64,000 nt of DNA from Thiobacillus sp. (GTDB lineage Bacteria > Pseudomonadota > Gammaproteobacteria > Burkholderiales > Thiobacillaceae). Shown piece after piece: positions 1-64,000 of the stretch. Every line of letters begins with the position of its first letter. The stretch's first letter is position 1. Made by a program: the position numbers and the translations under genes. The stretch is taken from the NCBI GenBank assembly GCA_016124745.1, contig WGNC01000006.1:62001-126000 (forward strand), in the 5' to 3' direction. Under the pieces are notes generated by a model. It made no database searches, had not been told where the DNA came from, and was given only the letters and a program-made list of their open reading frames with translations.

Positions 1-601
1 CGGCGGTGTGCCCGGCTTGCGGCGCCAAATGATGCAGCAGCGTGTCCTGCCGTCCGATCAGATGGAAGTGGTGAGAAAGCCATGTGGTGCGCGCCAGCCG
101 ATGCCGCATGGCGGCGACGACTTCGATACCAGCTGCACCACCACCCACTACAGCGATATTGAGCGGACGGCGGCACGCGACCTCGGTCGCGAGTTGTCGC
201 CATCTGTCGAGAAAAGACTCGATCGGCTTCACCGGAACGGCATGCTCAGCCACGCCGACAACCGTCATCGGAGGCGGGGTGGAACCGGTGTTGATCGACA
301 GCAGATCGTAGTCGAGTCGACTGCCGTTTTCGCAGACCACCATGCGGTTGGCGGGATCGAATTGCACGGCGAGCGTTTTCAGCCAGCGGCAACCGGCTGC
401 GCGTACCAGCGGCGCGAGATCGATGCAGCCCTGTTCATAGTGATAATGGCCGGCGATCACACCCGGCATCATGCCGGAATAGGGTGCTAGCTGGTGCGGA
501 CTGACCAGCACCAGCTCGACGCCGGGCAAGGGCGCGCGCGCGAAGGCTTCGAGCACAAACAGGTGGGCGTGACCGCCGCCAATCAGCAACAGGCGTTTCA
601 T
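1..601 (-). CDS. SelD-associated NAD(P)/FAD-dependent oxidoreductase, 3' end outside window
   Basis: The reverse strand from 601 reads an open frame of 200 codons that runs off the left edge. It starts MKRLLLIGGGHAHL, a dinucleotide-binding GxGxxx loop at residues 8-14, and has a second Rossmann motif, VVGGGAAGIE, at 151-160. This is the layout of pyridine nucleotide-disulfide oxidoreductases of the family found fused or next to selenide, water dikinase (TIGR03169-like). The start ATG overlaps the stop of the upstream transferase gene (ATGA), so it is the last visible gene of the operon. The substrate is unknown; a role in selenium or sulfur redox chemistry is inferred only from family context. 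The C-terminus cannot be judged here. Confidence 0.8.
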   Translation of the reverse strand, partial: MKRLLLIGGGHAHLFVLEAFARAPLPGVELVLVSPHQLAPYSGMMPGVIAGHYHYEQGCIDLAPLVRAAGCRWLKTLAVQFDPANRMVVCENGSRLDYDLLSINTGSTPPPMTVVGVAEHAVPVKPIESFLDRWRQLATEVACRRPLNIAVVGGGAAGIEVVAAMRHRLARTTWLSHHFHLIGRQDTLLHHLAPQAGHTA

Positions 602-1233
602 GATGTCAACTCCAGATTGAGCGCGCGCTGCCAGCCGGGTGGCAGGTGGATGAGATTGGCGGGTTCGTCGATATCGGCCAGCGTGCGGCCGATGGCCGTG
701 CGCCAGCCCAGCGCGACGAGGCGTTCGCGTGTCAGCGCAGCCACCTGCGAGGTGCCCCACGGCATGTCGGCGAACAGTGAAGAATGGAAGATCGACAGGC
801 CGAGCAGAACGTAACCGCCATCGTGCGCCGGATGCATGACGGCGTGGTGCGTATCCAGCAGCAGCGCGGCATCGCGCAGCGTTTGCGCGTCGAGCTGCGG
901 ACAATCGGTGCCGATCAGCAGGGCGCGTTTATGCGAATCCAGGCTGCGCCGTGCGGCACGCGCCATGCGTGCGCCGAGATCGCCTTCGCCCTGGGCGCTG
1001 GTCTGCACGCCGGGCGGCAGTTGGAAACCGTGCCAGTCGGCGCTGCCGGGTGGGGGATCGATGCACAGCTCGACCGGGCCGATGTCCGCCGCCCAGGCCG
1101 CCTCCAGTGTGTGATGCAGCATGCGCTCGGCGAGCCTGGACGCGCCGGCCTCACCCAGAGCGGGAATGAGTCGGGTTTTGACCCGGCCGGGCTGCGGCGC
1201 CTTGGCGAAGACGACGATGCGGGTGGCGTTCAT
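598..1233 (-). CDS. rSAM/selenodomain-associated transferase 1 (DUF2064, TIGR04282-like)
   Basis: A 211-residue nucleotidyl/glycosyl-transferase-fold protein. The N-terminal motif KAPQPGRVKTRL (about residues 10-21) and the LLIGTDCPQL stretch are typical of DUF2064 / TIGR04282 proteins, which resemble MobA-like GT-A enzymes. The family is named for co-occurrence with the ArsS-type radical SAM protein, which is present five genes upstream. A longer upstream open frame exists, but the ATG at 1233 overlaps the stop of the preceding transferase and gives the family-typical N-terminus, so I chose it. The substrate is not established; sugar or nucleotide transfer in arsenosugar-type biosynthesis is an inference from the neighbourhood. 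Confidence 0.85.
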   Translation of the reverse strand: MNATRIVVFAKAPQPGRVKTRLIPALGEAGASRLAERMLHHTLEAAWAADIGPVELCIDPPPGSADWHGFQLPPGVQTSAQGEGDLGARMARAARRSLDSHKRALLIGTDCPQLDAQTLRDAALLLDTHHAVMHPAHDGGYVLLGLSIFHSSLFADMPWGTSQVAALTRERLVALGWRTAIGRTLADIDEPANLIHLPPGWQRALNLELTS

Positions 1234-1925
1234 GATCGAACCGTGCGCGCAGGGCGGTTGTAGCGCTGTGCCAGTTGCGCCGGATTCGCGCCGCACCAGT
1301 ACGCCCAGCGTAGGCGCCACATCAGTAGAATGGTGCGCCATGCGCCGTGTTCTTCCCAACGTCGCGCCGAGGTCACGACGGGTAATTTCAGGCAGGCGGG
1401 TGCGCCGGTTTTTCTCAGCTGCCGCGACAATTCGATGTCTTCCATCAGTGCCTGCTCGGGAAAACCGCCCACCGACCCAAACGCCGCACGTGTCATGAAT
1501 ATCGCCTGATCCCCCGTTGCAATGCCCGTCAGGCGGGACCGCAGATTCATCATCCGGGCCACCAGCCGCAGCAACGGCCGTCGCGAATCGAAGCGCACGT
1601 CGAAGCGTCCCCAGCGATGCCGGTTGAGGGCGCGATCGACGGCGTACAAGGCGTCGTCGGGCAGGCGCGTGTCGGCATGTAGAAACAGCAGCGCCACGCC
1701 GGACGCCCGGGCCGCGCCGGCATTCATCTGGCGCGCCCGGCCAGGCGGCACGGTCAATACCCGGTCGGCCAGCGGCGCGGTAAGCTCGGTCGTGCCATCG
1801 GTACTGCCGCCATCGGCGACGATCACCTCGACGCCGCGTTTGCGCAGGGATTGCAATTGGGTCAGCACGGGAACGATGTGTTGCGCTTCGTTCAAGGTCG
1901 GCACGATGATCGATAGCCAGCTCAT
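1230..1925 (-). CDS. rSAM/selenodomain-associated transferase 2, family 2 glycosyltransferase (TIGR04283-like)
   Basis: A 231-residue GT2-type glycosyltransferase. The nucleotide-sugar binding start SIIVPTLNEAQHI (residues 5-17), the VIVADGGSTDGT loop (about 34-45) and the LFLHADTRLP motif carrying the metal-binding DxD-like acidic residues are visible. It partners the DUF2064 transferase in ArsS/selenodomain clusters. The ATG at 1925 overlaps the stop of the DedA gene by four bases, and the stop overlaps the next start the same way, which indicates translational coupling. The ORF extends much further upstream in the same frame, but that part is the shadow of the DedA gene. Confidence 0.86.
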   Translation of the reverse strand: MSWLSIIVPTLNEAQHIVPVLTQLQSLRKRGVEVIVADGGSTDGTTELTAPLADRVLTVPPGRARQMNAGAARASGVALLFLHADTRLPDDALYAVDRALNRHRWGRFDVRFDSRRPLLRLVARMMNLRSRLTGIATGDQAIFMTRAAFGSVGGFPEQALMEDIELSRQLRKTGAPACLKLPVVTSARRWEEHGAWRTILLMWRLRWAYWCGANPAQLAQRYNRPARTVRS

Positions 1926-2569
1926 GCGGACGCCTCGTCGTGTGCGTTGTCCTGTTGCGCCGCGCCATGAACATGCCGAATCCAGAGCTTCATCAGTACG
2001 AACAGCACAAGTCCAATCCCGCCCAGCCAAAGCACCGCCATCCGGACGTTCTCGATCTGCCCGACGAGGCTCGCCAGGCGATGCGCGAACCACCACCCCG
2101 CTGAAACGACGACACCGGCCCAAAGCAGCGCGCCGATTCCGTCGTATAGCGCGAAACGGAAGTACCCCAGATTCGACATCCCGGCCATGGGCGCGGCGAA
2201 GGTGCGGAAACCCGGGATGAAACGCGCGAGGATCAACGACCGCGGGCCAAAACGCACCAGGGTGTCCGCGGTTTTCGCCACGCAGGCGGTCGAGCCAAAA
2301 CTCACCTTGCAATACAGCCCAATCAGTCGAGCCGAACCCATCTGGCCGACGGCGTACCAGAGGCTGTCGCTCAACAATGCAGCACTCGCGCCGACCAGAA
2401 TGGTCGCCGTGTAATCCAGATGCCCGGTTGTCAGCACGCTGCCCGCGACGAGCAGGGTCAGCTCGCCCGCCATCGGTACGCCGGCGTTGGTCAGCAGGAC
2501 GCCCGCGAATACGGCGACGTAGCCGTAGTGCGCGAACAGGCCGAACAGGAAGGCGGTGAATGCATGCAT
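1922..2569 (-). CDS. DedA family membrane protein
   Basis: A 215-residue polytopic inner-membrane protein of the DedA/SNARE-associated superfamily. The conserved region containing FGPRSLILARFIPGFRTF, with the two functionally important arginines, sits in the middle, preceded by an amphipathic segment with GELTLLVAG. Hydrophobic segments occur around residues 10-30, 50-70, 140-165 and 180-200. DedA proteins act as lipid or undecaprenyl-phosphate flippases and in proton-motive-force homeostasis. The operon also contains a TVP38 domain, a relative of the same superfamily, within the flavoenzyme fusion. The start was chosen at 2569 because the first transmembrane segment begins directly after it. 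Confidence 0.85.
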   Translation of the reverse strand: MHAFTAFLFGLFAHYGYVAVFAGVLLTNAGVPMAGELTLLVAGSVLTTGHLDYTATILVGASAALLSDSLWYAVGQMGSARLIGLYCKVSFGSTACVAKTADTLVRFGPRSLILARFIPGFRTFAAPMAGMSNLGYFRFALYDGIGALLWAGVVVSAGWWFAHRLASLVGQIENVRMAVLWLGGIGLVLFVLMKLWIRHVHGAAQQDNAHDEASA

Positions 2570-2610
2570 GTCGATTGGTCGCCCGGCAGGGGCGATCCTG
2601 ACAGCGTGGC

Positions 2611-3414
2611 TCACGAGCCGCGTGCGTTGAGCGTCCAGTCGTAATCGAGATGCGAGATGCGTGCCTGGCCTGCGCGCAGCAGCTTGCGTCCGTCGTCGGT
2701 GTCGGCCAGCACATCGGCGTAGCGCGCGAAGAATTGCGAAAGAGTGGTGTAGCCACCCCAGCCGCGCTCGAAATCCTGCCGGTACCAGTCGAAGATTTTC
2801 GAGACCTCCAGCCGCTGAGTTTTTGGATTGAAGCGGTTGCGGCTGCGGTCCGCGAGAAAGCGCCGGGTGGCGTCTTCGAGTTGCGATTTCAGCCGCGATC
2901 CCACATAGGCCTCGCCGCGCAGGGCGGGGCAGCCGATCGACGCGCAGTTCACCGCGAAATGGATGCGCGGTTCCTCGAACACACTCTCGGCGCGAATCAG
3001 GCCGTGCTCGATATCGTCGAGCGAACGGGTTTCGCCGAGCAGCGAGACGAAGCGCTTCTTCCACGGGCTGCTGAACAGGCCGCCGATCTCTTTGATCGAG
3101 CCCAGGCCGGGATAGCGGGTCAGCACCAGTTCGACCGTCCAGGCGTTGTAGGCGTTGATCAGGAAGGCGAGTTGGTCGGATTTGTGCCATTGCCCATATT
3201 CGGCAGGCTTTACCGCCGCCAGCGCATCCAGGTAGACCTTCAGGCGCACGCGCTCGCGGGCCATGCCCGCATAGTCGACCTCGGTGGCCTGGCCCTGCGC
3301 CAGAGCGACAACGTGGCGCTGCAGCAGGCCATCCCAGGCGCCGTGGTCGAACGCGGCAGCCTGGGCGGTTGCGATACCGCACCACAACAACAAACCGAAA
3401 AAGCACACACGCAT
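2611..3414 (-). CDS. DUF547 domain-containing exported protein
   Basis: A 267-residue protein with a clear signal peptide (MRVCFFGLLLWCGIATAQA). The body matches DUF547: the FLINAYNAWTVELVL segment, the GxxxSPWKKRF turn, IEHGLIR and the FAVNCASIGCPAL motif with its two cysteines. DUF547 proteins have a papain-like fold, but their activity in bacteria is not established. The gene lies between the flavoenzyme fusion (stop 3419, 4 bp upstream of this start) and the DedA gene, so it belongs to the operon and its product probably works in the periplasm. Confidence 0.82.
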   Translation of the reverse strand: MRVCFFGLLLWCGIATAQAAAFDHGAWDGLLQRHVVALAQGQATEVDYAGMARERVRLKVYLDALAAVKPAEYGQWHKSDQLAFLINAYNAWTVELVLTRYPGLGSIKEIGGLFSSPWKKRFVSLLGETRSLDDIEHGLIRAESVFEEPRIHFAVNCASIGCPALRGEAYVGSRLKSQLEDATRRFLADRSRNRFNPKTQRLEVSKIFDWYRQDFERGWGGYTTLSQFFARYADVLADTDDGRKLLRAGQARISHLDYDWTLNARGS

Positions 3415-3418
3415 GGAT

Positions 3419-5545
3419 TTACCCCCTCATCCAGGCGTGATACCTGGCCACCCAGCCGAGCAGCTTCTGCGGCGCGTGAGCGCGCTTCCATTCGCCCGCC
3501 GCATACTTGTTGGCTTCCGCCCAGGTGGGATAGGGGTGGATGGTGCCGAGGATTTTGTTGAGCCCGAGGCCGTGGCGCATCGCCAGCACGAATTCGGACA
3601 GCATCTCGCCGGCGTGCGCGCCGACGATGGCGACGCCGAGGATACGATCCTTGCCCGGTACCGTCAGCACTTTCACGTAGCCGTGCGCGGCGTTCTCGGT
3701 GATGGCGCGGTCGAGATCGTCGAGCCCGTAGCGGGTGACTTCGACCGCGATGCCCTGTTCTTTGGCGTCGGTTTCGGACAGGCCGACGCGCGCGACTTCA
3801 GGGTCGGTGAAGGTGACCCAGGGGATGACCGAATAGTCGGCCTTGAATCGCTTGAGCCCGCCGAACAGGGCATTGACCGCGGCATACCAGGCCTGATGCG
3901 CTGCCGTGTGGGTGAACTGATAGGGGCCGGCGACGTCGCCGCAGGCGTAGATATTGGGGTAGCGGGTCTGCAGCCAGGCGTTGGTTTCGAGGGTGCGCGC
4001 GCGGGTCAGCGGGATGCCGAGCGCCTCAAGGCCGAAGCCTTGCGTGCGAGGCGCGCGGCCGACCGCGAGCAGCAGGGCGTCGAAGGGCAGCGCCTCGTCG
4101 CGGCTGTCGCGGCGCAGCCACAGGCGCTGCTCGCCGTCGACAACCTCGCAGCGCAGGGTCTCGGTGCCTTTCATCACCCTCACGCCGTCGGCGACCAGCG
4201 CGGCTTCGACCGCGCCAGCCGCATCAGGGTCTTCCTTGCCCATGAGTCCGCTGCGCGCCACCTGCACGACCTGGCAGCCGAGGCGGGCGAAGGCCTGCGC
4301 CAGCTCGCAGCCGATGGGGCCGCCGCCCAGCACGATCAGTCGCTGGGGGCGCTCGGTCAGCGTCCAGATCGTATCCGATGTGTAATGGCGCACGTCGGCG
4401 AGGCCGGGCAGCTCGGGGATGAGCGGCGCGGCGCCGGTGGCGACGACGATCGCTCGCGTGGTGAGTGTCTGGCCGTTGACCTCGACCGTCCACGGCGAGG
4501 TGATCATGGCCTGACCCTCGACGACCTCGACACCGAGCTTCGTGTAGCGTTCGACCGAATCGTGCGGCTCGACCGTGCGCACCACGCGGCGCACGCGCGC
4601 CATCACCTCGGCGAAGTCGTAGTCGATTGCGGCACGGGTGATGCCGAGCGTGTTGGCGTCACGCGCCTGCTTCACAAAGCGGGCCGAACGGATCAGCGCT
4701 TTCGACGGCACGCAGCCATAGTTGAGGCAATCGCCGCCCATCTTGTGGCCCTCGATCAGGGTGACTTTCGCTTTCACGGCGGCGGCGATGTAGGCGGTGA
4801 CCAGCCCGGCCGCGCCGGCGCCGATCACCACCAGATTGCGGTCGAAGCGCCTGGGGCGCGGCCAGTTCGCATAGACCTTGCGCGCCTGGGCCATGGCGAC
4901 GATTTTTTTCGCGATCAGCGGAAAGATGCCGAGCAGCACGAACGACGCCAGCAGGCCGGGCGACAGAATCCCCGCCAGGCTGTCGATGCGCGCCAGTTGG
5001 GTGCCGGCGTTCACGTAGACCAGCGTGCCGGCCAGCATGCCGACCTGGCTCACCCAGTAGAAGGTTCGGGTGCGGAGCGGCGTCAGCCCCATCAGCAGAT
5101 TGATGACGAAAAACGGAAACGCCGGCACCAGGCGCAGGGTGAAGAGGTAGAAAGCCCCGTCCTTCTCGATGCCGGAATTGATCGCGGCAAGGCGATTGCC
5201 GAAACGATTCTGCACGGCGTCGCGCAGCACGAAGCGCGCCACCAGAAAAGCCAGCGTGGCACCGAGGCTGGAGGCGAACGACACCAGCAGGGTGCCGGTG
5301 GCAAGCCCGAACAGTGCGCCGCCGGCCAGCGTCATCACTGCCGCGCCGGGCAGCGACAAGGCGGTGACCACGACATAGATCACGAAATAGGCGCCCATCA
5401 CCAGAACCGGCGTCGCGGCATATTGCGCGGCGAATTGCGCCTGCGAAGCCTTGAGTGTTTCCAGCGTGAGAAACCGCCCCAGGTCGAAAGTGAAGAACGC
5501 AGCCAGCAGGGCGGCGACAAGCACCAGCAGAATGATGCGTTTCAT
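3419..5545 (-). CDS. TVP38/TMEM64 membrane domain fused to mercuric-reductase-like FAD disulfide oxidoreductase
   Basis: A 708-residue two-part protein. Residues 1 to about 215 are a TVP38/TMEM64 (SNARE-associated) membrane region with several hydrophobic segments and the motif FTLRLVPAFPFFVINLLMG. Residues about 236-700 form a class I flavin disulfide reductase: FAD-binding GAGAAG (242-247), a redox-active pair in GGDCLNYGCVPSK (Cys273 and Cys278), an NAD(P) GGGPIGCELAQ motif, the GDVAG FAD motif, and the C-terminal dimer motif HPYPTWAEANKYAAG. The C-terminal vicinal cysteines and N-terminal HMA domain of true MerA are absent, so mercury reduction is not implied. The fusion tethers the reductase to the inner membrane. 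It sits one base after ArsS. Confidence 0.88.
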   Translation of the reverse strand: MKRIILLVLVAALLAAFFTFDLGRFLTLETLKASQAQFAAQYAATPVLVMGAYFVIYVVVTALSLPGAAVMTLAGGALFGLATGTLLVSFASSLGATLAFLVARFVLRDAVQNRFGNRLAAINSGIEKDGAFYLFTLRLVPAFPFFVINLLMGLTPLRTRTFYWVSQVGMLAGTLVYVNAGTQLARIDSLAGILSPGLLASFVLLGIFPLIAKKIVAMAQARKVYANWPRPRRFDRNLVVIGAGAAGLVTAYIAAAVKAKVTLIEGHKMGGDCLNYGCVPSKALIRSARFVKQARDANTLGITRAAIDYDFAEVMARVRRVVRTVEPHDSVERYTKLGVEVVEGQAMITSPWTVEVNGQTLTTRAIVVATGAAPLIPELPGLADVRHYTSDTIWTLTERPQRLIVLGGGPIGCELAQAFARLGCQVVQVARSGLMGKEDPDAAGAVEAALVADGVRVMKGTETLRCEVVDGEQRLWLRRDSRDEALPFDALLLAVGRAPRTQGFGLEALGIPLTRARTLETNAWLQTRYPNIYACGDVAGPYQFTHTAAHQAWYAAVNALFGGLKRFKADYSVIPWVTFTDPEVARVGLSETDAKEQGIAVEVTRYGLDDLDRAITENAAHGYVKVLTVPGKDRILGVAIVGAHAGEMLSEFVLAMRHGLGLNKILGTIHPYPTWAEANKYAAGEWKRAHAPQKLLGWVARYHAWMRG

Positions 5546-5546
5546 C

Positions 5547-6527
5547 TCAGTGCCCCCTCGCGTCCGTTTCCAGTGCGCCGCCGCAGCTGCTGCCGTGTCC
5601 CGCGGTGCAGCCGTAGCAATGGTCGGCCACTTCGATCGGCGCGCCGTCCGGATCGATATCGAGCAGGTCGCGCAGGTGCGCGCGCGGTTTGCCTTTGACG
5701 CGCGCGGGAAGGCCGAGCATCTGGTTGAAGTCGCAATCGTAGAGCCGCCCCTGCCAGTCGACGCTGAGCATCGAACGGCACATCACCTGGGACAGATTGG
5801 CTTCGCGGTGATTGGCCTTCAGCAGGGCCATATAGAGTTCGAACTGTCCGTGCGATATCAGCGTGCTGCCGAAGCGCTGGATCGGCATGTTGGTGATCGT
5901 GAGCAGGCGATTGAAGACGATGCCGTAATGCGAAAACAGCTCGCGCTGATACGCCGCCTGCAGCGCGGATTGCTCGGGCGGCAATTCAGCACCCTGGGGA
6001 TTGAACACCAGGTTCAGCATGAGACCGCTGCCCGGCTGCCCGTAGCCCAGCCGGTTGAGCTGTTGCAGGCCGTCGATGCTGCGCTCGAACACCCCCTTGC
6101 CACGCTGCTTGTCGACATTGCCCGCCTCATAGCAGGGCAGGGAGGCGACCACCTCGACCTGCTGTGCAGCGAGGAAGTCGGCAAGATCATCCTGGCCAGG
6201 CTCAGACAGGATGGTCAGGTTGCAGCGATCGATCACTTTCACGCCCAGTTCTCGCGCTGCGCGCACCAGCCAGCGAAAGCGGAGGTGGAGCTCGGGCGCA
6301 CCGCCAGTCAGGTCGAGTGTTTCAAGCTTGCGCGCGGCCAGCACCTCGGGGATCAGCTTGATCGTGGCGGAATCCATCATCTCGGTGCGCCCGGGCCCGG
6401 CGTTGACATGGCAATGCACGCAGGTTTGATTGCATCGATAGCCGAGGTTGACCTGCAGCGTAGTCAGACGGGAGCGTCGCAAAGCCGGGAAATCGCTGGC
6501 GCGCAGTAAGGGCAGGGTGGCATGCAT
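5547..6527 (-). CDS. arsS: arsenosugar biosynthesis radical SAM protein ArsS-like
   Basis: A 326-residue radical SAM enzyme. The 4Fe-4S/SAM motif CNQTCVHC is at Cys32, Cys36 and Cys39. The C-terminal cysteine-rich tail CYGCTAGHGSSCGG (from about residue 304) matches the ArsS/TIGR04167 family, in which one of these positions can be selenocysteine; here all are cysteine. ArsS is linked to arsenosugar formation, joining a 5'-deoxyadenosyl unit with dimethylarsenic. No arsM methyltransferase is visible in the window. This is the first gene of the minus-strand operon; its start faces the bufferin operon across 156 bp. Confidence 0.87.
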   Translation of the reverse strand: MHATLPLLRASDFPALRRSRLTTLQVNLGYRCNQTCVHCHVNAGPGRTEMMDSATIKLIPEVLAARKLETLDLTGGAPELHLRFRWLVRAARELGVKVIDRCNLTILSEPGQDDLADFLAAQQVEVVASLPCYEAGNVDKQRGKGVFERSIDGLQQLNRLGYGQPGSGLMLNLVFNPQGAELPPEQSALQAAYQRELFSHYGIVFNRLLTITNMPIQRFGSTLISHGQFELYMALLKANHREANLSQVMCRSMLSVDWQGRLYDCDFNQMLGLPARVKGKPRAHLRDLLDIDPDGAPIEVADHCYGCTAGHGSSCGGALETDARGH

Positions 6528-6587
6528 CGACTAATCCTTGGTATTCGCCATCGGGCTGGTTTCACTTCGTCGCGGCGGGCATGCATT

Positions 6588-6612
6588 CCTGACAGCTCTG
6601 TAAAGTGTCAGG
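6588..6612. promoter_or_regulatory. inverted repeat in the arsS/bufA divergent intergenic region
   Basis: CCTGACA (6588-6594) and TGTCAGG (6606-6612) form perfect 7-bp arms with an 11-bp spacer, between two divergently transcribed operons. It could be an operator serving one or both. No T-run follows, so a terminator is less likely. No bound factor can be named. Confidence 0.4.
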
Positions 6613-6683
6613 ATTTCGCGGTTTGTCCGGTCTTATCCCCTGACGGTAGCTGCCGTCCCTTTGAAATCCTTTTGGAGACCCCC

Positions 6684-6947
6684 ATGAACAAACGCGAGTT
6701 TTTACTGAAATCCGCCATCGCCAGCGCCGTCGCGCTGGGCTTATCTGCCACCCCGGCGCTCGCCGCCAAGCCCGGCATGGAAAAATGCGCAGGCATCGTC
6801 AAGGCCGGCAAGAACGACTGTGGCACGTCCACGCTGTCGTGTCAGGGCACATCGACCAAAGACGGCGACAAGGAAGCCTGGATTTATGTACCCACCGGCA
6901 CCTGCGAGAAAATCGTCGGCGCCAAGGTTTACAAGCCGAAGGGCTGA
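6684..6947 (+). CDS. bufA1: DUF2282 bufferin-type copper-binding RiPP precursor (BufA1-like)
   Basis: An 87-residue exported precursor. A signal peptide ends about residue 28 (TPALAA), followed by the DUF2282 core with four cysteines at 35, 46, 53 and 74 in the pattern EKCAGIVKAGKNDC...LSC...GTCEKIVGA. DUF2282 proteins are the precursors of bufferins, in which a DUF692 enzyme converts cysteines to metal-binding heterocycles and the product sequesters copper in the periplasm. A good ribosome site (TTTTGGAGA) precedes the ATG at 6684. The gene is directly followed by the DUF692 and DUF2063 genes, the expected modification pair. Confidence 0.88.
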   Translation: MNKREFLLKSAIASAVALGLSATPALAAKPGMEKCAGIVKAGKNDCGTSTLSCQGTSTKDGDKEAWIYVPTGTCEKIVGAKVYKPKG

Positions 6948-6951
6948 CGCC

Positions 6952-7809
6952 ATGACAACCGCCGCGCACTTATGCCGTTCCGTCGCCCCGGCAGCGGGAA
7001 TCGGCCTGCGGGCACCTCACTATCGGGAGATGCTGGCGCGGCGGCCTCCGCTCGCTTTTCTGGAAATCCACAGCGAGAACTATTTCGGCGCGGGCGGCCC
7101 GCCCCACCATTATCTGGAGCAGTTGCGCCAGGATTACCCCTTGAGCCTGCACGGCGTGGGCCTGTCGCTGGGCTCGGGCGATCCGCTCGACACGGCGCAC
7201 CTGGCCAAACTCAAACAGCTGGCTGGCCGCTATCAGCCAGCGCTGATCTCCGATCATTTATGCTGGACCTCGGTTGATGGCACCCATGCGCACGACCTGC
7301 TGCCGCTGCCGTTCACGCGCGCCATGGCGAAACACGTGGCGCGCCGCATTGTGCAAGCGCAGGACACGCTGGGCCGCCGCCTGCTAGTGGAAAACGCCAG
7401 CAGCTACGTGGCATTCGCTCAGTCCGACATGACGGAGTGGGAATTCGTCAATGAGGTGGTGGCAGAAGCCGATTGCCTGTTGCTTCTCGATATCAACAAT
7501 GTGTACGTCAATGCCGTGAATCACGGCTTTGACGCAAGCGACTATCTGGCCGCAATACCGTCGGCGCGCGTGGCGGAAATCCATCTGGCCGGGTTCGATA
7601 CCGACGAGCGGGTGCAGTGCCTGGTCGATACCCATGGCAAACCGGTGCACGCCCCCGTGTGGGCGCTGTATCAGGAAACCGTGCGCAGGATCGGGCCGCG
7701 TCCGACCCTGATCGAGTGGGATGCCGACATCCCGCCGCTCGATGTGCTGCTGGACGAGGCGGCCAAGGCGAATGCTATTTTGGAGCAATGCCATGCGCTG
7801 GCAGCATGA
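6952..7809 (+). CDS. bufB: DUF692 multinuclear non-haem iron (MNIO) RiPP-modifying enzyme (BufB-like)
   Basis: A 285-residue TIM-barrel-type enzyme. Motifs typical of DUF692/MNIO proteins are visible in order: FLEIHSENYFG, SLHGVGLSLG, ISDHLCW, LVENASSY, LLDINNVYVNAVNHG, EIHLAGF, DTHGKPV and IEWDADIP; their His, Asp, Glu and Asn residues bind the iron cluster. These enzymes oxidise cysteine residues of precursor peptides. The ATG at 6952 lies 4 bp after the precursor stop, and the 3' end overlaps the next gene by 17 bp. The substrate is most likely the DUF2282 precursor just upstream; the HvfA-like peptide at 10911-11192 is a possible second substrate because no other MNIO gene is visible. Confidence 0.9.
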   Translation: MTTAAHLCRSVAPAAGIGLRAPHYREMLARRPPLAFLEIHSENYFGAGGPPHHYLEQLRQDYPLSLHGVGLSLGSGDPLDTAHLAKLKQLAGRYQPALISDHLCWTSVDGTHAHDLLPLPFTRAMAKHVARRIVQAQDTLGRRLLVENASSYVAFAQSDMTEWEFVNEVVAEADCLLLLDINNVYVNAVNHGFDASDYLAAIPSARVAEIHLAGFDTDERVQCLVDTHGKPVHAPVWALYQETVRRIGPRPTLIEWDADIPPLDVLLDEAAKANAILEQCHALAA

Positions 7810-8542
7810 CTGGATGGACGCGCTCCGGCGCCCGGCTGGTGCACCGGCATCCGGCTTGCGCGATGCGCGCGATCTCGCGCGATTCGAAGTTTATCGAGCG
7901 AGCTTCGAAGCCAATTTGGGGCATGCCTTGCGCGATACCTACCCGGTGGTGAACCGGCTGGTCGGCGAGGATTATTTCGGCCAGGTCGCGCGCGCCTATC
8001 TGCGTGCGCATCCATCCCACTCTGGTGACATCCACGCATTCGGTGCCGAATTCGAATCGTTCCTGGCCGCGCAGGATTCGGCCAGGGATTTGCCCTATCT
8101 TCCCGACGTGGCGCGGCTTGAATGGCTCGCGCACCAAGCCTTTCACGCGACGGACGCCACGCAGCTCAGGCTCGCCGCCCTTGCCGAACTGCCGCCCGAT
8201 TCTTATGCCGACTTATGTCTGCTTCCTTGCGTAAGATTGATGCGTTCGGAATTTCCCGTGCATCGCATCTGGCAGGTCAATCAGGAAAGCTGGGGAGGCG
8301 ACGCGGTCGTGCGTCTGGAAGAAGGCGGCGTGCGCCTGGCGGTGACCCGCGAAGGACTCGACATTGCCCTGCTGCCGCTGGAAGCGGAGGCCCATGAACT
8401 GGCGCGCGCGCTTTTCGAATGCGGCAGTCTGGACGCCGCCAGCGAGGACATGGCGGACACCGATAGCCTGGGGCGGTCGCTCCATGCGCTGATCAGCGCC
8501 GGTCTGGTGGCGCACACAGGTACGCACCTGAATAGCCAATGA
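7793..8542 (+). CDS. bufC: DUF2063 partner protein of the MNIO enzyme (BufC-like)
   Basis: A 249-residue protein of the DUF2063 (putative DNA-binding domain by name, now known as the RiPP recognition partner of DUF692 enzymes). The N-terminal helices with LARFEVYRASFEANLGHALRDTYPVV and the YLRAHPSHSGDIHAFGAEFESFL segment are family hallmarks. BufC/HvfC proteins bind the precursor and present it to the MNIO enzyme. I chose the ATG at 7793, which overlaps the end of bufB, because it gives the usual N-terminus; an in-frame start further upstream lies deep in bufB. Confidence 0.87.
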   Translation: MRWQHDWMDALRRPAGAPASGLRDARDLARFEVYRASFEANLGHALRDTYPVVNRLVGEDYFGQVARAYLRAHPSHSGDIHAFGAEFESFLAAQDSARDLPYLPDVARLEWLAHQAFHATDATQLRLAALAELPPDSYADLCLLPCVRLMRSEFPVHRIWQVNQESWGGDAVVRLEEGGVRLAVTREGLDIALLPLEAEAHELARALFECGSLDAASEDMADTDSLGRSLHALISAGLVAHTGTHLNSQ

Positions 8543-8555
8543 AAAGGACAAGGCC

Positions 8556-9006
8556 ATGAATACCGTTTTCTCTCTCTACGCTCGGTTCGAGAAAATATTG
8601 CAGGCAATGTCGCCGGCCGTGGATCTGGCGACCCGGCTCTATATCGCCTGGGTGTTTTTCAAGTCCGGCCTGCTGAAAATCCAGTCCTGGGAATCGAACC
8701 CTCGCATTGTTCGAATACGAATACGCCGTGCCGCTGCTGCCGACGGAGATGGCCGCTTATCTGGGCACGGCGGCCGAGTTGGTTCTGCCCGTGCTGCTGG
8801 CGCTCGGGCTGGCGGGGCGTTTCGCCGCACTGGCCTTGTTCCTGTTCAACATCGTCGCGGTGATCTCATATCCGGATTTGTCCGAGGTGGGGCGACAGCA
8901 CCATTTTTACTGGGGCATGCTGCTCGCCATGCTGGCGGTTCACGGACCGGGTCTGCTCTCCGCGGATGGATGGCTCGCACGCCGCTGCAAAGCTTCCCAA
9001 TCATGA
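8556..9006 (+). pseudogene. DoxX-family membrane protein with a +1 frameshift
   Basis: The reading frame from the ATG at 8556 encodes the start of a DoxX protein, up to KSGLLKIQSWES, then loses homology. The rest (LFEYEYAVPLLP onward, through FNIVAVISYPDLSEV and HFYWGMLL) is in the next frame and ends at 9006. Removing one A from the AA at 8697-8698 restores a continuous protein of about 149 residues with four hydrophobic segments. DoxX genes are the usual last member of bufferin operons. It is either a real inactivating mutation or a sequencing or assembly error. The good ribosome site (GAAAAGGACAAGGCC) and intact remainder favour a recent event or an error. Confidence 0.82.
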
Positions 9007-9506
9007 ATAAAACGGAGTTCGAACACCTGGTGCGCGCTTATTCGGCTGAGTTGTTCCGCTTTGCCTACTGGCAATGCCGCGACCGCTGCGTGGCCGAAGA
9101 GCTGGTGCAGGAAACCTTCGCGCGCGCCTGGAGCGCCCGCGCACAGCTCAGGGACGCTGCCACGGCGAGGCCCTGGCTGTACCGCATCCTGCGCAACGAG
9201 CACGCCCGGTTGTACGAAAAAAAATCGCTGCCGATCGACGATGCCGAGTTGAGCGAGCTGCCGATTTCCGACGGCATCGATCTGGAGCGGGATTATGCCG
9301 TGCGCGAGCAGCTTGCCATGCTGTCGCCGCAATACCGTGAACCGCTGCTGATGCAGACCCTGGGTGGTTTCAGTTGCGCCGAGATCGCAGAAACGATGGG
9401 CATCGGCCAGGAAGCCGTGATGCAGCGCCTGACTCGCGCGCGTCTCGCGCTGCGTCGCCTGTGGCTGGGCGAAGGCGCACTTACGAGCAAGGAGAAGACA
9501 TCATGA
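9003..9506 (+). CDS. ECF RNA polymerase sigma factor
   Basis: A 167-residue group 4 sigma factor. Region 2 is seen as AEELVQETFARAWSARAQL with the following RPWLYRILRNEHARL, and region 4 as LSPQYREPLLMQTLGGFSCAEIAETMGIGQEAVMQRLTRAR. Its ATG overlaps the end of the DoxX reading frame and its stop overlaps the anti-sigma start (ATGA). ECF/anti-sigma pairs often close or open bufferin operons and respond to copper; control of bufA1 is inferred from position only. Confidence 0.9.
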   Translation: MNKTEFEHLVRAYSAELFRFAYWQCRDRCVAEELVQETFARAWSARAQLRDAATARPWLYRILRNEHARLYEKKSLPIDDAELSELPISDGIDLERDYAVREQLAMLSPQYREPLLMQTLGGFSCAEIAETMGIGQEAVMQRLTRARLALRRLWLGEGALTSKEKTS

Positions 9507-10222
9507 AATGCCTGGAATTTCGCCGCACTGCGCTGGCCAATCCACATCACCCAGGGCACGAGGCGCTGGCGCATGAAGCCACCTGCCCGTCGTGCGCGCA
9601 TTTTTATCGGGAACTGCGGATGCAGGAAGAAGCGCTCTTCGAGGCCATGAATGTGCCGGTTCCGGACGGGCTGGCCGATCGTGTCCTGCTGCGCCAGACA
9701 CGGAGTTGGCGGGATCGTGTCTTTCTGCGTTTTGCCACGCAGGCACTTGCTGCGAGTCTTGTGCTGGCCGCTGTCCTTGGGCTGGTCTGGAAATTTCAGT
9801 CCAATGCACTGTCCCCTGAAATGCTGGCGGCTGGCATCGTGGCGCATGTCGAAGATGAGCAGAAAGCCTTGCTTGCGGATCAGCGCGTACCGCTGGCCAA
9901 ACTCGTCACAGCGGTGAAGCGCAGCGGCGGCGAACTGGGGGAGCCGCCCGGCGAAACGAGCTACGTGGATCACTGCCCGCTGCCTGGCGGCGGCACGGGT
10001 GAGCATCTCGTGTTCAATACGCCGCACGGCAAGCTCACGCTCATCCTCATGCCTGGCAAACCCATTCCGCACCCTGTGCGTCTGGAGAGGAATGGGCTGA
10101 CGGTCAGTCTGATGCCGGCAGGCAAGGGTAGTCTGGCGCTGGTCAGCGAAAATCGCGAGAACATCGGCGAGGCAGAAGGCTGGGCCAGGGGAAATCTGCG
10201 CTGGCAAGGTGGCCGTACATGA
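9503..10222 (+). CDS. DUF3379-like membrane anti-sigma factor
   Basis: A 239-residue protein. The N-terminus has an anti-sigma-type zinc-binding pattern (HEALAHEATCPSCAHFYREL, with His and CxxC), followed by one transmembrane segment at about residues 80-97 (FATQALAASLVLAAVLGLVW) and a periplasmic domain. This matches DUF3379 anti-sigma proteins. Translational overlap with the preceding ECF gene supports that it binds that sigma factor and releases it on a periplasmic signal, plausibly copper or oxidative stress. Confidence 0.83.
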   Translation: MKCLEFRRTALANPHHPGHEALAHEATCPSCAHFYRELRMQEEALFEAMNVPVPDGLADRVLLRQTRSWRDRVFLRFATQALAASLVLAAVLGLVWKFQSNALSPEMLAAGIVAHVEDEQKALLADQRVPLAKLVTAVKRSGGELGEPPGETSYVDHCPLPGGGTGEHLVFNTPHGKLTLILMPGKPIPHPVRLERNGLTVSLMPAGKGSLALVSENRENIGEAEGWARGNLRWQGGRT

Positions 10223-10364
10223 GTGGATATTTCGATCCGGCCCATGCGGCGGCTTCGGGTTTTACTATCACCAGCACATCTGGAGCGGCAACCCGATTTG
10301 ACCTGGCTGGTCGCCACTCTGCCGTCATCCGGTGCCACGCGAAACATCTCTGCCCGGACGGCGA

Positions 10365-10829
10365 TCAGGATTTCATGAGACGCCGTGACAGCCAGTGGTC
10401 CAGGCTCAGTTTTCCCGGGCCGGAGAGCAGTAGCGGCACGAACATCACCAGATACATCAGCGGCAGCTTGTAGCCGTTGTCGCAGACGTTGTAGCCGTTG
10501 CCCGCGTGCACGCTGGCCCAGGCGACGATCGTCAGGATGATCAGCGAAAGGCTGAAGAAACGGGTACCGAGGCCGACCACCAGTGCGACGGCGCCGATCA
10601 GTTCGGACCAGGTGGAGAGGAACCAGGAAATGTCTACCGGCACCAGGTTGAACGGGAAGGGGAAATCTCCCTGGATATCGGCGAACCAGTTGTCGCCGTT
10701 GAATTTCTCGACGCCTGATTCCCAGAATTCCCATGCCAGCAACAGCCGCAGACCCAGCAGACCGAGATAACTGCCCGCTTGGTTGAGCAGGGCGGTCAGC
10801 CCCGCGTAAAGATGAATGACCGAATTCAT
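10365..10829 (-). CDS. DoxX-family membrane protein (HvfX-like)
   Basis: A 154-residue inner-membrane protein with four hydrophobic segments. It contains GLRLLLAWEFWESGVEKFNGDNWF near the N-terminus and a C-terminal LMYLVMFVPLLLSGPGKLSLDHWL, both characteristic of the DoxX proteins that accompany copper-RiPP precursors. It follows the EGKCG-repeat precursor gene in the same direction (81 bp apart) and is transcribed convergently to the bufferin operon. Because the bufferin-operon DoxX is frameshifted, this may be the only functional DoxX at the locus. Confidence 0.83.
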   Translation of the reverse strand: MNSVIHLYAGLTALLNQAGSYLGLLGLRLLLAWEFWESGVEKFNGDNWFADIQGDFPFPFNLVPVDISWFLSTWSELIGAVALVVGLGTRFFSLSLIILTIVAWASVHAGNGYNVCDNGYKLPLMYLVMFVPLLLSGPGKLSLDHWLSRRLMKS

Positions 10830-10910
10830 GATGCCAACCTTTTGTTTATGAATGTGGGAACAATCGGGGTTGGCCCCGGGATCGGATCACGAGGCCAACC
10901 CATCACTTAT

Positions 10911-11192
10911 TTATTTTTTGCCGCCGCATTTTCCTTCACCACATTTTCCATCCTTGGCCTTGGCATCCTTGGCCTTGGCATCCTTGGCCTTGGCATCCTT
11001 GGTCTTGGAGTCTTTAGCCCCGCCACATTTTCCTTCACCGCATTTTCCTTCCTGTGTCTTGTCAGCGGCGGCCATCATGTAGCCTTGTGGAAGGGCATTG
11101 ATCTCAAACGGGTTGCCGGCGGCGTGGGCGATTCCGGCCATGCCAATGGTGGCAGTCATTGCGAGGGCGAGGGTGGTTTTGTTTGCTTTCAT
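10911..11192 (-). CDS. HvfA-like EGKCG-repeat copper-RiPP precursor
   Basis: A 93-residue exported, low-complexity protein. A signal peptide (MKANKTTLALAMTATIGMAGIAHA) is followed by a short linker and two cysteine blocks: EGKCGEGKCGG (Cys51, Cys56) and DGKCGEGKCGG (Cys84, Cys89), separated by a Lys/Asp/Ala spacer made of KDAKA repeats. The EGKCG motif is the site modified in HvfA peptides, where DUF692/DUF2063 enzymes form copper-binding groups. A strong ribosome site (TTTAGGAGA) precedes the start. Unlike usual hvf operons, no hvfB or hvfC follows; only a DoxX gene does. Confidence 0.82.
   Translation of the reverse strand: MKANKTTLALAMTATIGMAGIAHAAGNPFEINALPQGYMMAAADKTQEGKCGEGKCGGAKDSKTKDAKAKDAKAKDAKAKDGKCGEGKCGGKK
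10951..11010. repeat. 15-bp tandem repeat, three perfect units plus one degenerate
   Basis: Units TCCTTGGCCTTGGCA occupy 10951-10965, 10966-10980 and 10981-10995, and a changed copy follows at 10996-11010. On the minus strand they encode the KDAKA spacer between the two EGKCG blocks of the HvfA-like precursor. Near-identical sequence encoding the EGKCG blocks flanks the array on both sides, so the gene appears to have grown by internal duplication. Confidence 0.9.
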
Positions 11193-11264
11193 AGTTGATT
11201 CTCCTAAAGTTCAAGTGGGTTGTTTACCATTGCAGCTTGTTGAGATGGAATGGCTGCGGCGGGT

Positions 11265-11558
11265 TTACGACGATGGTCTTTTCTCAGGCGGTTGGGTCGT
11301 ACGTGTGCCGTTACTGCTCGGAAGTGCCTGGCGGATGCGCTCACGCGCTTCAGCCGGCAACTGCCGGTCGGCTGCCTCGGCTTCGGCTTGCCGGGCTGAT
11401 TGACGCAGCAGGCGCCGCATCAGTCCGATCTGACGCTCGAAGCGTCGGCAGTTGACGCACATCCACAGGTGGATGCGCAGTTCCCAGCGTTCGCGAAAAC
11501 CCAAGGTCCGGTCCTGGCTGTGCGAAACCAGGTGGCTGGCGTCCTTGCATGTCAGCAT
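11265..11558 (-). CDS. zinc-finger anti-sigma factor
   Basis: A 97-residue soluble protein with a zf-HC2-type motif: MLTCKDASHLVS at the start and HLWMCVNC (HxxxCxxC) at about residues 30-37. This is the zinc-binding anti-sigma domain; no transmembrane segment follows, so it would act in the cytoplasm. It begins 4 bp after the ECF sigma gene at 11563-12144 and is the probable antagonist of that sigma. Next downstream is the EGKCG precursor. Confidence 0.8.
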   Translation of the reverse strand: MLTCKDASHLVSHSQDRTLGFRERWELRIHLWMCVNCRRFERQIGLMRRLLRQSARQAEAEAADRQLPAEARERIRQALPSSNGTRTTQPPEKRPSS

Positions 11559-11562
11559 GTTC

Positions 11563-12144
11563 TTACCCCCGGGCTCGCCCGGCTCCGTTCTGATCGAGAC
11601 ACTGCCGGAGCCCCATGCGGGCCCGATACAGCATCGTCCACACGTTTGTCGGCGAGATTGCCATTTCCTGACAAATCATTTCAGTGGATTCTTCCATGAC
11701 CTCGCGCAGCATGAACAGGCGTGACAGGCGTTCGGGAAGCGTGTCCAGACAGCGCTGCAGGATGGCCATCAACTGACTGCGCTCCAAGGAGTCTTCAGGA
11801 TTGCCCCAGTCAGAGAGATTTTCTCGCCAGCTGCCGTTGGCATCGAAGCAGTCCTCCTCTGCGAACAGATCGTTTTCGGCGGACAGGAGGTCGGGTGATT
11901 CCAACTGCACTTCGCGCGATTCGCGACGAAACTGATCCATAATCTTGTGCTTGAGAATGCCGATGAGCCAGGTGCGCACCGATGCACCGCCGCTGAAACG
12001 CGAGATCGACTGCAGGCCCGCTACCAGAGTGTCCTGCACCACTTCTTCGGCTTTGTGCGTGTCACGCAGGCGGATCATCGCAAAGCGATAGAGTGCGCCG
12101 CCATGCTGATCAAGCCACAAATCAGGGTCGTCTTCCGGGTTCAC
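11563..12144 (-). CDS. ECF RNA polymerase sigma factor (second of the tandem pairs)
   Basis: A 193-residue ECF sigma factor. Region 2 (KAEEVVQDTLVAGLQSISRFSGGASVRTWLIGILKHKIMDQFRR) and region 4 (LPERLSRLFMLREVMEESTEMICQEMAISPTNVWTMLYRARMGL) are complete. Its ATG overlaps the stop of the preceding anti-sigma gene (ATGA). It is closely related in layout to the sigma factor at 12431-13030, consistent with duplication of a sigma/anti-sigma module followed by divergence. Confidence 0.9.
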   Translation of the reverse strand: MNPEDDPDLWLDQHGGALYRFAMIRLRDTHKAEEVVQDTLVAGLQSISRFSGGASVRTWLIGILKHKIMDQFRRESREVQLESPDLLSAENDLFAEEDCFDANGSWRENLSDWGNPEDSLERSQLMAILQRCLDTLPERLSRLFMLREVMEESTEMICQEMAISPTNVWTMLYRARMGLRQCLDQNGAGRARG

Positions 12145-12434
12145 TCTTTCAACCTTTCTGCATCTCGGTCGCCTTTTTCCTGGCGTAGTGTTCCGGAAAT
12201 CCGGCCCTTCGCCTCGGGCGAAAGACCCGAAGCCCCGCCCCCCTTTGCTTCATCGCGAAAGGCGTATTTCAGACCGGCCTGATGGATAGCCTTGAGATTC
12301 CGGTGCATGACCGGGCAGGCTTTGCATATCAGGAGATGGGCCCGAAGACGCACACTGTCCATCAAGCTTAATTGCTGGTCAATTTGCCGCGAGACCAATT
12401 GGCTCGCCTCCTGGCAGGAAATATTGATTTTCAT
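12141..12434 (-). CDS. zinc-finger anti-sigma factor (first of the tandem pairs)
   Basis: A 97-residue protein starting MKINISCQEASQLVSRQIDQ, with the HLLICKAC (HxxxCxxC) zinc-binding motif at about residues 34-41. A longer in-frame ORF exists, but the ATG at 12434 overlaps the stop of the upstream sigma gene (ATGA) and gives the family-typical N-terminus. It has no membrane segment. Its length equals that of the anti-sigma at 11265-11558. Confidence 0.8.
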   Translation of the reverse strand: MKINISCQEASQLVSRQIDQQLSLMDSVRLRAHLLICKACPVMHRNLKAIHQAGLKYAFRDEAKGGGASGLSPEAKGRISGTLRQEKGDRDAERLKE

Positions 12435-13030
12435 GAGACGCCCTCCCGTATCGTATTGTCGAACCAGCCGGATTCCAGGCACGCTTTCAGTGCGAGCCTG
12501 GCGCGATACAAAATCACCGAGCAATTAGACGAAGAGATGTTGAGGATTTCACACAGCTCGTCGATGGAAAATCCGGAAAATTCCCTGAGTGAGAATGCCG
12601 TCGCAAGTTTTGGCGACAGGCCGTCATAACAGCATGTGAATGCTTCCCAAAAACGATTCTGCTCGTACATGGCATCGGGGTCGCCCCAGGCTCGCTGGGG
12701 CACGACCCACTCCCCCCGTTGATCGAACAGACAGGCGGCTGGGTTGCCATGGCTATCCTGGACATCGTTTTCAAACGGCGACTCGCGTGATTGCTTGTGA
12801 ATCAGATCTGCAATCTTGTGCTTGAGGATACTTGTCAACCATGTGCGTTCCGATGCATTGCCGGCAAATCTGTCCCATGTCTGAAGCGCAGCGAGCAAGG
12901 TTTCCTGCACCACATCCTCGGCGGACGCGCTGTCATGCAAATGCTTCATGGCGAACCGGAACAGGGCATCGCCATGACTTTCCAGCCATTCATCCGGATC
13001 CGTCGCACGGAGTATCGAATCTTTTTGCAT
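12431..13030 (-). CDS. ECF RNA polymerase sigma factor (first of the tandem pairs)
   Basis: A 199-residue ECF sigma factor. Region 2 is SAEDVVQETLLAALQTWDRFAGNASERTWLTSILKHKIADLIHK and region 4 is LSPKLATAFSLREFSGFSIDELCEILNISSSNCSVILYRARLAL. It opens a minus-strand run of six genes (sigma, anti-sigma, sigma, anti-sigma, EGKCG precursor, DoxX), the first four joined by overlaps or a 4-bp gap. Regulation of the copper-RiPP genes by this pair is inferred from the arrangement. Confidence 0.9.
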   Translation of the reverse strand: MQKDSILRATDPDEWLESHGDALFRFAMKHLHDSASAEDVVQETLLAALQTWDRFAGNASERTWLTSILKHKIADLIHKQSRESPFENDVQDSHGNPAACLFDQRGEWVVPQRAWGDPDAMYEQNRFWEAFTCCYDGLSPKLATAFSLREFSGFSIDELCEILNISSSNCSVILYRARLALKACLESGWFDNTIREGVS

Positions 13031-13115
13031 CAGAGGAAGTTACCGTTTGGGTGCAACGATGATGTTGACGGGGCGCCTCTCCAGATATGGACAGGCACCG
13101 CGCGGGCACCGTGTA

Positions 13116-14186
13116 TTAACGGCCAGCTTCCAGTGTGAACGTATAGCTATTTCCGCCGAGCAGCTCAAAGGTCGGGCGGTATAAGCCTGGCTGGTCACCC
13201 GCGCGGAACTGGATGGTCAACAGGCCGGGATTGGGCTTGCCGCCACCAGCCGCCGGAGGAAAGGCCGCGCTGCGAAGAACTTCGCCGGAAAGAACCGGCT
13301 TGCCATCGGCGCCGATGGGGCTGGTCGCCGATTGACCCTTAGCGCCCTGCGGGGCCGCGCCGACAATTCCGCCCACCACCTTGTCCACCGTGGGATCTAG
13401 CACCTTGTCCCCATTCACGTCCTGCACCAGCAGGCCGCCGGTATAGCGCGGGAAGCGGTTCAGGTCACGCGGTGCGATGCCAACCTGGTTGAGCGAACTG
13501 CCGGCTTCACCCCAGAGAAGCAGGCCGAGAGGGTGCGACATCACCTGTCCTGGCGCGGCCTTCTGGTAGTCGGAGTTTGTGCCCGGCGGCAGGTGGAAAT
13601 TGGTTGGTGCAAGCCGTGCTGCCGGCGCGTCCTCCAGCACCTTGATGGTACCGGCCCACGTGGCTTTGACCTTGCCGTCGGCCTTAACGTGCTCCACCGT
13701 AACCGGGTAATCGCCAGGCCCGGGATTCAAAAAGGTGCGCCCGCGCAGGTGAATGATCTTGATGCCCGGGGCGTTGGCGCCGTCGGTCCCGATATCTGTC
13801 AGCGCTTTCACGGTCATGGCATTTGATGGGGCGTCATAACCAATCGCATATTGCCCGGCCAGTTTTACCCCGGCTTGCGGCCAGCCCTTGGTGAACACCA
13901 TATTGGTGTCAGCGTCTGTTTTCACCGCCACTTGCTCGTTACGCTTGAATGTGCCGGGCATTTTGATGCGGATCGTTTCACCGGCCTTCATCGACAGGCC
14001 CGGCGTGGCGGGATTGTTATCCGGCACAAGAACAAATACGTAGTCGGTGGCCTGTCCGGAGACATGGCCATCGAAGGTGACCGGGGCCGGGGCGACACCC
14101 AGCGCGCGCGGGGTGGACGGCGGAACGGTGGTACATGCACCAAGCGTGGCTGCGAGTGTGGCGATAAGGGTGGTTTTTTTGAACAT
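13116..14186 (-). CDS. exported lipoprotein of unknown function
   Basis: A 356-residue protein with a lipoprotein signal: MFKKTTLIATLAATLGAC, lipobox LGAC with Cys18. The mature part is rich in Gly, Pro and Ala and looks beta-strand-rich (for example ETIRIKMPGTFKRNEQVAV, PGDYPVTVEHV, GLYRPTFELLGGNSYTFTLE). I do not recognise the family. It stands alone, 85 bp upstream of the ECF cascade in the same direction and divergent from the TetR gene. A surface or periplasmic role is all that can be inferred. Confidence 0.75.
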   Translation of the reverse strand: MFKKTTLIATLAATLGACTTVPPSTPRALGVAPAPVTFDGHVSGQATDYVFVLVPDNNPATPGLSMKAGETIRIKMPGTFKRNEQVAVKTDADTNMVFTKGWPQAGVKLAGQYAIGYDAPSNAMTVKALTDIGTDGANAPGIKIIHLRGRTFLNPGPGDYPVTVEHVKADGKVKATWAGTIKVLEDAPAARLAPTNFHLPPGTNSDYQKAAPGQVMSHPLGLLLWGEAGSSLNQVGIAPRDLNRFPRYTGGLLVQDVNGDKVLDPTVDKVVGGIVGAAPQGAKGQSATSPIGADGKPVLSGEVLRSAAFPPAAGGGKPNPGLLTIQFRAGDQPGLYRPTFELLGGNSYTFTLEAGR

Positions 14187-14318
14187 GTGTGACTCCTTAT
14201 GTGATTCACGAAATAGACCAAATTGCCTTACTTAGTCTTTTGAGATGCCGATCTATTACATGATGCCCATCAGTTTCTCCAAACCGGTTCGACGTTCAGG
14301 AATCAGGGCTTGATTTAT

Positions 14319-14334
14319 TGTACTGCACGGTCCA
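14319..14334. promoter_or_regulatory. candidate TetR operator upstream of tetR
   Basis: The 16-bp TGTACTGCACGGTCCA lies 11 bp before the tetR ATG. Read on the other strand it starts TGGACC, then four bases, then AGTACA, so it is an imperfect version of the perfect TGGACC-N4-GGTCCA palindrome at 14966-14981. The shared half-site before and after tetR suggests autoregulation. Confidence 0.6.
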
Positions 14335-14345
14335 ATATTAACAGC

Positions 14346-14939
14346 ATGAAAACCTTGCCCGGTCGTCCGTTAGAGTTCGACCCCGATGCAGCCCTGACAG
14401 ACGCGATGCAGCTGTTCTGGCGCAAAGGGTATGAGAACACCTCGATGCAGGACCTGCTCGACGCCATGCAGTTGTCAAAAAGTAGCCTGTATCAGGCATT
14501 TGGCAGCAAACAAGCCTTGTTCGAGCGCTGCATGACGCGTTACGGTGATTTCATGATCGGCCAGTTGCGTACAGCACTGGATAACGCACCGTCGGGTGTT
14601 GCGTTCATCAGGCGGTTTCTGGAGAGCGTGCTGGACGAAGCGCGGGGCGACTGCGAGGCGCGCGGCTGCCTGGTACTGAATACGGCCAATGAATTCGCTC
14701 GCCGCGATCCGCGTATCGCCGAGGCGGTGGCCGAAGGACTGGCCCGTTTTCACGAAGCCCTGCTGGCGGCGGTTCAGCGTGCGCAGCGCGAGGGTGACAT
14801 ACCCTCCGATTATGATGCTGTGACCCTGGCCAATTATCTGGTCAGCAGCATGAGCGGACTCAAGACCCTGAGCAAGGCAGGGGCCGATGAGGCAAGCTTG
14901 CGCGGCATTATTGGGCAGGTGCTGAAAACCCTGAAGTAA
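14346..14939 (+). CDS. TetR/AcrR-family transcriptional regulator
   Basis: A 197-residue regulator. The N-terminal helix-turn-helix is seen in ALTDAMQLFWRKGYENTSMQDLLDAMQLSKSSLYQAFGSKQALFE (about residues 16-60), and the C-terminal ligand domain resembles the TetR_C subfamily with DCEARGCLVLNTANEFARRDP. The ATG at 14346 was preferred over the in-frame upstream non-ATG start because the upstream part contains the candidate operator. It probably represses its own gene and the AhpD/peroxiredoxin/TusA/DsrE operon that follows after 61 bp; the inducer is unknown, perhaps an electrophile. Confidence 0.88.
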   Translation: MKTLPGRPLEFDPDAALTDAMQLFWRKGYENTSMQDLLDAMQLSKSSLYQAFGSKQALFERCMTRYGDFMIGQLRTALDNAPSGVAFIRRFLESVLDEARGDCEARGCLVLNTANEFARRDPRIAEAVAEGLARFHEALLAAVQRAQREGDIPSDYDAVTLANYLVSSMSGLKTLSKAGADEASLRGIIGQVLKTLK

Positions 14940-14965
14940 GGATTCGGCTTTTTTTTCGACCAATA

Positions 14966-14981
14966 TGGACCACTCGGTCCA
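14966..14981. promoter_or_regulatory. palindromic TetR operator before the AhpD-like operon
   Basis: TGGACC and GGTCCA are perfect 6-bp arms around ACTC. The site lies 20 bp upstream of the ATG of the AhpD-like gene, just before its ribosome site, where a bound repressor would block transcription. The same half-sites recur upstream of tetR. Confidence 0.7.
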
Positions 14982-15000
14982 CTAACCAAATCAAGGAGTC

Positions 15001-15573
15001 ATGATGCAAGCGGAATACAAACTGTCCCTCCCGGCCCTCGACGATGCAAAGGCCGATCCCCTGGCCGCCGAACGGTTGCGCGAGGCTCGGGCCAAGCTCG
15101 GTTTCGTGCCCAATATGTATGGCGTGATGGCCAACTCGCCCGGGCTGCTCGATACCTATGTTCATGGTTACGAGCGTTTCCGGGCCTTGTCCGGCTTTAC
15201 GCCTGCTGAGCAGGAGGTGGTGTTGCTCGCGGTCAGCCGTGAAAACGGCTGCACCTACTGTGTCGCCGCACACAGTTTTATTGCCGACAAGATGTCCAGT
15301 GTTCCCGAAGACGTCACCAATGCCATTCGCGATGGCCAACCGATCCCGGATGCCAGGCTGGCGGCGCTGCATGACTTCACCCGAATCATGGTGGTGAAGC
15401 GGGGGCTGCCCGATAAGGCGGACGTAGAAGCCTTTCTTGCTGCGGGTTACAGCGAGCGCCATATCCTGGAAATCGTGCTGGCGATTGCGGTAAAAACGTT
15501 GAGCAACTACGCCAACCACCTATTCCATACGCAGGTCGATGCCATGTTCGCCGGCCGGACATGGACCGATTGA
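15001..15573 (+). CDS. carboxymuconolactone decarboxylase / AhpD-family peroxidase-like protein
   Basis: A 190-residue all-helical protein. The redox motif CTYCVAAH (Cys84, Cys87, His91) is the AhpD/CMD signature EX(n)CxxCxxxH of alkylhydroperoxidase-type proteins. Two ATGs are in tandem (15001 and 15004) behind the ribosome site AAGGAG. As the first gene after the palindromic operator it is likely induced together with the following peroxiredoxin-like and sulfur-relay genes. The actual reductant and substrate are unknown. Confidence 0.87.
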   Translation: MMQAEYKLSLPALDDAKADPLAAERLREARAKLGFVPNMYGVMANSPGLLDTYVHGYERFRALSGFTPAEQEVVLLAVSRENGCTYCVAAHSFIADKMSSVPEDVTNAIRDGQPIPDARLAALHDFTRIMVVKRGLPDKADVEAFLAAGYSERHILEIVLAIAVKTLSNYANHLFHTQVDAMFAGRTWTD

Positions 15574-15624
15574 TCGCCCATGGTCCTGCAAGCCGCCTCA
15601 CAAGGAATATCCCGGAGCGCAGTG

Positions 15625-16164
15625 ATGAAAAAAAGAGTAGGCGACAAGGTGAGCAACATAAGGCTGACCGCACTGGATGGATCGGTTTTTGATCTGTCCA
15701 GCCTGAAGGGCAGGCCGTTCATGCTGTCTTTTTTCCGGTTTGCCTCATGCCCGTTCTGCAATCTGCGCATACATCAACTGGTGAGCCGGTTTAACGAATT
15801 GGGTGGTCAATTCACGGTGGTTGCGATATTCGACTCCCCGCTCGATAACCTGCGCGAACACGCGGAACGTCACCATTCGCCGTTTCCGGTACTGGCGGAT
15901 GAACAGGGTATTTACTACAAGCAGTACGGGATTGAGCGTTCAGTCGCGGGGGTTCTCAAAGGCATGTTTTTCCGTATGCCAACAATGATGTACGCCATGT
16001 TTGGCAAGGGATATGTGCCAATCAAGATCAAAGGCAGCATGACCACGATGCCAGCCGATTTTCTGGTGGATGAGCAAGGCGTGATCCGACACGCCTATTA
16101 CGGAAAAGACGAGGGTGACCACTTGCCCTTCGATGAGGTTAAACAATTTGCCGCGCGTTCCTGA
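15625..16164 (+). CDS. peroxiredoxin-like (AhpC/TSA) thiol oxidoreductase
   Basis: A 179-residue thioredoxin-fold protein starting MKKRVGDKVSNIRLTALDG. The active site is SCPFC (Cys42 and Cys45) in FFRFASCPFCNLRIH, and LSSLKGRPFMLSFF is the usual AhpC/TSA strand. An in-frame upstream ATG at 15580 exists but lacks a ribosome site; the ATG at 15625 is preceded by CCCGGAG. The long insertion with two methionine-rich segments (about residues 105-140) suggests a membrane-near subfamily. It probably handles peroxides or disulfides together with the AhpD-like protein. Confidence 0.8.
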   Translation: MKKRVGDKVSNIRLTALDGSVFDLSSLKGRPFMLSFFRFASCPFCNLRIHQLVSRFNELGGQFTVVAIFDSPLDNLREHAERHHSPFPVLADEQGIYYKQYGIERSVAGVLKGMFFRMPTMMYAMFGKGYVPIKIKGSMTTMPADFLVDEQGVIRHAYYGKDEGDHLPFDEVKQFAARS

Positions 16165-16233
16165 CCTTGACGGGGCAGCAACACGCATTTCCGGCTGTGC
16201 GAGTAAGAAATCAGCCGTTTTTAGGAGAAAACC

Positions 16234-16461
16234 ATGAACTTTGATAAAGAACTGGACGCGCGCGGCCTCAACTGCCCGTTGCCGATATTGCGCACCAAAA
16301 AATCTCTGGGCGAACTGGAGAGCGGTCAGGTTTTGAAGGTGAGTTCCACCGATCCCGGTTCGGTCAAAGACATGCAGGCGTTTGCCAAGCAGACCGGCAA
16401 CGAACTGCTATCTACGGCTGAGAATGGTGGCGAATTCATTTTTCTGATGCGCAAGCATTGA
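16234..16461 (+). CDS. TusA-family sulfurtransferase
   Basis: A 75-residue protein with the TusA signature LDARGLNCPLPILRTKKSL; Cys14 of the CPxP motif carries the persulfide. TusA proteins relay sulfane sulfur to tRNA thiolation or, in sulfur oxidisers, to the dissimilatory oxidation machinery. It is preceded by TTTTAGGAGA and followed after 33 bp by a DsrE-like gene, a common pairing in sulfur oxidisers. Confidence 0.92.
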   Translation: MNFDKELDARGLNCPLPILRTKKSLGELESGQVLKVSSTDPGSVKDMQAFAKQTGNELLSTAENGGEFIFLMRKH

Positions 16462-16494
16462 GTTGTCATCCACCCAAGGAATAGGAGAGGCATC

Positions 16495-17004
16495 ATGGAA
16501 ACCAAAAAAATGGCGCTCATCGCCACCAAAGGCACGCTTGATTGGGCGTATCCGCCCTTCATCCTGGCGTCAACAGCTGCGGCACTGGGCTACGAAGTGC
16601 AGATTTTCTTCACTTTTTATGGCCTGCAACTGTTGAAGAAGGACTTGTCGAATCTCAAGGTCAGTCCATTGGGAAACCCCGGCATGCCGATGAAGATGCC
16701 GTTCGGTCCAAAATGGTTCAAGGGCATCAACTGGAATATTCCGAACGCGGTGCAATCCCTGGTGCCAGGCTACGAAAATATCGCAACCGGGTTGATGAAA
16801 CAGACGATTGCCAATAACGGCGTAGCCACTATCCCGGATCTGCGCGACCTTTGCCAGGAAGCGGAGGTGAAAATGATTGCCTGCCAGATGACGGTGGAAT
16901 TGTTCGGCTTCGACCACAGTGACTTCATCGGAGATATCGAGTATGGGGGCGCGGCCACGTTTTTCGAGTTTGCAGGCGAAACCGACATTTGCCTGTTTAT
17001 TTGA
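16495..17004 (+). CDS. DsrE/DsrF/DrsH-like family protein
   Basis: A 169-residue protein of the DsrE-like family: KKMALIATKGTLDWAYPPFILASTAAALG at the start and CQEAEVKMIACQMTVELFGF, with the conserved cysteine, in the C-terminal half. The long hydrophobic loop in the middle is typical of the DsrE2-type proteins, which move sulfur with TusA. It ends the operon. What follows (17005-17261) shows no recognisable gene. Confidence 0.87.
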   Translation: METKKMALIATKGTLDWAYPPFILASTAAALGYEVQIFFTFYGLQLLKKDLSNLKVSPLGNPGMPMKMPFGPKWFKGINWNIPNAVQSLVPGYENIATGLMKQTIANNGVATIPDLRDLCQEAEVKMIACQMTVELFGFDHSDFIGDIEYGGAATFFEFAGETDICLFI

Positions 17005-17261
17005 AGGCGGTTGTCAGGGAACGGCGTCTTGTCCGACGAATTCAGGTAATTGCCCGTTTCGGAATTTCGGAAAGTGAAGACGTCATACGCATCTCTCTGA
17101 ATCAGAAGCCGCTTGATATTCTCCTCAGCCGTTCCGTCAGGCAGGCTATGCCTGCCCGGTCCGGGTTCTGCTGGTCAAGTTGCAGCTGGTTTTCGCTTGC
17201 GTGATCCACAATAGGGTCCAGTTCCGTGAGATGGATTATTGCGGAATGGCTTAGGGAGAGG

Positions 17262-17521
17262 GACGGCAGCAAATGGCTGAAGGTGGACCAGTCCTTCGCG
17301 CGCGACATGGCCGAGGACGCGGATGCCGCTGCCATTTCGCGGGCGATCGTCGACCTCGGACACAGCCTGGGATACGGATGATCGCGGAGGGGGTCGAGAA
17401 TCCGCAGCAGCGGAAGCTGTTGACCGGCTATGGCTGCGATGAGGCGCAGGGCTACCTGTTCGGCCGCCCGCTTCCGGCAGTGGATTTTGCCCGGCTGGTG
17501 CAAGACTGGGGGTTTCCGTAG
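17262..17521 (+). pseudogene. remnant of an EAL (c-di-GMP phosphodiesterase) domain, frameshifted
   Basis: One frame gives LKVDQSFARDMAEDADAAA followed by AIVDLGHSLG, then stops; the next frame continues MIAEGVENPQQRKLLTGYG and CDEAQGYLFGRPLPAVDF. Together they are the C-terminal third of an EAL domain. One missing base near 17374 (GGATACGG where GGAATACGG is expected) breaks the frame, and the domain's N-terminal part is absent upstream. The 250 bp before it hold nothing I recognise. This marks decayed DNA at the edge of the mobile region. Confidence 0.75.
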
Positions 17522-17599
17522 CGAGTCCTCTGCCGTATCTCCGAAGCGACAATCTACTTTCCGATCTTAATGCAGCCACTGTAGGGAAACAGGGGCGGC

Positions 17600-17932
17600 A
17601 TGATTCAGATAGATGTGATCCTGCTGCTTTGCCACATGGGGGACACAGTTAACTACGAACTCCTTAAGGTTGCCCGCACAAAACCGAGCGGCACGGACTG
17701 GGCCTTTGATTTCATTTCGGACGTTCGCGACATGCAGCGAGCCGCTATTGATGAAGCCGAAATGCGCGTTAGGAATGCGATGCTGAAAGATGGAAGCACC
17801 GCACCAGCAACCGCCACCGCGTTGCGGAGTGGTTTCGATGAAAGTAGGGTAGAGCTACTTGCCCGACAAGAGCGTTTGGTCAAGCATGCCGTGACCTGCA
17901 TGACGGCTGCAATGCTGGAGCGGTCGAAATAG
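17600..17932 (+). CDS. hypothetical small protein
   Basis: An open frame of 110 codons whose product I do not recognise. A shorter start at 17636 (MGDTVNYELLKVARTKP) is possible. The sequence is soluble and helical in character, with charged repeats such as DVRDMQRAAIDEAEMRVRNAM. It ends 5 bp before the 28-bp inverted repeat near the recombinase gene. It may be a real accessory gene or a remnant. Confidence 0.4.
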   Translation: MIQIDVILLLCHMGDTVNYELLKVARTKPSGTDWAFDFISDVRDMQRAAIDEAEMRVRNAMLKDGSTAPATATALRSGFDESRVELLARQERLVKHAVTCMTAAMLERSK

Positions 17933-17937
17933 TGCCG

Positions 17938-17965
17938 GCATATGCTATCTGCGAATAGCATATGC
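17938..17965. repeat. 28-bp perfect inverted repeat with 11-6-11 geometry
   Basis: GCATATGCTAT (17938-17948) and its exact reverse complement (17955-17965) flank a 6-bp centre, CTGCGA. The 11-6-11 spacing is that of Xer recombination core sites, and the repeat lies 192 bp before a XerC-like recombinase gene. No T-run follows on either strand, so an intrinsic terminator is unlikely. It may be the recombinase's own site or an operator. Confidence 0.6.
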
Positions 17966-18157
17966 AAAGGGAATACTATGTACCGATGCAATCATCTCCA
18001 TTGCACCTCATGGTGTAGGAACGGGTTTTTTGCTATGTATGTAGCCTGTTGGTGCGGATTGGCGATCTTCATGGTCGCGGTCTGGATCTTTGGGTAAGCG
18101 GTAGTACCCGGGCGGAGATCATCCCGCCCGGTTGAGACACTGAGACCATGAGACTTG

Positions 18158-19099
18158 ATGATGTCCGACACGGGCGATAAGGAAGCCACGACGCTTTCCC
18201 GGCAACATGTTGCGGCCTACCTCCAGCACCTCGCGGCCGAGAGGCGGCTTTCTTCGAACACGCTTGAAAGTTACCGGAGGGACCTTCTTTTTTTGCTCCA
18301 GGCGACTGAAGAAAGCGGGAAAGCACTGGCTGACGCAGTGGCCTCCGATGTGCGGGACACGATCGTCAAGCTCAGGAAGAAAAGCCTGTCGCCGGCGAGC
18401 GTGGCCAGACATATATCAAGCTGGCGAGGATTCTATTCATACGCCATCCAGAGATTCGAGTATCTGAACAACCCGTGTGTCGGGCAAAAAGGTCCGAAGG
18501 TAAAACGGGCCCTTCCCAAGACGCTTTCACCCGATAGTTGCGCCCAGCTCCTCGATGGCAAGAAGAAGCAGGATATTGACTCGAATGTCTTGCTGGCACG
18601 TGACCACGCCATGTTTGAGCTGCTTTATTCATCGGGCTTGCGGGTGTCCGAACTGACGGGCATGGACTTCATCGACATTGATCTGAAAGCAGGGGAGGCA
18701 CGGGTTACCGGCAAGGGCAGCAAAACGCGCGTGGTGCCGGTAGGCAGGCAAGCGTGTAAAGCGATCAAGACCTGGTTGAGCTGGCGCCAGGCACTCCTTG
18801 GCGGTAACGATACTCCGGCATTGTTCCTCAGTCGCTGGGGGAGACGCCTTTCGGTGCGCAGCGTACAGAAGCGTCTCGACCACTGGGTCTCGCAGTCCGG
18901 GCTGGGGCAGTCGGTACACCCGCACATGCTCCGCCACGCCTTTGCCAGCCATATGCTTCAATCGTCAGGTGATCTCCGGGCGGTCCAGGAGATGCTCGGC
19001 CACGCCAACATCACCACCACCCAGATCTATACCCACCTGGACTGGCAACACTTGGCGAAGGTGTATGACTCGGCTCACCCCAGGGCGCGCAAGAAATAA
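18158..19099 (+). CDS. xerC: XerC-like tyrosine recombinase
   Basis: A recombinase of about 313 residues. An N-terminal SAM-like core-binding domain (AAYLQHLAAERRLSSNTLESYRRDL) precedes the catalytic domain with the R-K-H-R-H/Y set: Arg in SSGLRVSELTG (about 162), Lys in TGKGSKTR, HMLRHAFASHML (about 255) and GHANITTTQIYTH (about 278-290). It is closest in style to chromosomal XerC. Alternative starts TTG 18155 and ATG 18161 are adjacent. The usual xerC neighbours (dapF, DUF484) are not seen; instead it heads a toxin-antitoxin pair and a conjugation module. It may be the housekeeping gene or, given the dif-like site at 58812, an element-borne Xer integrase. Confidence 0.87.
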   Translation: MMSDTGDKEATTLSRQHVAAYLQHLAAERRLSSNTLESYRRDLLFLLQATEESGKALADAVASDVRDTIVKLRKKSLSPASVARHISSWRGFYSYAIQRFEYLNNPCVGQKGPKVKRALPKTLSPDSCAQLLDGKKKQDIDSNVLLARDHAMFELLYSSGLRVSELTGMDFIDIDLKAGEARVTGKGSKTRVVPVGRQACKAIKTWLSWRQALLGGNDTPALFLSRWGRRLSVRSVQKRLDHWVSQSGLGQSVHPHMLRHAFASHMLQSSGDLRAVQEMLGHANITTTQIYTHLDWQHLAKVYDSAHPRARKK

Positions 19100-19127
19100 A
19101 GTGGGACTTGACTCCCCTTGGTGTGGT

Positions 19128-19144
19128 GATATATTTAATATATC
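19128..19144. promoter_or_regulatory. palindrome upstream of the toxin-antitoxin genes
   Basis: GATATATT and AATATATC are perfect 8-bp arms around one T, 19 bp before the antitoxin start. The place and symmetry fit an operator for antitoxin autorepression, overlapping an AT-rich promoter. Confidence 0.6.
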
Positions 19145-19163
19145 TTTCTGAAGGATTAAGGCC

Positions 19164-19439
19164 ATGTCAGCCGCAACCGCAAAACCCGATCAATTGCTCT
19201 TCCGTTTCCGCGCCAAGGATACGGTCAGTGGCGTCAGCCGGGAAACCTTAATGAAACTATCGGACACCCTTGGCTACACGGAAACCCAGGTTATGCATCT
19301 GGCCCTGGCAAAATTGGCCAAGGAAGTCATTCCTGCCTATGAGGCAGACGAGGGCGGTCTGACCGAGAAACAATTGGCCGCGATTCGGAAGGCGGTTCCC
19401 CAGGGGAAATCCCGCAGCGTCAAATCCAGCCTGTTTTGA
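19164..19439 (+). CDS. antitoxin partner of a PemK/MazF-type toxin
   Basis: A 91-residue acidic/amphipathic protein (LFRFRAKDTVSGVSRETLMKL ... TQVMHLALAKLAKEVIPAYEADEGGLTEKQ). It looks like a ribbon-helix-helix type DNA-binding N-terminus with a flexible C-terminus, the layout of type II antitoxins, and precedes the toxin by 3 bp. The ribosome site AAGGATTAAGG precedes its ATG. The family is assigned mainly from its partner and the operator-like palindrome. Confidence 0.65.
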   Translation: MSAATAKPDQLLFRFRAKDTVSGVSRETLMKLSDTLGYTETQVMHLALAKLAKEVIPAYEADEGGLTEKQLAAIRKAVPQGKSRSVKSSLF

Positions 19440-19442
19440 GAG

Positions 19443-19868
19443 GTGAAATCAACGTGGTGGCCCGAGCCGCAGGCAGGGGACATAGTGTGGTGTCATTTTC
19501 CGGAAAACAAGGGCATTCATCCCGGACCCAAACCGAGGCCGGCACTGGTGACAAAAGTGTTCGACGACGAGGCGCCGCACTATGTCGTGGAGGTGATTTA
19601 CGGGACGAGTCAGAAAACGGATGATCTGCGATCGGGAGAGTTTCTGATTGCGCGAGCCGACCATGAAGCCTATCGGCTGGCTGGGTTGAGCTATCCGACC
19701 AAGTTCAATTTCAAGAGCCGGGTCGAGTTACCGTTCAGCCCGGAGTGGTTCAAGGTGCCGCCCACAGCACCGTTCGGCCGGGTGCCCAAACTGGGTATCC
19801 TGCACCCGGCATTGATGCCCAGGGTCAGGGCGGCGTGGGAAGCGGTTAATCTGGGGAAAAAAGCCTGA
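19443..19868 (+). CDS. PemK/MazF-family toxin-like protein
   Basis: A 141-residue protein with GTG start directly after the antitoxin gene. The N-terminal PQAGDIVWCHFPENKG and KPRPALVTKVFDD match the MazF/PemK fold (GDIVxxxxP ... RPALV), a sequence-specific mRNA endoribonuclease in known members. The C-terminal extension (about residues 75-141, with ELPFSPEWFKVPP and PALMPRV) is longer than in classical MazF. Such pairs stabilise plasmids and integrative elements, which fits its place at the element edge. Confidence 0.7.
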   Translation: MKSTWWPEPQAGDIVWCHFPENKGIHPGPKPRPALVTKVFDDEAPHYVVEVIYGTSQKTDDLRSGEFLIARADHEAYRLAGLSYPTKFNFKSRVELPFSPEWFKVPPTAPFGRVPKLGILHPALMPRVRAAWEAVNLGKKA

Positions 19869-20002
19869 TATCCGGAGAAATCCCGGCCGAGATGTCCCTG
19901 GCGGAGAAACAACAATTTCTGCAGCAACACTTACGCTGCAGATGGAAGGCGGTGGCCCCCCCTGCGTAGCATCTCCAGAGAATGGAAAATAAGGAGAAAA
20001 AT

Positions 20003-20515
20003 ATGAAAGCCCAAACCCGCCGAATTCTGTTCCCGCTTGGGGGAGCGGCGCTGGGCATGATTGCCGGTGCCGGTTTTGGAATGGACAAGGGCATCGCTGC
20101 AAGTGCGGCCTTCTTCGGCTTTGTGGGTTTCGGCCTGGGCTACGCTCTGCATGACTTCAACTGGAAACGCAACCGCAAAACCGCCTTGGCTCTGCTGCTG
20201 ACCTTCCTGTCACCGATCATCGGATTTGCCTGGCTGATGGCTCCCCAGGTATTCGGCCTGGCAGGCATTACGCCCGCCAGCCTGGCGCAAGTTGCCGCGA
20301 TCGCGCTGACTGTCGGCCCGGCCATCGGCGGTCTGCTCGCGCTCGTCGTCTACGCTGCTGCAAATACCTTCGGACTGATCGATGAGGCGCGGGGCTGGCC
20401 TGCTGACGGGGCGATGGAGGAGGATGAAATTTATCCAAATGGCATATCTAGTGTGGGTGGCCCATATGGTTATGGATACTCCATAAATGGTTTCCCCAAG
20501 TATGACGATGACTGA
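20003..20515 (+). CDS. hypothetical multi-pass membrane protein
   Basis: A 170-residue protein with about four hydrophobic segments (residues 9-27, 32-48, 62-85, 94-125) and a Gly/Tyr-rich acidic tail ending GYGYSINGFPKYDDD. The ATG at 20003 follows AAGGAGAAAAAT, so I chose it over the in-frame one at 19982. I do not recognise the family. It is convergent with traG, 17 bp away, and may be an element-specific accessory such as an entry-exclusion or partner membrane protein, but nothing in the sequence proves this. Confidence 0.6.
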   Translation: MKAQTRRILFPLGGAALGMIAGAGFGMDKGIAASAAFFGFVGFGLGYALHDFNWKRNRKTALALLLTFLSPIIGFAWLMAPQVFGLAGITPASLAQVAAIALTVGPAIGGLLALVVYAAANTFGLIDEARGWPADGAMEEDEIYPNGISSVGGPYGYGYSINGFPKYDDD

Positions 20516-20532
20516 AGGGCTCATCGCCCAGC

Positions 20533-23500
20533 CTATTCTTTCGTCTCTTCCTTTGCCCCATCAGGCCGGTAGCCAACCTTTTCCTGGAACTGCTCCAGGG
20601 TAGGTTTGGCTCCTGGCACCTTGATTGCCGCGATTTCATTCGGAAGCGCTTGCTGCAGCGATAACGTCATGTCGGCGGTGGCGGTGTCCTCCGCCGTATT
20701 CATGAGCTTGTTGTAGGTCGCCACACTATGCGATTGGGGCGCGGCATCGCCTGCTTCTCCCTGGTAGCGCAACTCTCCTGATTCCTGTTTCGCCTCGTGA
20801 TAGTCCATCGCCTTTTTCTGCTTCTCCTTGCCTTGGTCGTGATAGTCCTGGGCTTTGCCCGGCAGATCGCTGCTGGAATTGGCTGCTGCGGATCCAGCGC
20901 CTACAGGCGCGCCTGAATTGGGCACATCCCTGAGATGGCCCGCATGCAGGGCGCGTATCTGATTTGCCAAAGCCGGATCGTCCATCATGGCCTGTGCCAG
21001 CGCCTGGACTTCCTCTGGTGTGCCACGCACCGCTGTGCCATCCTGGTATGCGGATGGCAATTGGCCACCCTGATCGTATCCCATGGTCTTCAGGCCATCG
21101 AATGCCACCTGGTCGCGTTGTCCGGATGGCGCGGCTTCGACGGATTCGACCAATGCCAACGCGGCATTCGTATTTCCCGGATCCTTGAGCGGATCGTAAC
21201 TGACGCCCACTCCGTGGGACGAGCTTTGATTGGCCTGTTGGGTGAGGTCTTCCGCCTGGCGGAATTCCGCTTGCGCCTGGTCGAGGTGCGTGCGCCGGCT
21301 GCTTAATGTCGCACCTGTAGTTTGGCTGTCCGCATCCTGGCCAAGCACCGAATGGCGGAAATCGCGGTCTTTCTCCAGCCGATCGAAGAATGCCTGCCTC
21401 GCCTCGGCATTGCTCAGCACTGCGTTTTTTTCGCCAGTGCGGCTTTGCTTCTGGATCCCGGCCGCATATTCCTGTGCAATATCAATTCCACCTTTTAGGC
21501 TACCTGTGACTGCCGCTTTCCCGCTTCTCGAATCCCGCGACTGGATAACCCCCCCGTCGGTGGAAGCCTGATCCTTGATGGTTGCCTGTGTCATGGTCTG
21601 GTTGCCACCTAGAGCAATATCGCCACCGGCGTTAGCCCGTACCGAACCTTTCTGCGAAGCTTGATTTCTGGTCGTATAACTGGCGTCGCTCCCTGATTCA
21701 TCTCCTGAACTTGCTGAGGTACCAAATGATCCCGTGAAATCTCCTCCCGAGCTCGATCTGCCGCCAAAGCCACTCTGGTTCGTGGTGGCGAGCGACGACA
21801 GATGGGCGCGGGCTTTTGACAGAATGGATTCTTCTGCCTTCCCTGCAGCGATGGTATGGGCTTGCCCGGCCGATGCATGTTTACCGGCTTGCTGGAGCAG
21901 ACCGGCGTTCTGACCGGCTGTGACAGAAGCCCCCACCCTCAGGGCATTCATAGGTTGCGCTGCGGTTGATTTTCCATTTCCATAGGACGACATCACCGTA
22001 CCGTCCGCTCCAACAGCCTGGTCGATCGCGGCACCATGCCGGTTCATCGGCGCGGTATTCCATTGATCCGCGCTTCTATTGTTCGCACTCCAGTTCCCCA
22101 TGGTGACATTGCCCCATTGGGTGTTGCCAGCGCTGATATTCCCGGTACCGACCTGCGCGCCGGCGGCCTGAGCTGAGGCATTTGCCGGGCTCATGACGCC
22201 TGATATGACGCTGGTGAAAGATGCCGCGCTGACATTGGTCAGCATGTAGGCGATGACCGGTACCGAGAGCGTGAGAATGCCTGCAACCCCCTGGTCGGAA
22301 ATCATGGAGTGCATCAACGCCTGATGGCTTGCGTAGGAGAGGGGATTCATCCCATCGACGGCAGCCTTGGCACCGAGCGTCGCGTACCAGCTGGTGAAAA
22401 AATTCAGCGCAGCGTAAACCGGCGCCCAGAGGTTGATCCATAACAAGGCCATCAGATAGGTTTTGAGAACCAGGCCACCCTTTGATCCAGCCACAATGAT
22501 CAGGAGCATGACGATTGGAAACAGCGCCAGAATCACGATATGGATGGCGTTTCGGATCAGGGGCATGGACGACTCGGCAATCTTGGCCATGGTCCGATAG
22601 CTGCTGTTTGCGCTAGCGGATGCCATCGCTGTCGATAGCGCGACCTGCGCCGATGTCGTATCACCGATCATCTGTGGCACGAAAACCATCGAGTCCGCGA
22701 TCAGGTTGATCATCGCCGCCTGCTTGATGGATTCCTGCGCGGTTTGACTCACCCCGAAAATGAAACTGTCTACGGCAGGTAATTGAGCGGCCACCAGTGC
22801 GGAGGCGGCTGCAGAGGTAGGCGAGCTCGGGTTGAGCATCCTACCCAGGCGGGGCAGGATGTCATTTGAAACATGCGGGTTGATCTGGGCATCAATGTAA
22901 GACCAGGCCTGATCACAGCCGACGATCTTGTAGACGCCTGCAGCGTTGTCATAAACCTGAACAAGCAGCCCGGGGTTCATCTGGGGGGCGATGTCGGCCC
23001 AGATGTCGCCAGACTTCATGATCTGATCGAAAAAAGGCCCGTTGTTGTTCAGTTCCGGGTAAACACAATCCTTGGTCAGGTTGGTCAGGGAGCTGACCAG
23101 ATTGGGATCGTAGAACCGCACGCTCTGTCTATCCTTGATGGCACGCGATCCGAACATGAAGCCGGTCTTCTCAAAGGAAATATCACCAGGAAGCGCAAAA
23201 ACCGTTTCGCTGACTTTGGTAAGCCAATAGCCGATGTGGCTTTCCGCACTGGCGAAAACCGCGAGCCCCAGAGGGACGTTGGCCACTGTATACGTACCGG
23301 AACCACCCGCCACGTCGACCACAACCACGTCTTTCTTGGGCAAGAAGAGTCCCACATACCAGATGGCCAGCATCAGCATGTAGATCGCCGCATCCTCGCC
23401 GCGCGCCTTCACGAAAGTTGTGGCGACGGCAACGAACAGCCCGAATATCGCGAAGACTTTCATCAAGCCGGTGTAGTCGCTCATCGAGGTGAGCATCGCT

Positions 23501-23559
23501 ACAGCGTCGAGCACGTACTTGATCTGCTGGGCGTCCCAATAGGCGTAGATGGTATCCAT
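20533..23559 (-). CDS. traG: F-type conjugation protein TraG
   Basis: A 1008-residue inner-membrane protein. The N-terminal half has the TraG_N membrane layout, with hydrophobic segments near residues 32-48, 60-75, 345-365, 370-390 and 435-455; the C-terminal half is a long periplasmic, Gln/Ser/Ala-rich and charged domain. F TraG is needed for pilus assembly (N-terminal part) and mating-pair stabilisation or entry exclusion contact (C-terminal part). It is the last gene of the operon, 6 bp after traH, and its length is near the F protein. Confidence 0.92.
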   Translation of the reverse strand: MDTIYAYWDAQQIKYVLDAVAMLTSMSDYTGLMKVFAIFGLFVAVATTFVKARGEDAAIYMLMLAIWYVGLFLPKKDVVVVDVAGGSGTYTVANVPLGLAVFASAESHIGYWLTKVSETVFALPGDISFEKTGFMFGSRAIKDRQSVRFYDPNLVSSLTNLTKDCVYPELNNNGPFFDQIMKSGDIWADIAPQMNPGLLVQVYDNAAGVYKIVGCDQAWSYIDAQINPHVSNDILPRLGRMLNPSSPTSAAASALVAAQLPAVDSFIFGVSQTAQESIKQAAMINLIADSMVFVPQMIGDTTSAQVALSTAMASASANSSYRTMAKIAESSMPLIRNAIHIVILALFPIVMLLIIVAGSKGGLVLKTYLMALLWINLWAPVYAALNFFTSWYATLGAKAAVDGMNPLSYASHQALMHSMISDQGVAGILTLSVPVIAYMLTNVSAASFTSVISGVMSPANASAQAAGAQVGTGNISAGNTQWGNVTMGNWSANNRSADQWNTAPMNRHGAAIDQAVGADGTVMSSYGNGKSTAAQPMNALRVGASVTAGQNAGLLQQAGKHASAGQAHTIAAGKAEESILSKARAHLSSLATTNQSGFGGRSSSGGDFTGSFGTSASSGDESGSDASYTTRNQASQKGSVRANAGGDIALGGNQTMTQATIKDQASTDGGVIQSRDSRSGKAAVTGSLKGGIDIAQEYAAGIQKQSRTGEKNAVLSNAEARQAFFDRLEKDRDFRHSVLGQDADSQTTGATLSSRRTHLDQAQAEFRQAEDLTQQANQSSSHGVGVSYDPLKDPGNTNAALALVESVEAAPSGQRDQVAFDGLKTMGYDQGGQLPSAYQDGTAVRGTPEEVQALAQAMMDDPALANQIRALHAGHLRDVPNSGAPVGAGSAAANSSSDLPGKAQDYHDQGKEKQKKAMDYHEAKQESGELRYQGEAGDAAPQSHSVATYNKLMNTAEDTATADMTLSLQQALPNEIAAIKVPGAKPTLEQFQEKVGYRPDGAKEETKE

Positions 23560-23565
23560 GCCTGA

Positions 23566-25035
23566 TCAGCGGCTGCCGAATTCGATATTGGAGGTCAGGC
23601 GCGGGCCAAGGCTGGTGTACATTTGACGCTGGAAGTCCATCATCATTGCCACATTGCCCATTTTCCTGGCGATGTCTTCCTGCTTCAGGCCATAGATCTT
23701 GATGGCCGTATTCTTGATTTCGGCCAGTTTCCCCTGGAAGTCGTCTATCGCCTTGACATCGGCCTTGACCGAAACTGTTTTGGTCTTGTTGAGCGCGTCA
23801 TCGACCTCGCGGCTGATGTCCTGCATTTGGCGGAAAGCGATTTCAGTGGCGATCACTTCCGAGAACCCATCAATGATGCGATCGGCAACAATAGTCGAGC
23901 CACGGCCGCTGTGGATGGACTGGGCGATCATCTGATAAATCGGCGTGCTGGTCATGGCGATCACCTGTAGCGCTTTCGGGTCCGTCAGCGCTGTTCTGGT
24001 GACAATGGCATCCTTCAGCTTATTCAGCTGCTCATATACGATTGCTGTCATCCCCACGGTTGTACGGGGTGTCCCTTCGTCCGTAGCCGAGGCATAGGGA
24101 AGACAATCGGAACCGGACGGGCACTCACGGACCCTTATGGTGTGCGTACCGGACAACGGCCCCAGAAAATCCTCCCACGTGATGGTTGGCTTGAAATATT
24201 CCGTGGTGAAGCCGCTGGCGATGTCGCTGCTATTCCTGAGGAAGGTGATAGTCCCGAAGAGCGAAATGTACAATTCGATTTCTTCATTGGAATACCCTCC
24301 CGCGCGTTCAAGGGCGTCGTAAACGAGGTTGAAATCCGATTTCAGTACCGGTTTCCCCGCGCTGTCCAGGCAAAGCGCGGCATTCACGGTGCATGCCGCG
24401 TCATAGGCGGCCTTCGTATTCGCTGGACTGGTTTGAGTATCTTCCTTGGCATTGAAGAACGATCCATAGGAGCCGGTGAGGGCCGAGCCGAAGACCTGGG
24501 CACGCTGCTCCATATCCATGTTCCGGGTATCCGGCGTGGTACCGACATACTGTTTGATAGCCTGGCAACTGCCGATCTGGGACTGGTTGAGCTGATTCAT
24601 CGTCTTCGACAGGTCGGTCAGAAGCCCGTCGATCTCGGGAGCCATGGTTTTGAGGGCAAGCTGGAAGAAGTAGCCCACGGCGTTCTGCCCGATGTTTCGC
24701 AGCGCATTAACAAACGCATCCATGTTGACGAAGCCATAGGCTCCGAGCCAGGCGTCGATTCCGCCACAACCCGCTTTGTAGCCTGGCGGGGAGAAACTAA
24801 AGAGATTGGTGGCGCGCTGCGGTGCTCGGTATGAGAAGCCTCCTAACGCCATCGTCGTTTGTCCCTGCGACTCGTACACAGCGGAAGGCGTGACATTCAT
24901 CGCCGCTCCTGCTGAATTGAAGTAGTCGTTCATCCAGTCCGACCCGGCCGCGATCGATGTCGTGGCAGGAACGGCCAGTCCCAGGCTCAGGGCCAGCATG
25001 AGGGAGACGGGCTTCAGACGTGTGCTGATTTTCAT
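23566..25035 (-). CDS. traH: F-type conjugation protein TraH
   Basis: A 489-residue exported protein with signal peptide (MKISTRLKPVSLMLALSLGLAVPATTSIAA). It contains the TraH features FNSAGAAMNVTPSAVYESQGQTTMALGGFS, a CGGIDAWLGAYGF motif and C-terminal coiled-coil-prone helices. TraH is a periplasmic pilus-assembly protein interacting with TraF, TraW, TraU and TrbI in F-like systems. It begins 14 bp after traF. Confidence 0.93.
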   Translation of the reverse strand: MKISTRLKPVSLMLALSLGLAVPATTSIAAGSDWMNDYFNSAGAAMNVTPSAVYESQGQTTMALGGFSYRAPQRATNLFSFSPPGYKAGCGGIDAWLGAYGFVNMDAFVNALRNIGQNAVGYFFQLALKTMAPEIDGLLTDLSKTMNQLNQSQIGSCQAIKQYVGTTPDTRNMDMEQRAQVFGSALTGSYGSFFNAKEDTQTSPANTKAAYDAACTVNAALCLDSAGKPVLKSDFNLVYDALERAGGYSNEEIELYISLFGTITFLRNSSDIASGFTTEYFKPTITWEDFLGPLSGTHTIRVRECPSGSDCLPYASATDEGTPRTTVGMTAIVYEQLNKLKDAIVTRTALTDPKALQVIAMTSTPIYQMIAQSIHSGRGSTIVADRIIDGFSEVIATEIAFRQMQDISREVDDALNKTKTVSVKADVKAIDDFQGKLAEIKNTAIKIYGLKQEDIARKMGNVAMMMDFQRQMYTSLGPRLTSNIEFGSR

Positions 25036-25049
25036 GACGGACTCCTTGT

Positions 25050-25865
25050 TCAGAACTCTTGGCCGGGCTGCGTGCGGGTCAACACGCGGATCCGCTCGAC
25101 AATTTCATCAATCGCCAGCGCGCCGCTTCCGATCGGCACGGCCTGCCGGGTTTCCCGATGAACCAGAAACAGCGCGGGCACCATCTGGATGCCCTGGCCA
25201 TTGCTCACGGTCATCGAAATGCCGTTATCGCGCCTGGCATCAGGAAATTGGGGGAGGGTTCCACCGTCCATGCTGACGCCCATCACGGGCAAACCATAAT
25301 TTCGCTCCAGCAGGCGCAGCACCGGCGCTTGCTGATGGCAGTAGGGGCAGTCCGATCGGAAGAAAAACATCAGGCCGTAGTCTCGCGACAGCTCGGCCAG
25401 GGTCTGCTCCTGCGCTTCACGCCGCATATCCTTCTTGTTGAGCTGGGCGAAGGTGGCAGTCGGTGACCGGTTGTTGTAGTCAACCGATGGTGTGGCCCAT
25501 ACCACGCGGCGTGCGGTATCGGCGAAGACCGAACTCTTGTCCATCACATAGGTCTGCGCCTCAAGGTAATTGCGCACGTTGGCTTGGGTGGGCTGCATGA
25601 TGGCCAGGTCTTTTAGCCTGGCCAGCTCCTTCTGCAGTTCTTCCATCGTTGTCATTGCCTTGATGGACTTGGTCTTGGCATCAGCCTTCTTGTCCTTCTT
25701 CACCGGCGGCGCGTCCGGCGGATACCAGTTGAACCCGCGCTCCGGGTTTTGCCACGGTGTATCGTCCCACCAGCCTTTATTTGCAGGCCCCGAGTCGGTG
25801 ATGGCAAACGCTGCCTGGCTTATCAACATAGCCGCTGCAGCAAGCAGGGCAATCGGTTGCTTCAA
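25050..25865 (-). CDS. traF: conjugal transfer protein TraF, thioredoxin-like with intact CxxC
   Basis: A 271-residue periplasmic protein. I place the start at a TTG (25865) that overlaps the stop of the upstream gene (TTGA) and is preceded by GAGAGG; it gives a clean signal peptide (MKQPIALLAAAAMLISQAAFA). The longer in-frame ATG start has a non-signal-like N-terminus. The C-terminal domain is thioredoxin-like with CPYC in FFRSDCPYCHQQAPVL, an active site that F-plasmid TraF lacks, so this protein may be redox-active. It is required for pilus assembly in F-type systems. Confidence 0.87.
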   Translation of the reverse strand: MKQPIALLAAAAMLISQAAFAITDSGPANKGWWDDTPWQNPERGFNWYPPDAPPVKKDKKADAKTKSIKAMTTMEELQKELARLKDLAIMQPTQANVRNYLEAQTYVMDKSSVFADTARRVVWATPSVDYNNRSPTATFAQLNKKDMRREAQEQTLAELSRDYGLMFFFRSDCPYCHQQAPVLRLLERNYGLPVMGVSMDGGTLPQFPDARRDNGISMTVSNGQGIQMVPALFLVHRETRQAVPIGSGALAIDEIVERIRVLTRTQPGQEF

Positions 25866-26266
25866 CGCGCCTCTCCCGTCCCGACAGGCGAGACCTGTGG
25901 CGGCTGGCCATCCCTGCATAGATTGAGTTCGTAGAACATGCTGAACGGCTCCATCGTGCCATTCACCGTTCTCATTTTGTGGTCTGGCATGCCAAGCACC
26001 AGCCTCAACCGCTTACAGCCGGGCCGGATAACCTGCACTGTCGTTACGGATGCCTTGACCCGCGTGTTCGGAGGCGCCTTCGTGTCGCTCTTAAGCTTCT
26101 GAGCCATATCACCGATGAGCCAGGCTTGGGCGGTCCCGTCCCGTGAGTCAATGGCCGCAAGTAACAAGCCTCGCACATTGGCTGTCTCAGGTAGCGTCGG
26201 AGCAGCCACGGATTCAAGGCTGGATCCAAGAAGAGTTAGAAGCAACATTACGATTGTCCGATTCAT
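25862..26266 (-). CDS. small exported protein of the transfer operon, unknown
   Basis: A 134-residue protein with signal peptide (MNRTIVMLLLTLLGSSLESVAA). The body has no family I recognise; it carries two cysteines in RPGCKRLRLVLGMP and ELNLCRDG. The ATG at 26266 was chosen for the signal peptide; upstream in-frame codons have no such feature. It lies between traN and traF with an overlap into traF, so it is expressed with them and probably acts in the periplasm, possibly as a substrate of the operon's disulfide enzymes. Confidence 0.65.
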   Translation of the reverse strand: MNRTIVMLLLTLLGSSLESVAAPTLPETANVRGLLLAAIDSRDGTAQAWLIGDMAQKLKSDTKAPPNTRVKASVTTVQVIRPGCKRLRLVLGMPDHKMRTVNGTMEPFSMFYELNLCRDGQPPQVSPVGTGEAR

Positions 26267-26324
26267 GTTCTGACCATGGTTAGTGACAAAGATGACTTCA
26301 TGATCGCCTTTCATTCCAATCAAT

Positions 26325-27620
26325 CTATGGCGTGGCGTAGTAGCTGTTGATCTTTGTCGTGGCACGGTCGATCGCGTAATCCGGGACTTTGACGCTGGTC
26401 TTCACATCCGCCACTACGCTGGAAAAGTCGATCAGGCTAAAGTCGATACTCTGGAGTTCGGCAGGGGTCAATCCACCACAATCCGGGCTCTTTGGATTTC
26501 CCCAGGATTTGCCAAGCTGTGCTCGCCCGGATGCGGCGATCAATCGTGCGATACGTGAGTTGAAACAGCAGTGCGATTGCTTCTTCTGCACGCAGACACC
26601 AAGGACTTTTTGGGAGCAATAGGTTCCGACATGAACGCAAAGATTCTGCCCACGCTTCATGCCAAGAATTTGCTCTTCTTGTTCGCATGAAACGAGCTCC
26701 ATGATGATGTAGATTGCGATGGCAATCGCAAACGAAGCGGGATCGAAACCGACGAAGAACGTCCCGCTTTCCCCAAGCAGAACGGTCGTACCGGCTGCTG
26801 GGGCGCCGTACCCAACGGTCAGGCCAAAGTAGCTGAACGAAGGACTAAAGACCGATGAAGATCCGCTTCCCCCAAGAATTGACTCCATTCCATTTATCAG
26901 GAAATTCGGGGCGTCCGACTGGAACAGCGAATCGTAGACTGCTGTAGACCCTAGATATTGGATTGATTCAGTCCCGAAACTCTTCACCAGACTCGCGCCC
27001 ATGCTGGTCATCATGTCGCTGTTGTTCTGATTGCTTCCCATCGAGTTTGTCTTGCAGCAACTAAAAATCCCGAGCGTCACCCTGCATTTGCTGTTCTTGC
27101 CGTTGAACAGCGTCAGGGTATCCGGGTCCATGTAGTTGCCGGCCTGCCGCAGCGCCTCCATACCAGTGATGGCCAGCGCAAAATCACCATCCGGCGTGTA
27201 GCCCGCATCGAAACACGTGCCATCCACGCAGTAGGTCTGTCCCCCGCAATCCGTGATGGTTTTAGACTCGCCATCCGCCACCTTGCATTGATACGTTTGC
27301 TCATAGAGCGAGCACTTGGCTGGATCACCGTCCACATACTCCACGCAGCTTGACCCGATTTGCGCACACCCCTGCGCAGCTAGAGGCGCGCAATCGTCCA
27401 CGTAGTTCTGGGAGATGCAGTCGTACTTGCTTTCGTATTTCCAGCAATCGCGAGTCACCGGGTAGCCGCTGATCATGCGCGTTTCCGGCCCCTCGATGCA
27501 GACCCTGGAATTCTTTGTGCAGGTGCCATCCCCTGCCAGCACCGGAGACGAGAGCAAGGGGAACAGGAGTGTGACGATGAGTAGCCGGGCTATAAGCCGC
27601 ATCAAGTTTAGCGGCATCAT
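26325..27620 (-). CDS. traN: TraN C-terminal half, separately exported
   Basis: A 431-residue cysteine-rich protein corresponding to the second half of F-type TraN. It starts with its own signal peptide (MMPLNLMRLIARLLIVTLLF, to about residue 29), then CTKNSRVCIEGPETRMISGYPVTRDCWKYESKYDC, repeated CxC-type patterns and the C-terminal IFSCCKT and HCCFNSRIARLIAASGRAQLG motifs. TraN is the outer-membrane mating-pair stabilisation protein. The start ATG overlaps the stop of the N-half gene (ATGA). The two pieces together equal the length of a normal TraN. Confidence 0.87.
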   Translation of the reverse strand: MMPLNLMRLIARLLIVTLLFPLLSSPVLAGDGTCTKNSRVCIEGPETRMISGYPVTRDCWKYESKYDCISQNYVDDCAPLAAQGCAQIGSSCVEYVDGDPAKCSLYEQTYQCKVADGESKTITDCGGQTYCVDGTCFDAGYTPDGDFALAITGMEALRQAGNYMDPDTLTLFNGKNSKCRVTLGIFSCCKTNSMGSNQNNSDMMTSMGASLVKSFGTESIQYLGSTAVYDSLFQSDAPNFLINGMESILGGSGSSSVFSPSFSYFGLTVGYGAPAAGTTVLLGESGTFFVGFDPASFAIAIAIYIIMELVSCEQEEQILGMKRGQNLCVHVGTYCSQKVLGVCVQKKQSHCCFNSRIARLIAASGRAQLGKSWGNPKSPDCGGLTPAELQSIDFSLIDFSSVVADVKTSVKVPDYAIDRATTKINSYYATP

Positions 27621-28702
27621 GGAAGTCGGGCCTCCAGCGCCGTACACTGGTTATCCCAAAAGTCCGTTTCAGTGACGATTGTCTTTGGAGGCGTGAAACC
27701 TGCTGTTGCTACTGCCTGATTGCCCCATCGCCAATCGATAGCGCGGAAGGTATAACTGCAAGTGTCTCCTGAACAACCTTGAACATATCCCGGCTCGTAG
27801 CCAATAAAATTCTTAACAGTACAAGAACCCTTCCAGTGATTTATGGTTACAACTTCGTAATTGAGGTAACCGTACTCATCCCAGCAACCATCGGTGTCGC
27901 AGGTGTGGCCGGTAACACCGTATTGCACCTTGTCTGAAACAGTAAATGGTGCCTTCGGAACATCCAGGTAGCCGACACTACACACCCCATGCAATTCGTA
28001 TGGCGTGAAACGAAGCCTGATCATCCCATCCGCACGATTCATGTCACAAAAGATATCAACTTGCTGAATCGGGAATGGCAATCTGAATCCGCCATACCAC
28101 GTGCCAGGTACGCACGACTCAGATGTCGTAACAGTAACCGTCAGGATTTCATTGCAAGATTCCTCACCTGCCGTCAGGTATTGATTACAGGTCTCCGTCT
28201 GATACTTGTCCGGATCCTTGACCGTTTTTTCTGCGCATCCGGCATAACCCCCGCTCACGATCAGGCTGCCGAGATATGTCTCTGCATCGCCCGACACCAT
28301 GTTGCGTTTGACAACCAGCGGGTCAGTTGTGGAGTTGAGCGGGAACATCACATTCTTCTTGCCAGGGTCATTCATCAGCATCCTGACGCCTTCGCACTTC
28401 CCGTGGCTATGTGGGTCTGGATCTGCCGTTCCTGCGGTGGATGTACAGCCAGTGACCCCCGCGGTGGCTGGCGCCGTCAGGCTACCTGTGCCACCCATGT
28501 AGTAGCTGGAAGCAGGATCGGTGGCCGTATAGTTCGGCACCCCCGTGTTGGCATCGCTCGCTGTGGTGGTGCTGATCTTGCTCTTGGCTGTTCCAACATT
28601 CGCCTTGCCGAAAGTGTTGCCCTCATTGAAGGCATCGTTCGCGGTCATGTCGGCACAGGTCACACTTGAGACCAGACACAGTGGCAGCAGTAAAGCCTTC
28701 AC
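27617..28702 (-). CDS. traN: TraN N-terminal half
   Basis: A 361-residue exported protein (signal peptide MKALLLPLCLVSSVTCA) that matches the N-terminal half of TraN: ANDAFNEGNTFGKANVGTA at the start, CNQYLTAGEESCNEILTV in the middle, and a cysteine-rich end with CDTDGCWDEYGYLNYEV and FWDNQCTALEARLP. In F it would continue directly into the cysteine-rich C-half; here a stop codon overlapping a new ATG divides the protein. It starts overlapping trbC by 4 bp. This half contains the regions that contact recipient receptors in F-like TraN proteins. Confidence 0.85.
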   Translation of the reverse strand: MKALLLPLCLVSSVTCADMTANDAFNEGNTFGKANVGTAKSKISTTTASDANTGVPNYTATDPASSYYMGGTGSLTAPATAGVTGCTSTAGTADPDPHSHGKCEGVRMLMNDPGKKNVMFPLNSTTDPLVVKRNMVSGDAETYLGSLIVSGGYAGCAEKTVKDPDKYQTETCNQYLTAGEESCNEILTVTVTTSESCVPGTWYGGFRLPFPIQQVDIFCDMNRADGMIRLRFTPYELHGVCSVGYLDVPKAPFTVSDKVQYGVTGHTCDTDGCWDEYGYLNYEVVTINHWKGSCTVKNFIGYEPGYVQGCSGDTCSYTFRAIDWRWGNQAVATAGFTPPKTIVTETDFWDNQCTALEARLP

Positions 28703-29400
28703 GGCCGGTACTCCAGCATGGCCAGCCGTGATCGTGCTTCGGCGGCCAGTGGACTGCCGCCTTGAGCCCAGCGCTCAAGCACGTAATCCAGAGAGACATC
28801 GCCAGTAGCACGCAGGATCTGGCTGCATTCCTCCTGTCTCAGGTTATTCAGGCAGGCCTCGCCCTGCTGTCCTGTCGTAAGGACAAACGTTGGGGCTTGA
28901 ACAACCTTGAATGCCCGGAATAAATCGGGGTGGATGATGATGGAAGCACCCGTTTCGGCAATCGGCTTCAGTGCCTCCATGGCACGCGGCCAGTTCCCCT
29001 TGGCGAGCCCGCCCTCGACCCCACGCAAGACCAGCACGGCACGCGTGCGCGCGGCTTGTCTGGCCAGATTTATCAGCGCTTTGCCCGGCATGCCCAGGGT
29101 GACGAAGATCATGAGATTGTCGTCTTCCGGTTTCTGCGCTGTCTGGTTGTAGCGGGCCACGATCTGGCCGATGTCCACGCCGGAAGATGGAACCTTGATT
29201 TTGGGAAAGGCACGAACCGCGCCATTGCGCGCCGCCTGACTGGCAGCATCGATCGCCTGATTCGACTTCTGCCGCGCCACTGCGTCATCGCCATGGCCAT
29301 TTATCTCTGGCAGAGTAGGGGGCTTGTCAGCCGCATACCCAGCGAATGCGATGGCAGCGAACAGAACCAGCAACAGCATTTTCATCACAGTCTTCTTCAT
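28699..29400 (-). CDS. trbC: type-F conjugative pilus assembly protein TrbC
   Basis: A 233-residue protein with signal peptide (MKKTVMKMLLLVLFAAIAFAGYA). The C-terminal domain MIFVTLGMPGKALINLARQAARTRAVLVLRGVEGG and ALKPIAETGASIIIHPDLFRAF is the TrbC_Ftype thioredoxin-like domain without a CxxC at the usual place. TrbC acts with TraW in periplasmic pilus assembly; in F some systems fuse the two. It lies between traU and traN. Confidence 0.93.
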   Translation of the reverse strand: MKKTVMKMLLLVLFAAIAFAGYAADKPPTLPEINGHGDDAVARQKSNQAIDAASQAARNGAVRAFPKIKVPSSGVDIGQIVARYNQTAQKPEDDNLMIFVTLGMPGKALINLARQAARTRAVLVLRGVEGGLAKGNWPRAMEALKPIAETGASIIIHPDLFRAFKVVQAPTFVLTTGQQGEACLNNLRQEECSQILRATGDVSLDYVLERWAQGGSPLAAEARSRLAMLEYRP

Positions 29401-29403
29401 CGA

Positions 29404-30411
29404 TCAGAATCCAAAGGCTCCCTGGCAGCAGTCCCGCTTGCGAAAGAGCATGTAAGCGAAATCCTCGCCCTTGTATGGGAATTCCTTCCCTGCGCCTGAA
29501 ATGACCGTTGTGCGTCCCATGGTTGAACAGCATTTGCCATCCTCTTTTTTGGTATTGGGGATGGGGTAGGTCATCTGGGTCTTGTAGGCGCGCTTGTCCA
29601 TGAGCGGAATGGGGTAGTAGCCGCATTGTCCCGATGTTCCGTGCGCGCCCCAGACCAGCAATTCGCGGTGCATCTTGTTGGTCATGCGCTGGGCAATCAG
29701 TGTCGACGCTTGCACGGCGCCGACATGGTTGCCCACCCAACCATTGAGCGGGTACATGGATCCCTGGCAGCCCGCGCACCAGAACAGCTCGTTCAGGGGA
29801 AAGCCCGCCGTGGCAGCCACGCAATCCGCGGCGCACGCACCCTGAGCGAGCGGATTGGCAAACAGCACTGCATCAGGATTGAGGATGAAGGTCAGCTCCG
29901 AATCCGCCCACAGCGGATCGAGCTCGGTGAAATACACCAGGTCGAAAACATTCTGTTCCAGACACGGGTTGTCGACGATGACCTCCAGCCAGAACATCAG
30001 GGGACTGATGTACCAGTGAGCCTGGTAGAACGATTTACCCCCACGCGTTTGTACATGCGCTGGCGCCGGCACGCCGGGATCAATGGTGATCCCGCCAAGG
30101 GAGGGGAAGCAGTAGGGTTTGCGCACCACTTCGACCAGCCGCGCCGGTTCGTAGAAACTGATGCTCAAACCCACCTTGGGCGGGCTTGAGCATGCGCACA
30201 GCGGGTTGCTCACACCGCTATCAAAATCCTCTTGGCCAAAATCCATGATCGTGGTGCCGCCGACCTTGAGCGGAAACGCGCACGACCAGCAAATATCCGT
30301 GATCGGATTCATGAACTTTCCGGTGCAAGTGGTTGTTGCCGCCCATGAACTTGGCGAAACCGCAAAGGCAAGCACCAGAACAGCACGAATGCTCCGGAGC
30401 AGCGAGCCCAT
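29404..30411 (-). CDS. traU: conjugal pilus assembly protein TraU
   Basis: A 335-residue protein, about the length of F TraU, with signal peptide (MGSLLRSIRAVLVLAFAVSPSSWA) and TraU cysteine motifs CTGKFMNPITDICWSCAFPL, NPLCACSSPP, KPYCFPSLGG, ELFWCAGCQGSMYP and KRDCCQGAF. It is a periplasmic protein needed for DNA transfer more than for piliation. The frame is open a further 51 codons upstream to a GTG at 30564, 2 bp after the traW stop; I prefer 30411 because it places the signal peptide at the N-terminus, but the extension could be real or could hide a small separate peptide. Confidence 0.9.
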   Translation of the reverse strand: MGSLLRSIRAVLVLAFAVSPSSWAATTTCTGKFMNPITDICWSCAFPLKVGGTTIMDFGQEDFDSGVSNPLCACSSPPKVGLSISFYEPARLVEVVRKPYCFPSLGGITIDPGVPAPAHVQTRGGKSFYQAHWYISPLMFWLEVIVDNPCLEQNVFDLVYFTELDPLWADSELTFILNPDAVLFANPLAQGACAADCVAATAGFPLNELFWCAGCQGSMYPLNGWVGNHVGAVQASTLIAQRMTNKMHRELLVWGAHGTSGQCGYYPIPLMDKRAYKTQMTYPIPNTKKEDGKCCSTMGRTTVISGAGKEFPYKGEDFAYMLFRKRDCCQGAFGF

Positions 30412-30566
30412 TGGCTTCTTTGTCAGCTTGGTGATCAGGCTTTGCAGCCGGTTGACGTCCCAGGCCACGACCCTGGTGCTGCCACAATGCGGCCTGTTGA
30501 TATCTGACCATTCAGCAATTTGAAGGGTCAGTCCGGGACCGGGAGTACAGGGAAAAGCACTCACGT

Positions 30567-31190
30567 TCAGTCAGCTTTCATTTCGTCGATGCGCAAGCGC
30601 CTTTGCGCTACCTCTTGCGACACCAGCGCAGGAACCTGCTTGATCCCGAAGCGCCTCACTAGATGCCCGCTCTGATCGAAGTACACCTGCCGTTTCCACT
30701 GACGGGTCAGCGCCAAGGGTTCACCCGCGACCAGAATCGGCTTCACCGCTCCGTTGAAGCGCTTGAGAATCTCGACGGCTTTCTTTACCTGCTTCGGGTC
30801 GCTCTGATCGAAAAAGAACAGGTGATTGGAAAGGGGAACATAGTCGAGCGGGTTGACCATGTCACCCGCACGCGCGATGACTTTTCCCTCTGGCGTGGTG
30901 ATATCGCGCGGAACGCGCCACGACGGATCAAAGTAGAAGGTGCGCGGCTGACGCGTCTTGACGATGCCTTTCACTGGGTCCGGTCGCTCGATGCTTTGTT
31001 TCGAGCGCTCGATGGCTTCTTTCTGGAGCTGGCCCAGACGACCGTTTTTTTCCATGGACTTGAGCTTGTCCTGTATCGCTTCAAGCATGTCCGGTTCGGT
31101 GATGGGATAGGTCGGACCCAAAACCTCCTGAGACCAGGCCGGATACATGATCAACCCACACAGAATCATCGCCAGAGCCTTCTTGATCAT
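30567..31190 (-). CDS. traW: type-F conjugative transfer protein TraW
   Basis: A 207-residue protein with signal peptide (MIKKALAMILCGLIMYPAWS). Typical TraW features are GPTYPITEPDMLEAIQ near the start, RTFYFDPSWRVPRDI and the C-terminal YFDQSGHLVRRFGIKQVPALVSQ. It acts in the periplasm with TraU, TrbC and TraH. The ATG at 31190 lies 1 bp after the peptidase stop and gives the signal peptide, so it is preferred to the upstream in-frame start. Confidence 0.92.
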   Translation of the reverse strand: MIKKALAMILCGLIMYPAWSQEVLGPTYPITEPDMLEAIQDKLKSMEKNGRLGQLQKEAIERSKQSIERPDPVKGIVKTRQPRTFYFDPSWRVPRDITTPEGKVIARAGDMVNPLDYVPLSNHLFFFDQSDPKQVKKAVEILKRFNGAVKPILVAGEPLALTRQWKRQVYFDQSGHLVRRFGIKQVPALVSQEVAQRRLRIDEMKAD

Positions 31191-31191
31191 G

Positions 31192-31737
31192 TCAAAACAG
31201 CGGGATCGCACGCCCGGAGACCCGCTCAAGCGGAATCCAGCCTGTCAGCGCAAAGCGCGAATCCAGCGAATCCTTGTGGGGTGCGTAAACATAGAAATGG
31301 TTGGCCGGAATCACGCCGGTCGGGCCAAGCGCCAACGGCTCGGCTGTCCGGGTGCGCGGCTTGGCGGTGCTCATGTACTCGCCGTTTACGAAGAAATCCC
31401 GACCCTCTGAAGTCACGGTGTCGCCCGCAATGCCACGCACCTGTTTCACGAACGAAAGCCCAGCTTTGTACGGACCACCGCCCGCCCAGCGCCAGGCGAT
31501 GTAATCGCCGCGCTTGATATTCAGGTCGCCCTTGATCACCACAAACACCCGGTATGGCAGGCTTTCCGTGACCGTAATCGCCAACGTGAAGAACGCATTG
31601 AAGAGCAGGATGGCGCCCATCAGCCCGCCCCAAAACAGCCAGTTGCGGCGGAGATGGGGAATCATCTCGGTATGCCAGTAAACCAGCCAACGATTCCATA
31701 AGTTGCCCGCGCCTGGGGTGATTGCAGCCTTCGTCAT
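31192..31737 (-). CDS. S26-family signal peptidase, TraF/TrhF type
   Basis: A 181-residue membrane peptidase with one N-terminal transmembrane segment (about residues 34-56). The catalytic serine is probably in TESLPYRVFVVIKG, the general-base lysine in FVKQVRGIAGDTV, and the downstream GD...VNG and GPTGVIPANHFYVYAP boxes are those of type I signal peptidases. Relatives in conjugation operons (RP4 TraF, TrhF) process or cyclise the pilin. It is not in the F plasmid, but occurs in F-like systems such as R27 and the gonococcal island. Its likely substrate is the TraA product at 39068. Confidence 0.88.
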   Translation of the reverse strand: MTKAAITPGAGNLWNRWLVYWHTEMIPHLRRNWLFWGGLMGAILLFNAFFTLAITVTESLPYRVFVVIKGDLNIKRGDYIAWRWAGGGPYKAGLSFVKQVRGIAGDTVTSEGRDFFVNGEYMSTAKPRTRTAEPLALGPTGVIPANHFYVYAPHKDSLDSRFALTGWIPLERVSGRAIPLF

Positions 31738-32216
31738 GGTTTCACTCCGAAGCCTTGAGCCTCAGTCACCGTCGACATGCCGAGCATCGCTTTTAAACGC
31801 GGCGTCAGATCCTCGGCCGGCCCCGCGATCACTGCCGACTTCACCACGATGGTGCAACTGCATTCCTTCTGCAGCCTGTCCACTGCGCGTTCGATCGCAG
31901 GGCCGATCCGGCTGACAATCAGATAAGCAGCCTCCCGGTCCTCGTCGCTGACATTCGGACGGGTGAGCAAAGTGGTGAATTCGGTTTCCTTGATTTTGAC
32001 GACACTGGCGAGGTCTACCACCGCGAATCCCGCAGTCGGTTTCGCCAGCCAGAAGTGGTATGCCGCAAGCGTCACTGTTGTGACGAGCAATGCCAGCAAC
32101 AGCGAAATCCAGCTCACCATAAGAAAATCACACCCCATCTCAGGCTGAGCCACGGCCTGATCTTCCGTAGCCGATACTTCAGCAGAATTACTCCCGGCCC
32201 TTGTAATCTCGGTCAT
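31734..32216 (-). CDS. trbI: type-F conjugative transfer protein TrbI
   Basis: A 160-residue inner-membrane protein with one transmembrane segment (FLMVSWISLLLALLVTTVTLAAYHFW) and a periplasmic TrbI_Ftype domain, GFAVVDLASVVKIKETEF and CSCTIVVKSAVIAGPAEDLTP. It influences pilus extension or retraction in F. Start and stop overlap traC and the peptidase gene by 4 bp, so translation is coupled. Confidence 0.9.
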   Translation of the reverse strand: MTEITRAGSNSAEVSATEDQAVAQPEMGCDFLMVSWISLLLALLVTTVTLAAYHFWLAKPTAGFAVVDLASVVKIKETEFTTLLTRPNVSDEDREAAYLIVSRIGPAIERAVDRLQKECSCTIVVKSAVIAGPAEDLTPRLKAMLGMSTVTEAQGFGVKP

Positions 32217-34789
32217 ATCGCCGCCTTCCGATCCTGCAGAACGGCATCGACCGCTTCGGCCATGGACAAGCCAGTTTCGAGCTTCTGCCGCACGGCTGAG
32301 AAATCGCGTGCGTTGGCCGAACCCATGAGTTGGGAGTAGGGGTCAAGCAGTAGCATCCCGACCCCGTAACCAGCCTGGCCACAGGAGACGAACACTTCCG
32401 AATAGTTGCCCTGTTCGGTGCGCAAGCTGCTAACGAGGTGAGCCATGTGCGGCGTGAAGGCCAGCTTCTCTTCGAGCTTGGCAATGGATTCCTGCTTCTG
32501 CCGGAGCATGAACAGCCAGTCAGCGTTTTCCAGTGCGGCCTGTGAGGCTGCGCTACGGTAGTAGTCGTTGATGCCCTGCGTGCCCGTCAGGAAGGCACCG
32601 CCGTATTTCCGGGCGCGGCGGTAGCCCGCCTCGATGAAGTCACCTGTCTGGCCGCCCGTCAGCAAATCCCAGGCTTCATCCAGGATCACCACCTTGGGCT
32701 GTTCGCGCGGCGCCAGGTACATTTCCTGGGTGATGCGGTACATCAGGATGAAGAGGGCGACCGCCTGCAGGTCTTTCTTGGATTTCAACTCTTCCAGTTC
32801 CAGAACCACCAGATTGGAATTGAAATTGACCGTGTGCTGGCCTTCAAAGTAATGGCCGTAGCTGCCCAGCGAAGTGTAGGAGGTCAGCTGCACCGCCAGA
32901 TCGCGGATGCGCGGATCGCAGGCATCTTCCTCGCCATGCTCAAGCGTGCCGCCATCGTGACAGGCGAGCTTCAGCTTCTCCGCCAGAAGGTCGATACTCG
33001 ATCGCGGCCCGCGCTCTTCCCAAAGGCCTCGAATCGCCAGTTCGAGCTGGGACAGTTCGTAATCTGACAGTCGGCGTCCAGGGGAGATCATCTGGGCGAT
33101 CAACGGCTTCAACATCTCCATGTCTTCGTCGATTTCGTTCACCATGGTGAACGGATTGAGGACGACATTCGCTTCCTTGGTGAACTCGATGTATTGGCCG
33201 CCGAGCGCGTGACACAGCTTCTCGTAGGAACGCCCCACGTCGATAATCCAGACCTTCGCCCCCATCGCCAGATAGCGTTCGGCAAGTTCGTTCAGGAATG
33301 CGGATTTACCAGACCCGGACGTACCCACCACGCAACCGTTGTAGTTGCCAGACGGGTTGTCGAACATATTTACGCCTATGGTCTGGCCATTACGCCCAGT
33401 GAAGGTCAGCACCGGAGCCCCGACACCGCGCCATTCGCCCAGAACAGGCGACAGATTGGCCGCGTTGGCGGTCGTTTTGGTGGAAAACCGCTGCGCGATC
33501 TTGATGTCGCGTTGCAGGGAGGGCCCGAGCGCCATCGGCAGCGAGGACATCAGCGCCTGGGTCTGCATGTAGGTGTCGGGGCTCAGTGCGAAGCCCAGGC
33601 TGCGCCAGATGGCTCTGGCCGCCTCGTCCGCTTCGGCTACGGCATCCGGACTGGGGAAAAGCAGCACCTGATGGTACAGACGCAATGCACCTCCCCCCTC
33701 GTCGTAGGCGTTCTGCAACAATTTCCAGTCTGCCGCCCGCTTGCTCACGTCCGGCAGCGCTTTACCCATCGGGCTTTCCGAAACCTGAATCGCCCGAGCC
33801 GTTTTCATCTGCGTCAGATTCTTGTGCTCGTCGTAATTCAGAATCTGCACCCCCATGGTGATGAGGAAGGGGCAGGGGTAGCCCATGGATCCCTTATTGG
33901 CGTCTCCCAGCATGCTGGCGACTTGATGCAGGTCGAACTGCTTCGGATAACCTTGCGCCGAATGCGCACGCACACAGACCGCATCTCCGTCTGGCGAGCG
34001 CAGGGTGATGCCGAGCCTGCCCACCGAGGCCACGGTGTCACGGGAAATCATCTGGTAGCGCAATGCCTGTCCGTCGTCATAGCAGACCGGATCGGCTGAA
34101 TGTTGTGCGGGACTCAGCATGGTTCGCACCCAGGCCATAAGATCTTCCGCACCCCAGACTCGCTCGAACTGGTAATACGTCTTGAGTTTGGATACCTGGG
34201 CATCACGCAAGGCGATGATGCGTTCCAGCGTGCGGTATTCCACATCCTTCACCGGCATCGCGACAGACAGCAGCACCCGGTAACGTCGCATCACGCTCGG
34301 GCGCGAGCTGACGGGCGGAGCAAGGGATGCCTTCCGGTAATGGGCGGAACGCTCAGACGTCATGCGCGCGATCAATGACCGCTGAGCGTCGTCCTGCAAC
34401 AATTCGGGGCGCACCACCTTCTTAAAATTGTTCAGGAAGGCATCAATGTCCGGGCTTCCCCACAACTGAACCTGCACCCCGGCTCCGGCGGGCATGTCCC
34501 GGTAGATTTCCTGAATCAGGCGCGACATGTCGTCTGTAGCGCCTGTTTGCGGGTTCATTTCTATGGCGTAGCCAATCGCCTCGATGCTGCCTTCTGCCTC
34601 GCCCTCAATGGCGAATAATTTCTCGGTCTCCCAATACCCCGTCCAGGGCAAGAGATCAGAGAAGCGGTTGTAGTCCTGTCGTGTGGTGAAATGGTTTTCG
34701 TCTGACACAGGGGAGGGCGTCGCCAGTTCGTCCTCGCGGATCAGCCACGATTTCAGCGTAACAAATGGTTGCGCCAGCGTGGACATCAT
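32213..34789 (-). CDS. traC: type IV secretion ATPase TraC (VirB4 family)
   Basis: An 858-residue VirB4-type ATPase. Walker A GTSGSGKSAFLNEL is at about residues 484-497 and Walker B PKVVILDEAWDLL near 695-705, followed by the RKYGGAFLTGTQGINDYY switch. The N-terminal TraC_F_IV domain has FTTRQDYNRFSDLLPWTGYWETEK. It powers pilus assembly at the inner-membrane base. Full length and intact catalytic motifs indicate a working secretion system. Confidence 0.95.
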   Translation of the reverse strand: MMSTLAQPFVTLKSWLIREDELATPSPVSDENHFTTRQDYNRFSDLLPWTGYWETEKLFAIEGEAEGSIEAIGYAIEMNPQTGATDDMSRLIQEIYRDMPAGAGVQVQLWGSPDIDAFLNNFKKVVRPELLQDDAQRSLIARMTSERSAHYRKASLAPPVSSRPSVMRRYRVLLSVAMPVKDVEYRTLERIIALRDAQVSKLKTYYQFERVWGAEDLMAWVRTMLSPAQHSADPVCYDDGQALRYQMISRDTVASVGRLGITLRSPDGDAVCVRAHSAQGYPKQFDLHQVASMLGDANKGSMGYPCPFLITMGVQILNYDEHKNLTQMKTARAIQVSESPMGKALPDVSKRAADWKLLQNAYDEGGGALRLYHQVLLFPSPDAVAEADEAARAIWRSLGFALSPDTYMQTQALMSSLPMALGPSLQRDIKIAQRFSTKTTANAANLSPVLGEWRGVGAPVLTFTGRNGQTIGVNMFDNPSGNYNGCVVGTSGSGKSAFLNELAERYLAMGAKVWIIDVGRSYEKLCHALGGQYIEFTKEANVVLNPFTMVNEIDEDMEMLKPLIAQMISPGRRLSDYELSQLELAIRGLWEERGPRSSIDLLAEKLKLACHDGGTLEHGEEDACDPRIRDLAVQLTSYTSLGSYGHYFEGQHTVNFNSNLVVLELEELKSKKDLQAVALFILMYRITQEMYLAPREQPKVVILDEAWDLLTGGQTGDFIEAGYRRARKYGGAFLTGTQGINDYYRSAASQAALENADWLFMLRQKQESIAKLEEKLAFTPHMAHLVSSLRTEQGNYSEVFVSCGQAGYGVGMLLLDPYSQLMGSANARDFSAVRQKLETGLSMAEAVDAVLQDRKAAI

Positions 34790-35346
34790 GAATTGCCGCC
34801 CCCCTGACCCGATACGCCGGGCATCGCGTCCGCTCCTTCCGGACGTTCCTCTTCCGGCTTTTCCTGACCCCTGAGCGGGAACACCGGCTTGTACGCGTCA
34901 CGGATCTGCTGCTGGTTGGTCTCGATCAACCACTTGCCCTGGTGGACCACGGTGTAGAGATAGTGCTGATCGTGCAGATCGCCGTCCGTATCCTCCCAGG
35001 GAGCGATCCATACACGCAGCACCAACGGCGCCATGCGAATCGGATCGCCGCTGTTCGGCGTCGCCAGGTCGCGTGGGGAGAAGTAGCCAGGAGGCGGCAT
35101 CGTCGCATCATCCTTTGAATCCTTGCTGCCAGCATCTTGAGAAGGTTTATCCTGGGATTTCGGTTGTTGCTGTCCCGGCAAGGCCTCGGCCAGTGAGTTC
35201 GCGTAAATGCCGGAAACAGATGTGCAGATCACCCCATCGGGGGCCTTGCAAGCCAGTTCCGACTTCGAGCCAGAGAGTCCGGAGAATGAAGAACAGCCCG
35301 TAGCCAGCAAGGTCACAGCGGCGAGCGACAGATACCCGATTTTCAT
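34786..35346 (-). CDS. traV: type IV conjugative lipoprotein TraV
   Basis: A 186-residue lipoprotein; the lipobox is LLATGC with Cys18. The TraV core is recognisable in LACKAPDGVICTSVSGIYANS, with the two further cysteines that are usual for TraV, and MAPLVLRVWIAPWEDTDGDLHDQHYLY. TraV is the VirB7-like outer-membrane anchor of the TraB/TraK core complex. Flanked by 4-bp overlaps with traC and dsbC. Confidence 0.93.
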   Translation of the reverse strand: MKIGYLSLAAVTLLATGCSSFSGLSGSKSELACKAPDGVICTSVSGIYANSLAEALPGQQQPKSQDKPSQDAGSKDSKDDATMPPPGYFSPRDLATPNSGDPIRMAPLVLRVWIAPWEDTDGDLHDQHYLYTVVHQGKWLIETNQQQIRDAYKPVFPLRGQEKPEEERPEGADAMPGVSGQGGGNS

Positions 35347-36212
35347 TGTGTACCCCCCTGCACATTGGCCGCGGCAGGCTTCTTCACGGTATCCAGCCAG
35401 GCGGAAATCCGCGCGGCAGCCGCAGCTCCCGGCATGGTTCGGCCATCGCCGGCCACCAGGAATGGCGTACCGTTGATCCCCAACTTCTCAGCCAGAGGCA
35501 GCACCGCTTGATGCGGCGCCTCACAGCCCTTGGTCTTTTTGGGAACCTTGCCCTCAAGCATCAGCGCGGACCAGGCTGCCGAGCGATCCTTGCTGCACCA
35601 GACTGCATCAGCCTTCGCGCGCGAATCAGGATGAAGCTGCTCCAGTGGCATGAGGAAGGTGTAGACCGTCACGTCGTCCACTTTCGCCAGCTCCTGCTCC
35701 AGTTTCTTGCAGTACGGACAGTCCGGATCCGAGAACACGGCAAGCGCCCGGCGACCCTGGCCATGCACGCTCTTGATCGCGTGTTGCAGTGGGAGCGAGG
35801 CGAATTCGACAGCAGGTGATGCCGGCTGCGCAGCCTCGGCTCCGGAGGTGATGTCCTCCTGCTTCTCCATGTCGAACATGCGCCCGAAAATGAAATACCG
35901 CCCCGACTCTTCCACGAATGCGACATTGCGGCCCATCATGACTTCGTAGATGCCCGGCAGCGGGGTGGTGGAAATCTTTCCGAAGCGTGTCTTCGGGTAC
36001 ATCAGCCGCAGATTGCGCTGGACCGCGGCCTGATCGTTCGCGCGCGCAGCATCGCGGGCATCCATCACGGACGTAGCTGCAGCTTCAGTAATCACGTTTT
36101 GAGTAGGCAGAACGAGGGGTTCTTTCACATCCTGAGCCAGCGTAAATCCTGGTATGCAGGACAGAATCAACAGTTGGGACAGCAGGTTTTTCATTCTGGT
36201 TAGGGGTCTCAT
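35343..36212 (-). CDS. dsbC: DsbC-family thiol:disulfide isomerase of the transfer operon
   Basis: A 289-residue periplasmic protein with signal peptide, an N-terminal DsbC dimerisation domain (ISTTPLPGIYEVMMGRNVAFVEESGRYFIFG) and a C-terminal thioredoxin domain with the active site CPYC in FSDPDCPYCKKLEQEL and the cis-proline loop GINGTPFLVAGDG. It likely isomerises disulfides in the cysteine-rich TraN, TraU, TraH and TraV proteins. An alternative start 18 bp downstream (MKNLLSQL) also gives a signal peptide. Confidence 0.92.
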   Translation of the reverse strand: MRPLTRMKNLLSQLLILSCIPGFTLAQDVKEPLVLPTQNVITEAAATSVMDARDAARANDQAAVQRNLRLMYPKTRFGKISTTPLPGIYEVMMGRNVAFVEESGRYFIFGRMFDMEKQEDITSGAEAAQPASPAVEFASLPLQHAIKSVHGQGRRALAVFSDPDCPYCKKLEQELAKVDDVTVYTFLMPLEQLHPDSRAKADAVWCSKDRSAAWSALMLEGKVPKKTKGCEAPHQAVLPLAEKLGINGTPFLVAGDGRTMPGAAAAARISAWLDTVKKPAAANVQGGTQ

Positions 36213-36217
36213 GTTCT

Positions 36218-37474
36218 TTACCGCCTCTCGATACTCTGGCCGCGCGTCAGCACCACGTCGACCACGCGGCCGCCGTCCACTTCAATCACCGGAAAAACCT
36301 GTTCGGCCAGCTTGATGTAATACTTCGATAGCTGTGACATCGCACTGCCTACTCCAGATGCCAGTCCAGCCTGCAGCTCCTTGCCGTCCGTCACCGTGCT
36401 GGTGGAACCCAGCGGTGAGGTCGATACAGTGCTCGAAGATTCCTTGAACGCTTGCCCGATGCCAGAGCCAATCCCCGCGAGGAAGGCATTCGCCAGCGCC
36501 TGCCCCTGCTTGGAAACCAGTCTTCCACGCATCCCGGCCTTGCCATCCTCACCGGCTACATACCCTTTAAGCGATACGTCGACCGCCCCGCCTTTCTGGT
36601 CGATGCACGACAGGCGATCCGTCCTGATATATGCACGCTCAGAAGAAATATCGCCGTAGCCATTGGCCGTGACCACGCAATCCTTCATGTCGGCCATGTA
36701 GCGATTGGGCAACTGGGCTGGATCGAGCACCCGCATCAGAATCGGGTGCGGATTGTTTTGTGCCTGTCCACCCGTCGGTGCATCGAGACCCGCCAGTAAC
36801 ACCACGCGCATGAACGTCCCGGCAGGAAGATAGTTATCTGCCGATGCATTCACTTCCTTGACTGGGACGGACGACATGCCGGAGGCTTGTGGCTGCGCCT
36901 GCGGCGCGGCAGGCGCAGCCACCGTCGAATCGGAAACTTCGAGCGTGAACGCGCGCTTCACTACGGGCTGCATCGGCGCATTCGGATCCATTCCTGGCTG
37001 CGCGAACTGCCCAGGCCTTCCAGGAGGCGGTGGGGGAGGGGGTGGCAATGCCGCCGACCCCATGGGTTGCAGCGGGCGTAAATTGCCGCCGGTCTGAATT
37101 ACCGCTGCCGGGGGAGGCATCGGCACTTCGTTGATTCCCGCTCCGGCGGTGCCTTGCATGGCTCCGCCACTACTTTGTGGGCTATGCACCATGTTCTGCT
37201 TGATCGCAGCGATTTCCTTGTTCAGCGCCTCGATCTTTGATGCTTCGTTCGCCCGCCAAACATCCTTGTCGTTCAGTTGCTGACCAGGAACAGCCATGAG
37301 GCTGACCTGTTCAGGCTTGTCCACAGGAGCCAGATCGGTTTTATTACTCCCGGAGTCGGCGAACCATGCCGCAGCCAAGGCCACCCCGACAATCACGGCG
37401 CCGACGCCGACCGCCATCATTAGTTGCTTCTTGCGGGCAGGCGACGCCTTGAGGATGGGTATGATTCTCGCCAT
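36218..37474 (-). CDS. traB: TraB/TrbI (VirB10-type) conjugal transfer protein
   Basis: A 418-residue core-complex protein. It has an N-terminal cytoplasmic stretch, a transmembrane segment at about residues 18-36 (LMMAVGVGAVIVGVALAAAWF), a coiled-coil-prone region, a proline-rich segment (PPPPPPPGRPG) and the C-terminal VirB10 beta-barrel domain with LPAGTFMRVVLLAGLDAPTGG and VDVVLTRGQSIERR. It spans both membranes and links TraC/TraD energy to TraK/TraV. TAATG overlap with traK. Confidence 0.94.
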   Translation of the reverse strand: MARIIPILKASPARKKQLMMAVGVGAVIVGVALAAAWFADSGSNKTDLAPVDKPEQVSLMAVPGQQLNDKDVWRANEASKIEALNKEIAAIKQNMVHSPQSSGGAMQGTAGAGINEVPMPPPAAVIQTGGNLRPLQPMGSAALPPPPPPPPGRPGQFAQPGMDPNAPMQPVVKRAFTLEVSDSTVAAPAAPQAQPQASGMSSVPVKEVNASADNYLPAGTFMRVVLLAGLDAPTGGQAQNNPHPILMRVLDPAQLPNRYMADMKDCVVTANGYGDISSERAYIRTDRLSCIDQKGGAVDVSLKGYVAGEDGKAGMRGRLVSKQGQALANAFLAGIGSGIGQAFKESSSTVSTSPLGSTSTVTDGKELQAGLASGVGSAMSQLSKYYIKLAEQVFPVIEVDGGRVVDVVLTRGQSIERR

Positions 37475-38199
37475 TACCGCACCCCATCGTTCCGTTTCAC
37501 CACGAAGACCTGGGTGCTGCGCCCCGGCTCAACGGTCAAGTCGCGCACCGACACAGCCAGCACGCCTTTTTTGTAAAACTCCTGTTCGGCGACCCGAACC
37601 GGGGCGTCGCTGACGTTGAAGAGGCGATACCGTTCACCCACCAGTGAATGTCCGGTGAGAACATGCTCCAGCGCAAAACGGGAGCCTTTCCAGAGGCGGA
37701 TTTCCTCCCATGTCTTCTTCACCTCCAGGCCTTCCGGCAAACCTTCACCTGCCAATGCCTGAATCATTTTCTTGATCGCCTGCTGGTAACTGGAGGCACG
37801 TTCAATCTCTCCAGGCTTGGCTGCAGCAGAAGTAGGGTCAGTCGTTTCCTTGATCACGATGGTTTCACCCGGAATATCCTGGGGCTGCAACACCAGCGTG
37901 TAGGTTTTCCCGCTTTGACTGAACACAAACACTCCGAACGGATCCTTGGCCAATGGCTGTATCAAGGCCTGCCCGGTGGTGGCATCCGCGCTGCCAGTGA
38001 GCATTCCGTCGTCGGCGGACTTGACCAGGCGAACCCGGCCTCCCTCGATCGAGATGCGATTCAAGTCTCTCAGGCTCACCTTGACGAACAGGGTCTTGCC
38101 CTCGACGCCTTCCACTACCTGCAATGCGTGTGAGGACGGCGCTGCAAATATGCAAAACAGGCTAAGGAGCAGTGATATCTTCAAACGGTCGGGCAGCAT
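37474..38199 (-). CDS. traK: type-F conjugative transfer secretin TraK
   Basis: A 241-residue secretin-like (VirB9-type) protein with signal peptide (MLPDRLKISLLLSLFCIFAAPSSHA), a beta-rich N-domain (LFVKVSLRDLNRISIEGGRV) and the C-terminal half ending in VRDLTVEPGRSTQVFVVKRND. It forms the outer-membrane ring with TraB and TraV. Its start lies 38 bp inside the 3' end of traE. Confidence 0.93.
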   Translation of the reverse strand: MLPDRLKISLLLSLFCIFAAPSSHALQVVEGVEGKTLFVKVSLRDLNRISIEGGRVRLVKSADDGMLTGSADATTGQALIQPLAKDPFGVFVFSQSGKTYTLVLQPQDIPGETIVIKETTDPTSAAAKPGEIERASSYQQAIKKMIQALAGEGLPEGLEVKKTWEEIRLWKGSRFALEHVLTGHSLVGERYRLFNVSDAPVRVAEQEFYKKGVLAVSVRDLTVEPGRSTQVFVVKRNDGVR

Positions 38200-38752
38200 T
38201 CTTACCTTCTCTCATTCCGGTCAGCAGCACACGGCCGCCGCGTTGGCCAAACTCAAATACGTAGGTTTTGTTCACCTGTGATGTTCTGCTGTCTCCCAGA
38301 TAGGTGTTGAGCACACCCTGAACAGCGATGCGCTGTTTTGCCTCGTCCGGCATGACCATCGCGATTGCCATGAATGTGCTGGCGTTATCCGCCTTGATCT
38401 TTTGGGCGTAAGCGCCGGCTTCGATTTCCAGCTTCCCGTAGAAGCGAGGGTCGATATAGGACTTGAGTGTGCGGTGATTAAAGTCCACGTTCTGTGGCGT
38501 CACATCGAAGTAGAGCTGTGCCAAAAACACGCCCATCTCGATCAAATATTCTTTGGAAACCTTGTCATCATCGACCCAGAATGTTGTGTGAATCGTCGGT
38601 GGAACCAGTGTTTCGCGGTGTGTGTCGCCTCGCGTCAGGAAGGCGATCAACATCAGGAGCAATGCGCTCTGCGACAGGGCGAACATCATCACAGCCCATC
38701 TGCGCACCCCGAGAGTGACGGCCACTTGGCCGCTCAGCTTGTCTATTCTCAT
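38162..38752 (-). CDS. traE: TraE-type (VirB8-like) conjugal transfer protein
   Basis: A 196-residue inner-membrane protein: a short cytoplasmic N-terminus, one transmembrane segment at about residues 19-38 (AVMMFALSQSALLLMLIAFL), then a periplasmic VirB8-like domain with FLAQLYFDVTPQNVDFNH and ending RVLLTGMREGKNAARPFEDITAP. The ATG at 38752 overlaps the traL stop; the longer ORF upstream is the shadow of traL. Confidence 0.92.
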   Translation of the reverse strand: MRIDKLSGQVAVTLGVRRWAVMMFALSQSALLLMLIAFLTRGDTHRETLVPPTIHTTFWVDDDKVSKEYLIEMGVFLAQLYFDVTPQNVDFNHRTLKSYIDPRFYGKLEIEAGAYAQKIKADNASTFMAIAMVMPDEAKQRIAVQGVLNTYLGDSRTSQVNKTYVFEFGQRGGRVLLTGMREGKNAARPFEDITAP

Positions 38753-39042
38753 CAGCCAATGAACTCTCGTATGCTCGAAGGCGGTGTTGCCTTCATTCCC
38801 AGATTGACGGGTAGATGCCAATACAGCAGGTGCATGCCATATGCTCTGTGCTGGCCGAATTTGGCTTTGCGATAAAGCCAGGCCATCACCAACCCGAACA
38901 ACGTGAAGCTCACGACCCAGCCTGTAATGAGGCCAAATACAAAGAAGGACATGAACAGCATGGCCACGTCGAAATCCCACCACATGAACTTGGGAGGGTC
39001 GTCCAGGCGGGTCGGAATCGTTGGCAAATCTTGATTGGCCAT
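38752..39042 (-). CDS. traL: type IV conjugative transfer protein TraL
   Basis: A 96-residue VirB3-like membrane protein. The N-terminal TRLDDPPKFMWWDFDVA motif and two hydrophobic segments (about residues 28-58) are the TraL pattern. It follows the pilin gene by 25 bp, in the canonical traA-traL-traE order, and overlaps traE by 3 bp. Confidence 0.93.
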   Translation of the reverse strand: MANQDLPTIPTRLDDPPKFMWWDFDVAMLFMSFFVFGLITGWVVSFTLFGLVMAWLYRKAKFGQHRAYGMHLLYWHLPVNLGMKATPPSSIREFIG

Positions 39043-39067
39043 GCTGTTCAGTCCGTTAATGCTTCGC

Positions 39068-39385
39068 TTAAATCACAGCGGCGAACATGCCGTTGATGAT
39101 CGTCGGGCCAAGGCCGAACACGATGGCGAAGACGATGCCAACCAGTGCCGGCATGGCGGTAGACTTGGCGAAGCCAATGAGTGCACCGACCACGAACGCG
39201 GCGATCGCCAGCGCTTTGCCCAGATACCCTTCGGCCCAACCCACCAGCATGTCGAACAGGGCCTGGAATTCTGTACCGGTCACACCACCGCCGGCGGTGG
39301 TGGCCCATGCCGAGCTGACCATCAGAGCGGAAAGAAGTCCGCCGACAACGACTTGTTTTTTGCTGAACATTTTCATGAAATTCAT
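39068..39385 (-). CDS. traA: conjugative pilin TraA
   Basis: A 105-residue propilin. A long leader (MNFMKMFSKKQVVVGGLLSALMVSSAWA) ends with an AxA-type site, and the mature part has two hydrophobic helices (YLGKALAIAAFVVGALIGF and LVGIVFAIVFGLGPTIINGMF) separated by a short KSTAMP hinge, the standard two-helix pilin layout. The start at 39385 follows AAGGAGAAT. The operon encodes a TraF-type peptidase that could trim or cyclise it; no TraX acetylase is visible. Confidence 0.9.
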   Translation of the reverse strand: MNFMKMFSKKQVVVGGLLSALMVSSAWATTAGGGVTGTEFQALFDMLVGWAEGYLGKALAIAAFVVGALIGFAKSTAMPALVGIVFAIVFGLGPTIINGMFAAVI

Positions 39386-39422
39386 TTGATTCTCCTTGAG
39401 CGTGTGTATTGAAAGATTGGTT

Positions 39423-39662
39423 TCATGGTCCCGGTGTCTCAGCAGTCTCAAGGTCTCGCATCACGATGTGGCGCACCAAATCCAGCATGGCTTGCCTCGC
39501 TGTCCCATCGTTCAGACAGTATTCAATGGCGGCTGTGGCCAGCCGCCTTTCCAAGAACAGGTTCCTGTTGGGAAGGGCTTTCCCAAGCGCCTGCAGCTTG
39601 AGTTTGGTTTCCTCGCGCACGAGGACTGCCTTGTATCCCGGTTCGGTAGTGTTTTTTGTCAT
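39423..39662 (-). CDS. small protein ahead of the pilin gene, possible ribbon-helix-helix
   Basis: A 79-residue protein, MTKNTTEPGYKAVLVREETK at the start and LALPN-type helices after. The beta-strand plus two-helix character (YKAVLVREETKLKLQALGKAL ... FLERRLATAAIEYCLND) suggests a ribbon-helix-helix DNA-binding fold, but no family is certain. Its ATG overlaps the stop of the OmpA-like gene. If DNA-binding, it could be the operon's own regulator placed right before traA. Confidence 0.55.
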   Translation of the reverse strand: MTKNTTEPGYKAVLVREETKLKLQALGKALPNRNLFLERRLATAAIEYCLNDGTARQAMLDLVRHIVMRDLETAETPGP

Positions 39663-40192
39663 TCCCCATCCCTATCGTTAATGCTGATCACCGCACGTCT
39701 TGCGCCAGGGTTTGTGCTGGGTGGATGCTCGATGCAGCACCGCGAATCGACTTTGACATTCCGCTTCGAAACCCCGTTGGCGCGCATAAAATCCGCGACC
39801 GCCATCCCGCGCTTGTACGCCAGGGATTCGTTAAATTGCTTCTTGCCAACTTGATCTGTGCTGCCAAGAACCAGAAAGCGTCTAGCGTCACGATGCCGTT
39901 CGAGGAAAGCCTTGAGCTTGGCTTTCTCGGTCTGACTGAGCCGGGCCGATGCCAACGCATAACGAACTGAAGTAGAGGAATGCACGGCGACCGGCTTAGC
40001 AGCGCTATCCGATACCCTCGCGGGCATGGGAACGGCTACAGGCAGGTCAAGCACCTTCGCCGTCCTTACAGGGCAATCGCCTTCATGACACATGACATAA
40101 GCGCTAATGGAATCGGACTGCGTCACTTGCCAATCGGCACCCATCGACGAAGCTGCCCAGACCAGGGCAAGCAATGTGAACATGCATTTCAT
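39659..40192 (-). CDS. exported OmpA-like domain protein in the transfer operon
   Basis: A 177-residue protein with signal peptide (MKCMFTLLALVWAASSMGA). The C-terminal half resembles an OmpA/MotB peptidoglycan-binding domain: LKAFLERHRDARRFLVLGSTDQVGKKQFNESLAYKRGMAVADFM and NVKVDSRCCIEHPPSTNPGARRAVIS, with the NxxLxxxRA-type helix. It sits between the transglycosylase and pilin genes with 4-bp overlaps on both sides, so a role in anchoring the secretion machine to peptidoglycan is plausible. F itself has no such gene. Confidence 0.75.
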   Translation of the reverse strand: MKCMFTLLALVWAASSMGADWQVTQSDSISAYVMCHEGDCPVRTAKVLDLPVAVPMPARVSDSAAKPVAVHSSTSVRYALASARLSQTEKAKLKAFLERHRDARRFLVLGSTDQVGKKQFNESLAYKRGMAVADFMRANGVSKRNVKVDSRCCIEHPPSTNPGARRAVISINDRDGE

Positions 40193-40662
40193 GAGGATTT
40201 CCTCATTGCCCGGTAGACTTTCCAGGCATAGCCATTTCGTGCGCGGCGGCACGCATCGCCTTTTAGTCGCGTGCATGCTGCGTTGTAGGCACCGACCGCT
40301 TCCCACGAAGTGCCATATCGAGTGAAGTTGTTCGCCAGCACCCAGGCACCCAGCTTGACGCTGGTACAGGCATCGTAGAGGTGGGCCTCGTTGTATCCGA
40401 GCGACTTGATAGGGTTCCTCCGCAGCCACCGGGTATTGATCTGCATCAGCCCAATGTCCCGAGACTGCGTACTCGCTGTGTGAGTGCTGTTAACCACATG
40501 CGGTCTCATATTCGACTCAACTTGGGCCACTGCCTTCAGCAATTGTGGTGAGACCCCATACATCGCCCCCGCCTCATCAAAGCAGAAGGCGCGGGCTTGG
40601 GTATAAAAAAGGGCCGTCAGGAGAACAACCCAAGGGGAGGAGAGGAGATCCATGGGGCGCAT
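40189..40662 (-). CDS. lytic transglycosylase of the conjugation operon (LtgX/PilT-like SLT)
   Basis: A 157-residue exported muramidase-type protein. A signal peptide precedes FDEAGAMYGVSPQLLKAVAQVES, where the last Glu is the catalytic residue of the SLT fold, followed by DIGLMQINTRWL and GAYNAA motifs. It opens gaps in peptidoglycan for the secretion channel; LtgX has this role and position next to traA in the gonococcal island. The start could be 40653 or 40662; neither has a good ribosome site. It is the first gene of the operon. Confidence 0.9.
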   Translation of the reverse strand: MRPMDLLSSPWVVLLTALFYTQARAFCFDEAGAMYGVSPQLLKAVAQVESNMRPHVVNSTHTASTQSRDIGLMQINTRWLRRNPIKSLGYNEAHLYDACTSVKLGAWVLANNFTRYGTSWEAVGAYNAACTRLKGDACRRARNGYAWKVYRAMRKSS

Positions 40663-40763
40663 GCTAGGGATGCGTTCATCCCGCTTCCAGCGGAAATCAA
40701 AAGAATGTTTTTTTGATTGATTGCTGAAAATAAAATCAGAAATGGATAAAATGATCGGTTGCC

Positions 40764-40788
40764 AAAAAAATAAAAGCCCAATAAGGGC
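40764..40788 (-). terminator. possible intrinsic terminator upstream of the transfer operon
   Basis: On the minus strand GCCC-TTATT-GGGC is followed by a 12-nt T-rich run (complement of 40764-40775). The stem is only 4 bp, so it is weak, but it would insulate the transfer operon from transcription coming from the right. Confidence 0.35.
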
Positions 40789-41222
40789 GAAGGGACTTAC
40801 CCGAAAGGGCTTGTTCGCTTGAATAGACGCGAACACAAAGGAATACGGGGGCTTAAGGGGAACGGCTTACTGGTTAAGGGCTAAAAATGGCTGACCAAAT
40901 CGCGTGCCCACCAACTTGCGCACTAGCGGAAATCACCAAAAAGCTTTCAAGAGAAGAAGCTTAGAATTTGAGCTGACAAAAGGTGAGAGTTCGAGTCGCT
41001 CCTGTCAGAAAAAAGATCGGTCAGGTTCATCCGTTGGCGTCGTAGTGGGGGGATGCGTTACTGGGCGGCTGGTGTAGGTCAGTAAGCTGTCGGTCGTGGA
41101 ATCGGCACGTACTTCTGTTGATCGGCCGAAGGCGACAACTCCATTTCGATTGACCACGTCCGCCGTAGTCGCAAGACCGGTCATTGGCTCGCCTCGACTA
41201 AGTGATCGCTGTCCTTAAGGTA

Positions 41223-41248
41223 AAGGGGACGCTTCGTAGCGTCCCCTT
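41223..41248. terminator. strong hairpin beside the IS left end
   Basis: AAGGGGACGC and GCGTCCCCTT are perfect 10-bp arms around TTCGTA, followed on the plus strand by CATCTCC and five T's. It looks like an intrinsic terminator or a REP-like hairpin. It ends 12 bp before the IS terminal repeat. Confidence 0.55.
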
Positions 41249-41260
41249 CATCTCCTTTTT

Positions 41261-42668
41261 GGCTCTTCCGGTAAATCCTACGGAGAAATGGGATGACCTG
41301 TACCCCTGAGATGCTGTATCTACGCGGTTTTTCGACGACGCGTGCAGGTACGACATATGGGGGCGGTCATCCCGGCGAAGATTTTGGGGCTTGAGGGGCA
41401 AGTGATCAAGAACGTTTTGATTGATGAAGCGGGCGGGCGAGTGCGGGTCGTATGCGACCGCGACCGGCGCCGGCGACCCGTCGATCACCGCACCGGCCGA
41501 ACCGGCTCCGTCAATCGCCTGTTGCGCCGGACAGTTCTGGACGTGCCGCTGGGCGGTTGGCCATGCGAGATCGAGATCGAATACGCCGAGACTTTCCTGT
41601 CGTTCGGACAAGTGCGTGTAGAGCGACTGCCGTTCGTCAGTCCCAAGGTTCGGGTGACCCGGCGCTACGCCCGTCTGATCGCCGGGATGGCGTGTCATAT
41701 GCCGATCTCGACGGTGGCGCGCCACACCGGCCTGTCGTGGGACTCGGTGAAGGCCATCGAATGCATGCATCTGGCCGAGACGATTCCGATCCCCGATCCG
41801 CAGAGCCTCGAAGGCATCCGCTATCTCGGCGTCGATGAAGTCGCCCGCGCCAAGGGGCAGAGCTACTTCACCTTGGTCTACGACCTGTCGCCTGGAGAGC
41901 GCTACGGACGCATCCTGTGGGTCAAGGAGGGGCGCGAGTCCGCCGTGCTGCTGGAATTCCTCGATGCCCTCTCCGAAGAGTGTGCCGATGGTATCGATGC
42001 GGTGGCGCTGGATATGGGGCCGGCCTACATTGCCGCGGTGCAGGCGTCGTTGCCGAATGCTGCCATCGTCTTCGATCGCTTCCACGTCATTCAGATGTTC
42101 AACAAGGTGATTCGCGACTGCCGCCGCGCCGAGTTCAAGGCCGCCAGGACACTGGGCGACCTGACCGGGCAGCAGGCGATCAAGGGCAGCCTGTGGCTGC
42201 TGCTGTCGAACCGCACCACGCTCGAAGACACAGACCGGCATCGACTCGACCAGCTGCTGGCGCAGAACCAGCCGCTGGCCACGCTCTATGCGTTGAAGGA
42301 GCAGTTGCAGCGATTGTGGCAGCCTGACTCGACATTCGCCGCGATGGCCGCGCGCCTCGACGACTGGTGTGGCATGGCCAGGGTGGCCAATATCACCGGG
42401 TTGAACAGGTTCGTGAAGACGTTGCAGGCGCATCGAACCGGCATCTGCGCTTACGCCGATCATCCGATCACCACCTCGCGGCTGGAGGCCGGTAACGTAT
42501 CCATCGCGCTCCTGCGACGCCGCGCACGTGGCTTCCGCGACATGGAGTATTTCAAGCTCAAGATATTCCAGTTGAACACCAAGGACACACCGTCATTCCT
42601 CTACAACCGCGCGTCGCCAGTGCCGTCGCTAACACGCTTGTCTACCGTAGGAAAACCGTGAAGAGCCT
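41261..42668 (+). mobile_element. ISL3-family-like insertion sequence, about 1.41 kb
   Basis: The element carries one transposase gene and ends in imperfect terminal inverted repeats of about 27 bp that begin GGCTCTTC: the left one at 41261 and the right one (inverted) ending at 42668, sharing GGCTCTTC, CGGT and TCCTACGG blocks. The eight bases outside each end are TCCTTTTT and TTCTTTTT, a near-match for the 8-bp target duplication expected of ISL3 elements. It separates the transfer operon from the cargo genes. Confidence 0.85.
41342..42661 (+). CDS. ISL3-family-like transposase
   Basis: A 439-residue DDE transposase (GTG start at 41342; an ATG at 41357 is also possible). The catalytic acidic residues are probably the Asp in YLGVDEVARAKG, the Asp in VALDMGPAYIAA and the Glu in TTSRLEAGN; FDRFHVIQMFNKVIRDCRR is the characteristic ISL3 DRFH box. 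The expected N-terminal zinc-finger cysteines are largely missing, as in some subgroups. The stop codon lies inside the right terminal repeat. The frame is intact, so the IS may be active. Confidence 0.88.
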   Translation: MQVRHMGAVIPAKILGLEGQVIKNVLIDEAGGRVRVVCDRDRRRRPVDHRTGRTGSVNRLLRRTVLDVPLGGWPCEIEIEYAETFLSFGQVRVERLPFVSPKVRVTRRYARLIAGMACHMPISTVARHTGLSWDSVKAIECMHLAETIPIPDPQSLEGIRYLGVDEVARAKGQSYFTLVYDLSPGERYGRILWVKEGRESAVLLEFLDALSEECADGIDAVALDMGPAYIAAVQASLPNAAIVFDRFHVIQMFNKVIRDCRRAEFKAARTLGDLTGQQAIKGSLWLLLSNRTTLEDTDRHRLDQLLAQNQPLATLYALKEQLQRLWQPDSTFAAMAARLDDWCGMARVANITGLNRFVKTLQAHRTGICAYADHPITTSRLEAGNVSIALLRRRARGFRDMEYFKLKIFQLNTKDTPSFLYNRASPVPSLTRLSTVGKP

Positions 42669-42715
42669 TCTTTTTTTGCACGCGATGGCCGTGTGTATCG
42701 TCGATGGGGCCTACC

Positions 42716-43570
42716 TTAACGCAACAACAGCAACGGTACTCTCGACTGACGGATCAGTTTGGTGGTGGTGCTGCCGACGAGGAATTCGCGGATCTTGGAG
42801 TGGCCGTAAGCACCCATCACGATGAGGTCGATATCGTGCTCGGTGCGGTAGCCGCACAGCACGTCCTCGACCTGGCCGGCGCGCAGGCTGGCCGTCACCT
42901 CGAAGCCAGCGCCCTCCAGCGTTGTTCTCGCCCAGTTCAACTGCTCATGAGCTTCAGCCTTGTCCGCACCGACCATCAACACATGGCAGGGCAGTCCGTG
43001 AAATAGCGGGCTGGACGCAACCATCTCGACAGCCTTGCGGGTGGTGGCGCTGCCGTCGAAGGCGATCAGGATGCGCTGCGGTTCGCTGTAGTCAGCCGGG
43101 ATCACCAGGATGGGGCGATGCAGGGTGCGCACCACGTTCTCCAGATGGCTGCCGATGTGCTCGCCAGCACTATCGCTCCGCTCACCCTGACGGCCCATCA
43201 CCAGCAGACGGATGTCGTTCTCGAGTTCGATCAGGGTGTCGACCAGTTCGCCGTGGCGCTGCCTGCTGGTGATGGGGCTGACGACGCCGTCGGTCACGGC
43301 GCGCGCCTTGGCAGCATCGAGCATGAGCCGACCCTGCTCCAGCGCCAGCCGGCTGCGCTTCTCGTCCAACTCGGCTAGTTCCTGCAGCAGGTGTTCGCGG
43401 CTACCCAGCCCGATATTGCCGCTGAGGTCGGTGGGAACAGGGTATTCAGACCGGCCCAGCACGTGCAGGAAGTTCAAGGGAGCGTCCATTTGCCGGCTGG
43501 CCCAGGCGGCGTAGTCGCACACCGCGAGTGCAATACTGGAACCGTCAATGCATGCGATTACGTGTGTCAT
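42716..43570 (-). CDS. tandem universal stress protein (UspA)
   Basis: A 284-residue protein with two Usp domains. Each ends in an ATP-binding GxxGx(9-10)GS/T motif: VMGRQGERSDSAGEHIGSH in the first (about residues 125-145) and VMGAYGHSKIREFLVGSTT in the second (about 250-270). Such tandem UspE-like proteins bind nucleotides and modulate stress responses. It is 14 bp downstream of the SulP gene, a pairing that suggests a role in regulating or accompanying anion uptake. Confidence 0.9.
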   Translation of the reverse strand: MTHVIACIDGSSIALAVCDYAAWASRQMDAPLNFLHVLGRSEYPVPTDLSGNIGLGSREHLLQELAELDEKRSRLALEQGRLMLDAAKARAVTDGVVSPITSRQRHGELVDTLIELENDIRLLVMGRQGERSDSAGEHIGSHLENVVRTLHRPILVIPADYSEPQRILIAFDGSATTRKAVEMVASSPLFHGLPCHVLMVGADKAEAHEQLNWARTTLEGAGFEVTASLRAGQVEDVLCGYRTEHDIDLIVMGAYGHSKIREFLVGSTTTKLIRQSRVPLLLLR

Positions 43571-43584
43571 CGTCGTTGTCTCCC

Positions 43585-45063
43585 CTAGTGGCCCATCAGA
43601 TTATCGACTGCGCCCGGCTTGTCATGCACGGCGAAGCGGTCGACGATCGTGCTGCTCGCTTCGTTGAGGCCGATGACCCCGACCACGGTGCCTTCGCGGC
43701 GGAACTTCAGCACGACCTTGTCGAGCGCGCTGACCGAGGTGATGTCCCAGAAGTGTGCCTGGGTGAGGTCGATCACCACCTTGTCGATGGCCTCCTTGAA
43801 GTCGAAGAAGTCGACGAACTTGTCTGCCGAGGCGAAGAACACCTGGCCGACCACCTTGTAGGTGCGGATCAAGCCGTCTTCGCTCAGGTTCGAACTGATG
43901 TACTTGTACTGCGCGACCTTGTTGGCGAAGAACATCGCCGCCAAAAGCACGCCGACGAATACGCCGATGGCGAGGTTGTGCGTGGCGACGACCACGACCA
44001 CGGTCGTCACCATGACCGTGCTAGTGCTGAGCGGATGCTTCTTCAGGTTGGCGATCGAACCCCAGCTGAAGGTGCCGATCGAGACCATGATCATCACCGC
44101 CACCAGCGCGGCCATCGGGATCTGAGCGACCCATTCGCCGAGGAACACCACCATCAGCAGCAGAAACAGGCCCGCAGCGAAGGTCGACAGCCGGGTGCGG
44201 CCACCGGATTTCACGTTGATGATCGACTGGCCAATCATCGCGCAGCCGGCCATGCCGCCGACCAGGCCGGAGGCGATGTTGGCGATGCCCTGGCCCTTGC
44301 ATTCGCGGTTCTTGTCGCTGCTGGTGTCGGTGAGGTCGTCGATGATGGTCGCGGTCATCATCGATTCGAGCAGGCCCACCACCGCCAGCGAAACCGAATA
44401 CGGAATGATGATCGCCAGGGTCTCGAAATTGAGCGGCACTTCCGGCCACAGGAAGATCGGCAGCGTGTCCGGCAACTCGCCCATGTCGCCCACGGTACGG
44501 ATGTCCAGGTTGAGGAACATCGCCAGCGCAGTCAGCACCACGATGGTCACCAGCGGTGAAGGGATCGACCGGGTGACATACGGAAACAGGTAAATGATTG
44601 CCAGGCCGCCGGCCGTCATGGCGTAGACATGCCATGTCACATTCGTCAGCTCGGGCAGCTGTGCCATGAAAATCAGGATCGCCAGCGCGTTGACGAAACC
44701 GGTGACCACCGAGCGCGAAACGAAGCGCATCAGCGAGCCCAGCCTGAGATAGCCCATGCCGATCTGCAGCATGCCGGTCAGCAGCGTCGCCGCCAGCAGG
44801 TATTGCAAGCCGTGATCCTTGACCAGCGTCACCATCAGCACCGCCATCGCGGCCGTGGCGGCAGAAATCATCGCCGGCCGTCCGCCGACGAACGCCGTCA
44901 CCACCGCAATGCAGAACGAGGCGTACAGCCCCACCTTGGGGTCGACGCCGGCGATGACGGAAAAAGCGATGGCTTCGGGGATCAGCGCGAGCGCCACCAC
45001 GAGGCCCGCCAGCAGGTCCCCGCGGATGTTGGAAAACCAGTTTTGTCGTATCGAGTTGATCAT
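43585..45063 (-). CDS. SulP-family inorganic anion transporter with STAS domain
   Basis: A 492-residue membrane transporter. The SulP signature occurs in [27 protein letters not shown], followed by about ten hydrophobic segments and a C-terminal STAS domain from about residue 385 ([28 protein letters not shown]). SulP proteins carry sulfate, bicarbonate or related anions; the small size and UspA partner resemble putative bicarbonate/sulfate carriers, but the substrate cannot be read from sequence. It is cargo between the IS and the Wadjet genes. Confidence 0.92.
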
Positions 45064-45495
45064 TGGACTACCAATATGAAATTCATAATGCGGGTCTCTC
45101 CAACCCGAGGGCGGAGCAAACCAGAATCAAGAGCTTTAGAACAGGACAATTCGCGCGGACACCGTGGGTATCAAGCGCGATGGGACAGCGGGAGGAACAG
45201 CAGGGGAAATTACATGGGACTGCGGGCGCGTTAAGAACGGTGTGTTGACAGTGGTGGAATTATCCCTTTACTGACCGCGCCCTGTCCAGAAACAGTCTAT
45301 CACCGCACATGGCTAAACGTATGGTTATCCATCGTATACGTCCGCTAGCAAATCCATAGCGGAAATAGTCGGCAAAATCTCCAACGGTAACTTCGGCCGA
45401 CGACCCGCCTGTCTGAGAGAGCCTCCCGCCGTCGCTTCTTTGGCCAAAGCGGTCGCACGAAGTGGGCTTGGAGTGTCCACGGAACACAGGGTGGG
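45064..45495. other. non-coding interval between sulP and the Wadjet regulator
   Basis: About 430 bp without a gene I can support; the 96-codon minus-strand frame in 45260-45550 has no recognisable product. A consensus-like TTGACA occurs near 45246. CCGCTA and TAGCGG form short inverted arms around 45342-45363. It holds the sulP promoter on the minus strand and leads to the structured region before the WYL gene. Confidence 0.4.
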
Positions 45496-45538
45496 GCAAA
45501 CCCCTGGTTACAGGGTTGGCTAGCCAGGGGGGGTTTGC
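45496..45538. repeat. long inverted repeat before the WYL gene
   Basis: GCAAACCCC (45496-45504) pairs exactly with GGGGTTTGC (45530-45538); alternatively CCCCTGG pairs with CCAGGGG (45524-45530), and the loop contains the palindrome TGGCTAGCCA (45517-45526). It would form a stable hairpin 50 bp before the WYL gene. It may be a terminator for incoming transcription or a remnant of a mobile-element end. Confidence 0.5.
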
Positions 45539-45548
45539 TGCAATGTCC

Positions 45549-45587
45549 ATGTTATAAGAATTTATATGTTATATTTTTCTATAACAT
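45549..45587. promoter_or_regulatory. three-half-site operator for the WYL regulator
   Basis: The 8-mer ATGTTATA occurs at 45549-45556 and again at 45566-45573, 17 bp apart, and its reverse complement TATAACAT occurs at 45580-45587. The second and third form a perfect palindrome with a 6-bp spacer. The array abuts the first candidate start codon, so binding would block transcription of the WYL-Wadjet operon. Confidence 0.75.
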
Positions 45588-46460
45588 ATGGAAATGTACA
45601 TGGACCAACGGAACGACAGCCCGCAACAACGGCTCACCCTTCTGGAACTCTTGCTGGTTTGGGAAGGGCGCATTTACCGTTCGCGGGTATGCGAGCTGTT
45701 TGGCATAGGTTTGCCTCGGGCCAGCCAATGGATCAAGGAAATCCGTGACCTGAACCCCACCTGGATGCAATGGGACAGCAAATCCAGGAGCTACTTCGCC
45801 ACGACCGATTTCTACAAGCGGTACAACAAGGCCTCTCAGGCAGACATTTCCGAATCGCTTTCCCGTTACCTGTCCATGGTCGGGCTTCCCTATGCGTCGG
45901 CCATGGAAGATGGCGACTCGGTGGCCTGGTCGTCGACGCCAAGCATCACCGCCCCGGCACCCAAAATATTCGCCAGCCTCGGAAATGCGATCAGACAAGC
46001 AAAGGCCGTCGAAATCGAATACATGTCGATGAGCGAACCGGCTCCGCATCGCCGCACGATCTATCCGCACAGCCTAGTTCTTGCCGGCCGCAGGTGGCAT
46101 GTGCGTGCCTACAGCGAAGCCCACCAGGAATTCCGCGATTACGCACTGGGGCGAATCCTCGAAGTGAAGCCTTTGACGCGTCTCGCGGATCGCACCCGAT
46201 TCGATGACCCCGACTGGAACACCAAGGTCAAGGTCCGCCTGGTCGCCCACCCTGAACTCTCTCCGGCACAGGCCAGAGTGATTCAGGCCGAATACTTCAA
46301 CGGGACAGCGAGCCGGGTGGAAACCTGCCGCGCGGCGCTGGTCCCCTATTTCATTCAGGACATACACGCTGCGATGGACACGAAGATCCAGCATGCGCCC
46401 GAGTATCTGATCGCCGTTGAAAACGCACGGGAGGTGTCCAAGTGGCTGTTCAACCGCTAG
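45588..46460 (+). CDS. WYL-domain transcriptional regulator of the Wadjet operon
   Basis: A 290-residue regulator: an N-terminal winged helix (LTLLELLLVWEGRIYRSRVCELFGIGLPRASQWI), a central WYL domain (about residues 125-205, AVEIEYMSM ... IYPHSLVLAGRRWHVRAYSEA ... FRDYALGRILEV) and a C-terminal WCX-like extension. Related WYL regulators (BrxR, CapW) repress defence operons and bind palindromes. Starts at 45588, 45594 and 45600 are in frame; none has a clear ribosome site, and 45600 would leave more room from the operator. The jetA start lies inside its last codons. Confidence 0.88.
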   Translation: MEMYMDQRNDSPQQRLTLLELLLVWEGRIYRSRVCELFGIGLPRASQWIKEIRDLNPTWMQWDSKSRSYFATTDFYKRYNKASQADISESLSRYLSMVGLPYASAMEDGDSVAWSSTPSITAPAPKIFASLGNAIRQAKAVEIEYMSMSEPAPHRRTIYPHSLVLAGRRWHVRAYSEAHQEFRDYALGRILEVKPLTRLADRTRFDDPDWNTKVKVRLVAHPELSPAQARVIQAEYFNGTASRVETCRAALVPYFIQDIHAAMDTKIQHAPEYLIAVENAREVSKWLFNR

Positions 46461-47917
46461 GTGCCGGCGGCGCTGCCGCCTCCCTGCTGTTTACGCGCCT
46501 GCCCGAGCGGCTATTTGCGCCGCTGGCCTCGCCCAACAAGCAGACCTACTGGGGCATCCTGTGTGCGCTTTACGACAGGCGCTTCGGCCCGGATGCCCCC
46601 TTGCCGCCCAGCCACGGATTCACGACGCGGGACATCACCCAGGACATCGAGGCCGAGCTCGTCATCCACGATTCCTGGATCGACGAGGACGGCGCCACGC
46701 CCGAAACACCCCTCAATATCCGAGCCATCACCATCTTCAACCGGCTGCATGATTGTGGCTGGCTGCGGCTGGACCGCCATGGTGTCGACAAGCGGGTTTC
46801 CATGACCCCCACGGTCAACCAGTTCCTGGGGCAGCTCATCAATTTCGCGGAAACCGGACCGATCTACGTGGCGGGCAAGATTCGCTCCATAGAAGCCAAC
46901 CTGAAGCTGGTAATGGAAGGGGCCGGCGGTGACTCGCTTTCCGAGGCGGCCGACCAGGCGCGAAACCTGCTCGAACACATCCGTAATACTGGCACGAACG
47001 TCCGTGACCTCATGAGCGCGCTCGGGACGGAAGAAACCACCACCCAGTACGTCCGCCGTTTCTTCAGCGACTTCATCGAGCAGGTGTTCATCGGTGACTA
47101 CAAGGAACTCAGGACACGCGAGCACCCGCTGTCGCGGCGCCCGCAGATCCTGCACTGGGCCGACGAACTGCATGGTTCCGAGCAAAAGCGCGAGCGCCTG
47201 ATCACCTGGTACGAAACCCGGCGCGTCCAGGGCGACCGGGCCCGCGCGGAGCGCATGTTCGAGCGCGACGTACAGAAACTGCGCGACATACAGCGGATCG
47301 ACGACTACCTGGAGCGGTTGGATGACGAGATCCGCCGGGCAAACCGCCGGGCGCTCGCCTATCTGGATTACCGGCTGCGCTCTCTGCGTCCCATCGACCA
47401 GGTCGTCGACGCGGCGATCGTCCGGGTCATGGACAGCGACGAGGACGTTCACGACAGTCCGTTCCCACCCGGCGACATGGTCAGCCCCACCAATCTTGCC
47501 GAACCGCGCCGACAGGAGACGCGGGAGAAGGCCACGCAACTGAGGGAAACCGTCGCGACCGATGAAGACATCGCACGGGCAAAACTCCGGGCGCTCGCAC
47601 GCAATGTCCGCATGGTGAACGCCCCGAAGCTCGTCGAGTTTGTGTCACGTCAGCTTTCAGGCCGCTCTGCCGTCGCCAGCGAAGAACTCCAGATCAGCAG
47701 CATCGCGGATGTGCGTGCCTATCAGACCTTGCTGGTGCTGGGTGCCGCCATGGATAGCGGATCGCCTGACTTGCAGCGGGAGGCCTTGGCCATGATGCGT
47801 GGCTTCCGAGTCCGCCGCACCGGCGACAAGGAAGCGGAAAATAAGTGGATTACCGGCGTTCCGTTCCGGATCGAGAAGGCGAAAAGACCGGCGGCCGCAA
47901 AAGGAGGGGCGACATGA
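46442..47917 (+). CDS. jetA: Wadjet protein JetA (MksF/kleisin-like, DUF3375)
   Basis: A 491-residue MukF/kleisin-like subunit of a type I Wadjet system. The N-terminal winged-helix region (SLLFTRLPERLFAPLASPNKQTYWGILCALYDRRF) and the helical middle with RRALAYLDYRLRSLRPIDQ are DUF3375/JetA-like. The GTG start at 46442 is preceded by GGGAGGTG inside the regulator gene. JetA bridges the SMC heads and the JetB dimer. Overlaps on both sides show a coupled operon. Confidence 0.9.
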   Translation: MAVQPLGAGGAAASLLFTRLPERLFAPLASPNKQTYWGILCALYDRRFGPDAPLPPSHGFTTRDITQDIEAELVIHDSWIDEDGATPETPLNIRAITIFNRLHDCGWLRLDRHGVDKRVSMTPTVNQFLGQLINFAETGPIYVAGKIRSIEANLKLVMEGAGGDSLSEAADQARNLLEHIRNTGTNVRDLMSALGTEETTTQYVRRFFSDFIEQVFIGDYKELRTREHPLSRRPQILHWADELHGSEQKRERLITWYETRRVQGDRARAERMFERDVQKLRDIQRIDDYLERLDDEIRRANRRALAYLDYRLRSLRPIDQVVDAAIVRVMDSDEDVHDSPFPPGDMVSPTNLAEPRRQETREKATQLRETVATDEDIARAKLRALARNVRMVNAPKLVEFVSRQLSGRSAVASEELQISSIADVRAYQTLLVLGAAMDSGSPDLQREALAMMRGFRVRRTGDKEAENKWITGVPFRIEKAKRPAAAKGGAT

Positions 47918-48594
47918 GCCAGTATTGGGAAAACATCGCGGCGAAGACCGACAGGCAATACGTGGCCGAGGAGTTCGAATCAACTGCCAGCCGTCTGCTC
48001 GCCGAACAGGTTCTGTACTACGCGGACCGGCACAGCCGCATGGCCTACGGCATGATCGAACGGTTCGAGCGCGAATTCAAACACGTCCTCTCTCAGGTCG
48101 GCGTCGGCCTGACAGTGAACCGGCAGCTCCGCTATGCGTGCGCGATTCCGGACAACGGGCGGGCGGGTACAGCCAATACCGCACAAACGCTGCTCGCCCT
48201 TGTGCTCCGGAAAATCTACGACGAACAGGCACGGACCGGACAGCTGAACGATGATGGCGAAGTGATCTGCGATGCAGTCGAGCTGGAGGAAAAGTATCGC
48301 CTCTCCACGGCGGGCAAGCGCGAGCTGCCTGGACGGGGCGAACTCGATGCTCTTGTCCGGACGCTCCGGCGCTGGGGCATCGCGCGCAAACTGGATGAAC
48401 ACGAATTGCCCGATTCAGCTGCCAGCGACATTCAGCCTTACGTGCTGGCCATACGTCCCGCCATCGTGGATTTGCTGGGTGAGACAGCTATCACCCGGCT
48501 CGCCCAGTTCACACAGTCTTACGAACCCGCATCGGATGCTGTCGAGGACGGCGACGGTCAAGAACCGGAGCAGCCGGAGGAAGAAGAAGCATGA
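47914..48594 (+). CDS. jetB: Wadjet protein JetB (MksE/KITE-like, DUF4194)
   Basis: A 226-residue MukE-like KITE protein. It starts MSQYWENIAAKTDRQYVAEEF after AAGGAGGGG, overlapping the jetA stop (ATGA); the in-frame longer ORF is a shadow of jetA. The DUF4194 core includes RQLRYACAIPDN, ALVLRKIYDEQAR and LDALVRTLRRWGIAR, ending in an acidic tail (DAVEDGDGQEPEQPEEEEA). It stabilises the SMC-kleisin complex. Confidence 0.88.
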   Translation: MSQYWENIAAKTDRQYVAEEFESTASRLLAEQVLYYADRHSRMAYGMIERFEREFKHVLSQVGVGLTVNRQLRYACAIPDNGRAGTANTAQTLLALVLRKIYDEQARTGQLNDDGEVICDAVELEEKYRLSTAGKRELPGRGELDALVRTLRRWGIARKLDEHELPDSAASDIQPYVLAIRPAIVDLLGETAITRLAQFTQSYEPASDAVEDGDGQEPEQPEEEEA

Positions 48595-51500
48595 AATATC
48601 TGGAAAGCATCAACCTGGTGCAGTTCTTCCTGTACGAGAGAGAGCACATCCGCGTTTCTGAGGTCACCGGCCTGTTCGGCCCCAACGGCAGCGGCAAGAG
48701 CTCGTTCCTCGATGCCGTCCAGATCGCCATGTTCGGCGCAAACAGCCGTCTCATGGCGCTGAATGCCCAGGCCGACGACAAGAACAAGACGACGCGGTCG
48801 ATTCGCGCCTATTGCCTGGGCCAATACGGCGAGACGCCCGAAGACCGGGTCCGGCCGCATTCGAACACCTATATCACCCTTGTCTGGCGCGACTCGGAAA
48901 CGAACAAGCCCGTCTCCATGGGCGTGTGCATCTATGCCTCCAAGGATCGCGAGCAGCACGACGTGCTGGGACGCTATCTACTGCCGGACGTCGAGTTGAC
49001 GCTGGGAGATCACCTCGAAACGGTCGATGGCAAGGAAAAGCCGCGGGAGTGGCCCGCCTTCAAGCAGCAGCTTCTACAGCGTTCCAAAGTTTCTGGTGAG
49101 GAATGTGTGTTTCAGGACGCCGAACGCTACATTCGCGCCTGTCTGCTCGAATTACGCGGATCGGGCGGTGCACCGTCATACGACGCATTTATCCGTGCCT
49201 TCCGCTTCGCGCTTCGGATGAGCTTCGACAAGACGGTAGACGAAATCGTGCGCAACGACGTGCTCGAGTCCCGGCCGACGAACATCAGGAAGTTCAAGGA
49301 GGTCACCGATTCCTTCCGGCGCCTGGCCGAAATGGTGGCCCATGTCGAGCAGAAGATCGTCGACGGCACCGCGGTCCACGACACCTTCGACAATGCGGCC
49401 AAGGCTTCCAGAAAAGCCGTCACCTGGAAGACCTTGGGATTGGATGTCGCTCTTACACAGGCCAACCAGGCGCACGACGAAGCTCAGGGAGCCATGGAGG
49501 ACGCCCGCGCGGCATTCGAAGGCGCCGACAAGGCTTTCCTTGAGTTGAGCGCCAAACATGCCGAGGCCGACCGGAAAGCGAATGACTGCCGCCGCCTGCG
49601 CGAACAGCATGTCTCGCACGCTGATTATGCCGGGCTGGAAGGCCAGATCAGCGACAACCGGGACCGGGCAGCACGCAAGACAAAGGACATCTTCAATCAG
49701 CTTTCCGCGTTCCGGGGCCTCATGAATAAGGCTGCGGAAGCGGGCGTGCTCGATGACGAAGCCACGCATATCCTGCTCGCCGAAACCCAAAAGCTGTCAG
49801 CGTTCCTCGAACGCTTTGACCAGGCCGAATGGAGTGAAATCGAAGCGCACCTGCAAACAGCCGTGCAGGCTTCTCAAAAAGCCATGCAGGCGCTGGACGC
49901 CGTCGGCGGCACGCTCAACGACCAACTGAAAACCGCCAACGATGACCTCAGACTGGCCACGGAGTCACTTGAGCGGGTCAAGCAAGGCAAAGTGCCGCTC
50001 AGCCAGAATGTCGGGGCCCTGATGCGGGAGCTGCGGGATGAGGGCATCAACCCCGTGGCGGTATGCGATGTCGTTCGGATCACGAAAAAGGAATGGCAGC
50101 CGGCAATCGAGGCCTACCTGGCGAGTAACCTGCAGGCGCTGCTCGTTCCGGAACACGAAGAATGGCGCGCATTCGAGGTCTATCGCGGCCTGACAGGCAG
50201 GCGCGCGGTCTACGGTGCAAAAATCGTCATGGAAAGCCGGCAGCAGATCGGCCGGCGTCCTGAGGACGGATCCGTCGCCGAACTGATCGAAGGCACTGAC
50301 GAGGCAGCGGTTGCCTATTTGCGCAGCCAGTTTGGGGACATGATGCGCGCCGACACCACCGCACAGGCCATGGAACGCGGCAAACGCACCCTGACGCAAG
50401 ACGGGATGCTGGTTGGCAAAGGCACCATCGAACGACTGAAGCTGGTTGTGGAGGGTGATTTGCGCATCGGACGCGATGGTGGCGGCCAGCACCTTGAGTC
50501 CGCCCAAAAACGCCTGTCCGACTGTGAAAAGGCGGTATCGAAGCTCAATTCCCAGAAGCGTGGGATTGAGGCGCTGACCACGGTGCTGCGCGGCATTCCG
50601 CAGGAAGAGCAGGCCCGGACGTTCCTCAAGGGCAACTGGGATGAAGCCGAAAGCGCAAAACTCGCTGCTGCAAGCCTCGAGGGCAAGCTGCAGGGCGCGG
50701 CCGACAAGGAATACGTACAGCTCGGCAAAGATGTGGAACGCTGGTCTGACGAAGCCAGGGCCCTGAATGCTGCCGTTACTGCCGCCAACGGCACACGAGG
50801 CAAAGCTGAGAGCGCATTTGAAGAGCGCAAAGAAGACTTTCAAGTGGCGGCTGCCGGGGTCGAGGTTGCCAGCGAAGCCGCCGAGAAAGCCCGCAAGGAT
50901 CCGGAGTATGACGCCGATTATGCGTCGCCCAAGTGGGATGCCCTCCTTGAAAAGTTCGGTGAAAACTTTGCAGACATGGCGATCCGCTGCAACACGAAAG
51001 TAGCCGATGCTCTCCGCGAAGTCACACGCGAGGTTAGCAATGGAAGCAGACTGCTGGGCGAATTTCTGTCCAAGTACCGGGAGCAGGCCGGCGAAGCAGT
51101 AGTGGAGGACTGGCGCAAGGGACAGGCCTGGATAGCCGATATCCTCAAGCGTCTGCAGGACACCGAACTGCTCGACTACAAGGCGAAGATGGAGAACGCC
51201 TACAAGGTTTCGCAGGAGACATTCAGGAATGACGTCGCCCTGGCGCTGAGCCAGAACATCGACGCGTTGGACATGACGATGGATCAGTTGAACCGGGTGT
51301 TGAAGAAATGCCCCCCCTTCACCAATGGCGAGCGCTACCAGTTCAAACGTGTCGTCCGCCCCCACTTCAAGCAACTGCTCGATTTCGTCAAAAACATCGC
51401 ATCGTACGGGCCGCAGGAGGACCTGCTCGGCGGCGCCGGCGAGATCCCCGCCCAGTTCAAGGAGCTGCTGGAAGACAAGATTGCGCCGGGGGCCGGAAGC

Positions 51501-52040
51501 GTCAAGAGTCCGTTGGATGACTATCGAGAGTTTTACGAATTTGACGTGGAACTCATCCGGGATGACCCGCTGACGGGAAAACCCAAGGTCGTTGGCCACC
51601 TGAGCAAGCGCATCGGGCCGGGATCCGGCGGCGAGCACCGCGCGCCGCTGTACGTGATCGCCGGCGCTGCGCTGGCATCGGCCTATCGCCTCGATCACGG
51701 CAATCGCGACGGCATCAGGCTGATGCTGCTGGACGAAGCGTTCAACAAGATGGACCCGACCAACATCACGGCGACCATGCGCTATCTGCAGGATCTTGGC
51801 CTGCAGATGTTCATGGCCAGCCCTGGCGAGAATCTCGGCGTGCTCACTGCCTTCCTGCACCGCTACTACGACATCGCGAAAGACCCTGTGCGCAATGTGA
51901 TCCTCATCAACGGCCACGATGTCACGGAAGAGACGCGGGAAATGTTCATGTCGGACGACCTGGATGCCCACCCCGAACTCATTGAGCAGGAAGTCAATCG
52001 TATGCACGGTACGACTGCAGCCGTAGTCCCGACAGTGTAG
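48591..52040 (+). CDS. jetC: Wadjet protein JetC (MksB/SMC-like ATPase)
   Basis: A 1149-residue SMC-family ATPase. Walker A GLFGPNGSGKSSFLDA is near residues 27-42; long coiled coils flank a hinge around residues 480-620; the ABC signature GSGGEHRAPLYV is near 1011-1022 and Walker B IRLMLLDEAFNKMD near 1041-1054. It is the DNA loop-extruding motor of Wadjet. The ORF is complete with all ATPase motifs, so the system looks functional. ATG overlaps the jetB stop. Confidence 0.93.
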   Translation: MKYLESINLVQFFLYEREHIRVSEVTGLFGPNGSGKSSFLDAVQIAMFGANSRLMALNAQADDKNKTTRSIRAYCLGQYGETPEDRVRPHSNTYITLVWRDSETNKPVSMGVCIYASKDREQHDVLGRYLLPDVELTLGDHLETVDGKEKPREWPAFKQQLLQRSKVSGEECVFQDAERYIRACLLELRGSGGAPSYDAFIRAFRFALRMSFDKTVDEIVRNDVLESRPTNIRKFKEVTDSFRRLAEMVAHVEQKIVDGTAVHDTFDNAAKASRKAVTWKTLGLDVALTQANQAHDEAQGAMEDARAAFEGADKAFLELSAKHAEADRKANDCRRLREQHVSHADYAGLEGQISDNRDRAARKTKDIFNQLSAFRGLMNKAAEAGVLDDEATHILLAETQKLSAFLERFDQAEWSEIEAHLQTAVQASQKAMQALDAVGGTLNDQLKTANDDLRLATESLERVKQGKVPLSQNVGALMRELRDEGINPVAVCDVVRITKKEWQPAIEAYLASNLQALLVPEHEEWRAFEVYRGLTGRRAVYGAKIVMESRQQIGRRPEDGSVAELIEGTDEAAVAYLRSQFGDMMRADTTAQAMERGKRTLTQDGMLVGKGTIERLKLVVEGDLRIGRDGGGQHLESAQKRLSDCEKAVSKLNSQKRGIEALTTVLRGIPQEEQARTFLKGNWDEAESAKLAAASLEGKLQGAADKEYVQLGKDVERWSDEARALNAAVTAANGTRGKAESAFEERKEDFQVAAAGVEVASEAAEKARKDPEYDADYASPKWDALLEKFGENFADMAIRCNTKVADALREVTREVSNGSRLLGEFLSKYREQAGEAVVEDWRKGQAWIADILKRLQDTELLDYKAKMENAYKVSQETFRNDVALALSQNIDALDMTMDQLNRVLKKCPPFTNGERYQFKRVVRPHFKQLLDFVKNIASYGPQEDLLGGAGEIPAQFKELLEDKIAPGAGSVKSPLDDYREFYEFDVELIRDDPLTGKPKVVGHLSKRIGPGSGGEHRAPLYVIAGAALASAYRLDHGNRDGIRLMLLDEAFNKMDPTNITATMRYLQDLGLQMFMASPGENLGVLTAFLHRYYDIAKDPVRNVILINGHDVTEETREMFMSDDLDAHPELIEQEVNRMHGTTAAVVPTV

Positions 52041-52047
52041 AAATCCC

Positions 52048-53244
52048 ATGGACGCAAAAGCACACAAGGCCCTCAAGAAACTGCTTGAGTACGGGGATAA
52101 GGCAAGCGCCGGTATTCGCACCAACAAGCCGGCACTCACCAAGTCGCAACTCACCGACTATCAGGCGACGCGTGCGCTGGCAGAAAAGGAGTCCTTTGAA
52201 GCTGCGATGAAGGCTGTCCGGGCAATCGGCGCCGTGACCCTTACATGGGAGAAAGGGGTTGGCGAAGAAGGCTTCATCCAGCGCGTTGACCTGGTCGACC
52301 TAGACTCTCTGGCGAAGTTTCTTGGAGCAGACACCGCCGGGAGCCGCCTTGAGAAGGCGGCCTCGCAGTTCGCCTCTTTGCTGCCGGAGTTTCCAGTTCT
52401 GAATGACGTACTGGCTCGCTGGGCCAACCTGAAGAAGGTTCGCACCTTCGGACCCGAGCATGTCCAGGATTGGGTCGATGCCGCGCGTATCGTCAGCTTC
52501 ATGATCGCCAACCGTGAGAACAGTACGGTTGACGAGCCGATCCGTGAAGTCAGCGCACGATTGTTCAAGGACAGCAAGCGCATCGAGAAACTGGCCGCAC
52601 CGGTTGATGTGCTGTTAACTGGGGATGTCGACGCCGAGATCCGTGAACCCGTCGACGTATGGCAGGAAATCGGCTTGTTCCGAGAGGAACAGCCCGTTCG
52701 CATGGCCGGTCGGGTGGTTATCGCGCGCACCCGCGTCACTGCGCTTCTGGACGAGCCGTACGGAGCATTTTCCGCATCATCTGTAACCGGGCTGGCCGGC
52801 ATCCCGAAAATGGTGATGACCATAGAAAACCAGACCACTTTCCATAGCGAGGCAAAACGCCGCCATGATGAGGAAGTCTTGCTCATTTATACCGCCGGGA
52901 TGCCCACCCCAGCATGGCGAGCCATGTATGTTCGGCTGCTTGGCGGCTTGCCGCCAGGTGTGCCCATCTATCACTGGGGCGATATTGACGAAGGCGGGTT
53001 CAGGATTGCCTCCATATTGGCTCAGGATGCCAGATCAGCTGGGCATACCCTTCAACCGTGGATGATGCATCCAGACGACGTTCCAGAGGATCGACGCGTT
53101 AAAGCCAGACCGCACACACTAGAGCGAATCCGGCGTTTTGCGAGTGCCGCAGGTTGGGGAACGCTGGGTGAGGAAATTGCAACAGCAGGCTTCACTGTCG
53201 AACAGGAAGGACTACCCATTGTTGGGTTAGGGCAGCCCCAATAG
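52048..53244 (+). CDS. jetD: Wadjet nuclease JetD (MksG, TOPRIM fold, DUF3322/DUF2220)
   Basis: A 398-residue protein. The N-terminal arm (DUF3322-like, YGDKASAGIRTNKPALTKSQLTDY) precedes a C-terminal TOPRIM domain, with the catalytic Glu in VMTIENQTTF (about residue 258) and the acidic pair in HWGDIDEGGFRIA (about 309-315). JetD is the topoisomerase VI-like nuclease subunit that cleaves circular DNA after loop extrusion stalls. It starts 7 bp after jetC. With JetA, JetB and JetC in this order it makes a complete type I Wadjet. Confidence 0.92.
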   Translation: MDAKAHKALKKLLEYGDKASAGIRTNKPALTKSQLTDYQATRALAEKESFEAAMKAVRAIGAVTLTWEKGVGEEGFIQRVDLVDLDSLAKFLGADTAGSRLEKAASQFASLLPEFPVLNDVLARWANLKKVRTFGPEHVQDWVDAARIVSFMIANRENSTVDEPIREVSARLFKDSKRIEKLAAPVDVLLTGDVDAEIREPVDVWQEIGLFREEQPVRMAGRVVIARTRVTALLDEPYGAFSASSVTGLAGIPKMVMTIENQTTFHSEAKRRHDEEVLLIYTAGMPTPAWRAMYVRLLGGLPPGVPIYHWGDIDEGGFRIASILAQDARSAGHTLQPWMMHPDDVPEDRRVKARPHTLERIRRFASAAGWGTLGEEIATAGFTVEQEGLPIVGLGQPQ

Positions 53245-53387
53245 CTGCTAATCCGAGCCATAAAAACGCCTACCACACAACAAAAGACACTTCAGCAATC
53301 AATCAAAATAATTTTGTTTGAATTAACTGCTGCATAGCCAAGGCCGAGTCCATAGCATCACGGGCATTTCCACTACTCGCGCAAAGA

Positions 53388-53828
53388 GTGCCCGTGGCTT
53401 CCATTGAAGAACCCAACAATCAGGATCATCCTGTCACGCTCTTCGCACGCATTGCGGCACGATTCGAACAAATCGAACTGTCCCACTGGACGGCCGTTGT
53501 GTTTGCATGGCTTGCCCGTTATGACGGGATCGATCGATGCTATTTTGAAGACGAAGAGGAATCCCCAGCCCATGAGGTGCTTCATTGCATCTCCGAACTG
53601 GAGCATGGGACCACAGACGACGAAGTAGCCCACGCGCTATCTCAGCTTGAATTCCTTACTTGGCGTGTCCGCCATCCCGAAACCTTGGAGCGCTGGGATC
53701 CGTTCTCACTATCCCTCAGTGATTTTATCGGCGGGGATTTATCGCCCAATTGCTGGAAATGGGAAGGGACTTTCCCGTCTTCATCCGTAATTGCCTCATG
53801 GCTCATCGAACAGCTCCCACACCGCTGA
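53388..53828 (+). CDS. hypothetical protein, translationally coupled to traI
   Basis: A 146-residue acidic, soluble protein with GTG start (PVASIEEPNNQDHPVTLFARI). I do not recognise a family; WDPFSLSLSDFIGGDLSPNCWKWEG is a distinctive Trp/Asp-rich segment. Its TGA overlaps the most likely ATG of traI (TGATG), which supports that it is real and expressed with the relaxase. A relaxosome accessory or a Wadjet-linked factor are both possible; nothing proves either. Confidence 0.6.
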   Translation: MPVASIEEPNNQDHPVTLFARIAARFEQIELSHWTAVVFAWLARYDGIDRCYFEDEEESPAHEVLHCISELEHGTTDDEVAHALSQLEFLTWRVRHPETLERWDPFSLSLSDFIGGDLSPNCWKWEGTFPSSSVIASWLIEQLPHR

Positions 53829-55900
53829 TGTCCGGTGATTGGCTGCTCATTGCCTCTGGAGCCTTGGGAGTCTGCGGCGTATGGGTCGTTTGGCGTATTT
53901 CCCGCCACACCGATCACCCGGATCCCAACCATTCAACGCCATCCGGTAGCGATTCAATGGCAGCCAACCATATCAAGGTTCTCCCTGGCAAAGCCGTCCT
54001 GGATCAACTCAACCTCCAAGCCCTGGTCGACGGGTGTCGTGACCGCATGGGATTCGACTACACTCTGTTCCACCAAGATTGCATGCCCGTCATCGAGCGG
54101 GCTGCGGAATGGACTCAACTGCTTCCAGCCTCGGAATCACACCATCACGCGCAGCCTGGTGGCCTCATGACCCATATGATGGAGTCGGCAGCACACGCGC
54201 TACGCTACCGGCAGGGCTATCTGCTTCCGGTCGGAGCAGCCCCCGAGGAAATCCCGGCTCGCAAGCACCGCTGGACTTACGCGGTGTTCCTTGCCGCGCT
54301 ACTGCATGACATTGGAAGGCCTATGGCCGATATCAACGTCCACGTTCTCCGATCGAGAAAATACTGTGGCAAGTGGCAGCCTCTTGCTGGCTCGATGCTG
54401 GATCAGGGGTTGACGCATTACACGTTGAATTTCGAGATCACGCGGGATTACGACCTGCACAAGAAACTGCCTATCGTGCTGTTCCAGCGGCTCGTTCCTT
54501 CCCATGTTCTCGCTTGGCTTGCCGATGACGTACAGCTCATGGGCGATTTGACGAGCTACCTTTCGGGGGACGACCAAGACAAGGGGGTGCTGCGAGAAAT
54601 CGTCACACGCGCCGACTCCGAGTCGGTCAAGAACAACCTGATGCAGGGACCGCGCACTCGCTTTGCCTCCGCCCGGTCGGTGCCACTGATCGAGCGCCTG
54701 ATGCAAGCCTTGCGCCTGATGCTGGAAGAGGGGCGACTGAGCCTGAATAGGGCGGGGTCCCATGGCTGGGTTTACGATGGAAAAATCTGGTTCGTGTCCA
54801 AGCGGCTGGCCGACGAGGTACGCCAGTTCCTGACTGAACGCGAAAGTGGGGAGGGCATACCTGGCAAGGATAAGAACGATCGCCTTTTCGATACCTGGCA
54901 AGAGTACGGTGCCTTGATCCCCACCAGTGAAAACCGTGCTGTGTGGCAGGTCATGGTCAGTCTCGATGAAGGGTGGGATCAAAAGCTGACCATGCTGTGC
55001 TTCTCACTCGACAAACTGTTCCAGTCCCCGGTTCTTTACCCGGAAATCATGAGAGGCAAGATCATTGCCGGAAAACAGGATGCCTCATACATCCAGCCGC
55101 TCGATTCGGAATCCGAGCCATATATTGGTTCCATGAGTGATTCTGGCGTTGAGCCAGCCACCAACCCATTAGAGGATCCGGCCAACCAGCTGTCGCTTGT
55201 CATACCGCAGCCCGACCCAACCTCCCCGCCGAACATCGAAGAGCTGCCGAGGCGGACCACCACGGCTCTTCCCCCCATTCGCCCGCCGGCACAGCCCGGA
55301 GCGGCCGCTTTATCTGAACAGAAGGGCGCGGCTGAGGAAGCAGGCTTTCTCGATGAAGGCGACACCGCAATCAAACATTCAGCGAAACCCAAGCCCCCTG
55401 CTGCTGCAGCATTGAAGCCGGTTGCGCCGGCAGGACAGACAGCGGCCAGGCCTAAGCCTGGCTCTAAAAAGAAGGAACCCTCTGGTGCAGCTATGCGGTT
55501 CATGCGCTGGATTCAGGAGGGGCTCTCGGAAGGCAGCATGTCGTACAACCGCGCGGACGCCATGATTCACTTCGTTGACGAGGGGATGATGCTGGTTTCC
55601 CCAGTGATTTTTCGCAAGTTCGCCGAACTGTTCGGGGAGGAGGGCGATGGCACGCCATCGGATAGAGCGGGGAGCAAGCTGGGGACAGGCATCCAGCGCC
55701 AGGTTACCAATGCTGGCTGGAATCTGGTGACCGGAGAGAAGAAGAGCAACATCCAGCGTTACATGGTGATCGGCGCCGATGGCGAGGGCAAGAAGCTTAT
55801 CTCTGGCGTGGTCATACTGGATCCTGTTCGATTCGTGAACCCACTTCCGCCGAATAATCCCTGCATTGTCAGGTTCGACAAACCCATCGAACACGCCTGA
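53828..55900 (+). CDS. traI: MobH-family relaxase TraI
   Basis: A 690-residue relaxase of the TraI_2/MobH type. It has an N-terminal membrane-like segment (residues 4-24, WLLIASGALGVCGVWVVW), the MobH motif HHHAQPGGLMTHMMES (about 104-119), and an HD-type metal motif LLHDIGRPMAD (about 158-168). The C-terminal part has a proline-rich linker and a DUF1528-like domain. MobH relaxases occur in SXT/R391, PFGI-1 and the gonococcal island. The ATG at 53828 overlaps the upstream stop; ATG 53798 is an in-frame alternative. Confidence 0.9.
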   Translation: MSGDWLLIASGALGVCGVWVVWRISRHTDHPDPNHSTPSGSDSMAANHIKVLPGKAVLDQLNLQALVDGCRDRMGFDYTLFHQDCMPVIERAAEWTQLLPASESHHHAQPGGLMTHMMESAAHALRYRQGYLLPVGAAPEEIPARKHRWTYAVFLAALLHDIGRPMADINVHVLRSRKYCGKWQPLAGSMLDQGLTHYTLNFEITRDYDLHKKLPIVLFQRLVPSHVLAWLADDVQLMGDLTSYLSGDDQDKGVLREIVTRADSESVKNNLMQGPRTRFASARSVPLIERLMQALRLMLEEGRLSLNRAGSHGWVYDGKIWFVSKRLADEVRQFLTERESGEGIPGKDKNDRLFDTWQEYGALIPTSENRAVWQVMVSLDEGWDQKLTMLCFSLDKLFQSPVLYPEIMRGKIIAGKQDASYIQPLDSESEPYIGSMSDSGVEPATNPLEDPANQLSLVIPQPDPTSPPNIEELPRRTTTALPPIRPPAQPGAAALSEQKGAAEEAGFLDEGDTAIKHSAKPKPPAAAALKPVAPAGQTAARPKPGSKKKEPSGAAMRFMRWIQEGLSEGSMSYNRADAMIHFVDEGMMLVSPVIFRKFAELFGEEGDGTPSDRAGSKLGTGIQRQVTNAGWNLVTGEKKSNIQRYMVIGADGEGKKLISGVVILDPVRFVNPLPPNNPCIVRFDKPIEHA

Positions 55901-55901
55901 C

Positions 55902-57962
55902 ATGAGCTATCCCATCGAAAACCTGTTCCGGCCCGCGGTCGAATACGTGCCGGCCTTTGCTTCGTTGTCCGGCGCCATTCTCCTGACGAGCGCTCACGAA
56001 TGGTTTTTTCTGCCAAAGGAGCTGATCGTGACAGCCGCTGCCGGCATGGTCCTGCATGCCGGCGTGCGACTGAGACAGGGTATTCGGGTATCCCGATTTC
56101 AGCGCAACCTTACTAGGCTGCCTAAGTACGTCATTCCTACCAGCGAAATTCCCGTCTCAAAAAGCCGACTTTTCCTCGGTCTTGGATTCAAGTGGGATCA
56201 GCGCCATACCCAGCGCCTGGCGCTGGCGCGCGATCCCAAGAACCGTCGTTACATCACCCAATCCGGCCTCTATTTCTGGGCGCGTAGTTTCGAGTTCCGC
56301 CACGAAGGACGCGGCGGCGCCTCGGGCTGGCTGGCGCGGCAGACCAGGATGGATGTCTGGTGGAATCCGGTTACTCCATTGCCGCCTGTCGGCGGCGATC
56401 CGATCATTCACGGCCTGGAGCCGAACGAAACGGAAATCAGCATGGATCTGGTCGAGCGGCCCGGTCACATGGTCGTGCTGGGCACCACACGGGTCGGTAA
56501 ATCACGCCTCGCCGAGGTGCTCATTACACAGGACATTCGGCGAGGCGACGTGGTGATCGTATTCGACCCCAAGGGCGATGCCGGTCTGATGACCCGCTGC
56601 TACATTGAGGCGGCCATGGCGGGGCGCGAGTTCTTCATGTTTCACTTGGGCTACCCAGACCAGTCCGCACGTTACAACCCGATCGGTAATTTTGCCCGAA
56701 CCACCGAGGTCAGCACCCGTATCGCTGGTCAGCTCCCGGGCGAAGGACAGTCTGCCGCGTTCAAGGAATTTGTCTGGCGCTTCGTGAACGTGATCGCACG
56801 CGCGCGCACCACACTCGGTTACCGTCCGGATTACCGCATGATTTATGAGGATGCGGTCAATATCGATGCCTTGGCGTTGGAATACTTACGCTTCTGGCTT
56901 GACCGGGAACAGCCCGGCTGGAATGCGGCGGTTGATGCCATAGAGATGGATAAGACCCAGATTCAGCAGGCAATGAAATCGGGGCGGACGATGGATGCCA
57001 TGAAAATCCTGTTGTTCGTCCGCGAGAATAATCTGCATGACCCGATAGCGAACGGCCTGGCATCGATCCTGTCGAACGACCGCAGCTATTTCGAGAAACT
57101 GGTGTCCAGTCTCTATCCCTTGCTGGAAAAACTCACCACCGGAAAAACCGCGCAGATACTGTCTCCGCAGTACGACGACCCGACTGATCCAAGACCAATC
57201 TTCGACTGGATGAGCGTCATCGAACGCGGCGCGGTGGTCTATGTCGGGCTCGATTCGCTCTCTGATTACGAAGTGGCTGGTGCAGTGGGCAACGCCATGT
57301 TCGCCGACCTGACATCGATCGCCGGCCAGACCTACAAGTTCGAGCAGGGCTACGGGCTGTCCACTGCCATCCCCAAGCGCAAACTGTCCATCCATGCGGA
57401 CGAGTTCAACGAGCTGATCGGCGACGAATTCATCCCGCTACTGAACAAGGCCGGCGGTGCGGGATTCCAAGTATCGGTCTATACTCAGACTTGGGCCGAC
57501 GTGGAAGCCCGCATCGGCAACAAGGCGAAGGCATCCCAGATTGGCGGCAACCTCAATACCTTGATCATGCTACGGGTCAAGAACAAGGAAACCGCCGAAA
57601 TTCTCACCGATCAGCTCCCGGATGTGCAGCTGGTCACCTCGATTCAGGCCAGTGCTGCCACGGACAGTTCAGATGATCGTGAGGTGTTGTCTTTCACCAC
57701 ACGGAACGAAGACCGGATCAGCACCCAGGAATCCCCCATGTTGTCGCCCGCAGATCTGGTGCAGTTGCCCAAGGGGCAGGCTTTTGCGCTTATAGAAGGC
57801 GGCCAGCTCTACAAAATCAGGCTCCCTCTGTTCGACCCCGACGAAGCGCACCCCATTCCTGCGTCGTTGGAAGACATTGCCGCGAGCATGCGTCAGAAAT
57901 ACGACACGCACGGCACCGAGACGGAAAATCTGGTCGTTGAAGGGAAGGGCAGTGGCTTCTAG
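55902..57962 (+). CDS. traD: type IV coupling protein TraD
   Basis: A 686-residue VirD4/TraD-like ATPase. It has N-terminal membrane segments (about residues 15-50), Walker A LGTTRVGKSRLAEVL (about 193-207), Walker B VIVFDPKGDAG (about 217-227) and the ALKG-like helicase motifs with LSIHADEFNELIGDEFIPLLNKAGGAG. It recruits the TraI-DNA complex to the channel. The longer ORF upstream overlaps traI; the ATG at 55902, 1 bp after the traI stop, is the sensible start. Confidence 0.93.
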   Translation: MSYPIENLFRPAVEYVPAFASLSGAILLTSAHEWFFLPKELIVTAAAGMVLHAGVRLRQGIRVSRFQRNLTRLPKYVIPTSEIPVSKSRLFLGLGFKWDQRHTQRLALARDPKNRRYITQSGLYFWARSFEFRHEGRGGASGWLARQTRMDVWWNPVTPLPPVGGDPIIHGLEPNETEISMDLVERPGHMVVLGTTRVGKSRLAEVLITQDIRRGDVVIVFDPKGDAGLMTRCYIEAAMAGREFFMFHLGYPDQSARYNPIGNFARTTEVSTRIAGQLPGEGQSAAFKEFVWRFVNVIARARTTLGYRPDYRMIYEDAVNIDALALEYLRFWLDREQPGWNAAVDAIEMDKTQIQQAMKSGRTMDAMKILLFVRENNLHDPIANGLASILSNDRSYFEKLVSSLYPLLEKLTTGKTAQILSPQYDDPTDPRPIFDWMSVIERGAVVYVGLDSLSDYEVAGAVGNAMFADLTSIAGQTYKFEQGYGLSTAIPKRKLSIHADEFNELIGDEFIPLLNKAGGAGFQVSVYTQTWADVEARIGNKAKASQIGGNLNTLIMLRVKNKETAEILTDQLPDVQLVTSIQASAATDSSDDREVLSFTTRNEDRISTQESPMLSPADLVQLPKGQAFALIEGGQLYKIRLPLFDPDEAHPIPASLEDIAASMRQKYDTHGTETENLVVEGKGSGF

Positions 57963-58677
57963 GAATTCCGGTCTCTATGACAGCAATGTGGCAGTCGCCT
58001 TTCTGTGGCCATTGAAATGGCTTTTTGGGGCGCTCTTGCTATATGTCATGCTTGGCCTGATCGCCCTCACCGCGGCTTTCCTGTTTGCCAAATATCAATG
58101 GACGGATCCTGTGCAAGCTGCTGATACTTTGTTCCAGTCGGAAACTTCACGCGTCAAAGAGCTTGTACGGCCTGGAAGCCACGCCGCCGGCCTTTCCACG
58201 CTGACTGAGCAGACCCAGCAGTGGACTTACTGGCTTTTTTTCAAGGCGACATCACTCCATGAAGCCACCTATGCCTATTTCTCTGGATATCAGGTCAACG
58301 AGGTTGACCGGATGTACCTCAGCCAGTTCGTTGCGCGCAATGTGCGGGAAATCTATCTGGCTATGAACGTGATTCAGATCTACGGGATCAGAATTGGCTT
58401 CGTGATGGCTGCGATCCCTTTGTTTATCCTGTTGTACGTCTTGGCTGGCGTAGACGGCCTGACCGAGCGTTATATCCGCCGCGCGTGCGCAGGACGCGAA
58501 TCGGCGGATCTGCACAAAATTGGACGCCTCGCGAAGCTGATGTTCTTCGCATCCGGGATCACGCTGTATCTTTGCCTGCCGGTTGCAATGAGCCCGTTCT
58601 GGGTCATTGCGCCGCTGGCGCTTGTATTTGCGGTGTCCACACGGGTTCAGTGGCAGTTTTACAAAAAATATTTTTGA
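57952..58677 (+). CDS. DUF4400-like integrating conjugative element membrane protein
   Basis: A 241-residue membrane protein with hydrophobic segments near residues 16-45, 150-172, 200-215 and 218-230. DUF4400/PFL_4697-type proteins follow traD in MobH elements, and the pattern WPLKWLFGALLLYVMLGLIA and EATYAYFSGYQVNEVDRMYL fits. The GTG at 57952, preceded by GAAGGGAAGGG and overlapping the traD end by 11 bp, is the probable start. Function is unknown; a TraD or entry-exclusion partner is possible. It is the last element gene before the dif-like site. Confidence 0.75.
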   Translation: MASRNSGLYDSNVAVAFLWPLKWLFGALLLYVMLGLIALTAAFLFAKYQWTDPVQAADTLFQSETSRVKELVRPGSHAAGLSTLTEQTQQWTYWLFFKATSLHEATYAYFSGYQVNEVDRMYLSQFVARNVREIYLAMNVIQIYGIRIGFVMAAIPLFILLYVLAGVDGLTERYIRRACAGRESADLHKIGRLAKLMFFASGITLYLCLPVAMSPFWVIAPLALVFAVSTRVQWQFYKKYF

Positions 58678-59021
58678 GAGGGTCAGGCGTGAATGTTGAC
58701 AAGTCGAAATAATTTGTGTCTGATGATGGCCTAGTAGGGTCAGGGATGTGGCCAGACGAGTCTACTTGAGCAGCGCGATCGCCCCATAGGGGCTTATTCA
58801 TGACCCGATAATATGCACATAATGTATATTATGTTAAATGTTGTATGGGCAAGGGAAACCTGCAATGCCCTTCGTTCGTCGGCAGGAAACCCCGACCGAT
58901 TTTCTGCTTGATGGGATTCACTGGTAGATTTGCAGCATGAGCGCGCCCCCGAGACTTTGCCGGCCTTCCTTCATCACTTGAAGCGCACAACGCCCGCGCC
59001 CCGGTCACCTCAAGGACCACC
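58678..59021. other. intergenic region between the element and chromosomal genes
   Basis: About 340 bp without a gene. It contains a hairpin GCCCC-ATA-GGGGC (58781-58793), the dif-like site at 58812-58839, and the leader of the ChaN-like gene. This is the likely right junction of the element. Confidence 0.6.
58812..58839 (+). other. dif: dif-like chromosome-dimer resolution / Xer recombination site
   Basis: The 11-6-11 layout is intact: right (XerD-side) arm TTATGTTAAAT at 58829-58839, centre TGTATA at 58823-58828, left (XerC-side) arm TATGCACATAA at 58812-58822. From memory, the right arm and centre are identical to Escherichia coli dif and the left arm matches at 8 of 11 positions. A match this long is not expected by chance in high-GC DNA. 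The divergent arm faces the conjugative element. Confidence 0.85.
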
Positions 59022-60233
59022 ATGACCCAACGCAAATCGCCCCTGAAGCTGCTGATGTTCCTGCTTGCCCTGAGTGCGCAGATGGCAGGTGCCGCAGGCC
59101 CCTGCGGGCAACCCGGGCAATTTCTGGCGCCGCCCGCTTCGCTGCCCGGTTCTGCGCCGACCCCCCTGGTACCCGGCCAGCTGCTGCAACAGTTGGCCCG
59201 CAAGCAGGTCGTGCTGCTGGGCGAACGCCACGATTACGCCGACGACCATCGCTGGCAGCTGATGATGCTGACTGCCTTGCAGCAGATCCACCCAAAGCTC
59301 GCCATTGGCTTCGAGATGTTTCCGCGCCGGATGCAACCCGTGCTGGACCGGTGGGTGGCGGGACAATTGTCCGAGGCCGAATTTCTGCAGCAGACCGAAT
59401 GGGACAAGGTTTGGAAACTCGACCCCCAGTTGTACCTGCCGCTGTTTCGTTTCGCCCGCCAGTACCGGCTGCCCATGCTGGCGCTCAATGTGGAACATGA
59501 GCTGGTCACCGAAGTGCGCAACACCGGCCTGGACGCAGTGCCCGAAACCCGGCGCGAGGGAGTCGGTCGCCCGGCTGCGCCTTCATCAGCCTATCTGGAA
59601 GCGCTGCAGGCAATTTTCGACGCACACCCTGCCATGCAGGACAGCAAGACGAGCCGGCCGGCCCCGTTTGCGCATTTCGTCGAAGCCCAGACGCTGTGGG
59701 ACCGAGCCATGGCCGAGGGCATCGCCCGGTTCCTTCAGGGCCATCCCGAAATCCTGGTGGTAGGCGTTCTGGGTGCCGGCCACGTACGCAATGGCTACGG
59801 GGTGCCACACCAGTTGCGCGACCTGGGAGTCAGTGCGGTAGCGAATCTGCTCACCGTTCCCAGTGACCACGACTGTGCGGAAATCGTCCCCAGTCTGGCG
59901 GATGCGGTGTTCCTGATCCCGCCCCAGCCCGAGCAGGATGCCGCCCTGCCGCCCCGCCTCGGGGTCAGCCTGGCCGAGGCGAAGGAGGGTATCCGCATAG
60001 AAAAGGTGATGCCGGGCAGCCTGGCCCAGCGCAGCGGCCTGCTGGAAGGCGACGTCATCGTTCAGGCGGCTGCAAGCAAAGTAAGAACGATCGAGGAAGT
60101 CCGCAGCCACGTGTATCGACAGCCCGCCGGAACCTGGCTGCCGCTGCTGATCCGGCGCGGAAACGACAGCCTGGAGATCGTCGTGCGCTTTCCCCCCGAA
60201 GCTGAAGCAGCAACGGTCCCTCGCCCGCACTGA
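59022..60233 (+). CDS. ChaN-like haem-binding protein with C-terminal PDZ domain
   Basis: A 403-residue exported protein (signal peptide MTQRKSPLKLLMFLLALSAQMAGA). The ChaN/Cofac_haem_bdg domain is seen in VVLLGERHDYADDHRWQLMML, IGFEMFPRRMQPVLD and VGVLGAGHVRNGYGVPHQL. The C-terminal 100 residues form a PDZ domain (LGVSLAEAKEGIRIEKVMPGSLAQRSGLLEGDVIVQ). Campylobacter ChaN binds haem as a dimer for iron acquisition. The next gene overlaps its stop (TGATG), so the two are one operon. Confidence 0.87.
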   Translation: MTQRKSPLKLLMFLLALSAQMAGAAGPCGQPGQFLAPPASLPGSAPTPLVPGQLLQQLARKQVVLLGERHDYADDHRWQLMMLTALQQIHPKLAIGFEMFPRRMQPVLDRWVAGQLSEAEFLQQTEWDKVWKLDPQLYLPLFRFARQYRLPMLALNVEHELVTEVRNTGLDAVPETRREGVGRPAAPSSAYLEALQAIFDAHPAMQDSKTSRPAPFAHFVEAQTLWDRAMAEGIARFLQGHPEILVVGVLGAGHVRNGYGVPHQLRDLGVSAVANLLTVPSDHDCAEIVPSLADAVFLIPPQPEQDAALPPRLGVSLAEAKEGIRIEKVMPGSLAQRSGLLEGDVIVQAAASKVRTIEEVRSHVYRQPAGTWLPLLIRRGNDSLEIVVRFPPEAEAATVPRPH

Positions 60234-62236
60234 TGCGCGCCTTGCTGCTCCTGTTGCTGCTCACCGTTCATTCGGCATGGGCCACGGACCTGCCCCACCT
60301 GGATCTCGACCTGCGACTCGATCCCGGCAAGGGCACCCTGGCCGCCGACGCCACGCTGACCCTTAAGGCTGACAGTATGGATTTCCGCCTGCTGCCGTCC
60401 CTGAGGGTGTTGGGCCTCAGCATCGACGGGCGCAAGCTGCCCGTGCCCCCACGGGACGGGGAACCGGTTCATCTGGCTTTTGCGGGCGGCGGGGTCCACA
60501 CGCTGTTGCTGAGCTATCAGGGCACCCTGGGGCCTCTGCTCGATCTGGACCAGAACGAGGTCCTGGCCCACCTGCCGCCCATGGTCGATCCGCGAGGCAG
60601 CTTCCTGCCCGCGGGTAGTGGCTGGTACCCCGATCCAGGCGTGCCTTTCAGCTACCGCGTCCGCCTCCACCTGCCCCCCGGACAGAAGGGCCTGGTGGCG
60701 GGCACCCTGGTGCAGGAGTCGGATCGTAACGGCTACCGGGCTGATTACGTGTTTGATTATCCTGCCGAGGGAATCGACCTGATGGCGGGGCCCTATGTCG
60801 TTCAAGAGCGCCTGATCCCCCGGCCGGGACCCACACCTTTGCGTCTGCGCACCTGGTTCTATCCGGACATGGCGGATCTGGCGCCGGGCTACCTCGATGA
60901 CGCTGCCCGCTATATCGACCGCTACAGCAAGCTCATCGGCCCCTACCCGTTCGACGCCTTCAGCGTGGTAGCCGGTCCCCTGCCCACCGGCTTCGGCATG
61001 CCCAGCCTCACCTACCTGGGCCGCGATGTGCTGCGGCTGCCTTTCATTCGCGCCACCTCGCTGGGTCACGAAATACTGCACAACTGGTGGGGCAACGGCG
61101 TGATTCCCGACTGGTCCACGGGCAACTGGTCGGAAGGGCTCACTACCTTCATGGCCGACTACGCCTACAAGGAAGACGAGTCGGAGGAGGCGGCGCGGGA
61201 GGCACGTCTCGGCTGGCTGCGGAACCTGGCCGCCGTGCCGGAAACGGCCGGCACCCCCCTCTCCGCCTTCACGGCACGCCACCATGGCATCTCTTCCATC
61301 GTCGGCTACGACAAGGCCGCGATGGTGTTTTTCATGCTGCGTGACGAAATCGGCGCCGATGCCTTTGCCAAGGGTCTGCGGCTGTTCTGGCAGCGCTACC
61401 GCTTCCGGCATGCAGGCTGGTCCGATCTGGAAGGAACCTTCGCCGAAGTGGCGGGCCGCGATCTGGGCAGCTTCTTTCGCCAATGGGTGCAACGGGCAGG
61501 CGCGGCCCGACTGAAGCTGTCCGATGCACGCTGGGCCAGCGGCCATCTGGACCTGCGCATAGAGCAGGATGGACCGGCCTATCGGCTGCGCGTGCCCCTG
61601 CGCCTGCTGGTCTACCCGGATCAGGCCGAAACACGCCGGGTGGATGTCAGGGATCCCGTCACGCACCTCGCCCTGACCGCCCGCGGCCTGGTCCAGGCCG
61701 TGGAACTGGATCCGGATTACCGGCTGTGGCGTCGGGTCGATGCGGACAACTTTCCGCCCATCCTGCGCGAGGTCTTCGTGGCGCCCAAGGTGAGTTTGCT
61801 GACGGCTGGCGACGACATGACGCAAGCCGCCTCGAGACTGGCCGCGCGTGTGCTGGACGCCCGCCCCGAGCACCTGCAGACCAGCGGATCGGGCCTGCCC
61901 GGCAGCGCACCCGTGCTGATCGTCGGCCAGACCGACCGGGTCAGCGACCTGCTGGCCGAACTGGGCCTGCCGCCCCCGCCTCCCCTTTTGGCCGGCCAGG
62001 GCAGTGCCCGCGTCTGGGTGGACCGGGATGCGTCCGGACGCCCCTATGCGGTGATCGCGGCACAGACGGTCGACGCGCTCAATGCACTGCAACGCCCGCT
62101 GCCGCACTACGGGCGCCAGAGCTGGCTGGTCTTCGATGCGGCCAAGACCACGGGAAAGGGTATCTGGCCGGCCCGGGCCGAGCGCTTCCGCGTCAAGGCA
62201 CCAGCCGTCACGCCGTCCGCCAATCCGGCCCATTGA
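60233..62236 (+). CDS. M1-family-like zinc metallopeptidase
   Basis: A 667-residue exported protein with signal peptide (MRALLLLLLLTVHSAWA), an N-terminal beta-domain, and a gluzincin catalytic site: HEILHNWWGNG (about residues 279-289) and WSEGLTTFMADY, with the third zinc ligand Glu 17 residues after the second His. The GxMEN aminopeptidase exopeptidase motif of classical M1 enzymes is not obvious; GMPSLTYLG occupies that place. The C-terminal 130 residues are an extra domain. It acts in the periplasm; substrate unknown. Coupled to the ChaN-like gene. Confidence 0.87.
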   Translation: MRALLLLLLLTVHSAWATDLPHLDLDLRLDPGKGTLAADATLTLKADSMDFRLLPSLRVLGLSIDGRKLPVPPRDGEPVHLAFAGGGVHTLLLSYQGTLGPLLDLDQNEVLAHLPPMVDPRGSFLPAGSGWYPDPGVPFSYRVRLHLPPGQKGLVAGTLVQESDRNGYRADYVFDYPAEGIDLMAGPYVVQERLIPRPGPTPLRLRTWFYPDMADLAPGYLDDAARYIDRYSKLIGPYPFDAFSVVAGPLPTGFGMPSLTYLGRDVLRLPFIRATSLGHEILHNWWGNGVIPDWSTGNWSEGLTTFMADYAYKEDESEEAAREARLGWLRNLAAVPETAGTPLSAFTARHHGISSIVGYDKAAMVFFMLRDEIGADAFAKGLRLFWQRYRFRHAGWSDLEGTFAEVAGRDLGSFFRQWVQRAGAARLKLSDARWASGHLDLRIEQDGPAYRLRVPLRLLVYPDQAETRRVDVRDPVTHLALTARGLVQAVELDPDYRLWRRVDADNFPPILREVFVAPKVSLLTAGDDMTQAASRLAARVLDARPEHLQTSGSGLPGSAPVLIVGQTDRVSDLLAELGLPPPPPLLAGQGSARVWVDRDASGRPYAVIAAQTVDALNALQRPLPHYGRQSWLVFDAAKTTGKGIWPARAERFRVKAPAVTPSANPAH

Positions 62237-62449
62237 TAAGTTGCAGGATGCGCGTTTTGCCAGATTCTGCCGGGGTTGGCTGCGGTTCGTCGTGGCTTGA
62301 CGGAGTTTCATCAACGCGGTGGTGGCGCACTTGCAGCCGGATCATCCCCAACCCCGTACCGGCGTGCATTGCATGGCGTTTGACCGACAAGGCCGGACTG
62401 GCATGAAAGCTGCTCTTAATTGGGCATCGGCTCAAGAAGGATGCGTTCC

Positions 62450-64000
62450 ATGTCTGATCTGCTTGAAAAGTTGAATACGATCACGCGCTGGAAAATCGGC
62501 GGGGATGGACCACTATTCGGTTCGGAAAAAACGGCTCACAAGGGCAACGGATCGCCATTCGAGTCTGGAACAGCGGCCCGCACATGGCTGAAGTCCCTGC
62601 CCGCCGACTCCACTTACGACACCCATCACGCACTGGTGGAAGGCCTGGAGCGATTCAACGCCGAGCGTGTTGACGGCGATGCCGAGCGCCTCAAGGTGCT
62701 GCGGGCGATCGAGGAAACGGGCATGCGGCTGCAACTTCCCATAGTGGAACAGTACATGCAAAGCCAGGTGTCGCTCCCTCTGGCAAGACAGGCCTTGTGG
62801 CGCGAATCCTGGGCGTTCTGGTCGCTGCTTGCTGCTGCCTGGTTCAGGATGCTCAAGCATGCCTACAAGGGTCCGGCCGTTCCCGACCTGCAGCCGTGGC
62901 GCGCGGAAATCGCCGCCCGGGCGTTGCACTATATCGGTCTGGCGATGCGTTGGGACTACCACAATGCGCAGCCGCCGAGCGCTGCCGCCTGGCAGCGCGT
63001 ACACAATATCTACCGCATGGCCGAGCGAGACGGCTTTGCCGACACGGCAGTCGCGCTGAATGGCCGCCAGACCACCTGTGCGCGCGAATATGCGCTGACG
63101 CTGGTGATCGCACTGACGAATCCGCTTGACCAGACGGCTCGGCAAATCGAGGAGATCGCGCAGCTATTCGAGCATTTTTCCGACCTGCCGCTGCCCGAAG
63201 CGAGTTTCGATTCCGTCAGGCATACCCACGCCGTCGACCTGTCGCTCAATGAAGGGCCATTCTCACTGGAGGACAATCCGTCGACTGGCGCAATGCCGCG
63301 CTTCTTCGATCTGACGCCGCTGGTCGAACACCTTGAATCGATCCAACCCCACTCAGCGGCAGCGGAAGACGAGGGACTCTACCGCCGCATAGCCAATGGG
63401 ATCCTGAGCGACGACGTACGTCGCAGCAGTCGACGCCTTCACCGCTTCGGACCGGTATGGGTCGCTTCCGGCATGGGCAACATCCTTGCTTCCCTTGCTG
63501 GCTTCAAGGACGGCAGGCCACGTCAGGCGATGGAGTCCTGGATGCTGCGCGACGAGAGCGCCGACGGCATGGGTTTCAGTCTGGACGCGTCCGCTGCGCT
63601 GCCGCACGGCAGATTGATTGCTGTCAGCCGCAACGCTTCCGAAAACACCTGGGAATTGTTGGCCATTCGCTGGAATCAGAAAACCGAAGGGCAGCTGCTG
63701 GTCGGGGCACAGCGCCTGTCGCGCCATCCCAGGCGCGTCGAAATCAGCTTCGCCCAGGTTGCGGATGGCACAGCGCGGGCGTCGACGTATGGCGTGCTGC
63801 TTCCGATGTCCGATACAGACGAGGACTTGAGCAATCTGCTGCTGTCACGAAGCCATTACCAGCCAGGCGCGCAGGTCACGTTCCGGGACGGCGACACCCA
63901 TTACAGCGCAAGGCTGGGCCAGGTATTCGAAGACCACGAACGCTGGCTGCGGGTGAACATCGATGTGCTGAGCAGTGAACAACTCGAGGCGGCGGCCTGA
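62450..64000 (+). CDS. conserved-looking protein of unknown function
   Basis: A 516-residue soluble protein that I do not recognise. The N-terminal half is helical (LVEGLERFNAERVDGDAERLKVLRAIEETGMRLQLP ... ALHYIGLAMRWDYHNAQPPSAAAWQRVHNIYRMAERDG), and the C-terminal half is more strand-rich (RLIAVSRNASENTWELLAIRWNQ ... RVEISFAQVADGTARASTYGVLLPM). The ATG at 62450 has AAGAAGGATG ahead of it, better than the upstream in-frame starts. The last codon is the TGA at 63998-64000. It is separated from the peptidase gene by about 210 bp and is probably its own unit. Confidence 0.75.
   Translation: MSDLLEKLNTITRWKIGGDGPLFGSEKTAHKGNGSPFESGTAARTWLKSLPADSTYDTHHALVEGLERFNAERVDGDAERLKVLRAIEETGMRLQLPIVEQYMQSQVSLPLARQALWRESWAFWSLLAAAWFRMLKHAYKGPAVPDLQPWRAEIAARALHYIGLAMRWDYHNAQPPSAAAWQRVHNIYRMAERDGFADTAVALNGRQTTCAREYALTLVIALTNPLDQTARQIEEIAQLFEHFSDLPLPEASFDSVRHTHAVDLSLNEGPFSLEDNPSTGAMPRFFDLTPLVEHLESIQPHSAAAEDEGLYRRIANGILSDDVRRSSRRLHRFGPVWVASGMGNILASLAGFKDGRPRQAMESWMLRDESADGMGFSLDASAALPHGRLIAVSRNASENTWELLAIRWNQKTEGQLLVGAQRLSRHPRRVEISFAQVADGTARASTYGVLLPMSDTDEDLSNLLLSRSHYQPGAQVTFRDGDTHYSARLGQVFEDHERWLRVNIDVLSSEQLEAAA

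Follow-up and report, generated by a model that had tools for sequence, protein, structure and literature searches.

In most bacteria with circular chromosomes dif serves chromosome dimer resolution, and an element living there must therefore move without breaking segregation. FtsK, the cell's DNA pump, is oriented toward dif by KOPS motifs. The best known conjugative element at dif is the gonococcal genetic island (GGI), and islands of the clc/PAGI-2 type target a tRNA gene. The GGI, as described in the available sections of two papers, is integrated at dif and combines a parA-parB-DUF2857-topB cluster, an F-type type IV secretion system (T4SS) with LtgX and DsbC, and a MobH TraI followed by TraD and a small membrane protein (PMC4207684, PMC3334931). 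In GGI-type elements Yaa follows the coupling protein, and this 2014 survey, in the part covered, had determined no insertion site for the relatives of the gonococcal island (PMC4207684). The clc/PAGI-2-type islands carry a parA-parB-topB cluster at the island border according to the sections available (PMC3334931). Integrative elements of the IMEX class have a dif-like attachment site, integrate at dif and are defined in the covered text by their use of host recombinases (PMC9765430), and LME-1 of Legionella is described as an element with a dif mimic that is integrated at dif. Mobile elements carrying Xer-like recombinases include the XerT-type elements and ICEPan. In the sections covered, XerT was needed for transfer of Helicobacter islands (PMC8138268), while ICEPan integrates at tRNA-Phe and XerC and XerD orthologs lie on an island in umuDC (PMC4458695).

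We analyzed a 64-kb window of the genome G000 (contig C16, positions 62001 to 126000), and the window is the whole of this stretch. As judged from the sequence, it almost certainly belongs to a conjugative element of GGI layout that lies between two hybrid dif sites, encodes its own XerC-like and XerD-like recombinases and carries KOPS pointing toward its right end, attR (Table 1). The order attL-parA-parB-topB, F-type T4SS, MobH traI-traD-DUF4400-attR is that of the GGI as described. Unlike the 57-kb GGI, the present elements are 81-166 kb long and encode an XerC-like and an XerD-like recombinase. The GGI is flanked by one perfect and one imperfect dif, whereas the two dif-type sites flanking the present elements are both hybrids and neither equals the perfect genus dif. 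The clc/PAGI-2-type islands differ in having a tRNA gene rather than dif as the target, as does ICEPan. Unlike IMEX, the present elements carry a private recombinase pair, and LME-1 uses a single-recombinase host system, with no mention of an element-borne Xer pair in the text covered. Both element arms diverge here, whereas difGGI is described in the covered text as divergent in the XerD arm (PMC5357621). The element-encoded pair and the KOPS directed toward attR appear to be new relative to known GGI-type elements, and the literature, in the part covered, gave no account of an element-borne Xer pair at dif or of KOPS in such elements.

Table 1. Features of the element and its surroundings (window positions unless a contig is named; bit scores are given against the model cut-off)
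Feature	Position	Strand	Basis or remark
Element interior, predicted right part of a ≥140.7-kb element	1..58811	.	colinear with the complete G031 element
XerD-like partner	C16:27371-28348	-	33.7 kb before window position 1
12 KOPS (GGGNAGGG) toward attR	6135..57949	+	starts 6135, 6510, 10654, 25251, 33870, 34710, 37033, 39570, 45661, 53761, 54848, 57942
Cargo: TetR regulator, CMD, AhpC/TSA and DsrE_2 proteins	14310..17004	+	
Element-borne XerC-like recombinase	18155..19099	+	TIGR02224, 344.5 bits vs 335.15
F-type T4SS: TraG, TraH, TraF-like, TraN (two ORFs), TrbC, TraU, TraW, TraC, TraV, DsbC-like, TraB, TraK, TraE	20533..38983	-	
SLT transglycosylase (LtgX-like)	40189..40836	-	PF01464
Cargo: universal stress protein and sulfate permease	42716..45063	-	
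Cargo: WYL regulator and Wadjet defence genes	45588..53244	+	
JetA	46442-47917	+	Wadjet cargo
DUF4194 protein, JetB by position	47845-48594	+	Wadjet cargo
SbcC/SMC-type ATPase, JetC by position	48591-52040	+	Wadjet cargo
JetD	52048-53244	+	Wadjet cargo
MobH relaxase TraI	53750..55900	+	NF041494, 333 bits vs 200
Coupling protein TraD (SXT/TOL type)	55866..57962	+	TIGR03754, 851 bits vs 647.55
DUF4400 protein, in the position of Yaa	57877..58677	+	PF14348
Right-end tail with GCCCC..GGGGC inverted repeat	58772..58811	+	kept in 12 of 15 type-A attR sites (those with flank read)
attR, hybrid dif	58812..58839	+	same site type in 15 of 56 genus genomes
attR XerC arm, element-derived	58812-58822	+	sequence comparison across the genus
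attR core TGTATA	58823-58828	+	
attR XerD arm, chromosomal	58829-58839	+	sequence comparison across the genus
Right flank outside the element: ChaN-like and M1 peptidase genes	59022..62236	+	

The site that we call attR is the 28-mer TATGCACATAA-TGTATA-TTATGTTAAAT. It starts 135 bp past the end of the DUF4400 ORF, the last ORF of the transfer block, where the earlier note had placed a dif-like site, and it differs at 3 of 28 positions from E. coli dif. Across 20 simulated windows (first-order Markov) the best dif match had 10-12 mismatches, and the runner-up elsewhere in the real window had 12. No other place in the 3,345,709-base, 48-contig assembly came within 3 mismatches of the 24-base dif core. 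The earlier note had seen no second dif left of traG, and none was found elsewhere in the 64-kb window, because the left end of the element lies outside it. A left end inside the window, which has no second site, was rejected. A tRNA gene as the target within the window was likewise dropped, as ARAGORN found no tRNA there.

The left end, attL, was located on contig C13 of the same genome, ending at 19884 on the minus strand, with the sequence ACTTCGCATAA-TGTATA-TTACCAAATCC. It consists of a chromosomal XerC arm, the core TGTATA and an element XerD arm, and attR is composed of an element XerC arm, the same core and a chromosomal XerD arm. The divergent arm that faces the element, which had been proposed to come from it, is the element's XerC arm. 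The left boundary proposed at 18158 was wrong, and the XerC-like gene that had been read as marking the other end is internal. With attL on C13 the element would therefore add up to 19,884 + 120,839 bases and whatever gap is unsequenced between them, which makes at least 140.7 kb in this strain and includes window positions 1-58839. One attL and one attR were found for this element, on separate contigs, and the predicted joining of C13 to C16 rests on this finding and on colinearity with the G031 element, which extends across 12 kb at the left end, the T4SS (94%) and 5 kb at the right end. A half-site with 1 mismatch, of the kind expected by chance, was also seen on contig C33. A circular form would carry attP as TATGCACATAA-TGTATA-TTACCAAATCC in this strain.

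The common dif in a first search of 35 same-genus relatives was ACTTCGCATAATGTATATTATGTTAAAT, and a second group of the 35 relatives had the window's altered XerC arm TATGCACATAA. The 17-mer formed by the chromosomal XerC arm and TGTATA was found with ≤2 mismatches in 14 of 23 genomes searched. In 13 of the 14 a foreign XerD arm with a conserved tail came next, and G030 had a different foreign arm there. Genus-wide counts were made with one pattern at ≤1 mismatch in 56 genomes, and type-B right ends were searched in 36 of the 56 and in one G062 contig. attL was present in 20 of 56 genomes and attR in 19 (15 of type A and, within the scope of the type-B search, 4 B-like). Both ends were paired in 15 genomes and at least one hybrid occurred in 24, with attL alone in 5 assemblies and attR alone in 4. 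An ordinary-type dif without a hybrid was found in 21 of 56 (with small variants in G067, G014 and G022 and extra half-sites beside dif in G011 and G002), and no site of either kind was found in the other 11 of the 56. One base of the XerD arm was altered in 2 of the 15 type-A right ends. In the 12 of these 15 with flank read, the roughly 40 bases before the site form a conserved tail carrying a GCCCC/GGGGC inverted repeat and the sequence after it differs, the pattern expected where an element end is joined to different chromosomes.

The type-B sites of G062, G030 and G016 have TTTCACGATTC or TTCCACGATTC as the XerD arm of attL and AATTCGTGGAA or ACTTCGTGGAA as the XerC arm of attR, and attR of G003 is a further variant. 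The central TGTATA was identical in every listed A- and B-type site. Complete elements on single contigs measured 118,685 bp in G031, 166,049 bp in G016 and 81,170 bp in G062. The A element of G016 ends in an element-element junction, TATGCACATAA-TGTATA-TTCCACGAAGT, and the ParA of a second element begins past this junction, placing two elements in tandem at dif. TraI relatives (≥64%) occurred in 12 genomes and ParA (≥89%) in 16, where one match was a fragment, and all of these genomes were among the 24 with a hybrid site. Further TraI matches were a 61-residue fragment in G029, itself a carrier, and a distant match of 31% in G032. G061, an assembly with 10% contamination, combines attL with a full dif; this dif lies about 9 kb from the G061 TraI, and no att site separates the two.

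Because little synteny was seen when 6.6 kb to the left and 25 kb to the right of the G000 sites were compared with ten empty genomes, we extended the flank comparison to 18 genomes with a filled site and 18 with an empty one. Starting at the first base, the right flank of G016 was 93% identical to that of empty G005, up to base 3055, and 92% identical to that of empty G079. On the left the match between G016 and G005 extends for 3.9 kb at 92%, and G016 has an additional 3.2 kb next to the site. Right flanks of G060 and G005 matched at 92-93% from base 3. The match between G008 and G068 was 95% from base 31 (318 in G068) and that between G013 and G024 was 92% from base 150 (609 in G024), and the best pairs overall matched at 91-95%. 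Among these 36 genomes no equally close empty relative was found for G000 itself. The first left-flank matches partly reflect small dif-flanked modules and were dropped as proof. Relatives lacking the element thus have an empty dif with flanks homologous to those of filled sites, as the check proposed in the earlier note had asked. The integration at dif that the note proposed is supported because hybrid pairs (15 of 56), ordinary dif sites without a hybrid (21 of 56) and homologous flanks were all found.

Chromosomal dif lies at the skew and KOPS inversion in empty G024 and at a KOPS inversion in G011. KOPS counts in 22 samples of 20 kb from the single-contig G024 were 35:9 left of dif and 9:23 right of it, and GC skew changed sign 40-81 kb beyond dif. 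In the 20 kb on each side of dif the counts were 7:0 and 0:7 in G011, and G024 showed little polarity at this range (2:2 and 0:2).

The gene content listed in the earlier note (the F-type operon, LtgX-like transglycosylase, DsbC, MobH TraI, TraD and a XerC-like recombinase) was recovered in full, the XerC-like protein scoring above the NCBIfam cut-off for its family. The F-type (MPF_F) T4SS with LtgX and DsbC, and the MobH TraI, SXT/TOL TraD and DUF4400 small membrane protein that stand in a row at the right end, are joined by parA, parB, DUF2857 and topB at one end on contig C13, extending the likeness to the gonococcal island beyond the window. The C13 end encodes ParA, a ParB-like protein, DUF2857, an AcaB-like protein, a DNA topoisomerase (TopB-like) and an S49 peptidase. 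The T4SS block has relatives in all four elements compared. Cargo varies, with restriction-type genes on the part of the element left of the window and the Wadjet block at a different place in the G031 element.

Host XerC (contig C40) and host XerD (contig C7) are separate genes from the element-borne pair. The XerC-like protein has the invariant catalytic residues and is 59-65% identical to 20 chromosomal XerC of the genus and 95-96% identical to those of six other A-type elements. The XerD-like protein scored below the TIGR02225 cut-off (308.5 vs 329.6 bits), is 46-50% identical to its host XerD matches and groups with XerD, not XerC, in a tree. This tree held 56 of 57 rows (host XerD row L137 was left out), and gave supports of 100/100 for host XerC (20 rows), 99/97 for element XerD (8) and 90/89 for host XerD (19). 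The 9 element XerC rows fell outside host XerC and formed one clade in only 19% of bootstraps, in an analysis where the bootstrap had not settled and long branches meet. Recombinase dN/dS against the G000 copy was 0.09-0.21 in 14 of 15 comparisons, the computable ones, with the same range in the 8 comparisons of the XerC-like gene, and the element recombinases are evidently under purifying selection. All 8 XerD-like proteins keep E183, E184 and W188 and lack E119, residues listed in the covered text as FtsK-gamma contacts in E. coli numbering (PMC5052618). Since these key contacts are conserved, we make no claim that element XerD is independent of FtsK.

It is very improbable that the element has lost its mobility and persists at the terminus as a fixed remnant. 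Some assemblies do have one end, the 5 with attL and the 4 with attR noted above, but of the 97 ORFs in the G031 element 42 have relatives in each of the four compared elements, the recombinases have the low dN/dS just given, and G016 holds a tandem array. In addition the element ends are 94% identical between G000 and G031, with no match seen between their flanks.

The XerD query covered the 56 genus genomes and the XerC query 36 of them. Full-length XerC-like proteins were found in 9 genomes and XerD-like proteins in 8, with both in 7. XerD-like was not found in the hybrid-site genomes G003 and G060, nor XerC-like in G013, and many of the assemblies are fragmented MAGs. A 152-residue XerC-like fragment (94%) was seen in G028, where no site was found. 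As the C-terminus of host XerC is conserved, the 63-residue C-terminal fragment (89%) in G022, which has an ordinary-type dif, may be host XerC.

From this arrangement we infer catalysis by the element pair, excision, transfer and a role for KOPS. The circle would integrate by a crossover within the shared 6-bp core TGTATA, and the MobH relaxase, TraD and the F-type T4SS would transfer the excised circle. It seems fairly probable that the element-borne pair is matched to the divergent element arms and acts at the hybrid sites either by itself or in combination with the host pair. Host XerCD alone could also integrate and excise the element, as for known IMEX and the gonococcal island, leaving the element pair another task such as resolving circle multimers. 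We consider this possible, with a chance of roughly one in three, and it would accord with the core TGTATA and one host arm being kept at each hybrid site and with the use of host Xer by known IMEX in the sections covered (PMC9765430, PMC5357621). However, full-length element-type recombinases occurred only within the 24 hybrid-site genomes, at the query scopes given above, the order and orientation of the two genes are the same in A elements as in B elements, and A and B differ both in both arms and in both proteins.

Of 399 genomes of the order, 29 had ParA relatives (E≤1e-50), and 27 of the 29 lie outside the genus. Among 28 fetched loci from these 27 genomes, a dif half-site with ≤2 mismatches lay within 500 bp upstream of parA in three, in G143, G288 and G346, and all 560 shuffled controls had ≥5 mismatches. 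G288 has a second XerD-like protein between its two sites, G143 an extra XerC-like protein 15 kb from parA, and the G346 element only a weak XerC-like match (25%).

We took GGGNAGGG as the KOPS motif. Left of attR the window has, besides the 12 listed in Table 1, one opposed copy at 18510, and right of attR there were 0 forward and 3 opposed. Counts toward and away from attR in whole elements were 26:4 in G000, 23:3 in G031, 27:5 in G016 and 16:3 in G062, and the 74 kb right of attR in G000 gave 4:19. Inserted attR, with its host XerD arm intact, would act as the working dif for the host. The polarity of the KOPS would send FtsK through the element to stop there, leaving segregation intact and disfavouring excision. 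We regard this steering of FtsK to attR as a working dif as somewhat better than an even bet, and KOPS in the present elements could set which site FtsK meets last.

The polarity might instead be a by-product of strand composition, gene direction or common descent with no selection by FtsK, which we think unlikely. A few other 8-mers are equally polar, and for 4 of the 16 forward sites of G062 at least one A element has a KOPS at the corresponding place. The unique regions alone gave low counts (1:0 and 1:2 on the two G000 contigs, 5:1, 3:1 and 7:2), so most of the signal lies in the shared core, as this explanation would have it. Against this, none of 60 third-order Markov simulations reached the difference in any of the four elements, GGGNAGGG ranked 2nd of 9627, 1st of 9026, 3rd of 10685 and 14th of 5324 patterns by polarity, and for just 2 of the 16 G062 sites does G000 have a KOPS at the homologous position. 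A conjugative element on another contig of G062 gave 3:2, from few sites. The dif-flanked elements of other families also point to one flanking dif, with small numbers: 0:8 in G288, and 0:5 and 2:0 in the two elements beside the canonical dif of G346, where the outer end of the left element was set by us.

The findings describe a family outside Neisseria whose ends are defined, for which empty sites and a tandem array are known, and which carries private recombinases and motifs that direct FtsK. It makes testable both how an element stays stable despite flanking recombination sites and whether host dimer resolution can be partially replaced. The A and B att types, the tandem stacking and the convergence of KOPS in dif-flanked elements of two other families might point to residence at dif as a general lifestyle, and the gonococcal island would then be one simplified case of it. 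We give an even chance to the broader proposal that these elements have taken over the dimer-resolution locus, with their own XerC and XerD co-evolved with the half-sites, a hybrid dif serving as the host's only full site, and KOPS that would make FtsK treat the element as part of a replichore.

Besides its XerC-like and XerD-like recombinases, the window's element carries Wadjet defence genes and a third tyrosine recombinase, which possibly belongs to a nested cargo island. The element of the same-genus relative G031 has its Wadjet block at a different location.

For the second (type B) of the two tandem elements in G016, the inferred attP arms, ACTTCGTGGAA and TTCCACGAAGT, would be perfect inverted repeats, presuming that the C18 junction and the C6 attR are the ends of one element. 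The element TraI of G061 lies about 9 kb from a full canonical dif, with no hybrid site present in the interval between them. An attL is present in this genome on contig C33, and the arrangement possibly reflects contamination or a rearranged element.

Outside the genus, the canonical dif of G346 has one element on either side, with divergent parA genes, and the right element (55 kb) terminates at a further dif-like site. The G288 stretch encodes a XerD-like gene of its own.

Small modules of about 1.5-1.9 kb were observed stacked to the left of dif or attL. Each starts with a ...CGCATAATGTATA half-site, and in the G011 pair the longest ORFs span 229-231 codons. These are perhaps non-autonomous dif modules.

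Coordinates of dif-associated features and element genes
Feature	Genome	Position	Locus or remark
Wadjet defence genes	G000	window 45588-53244	on conjugative element
Third tyrosine recombinase (Phage_integrase with DUF3701)	G000	C16:30457-32382	L041:10457-12382; within element
Element 2, presumed ends	G016	junction C18:293311; attR C6:40939	
Full canonical dif	G061	C146:5073-5096	
Two elements around canonical dif	G346	C1:1273000-1355893	L313-L317
74-kb stretch bounded by two dif-like sites	G288	C10:667074-741526	other family
Small modules	G011	C1:1427197-1430797	L081, L082
Small module	G013	C62:110-1673	L283
Small module	G002	C3:64246-65772
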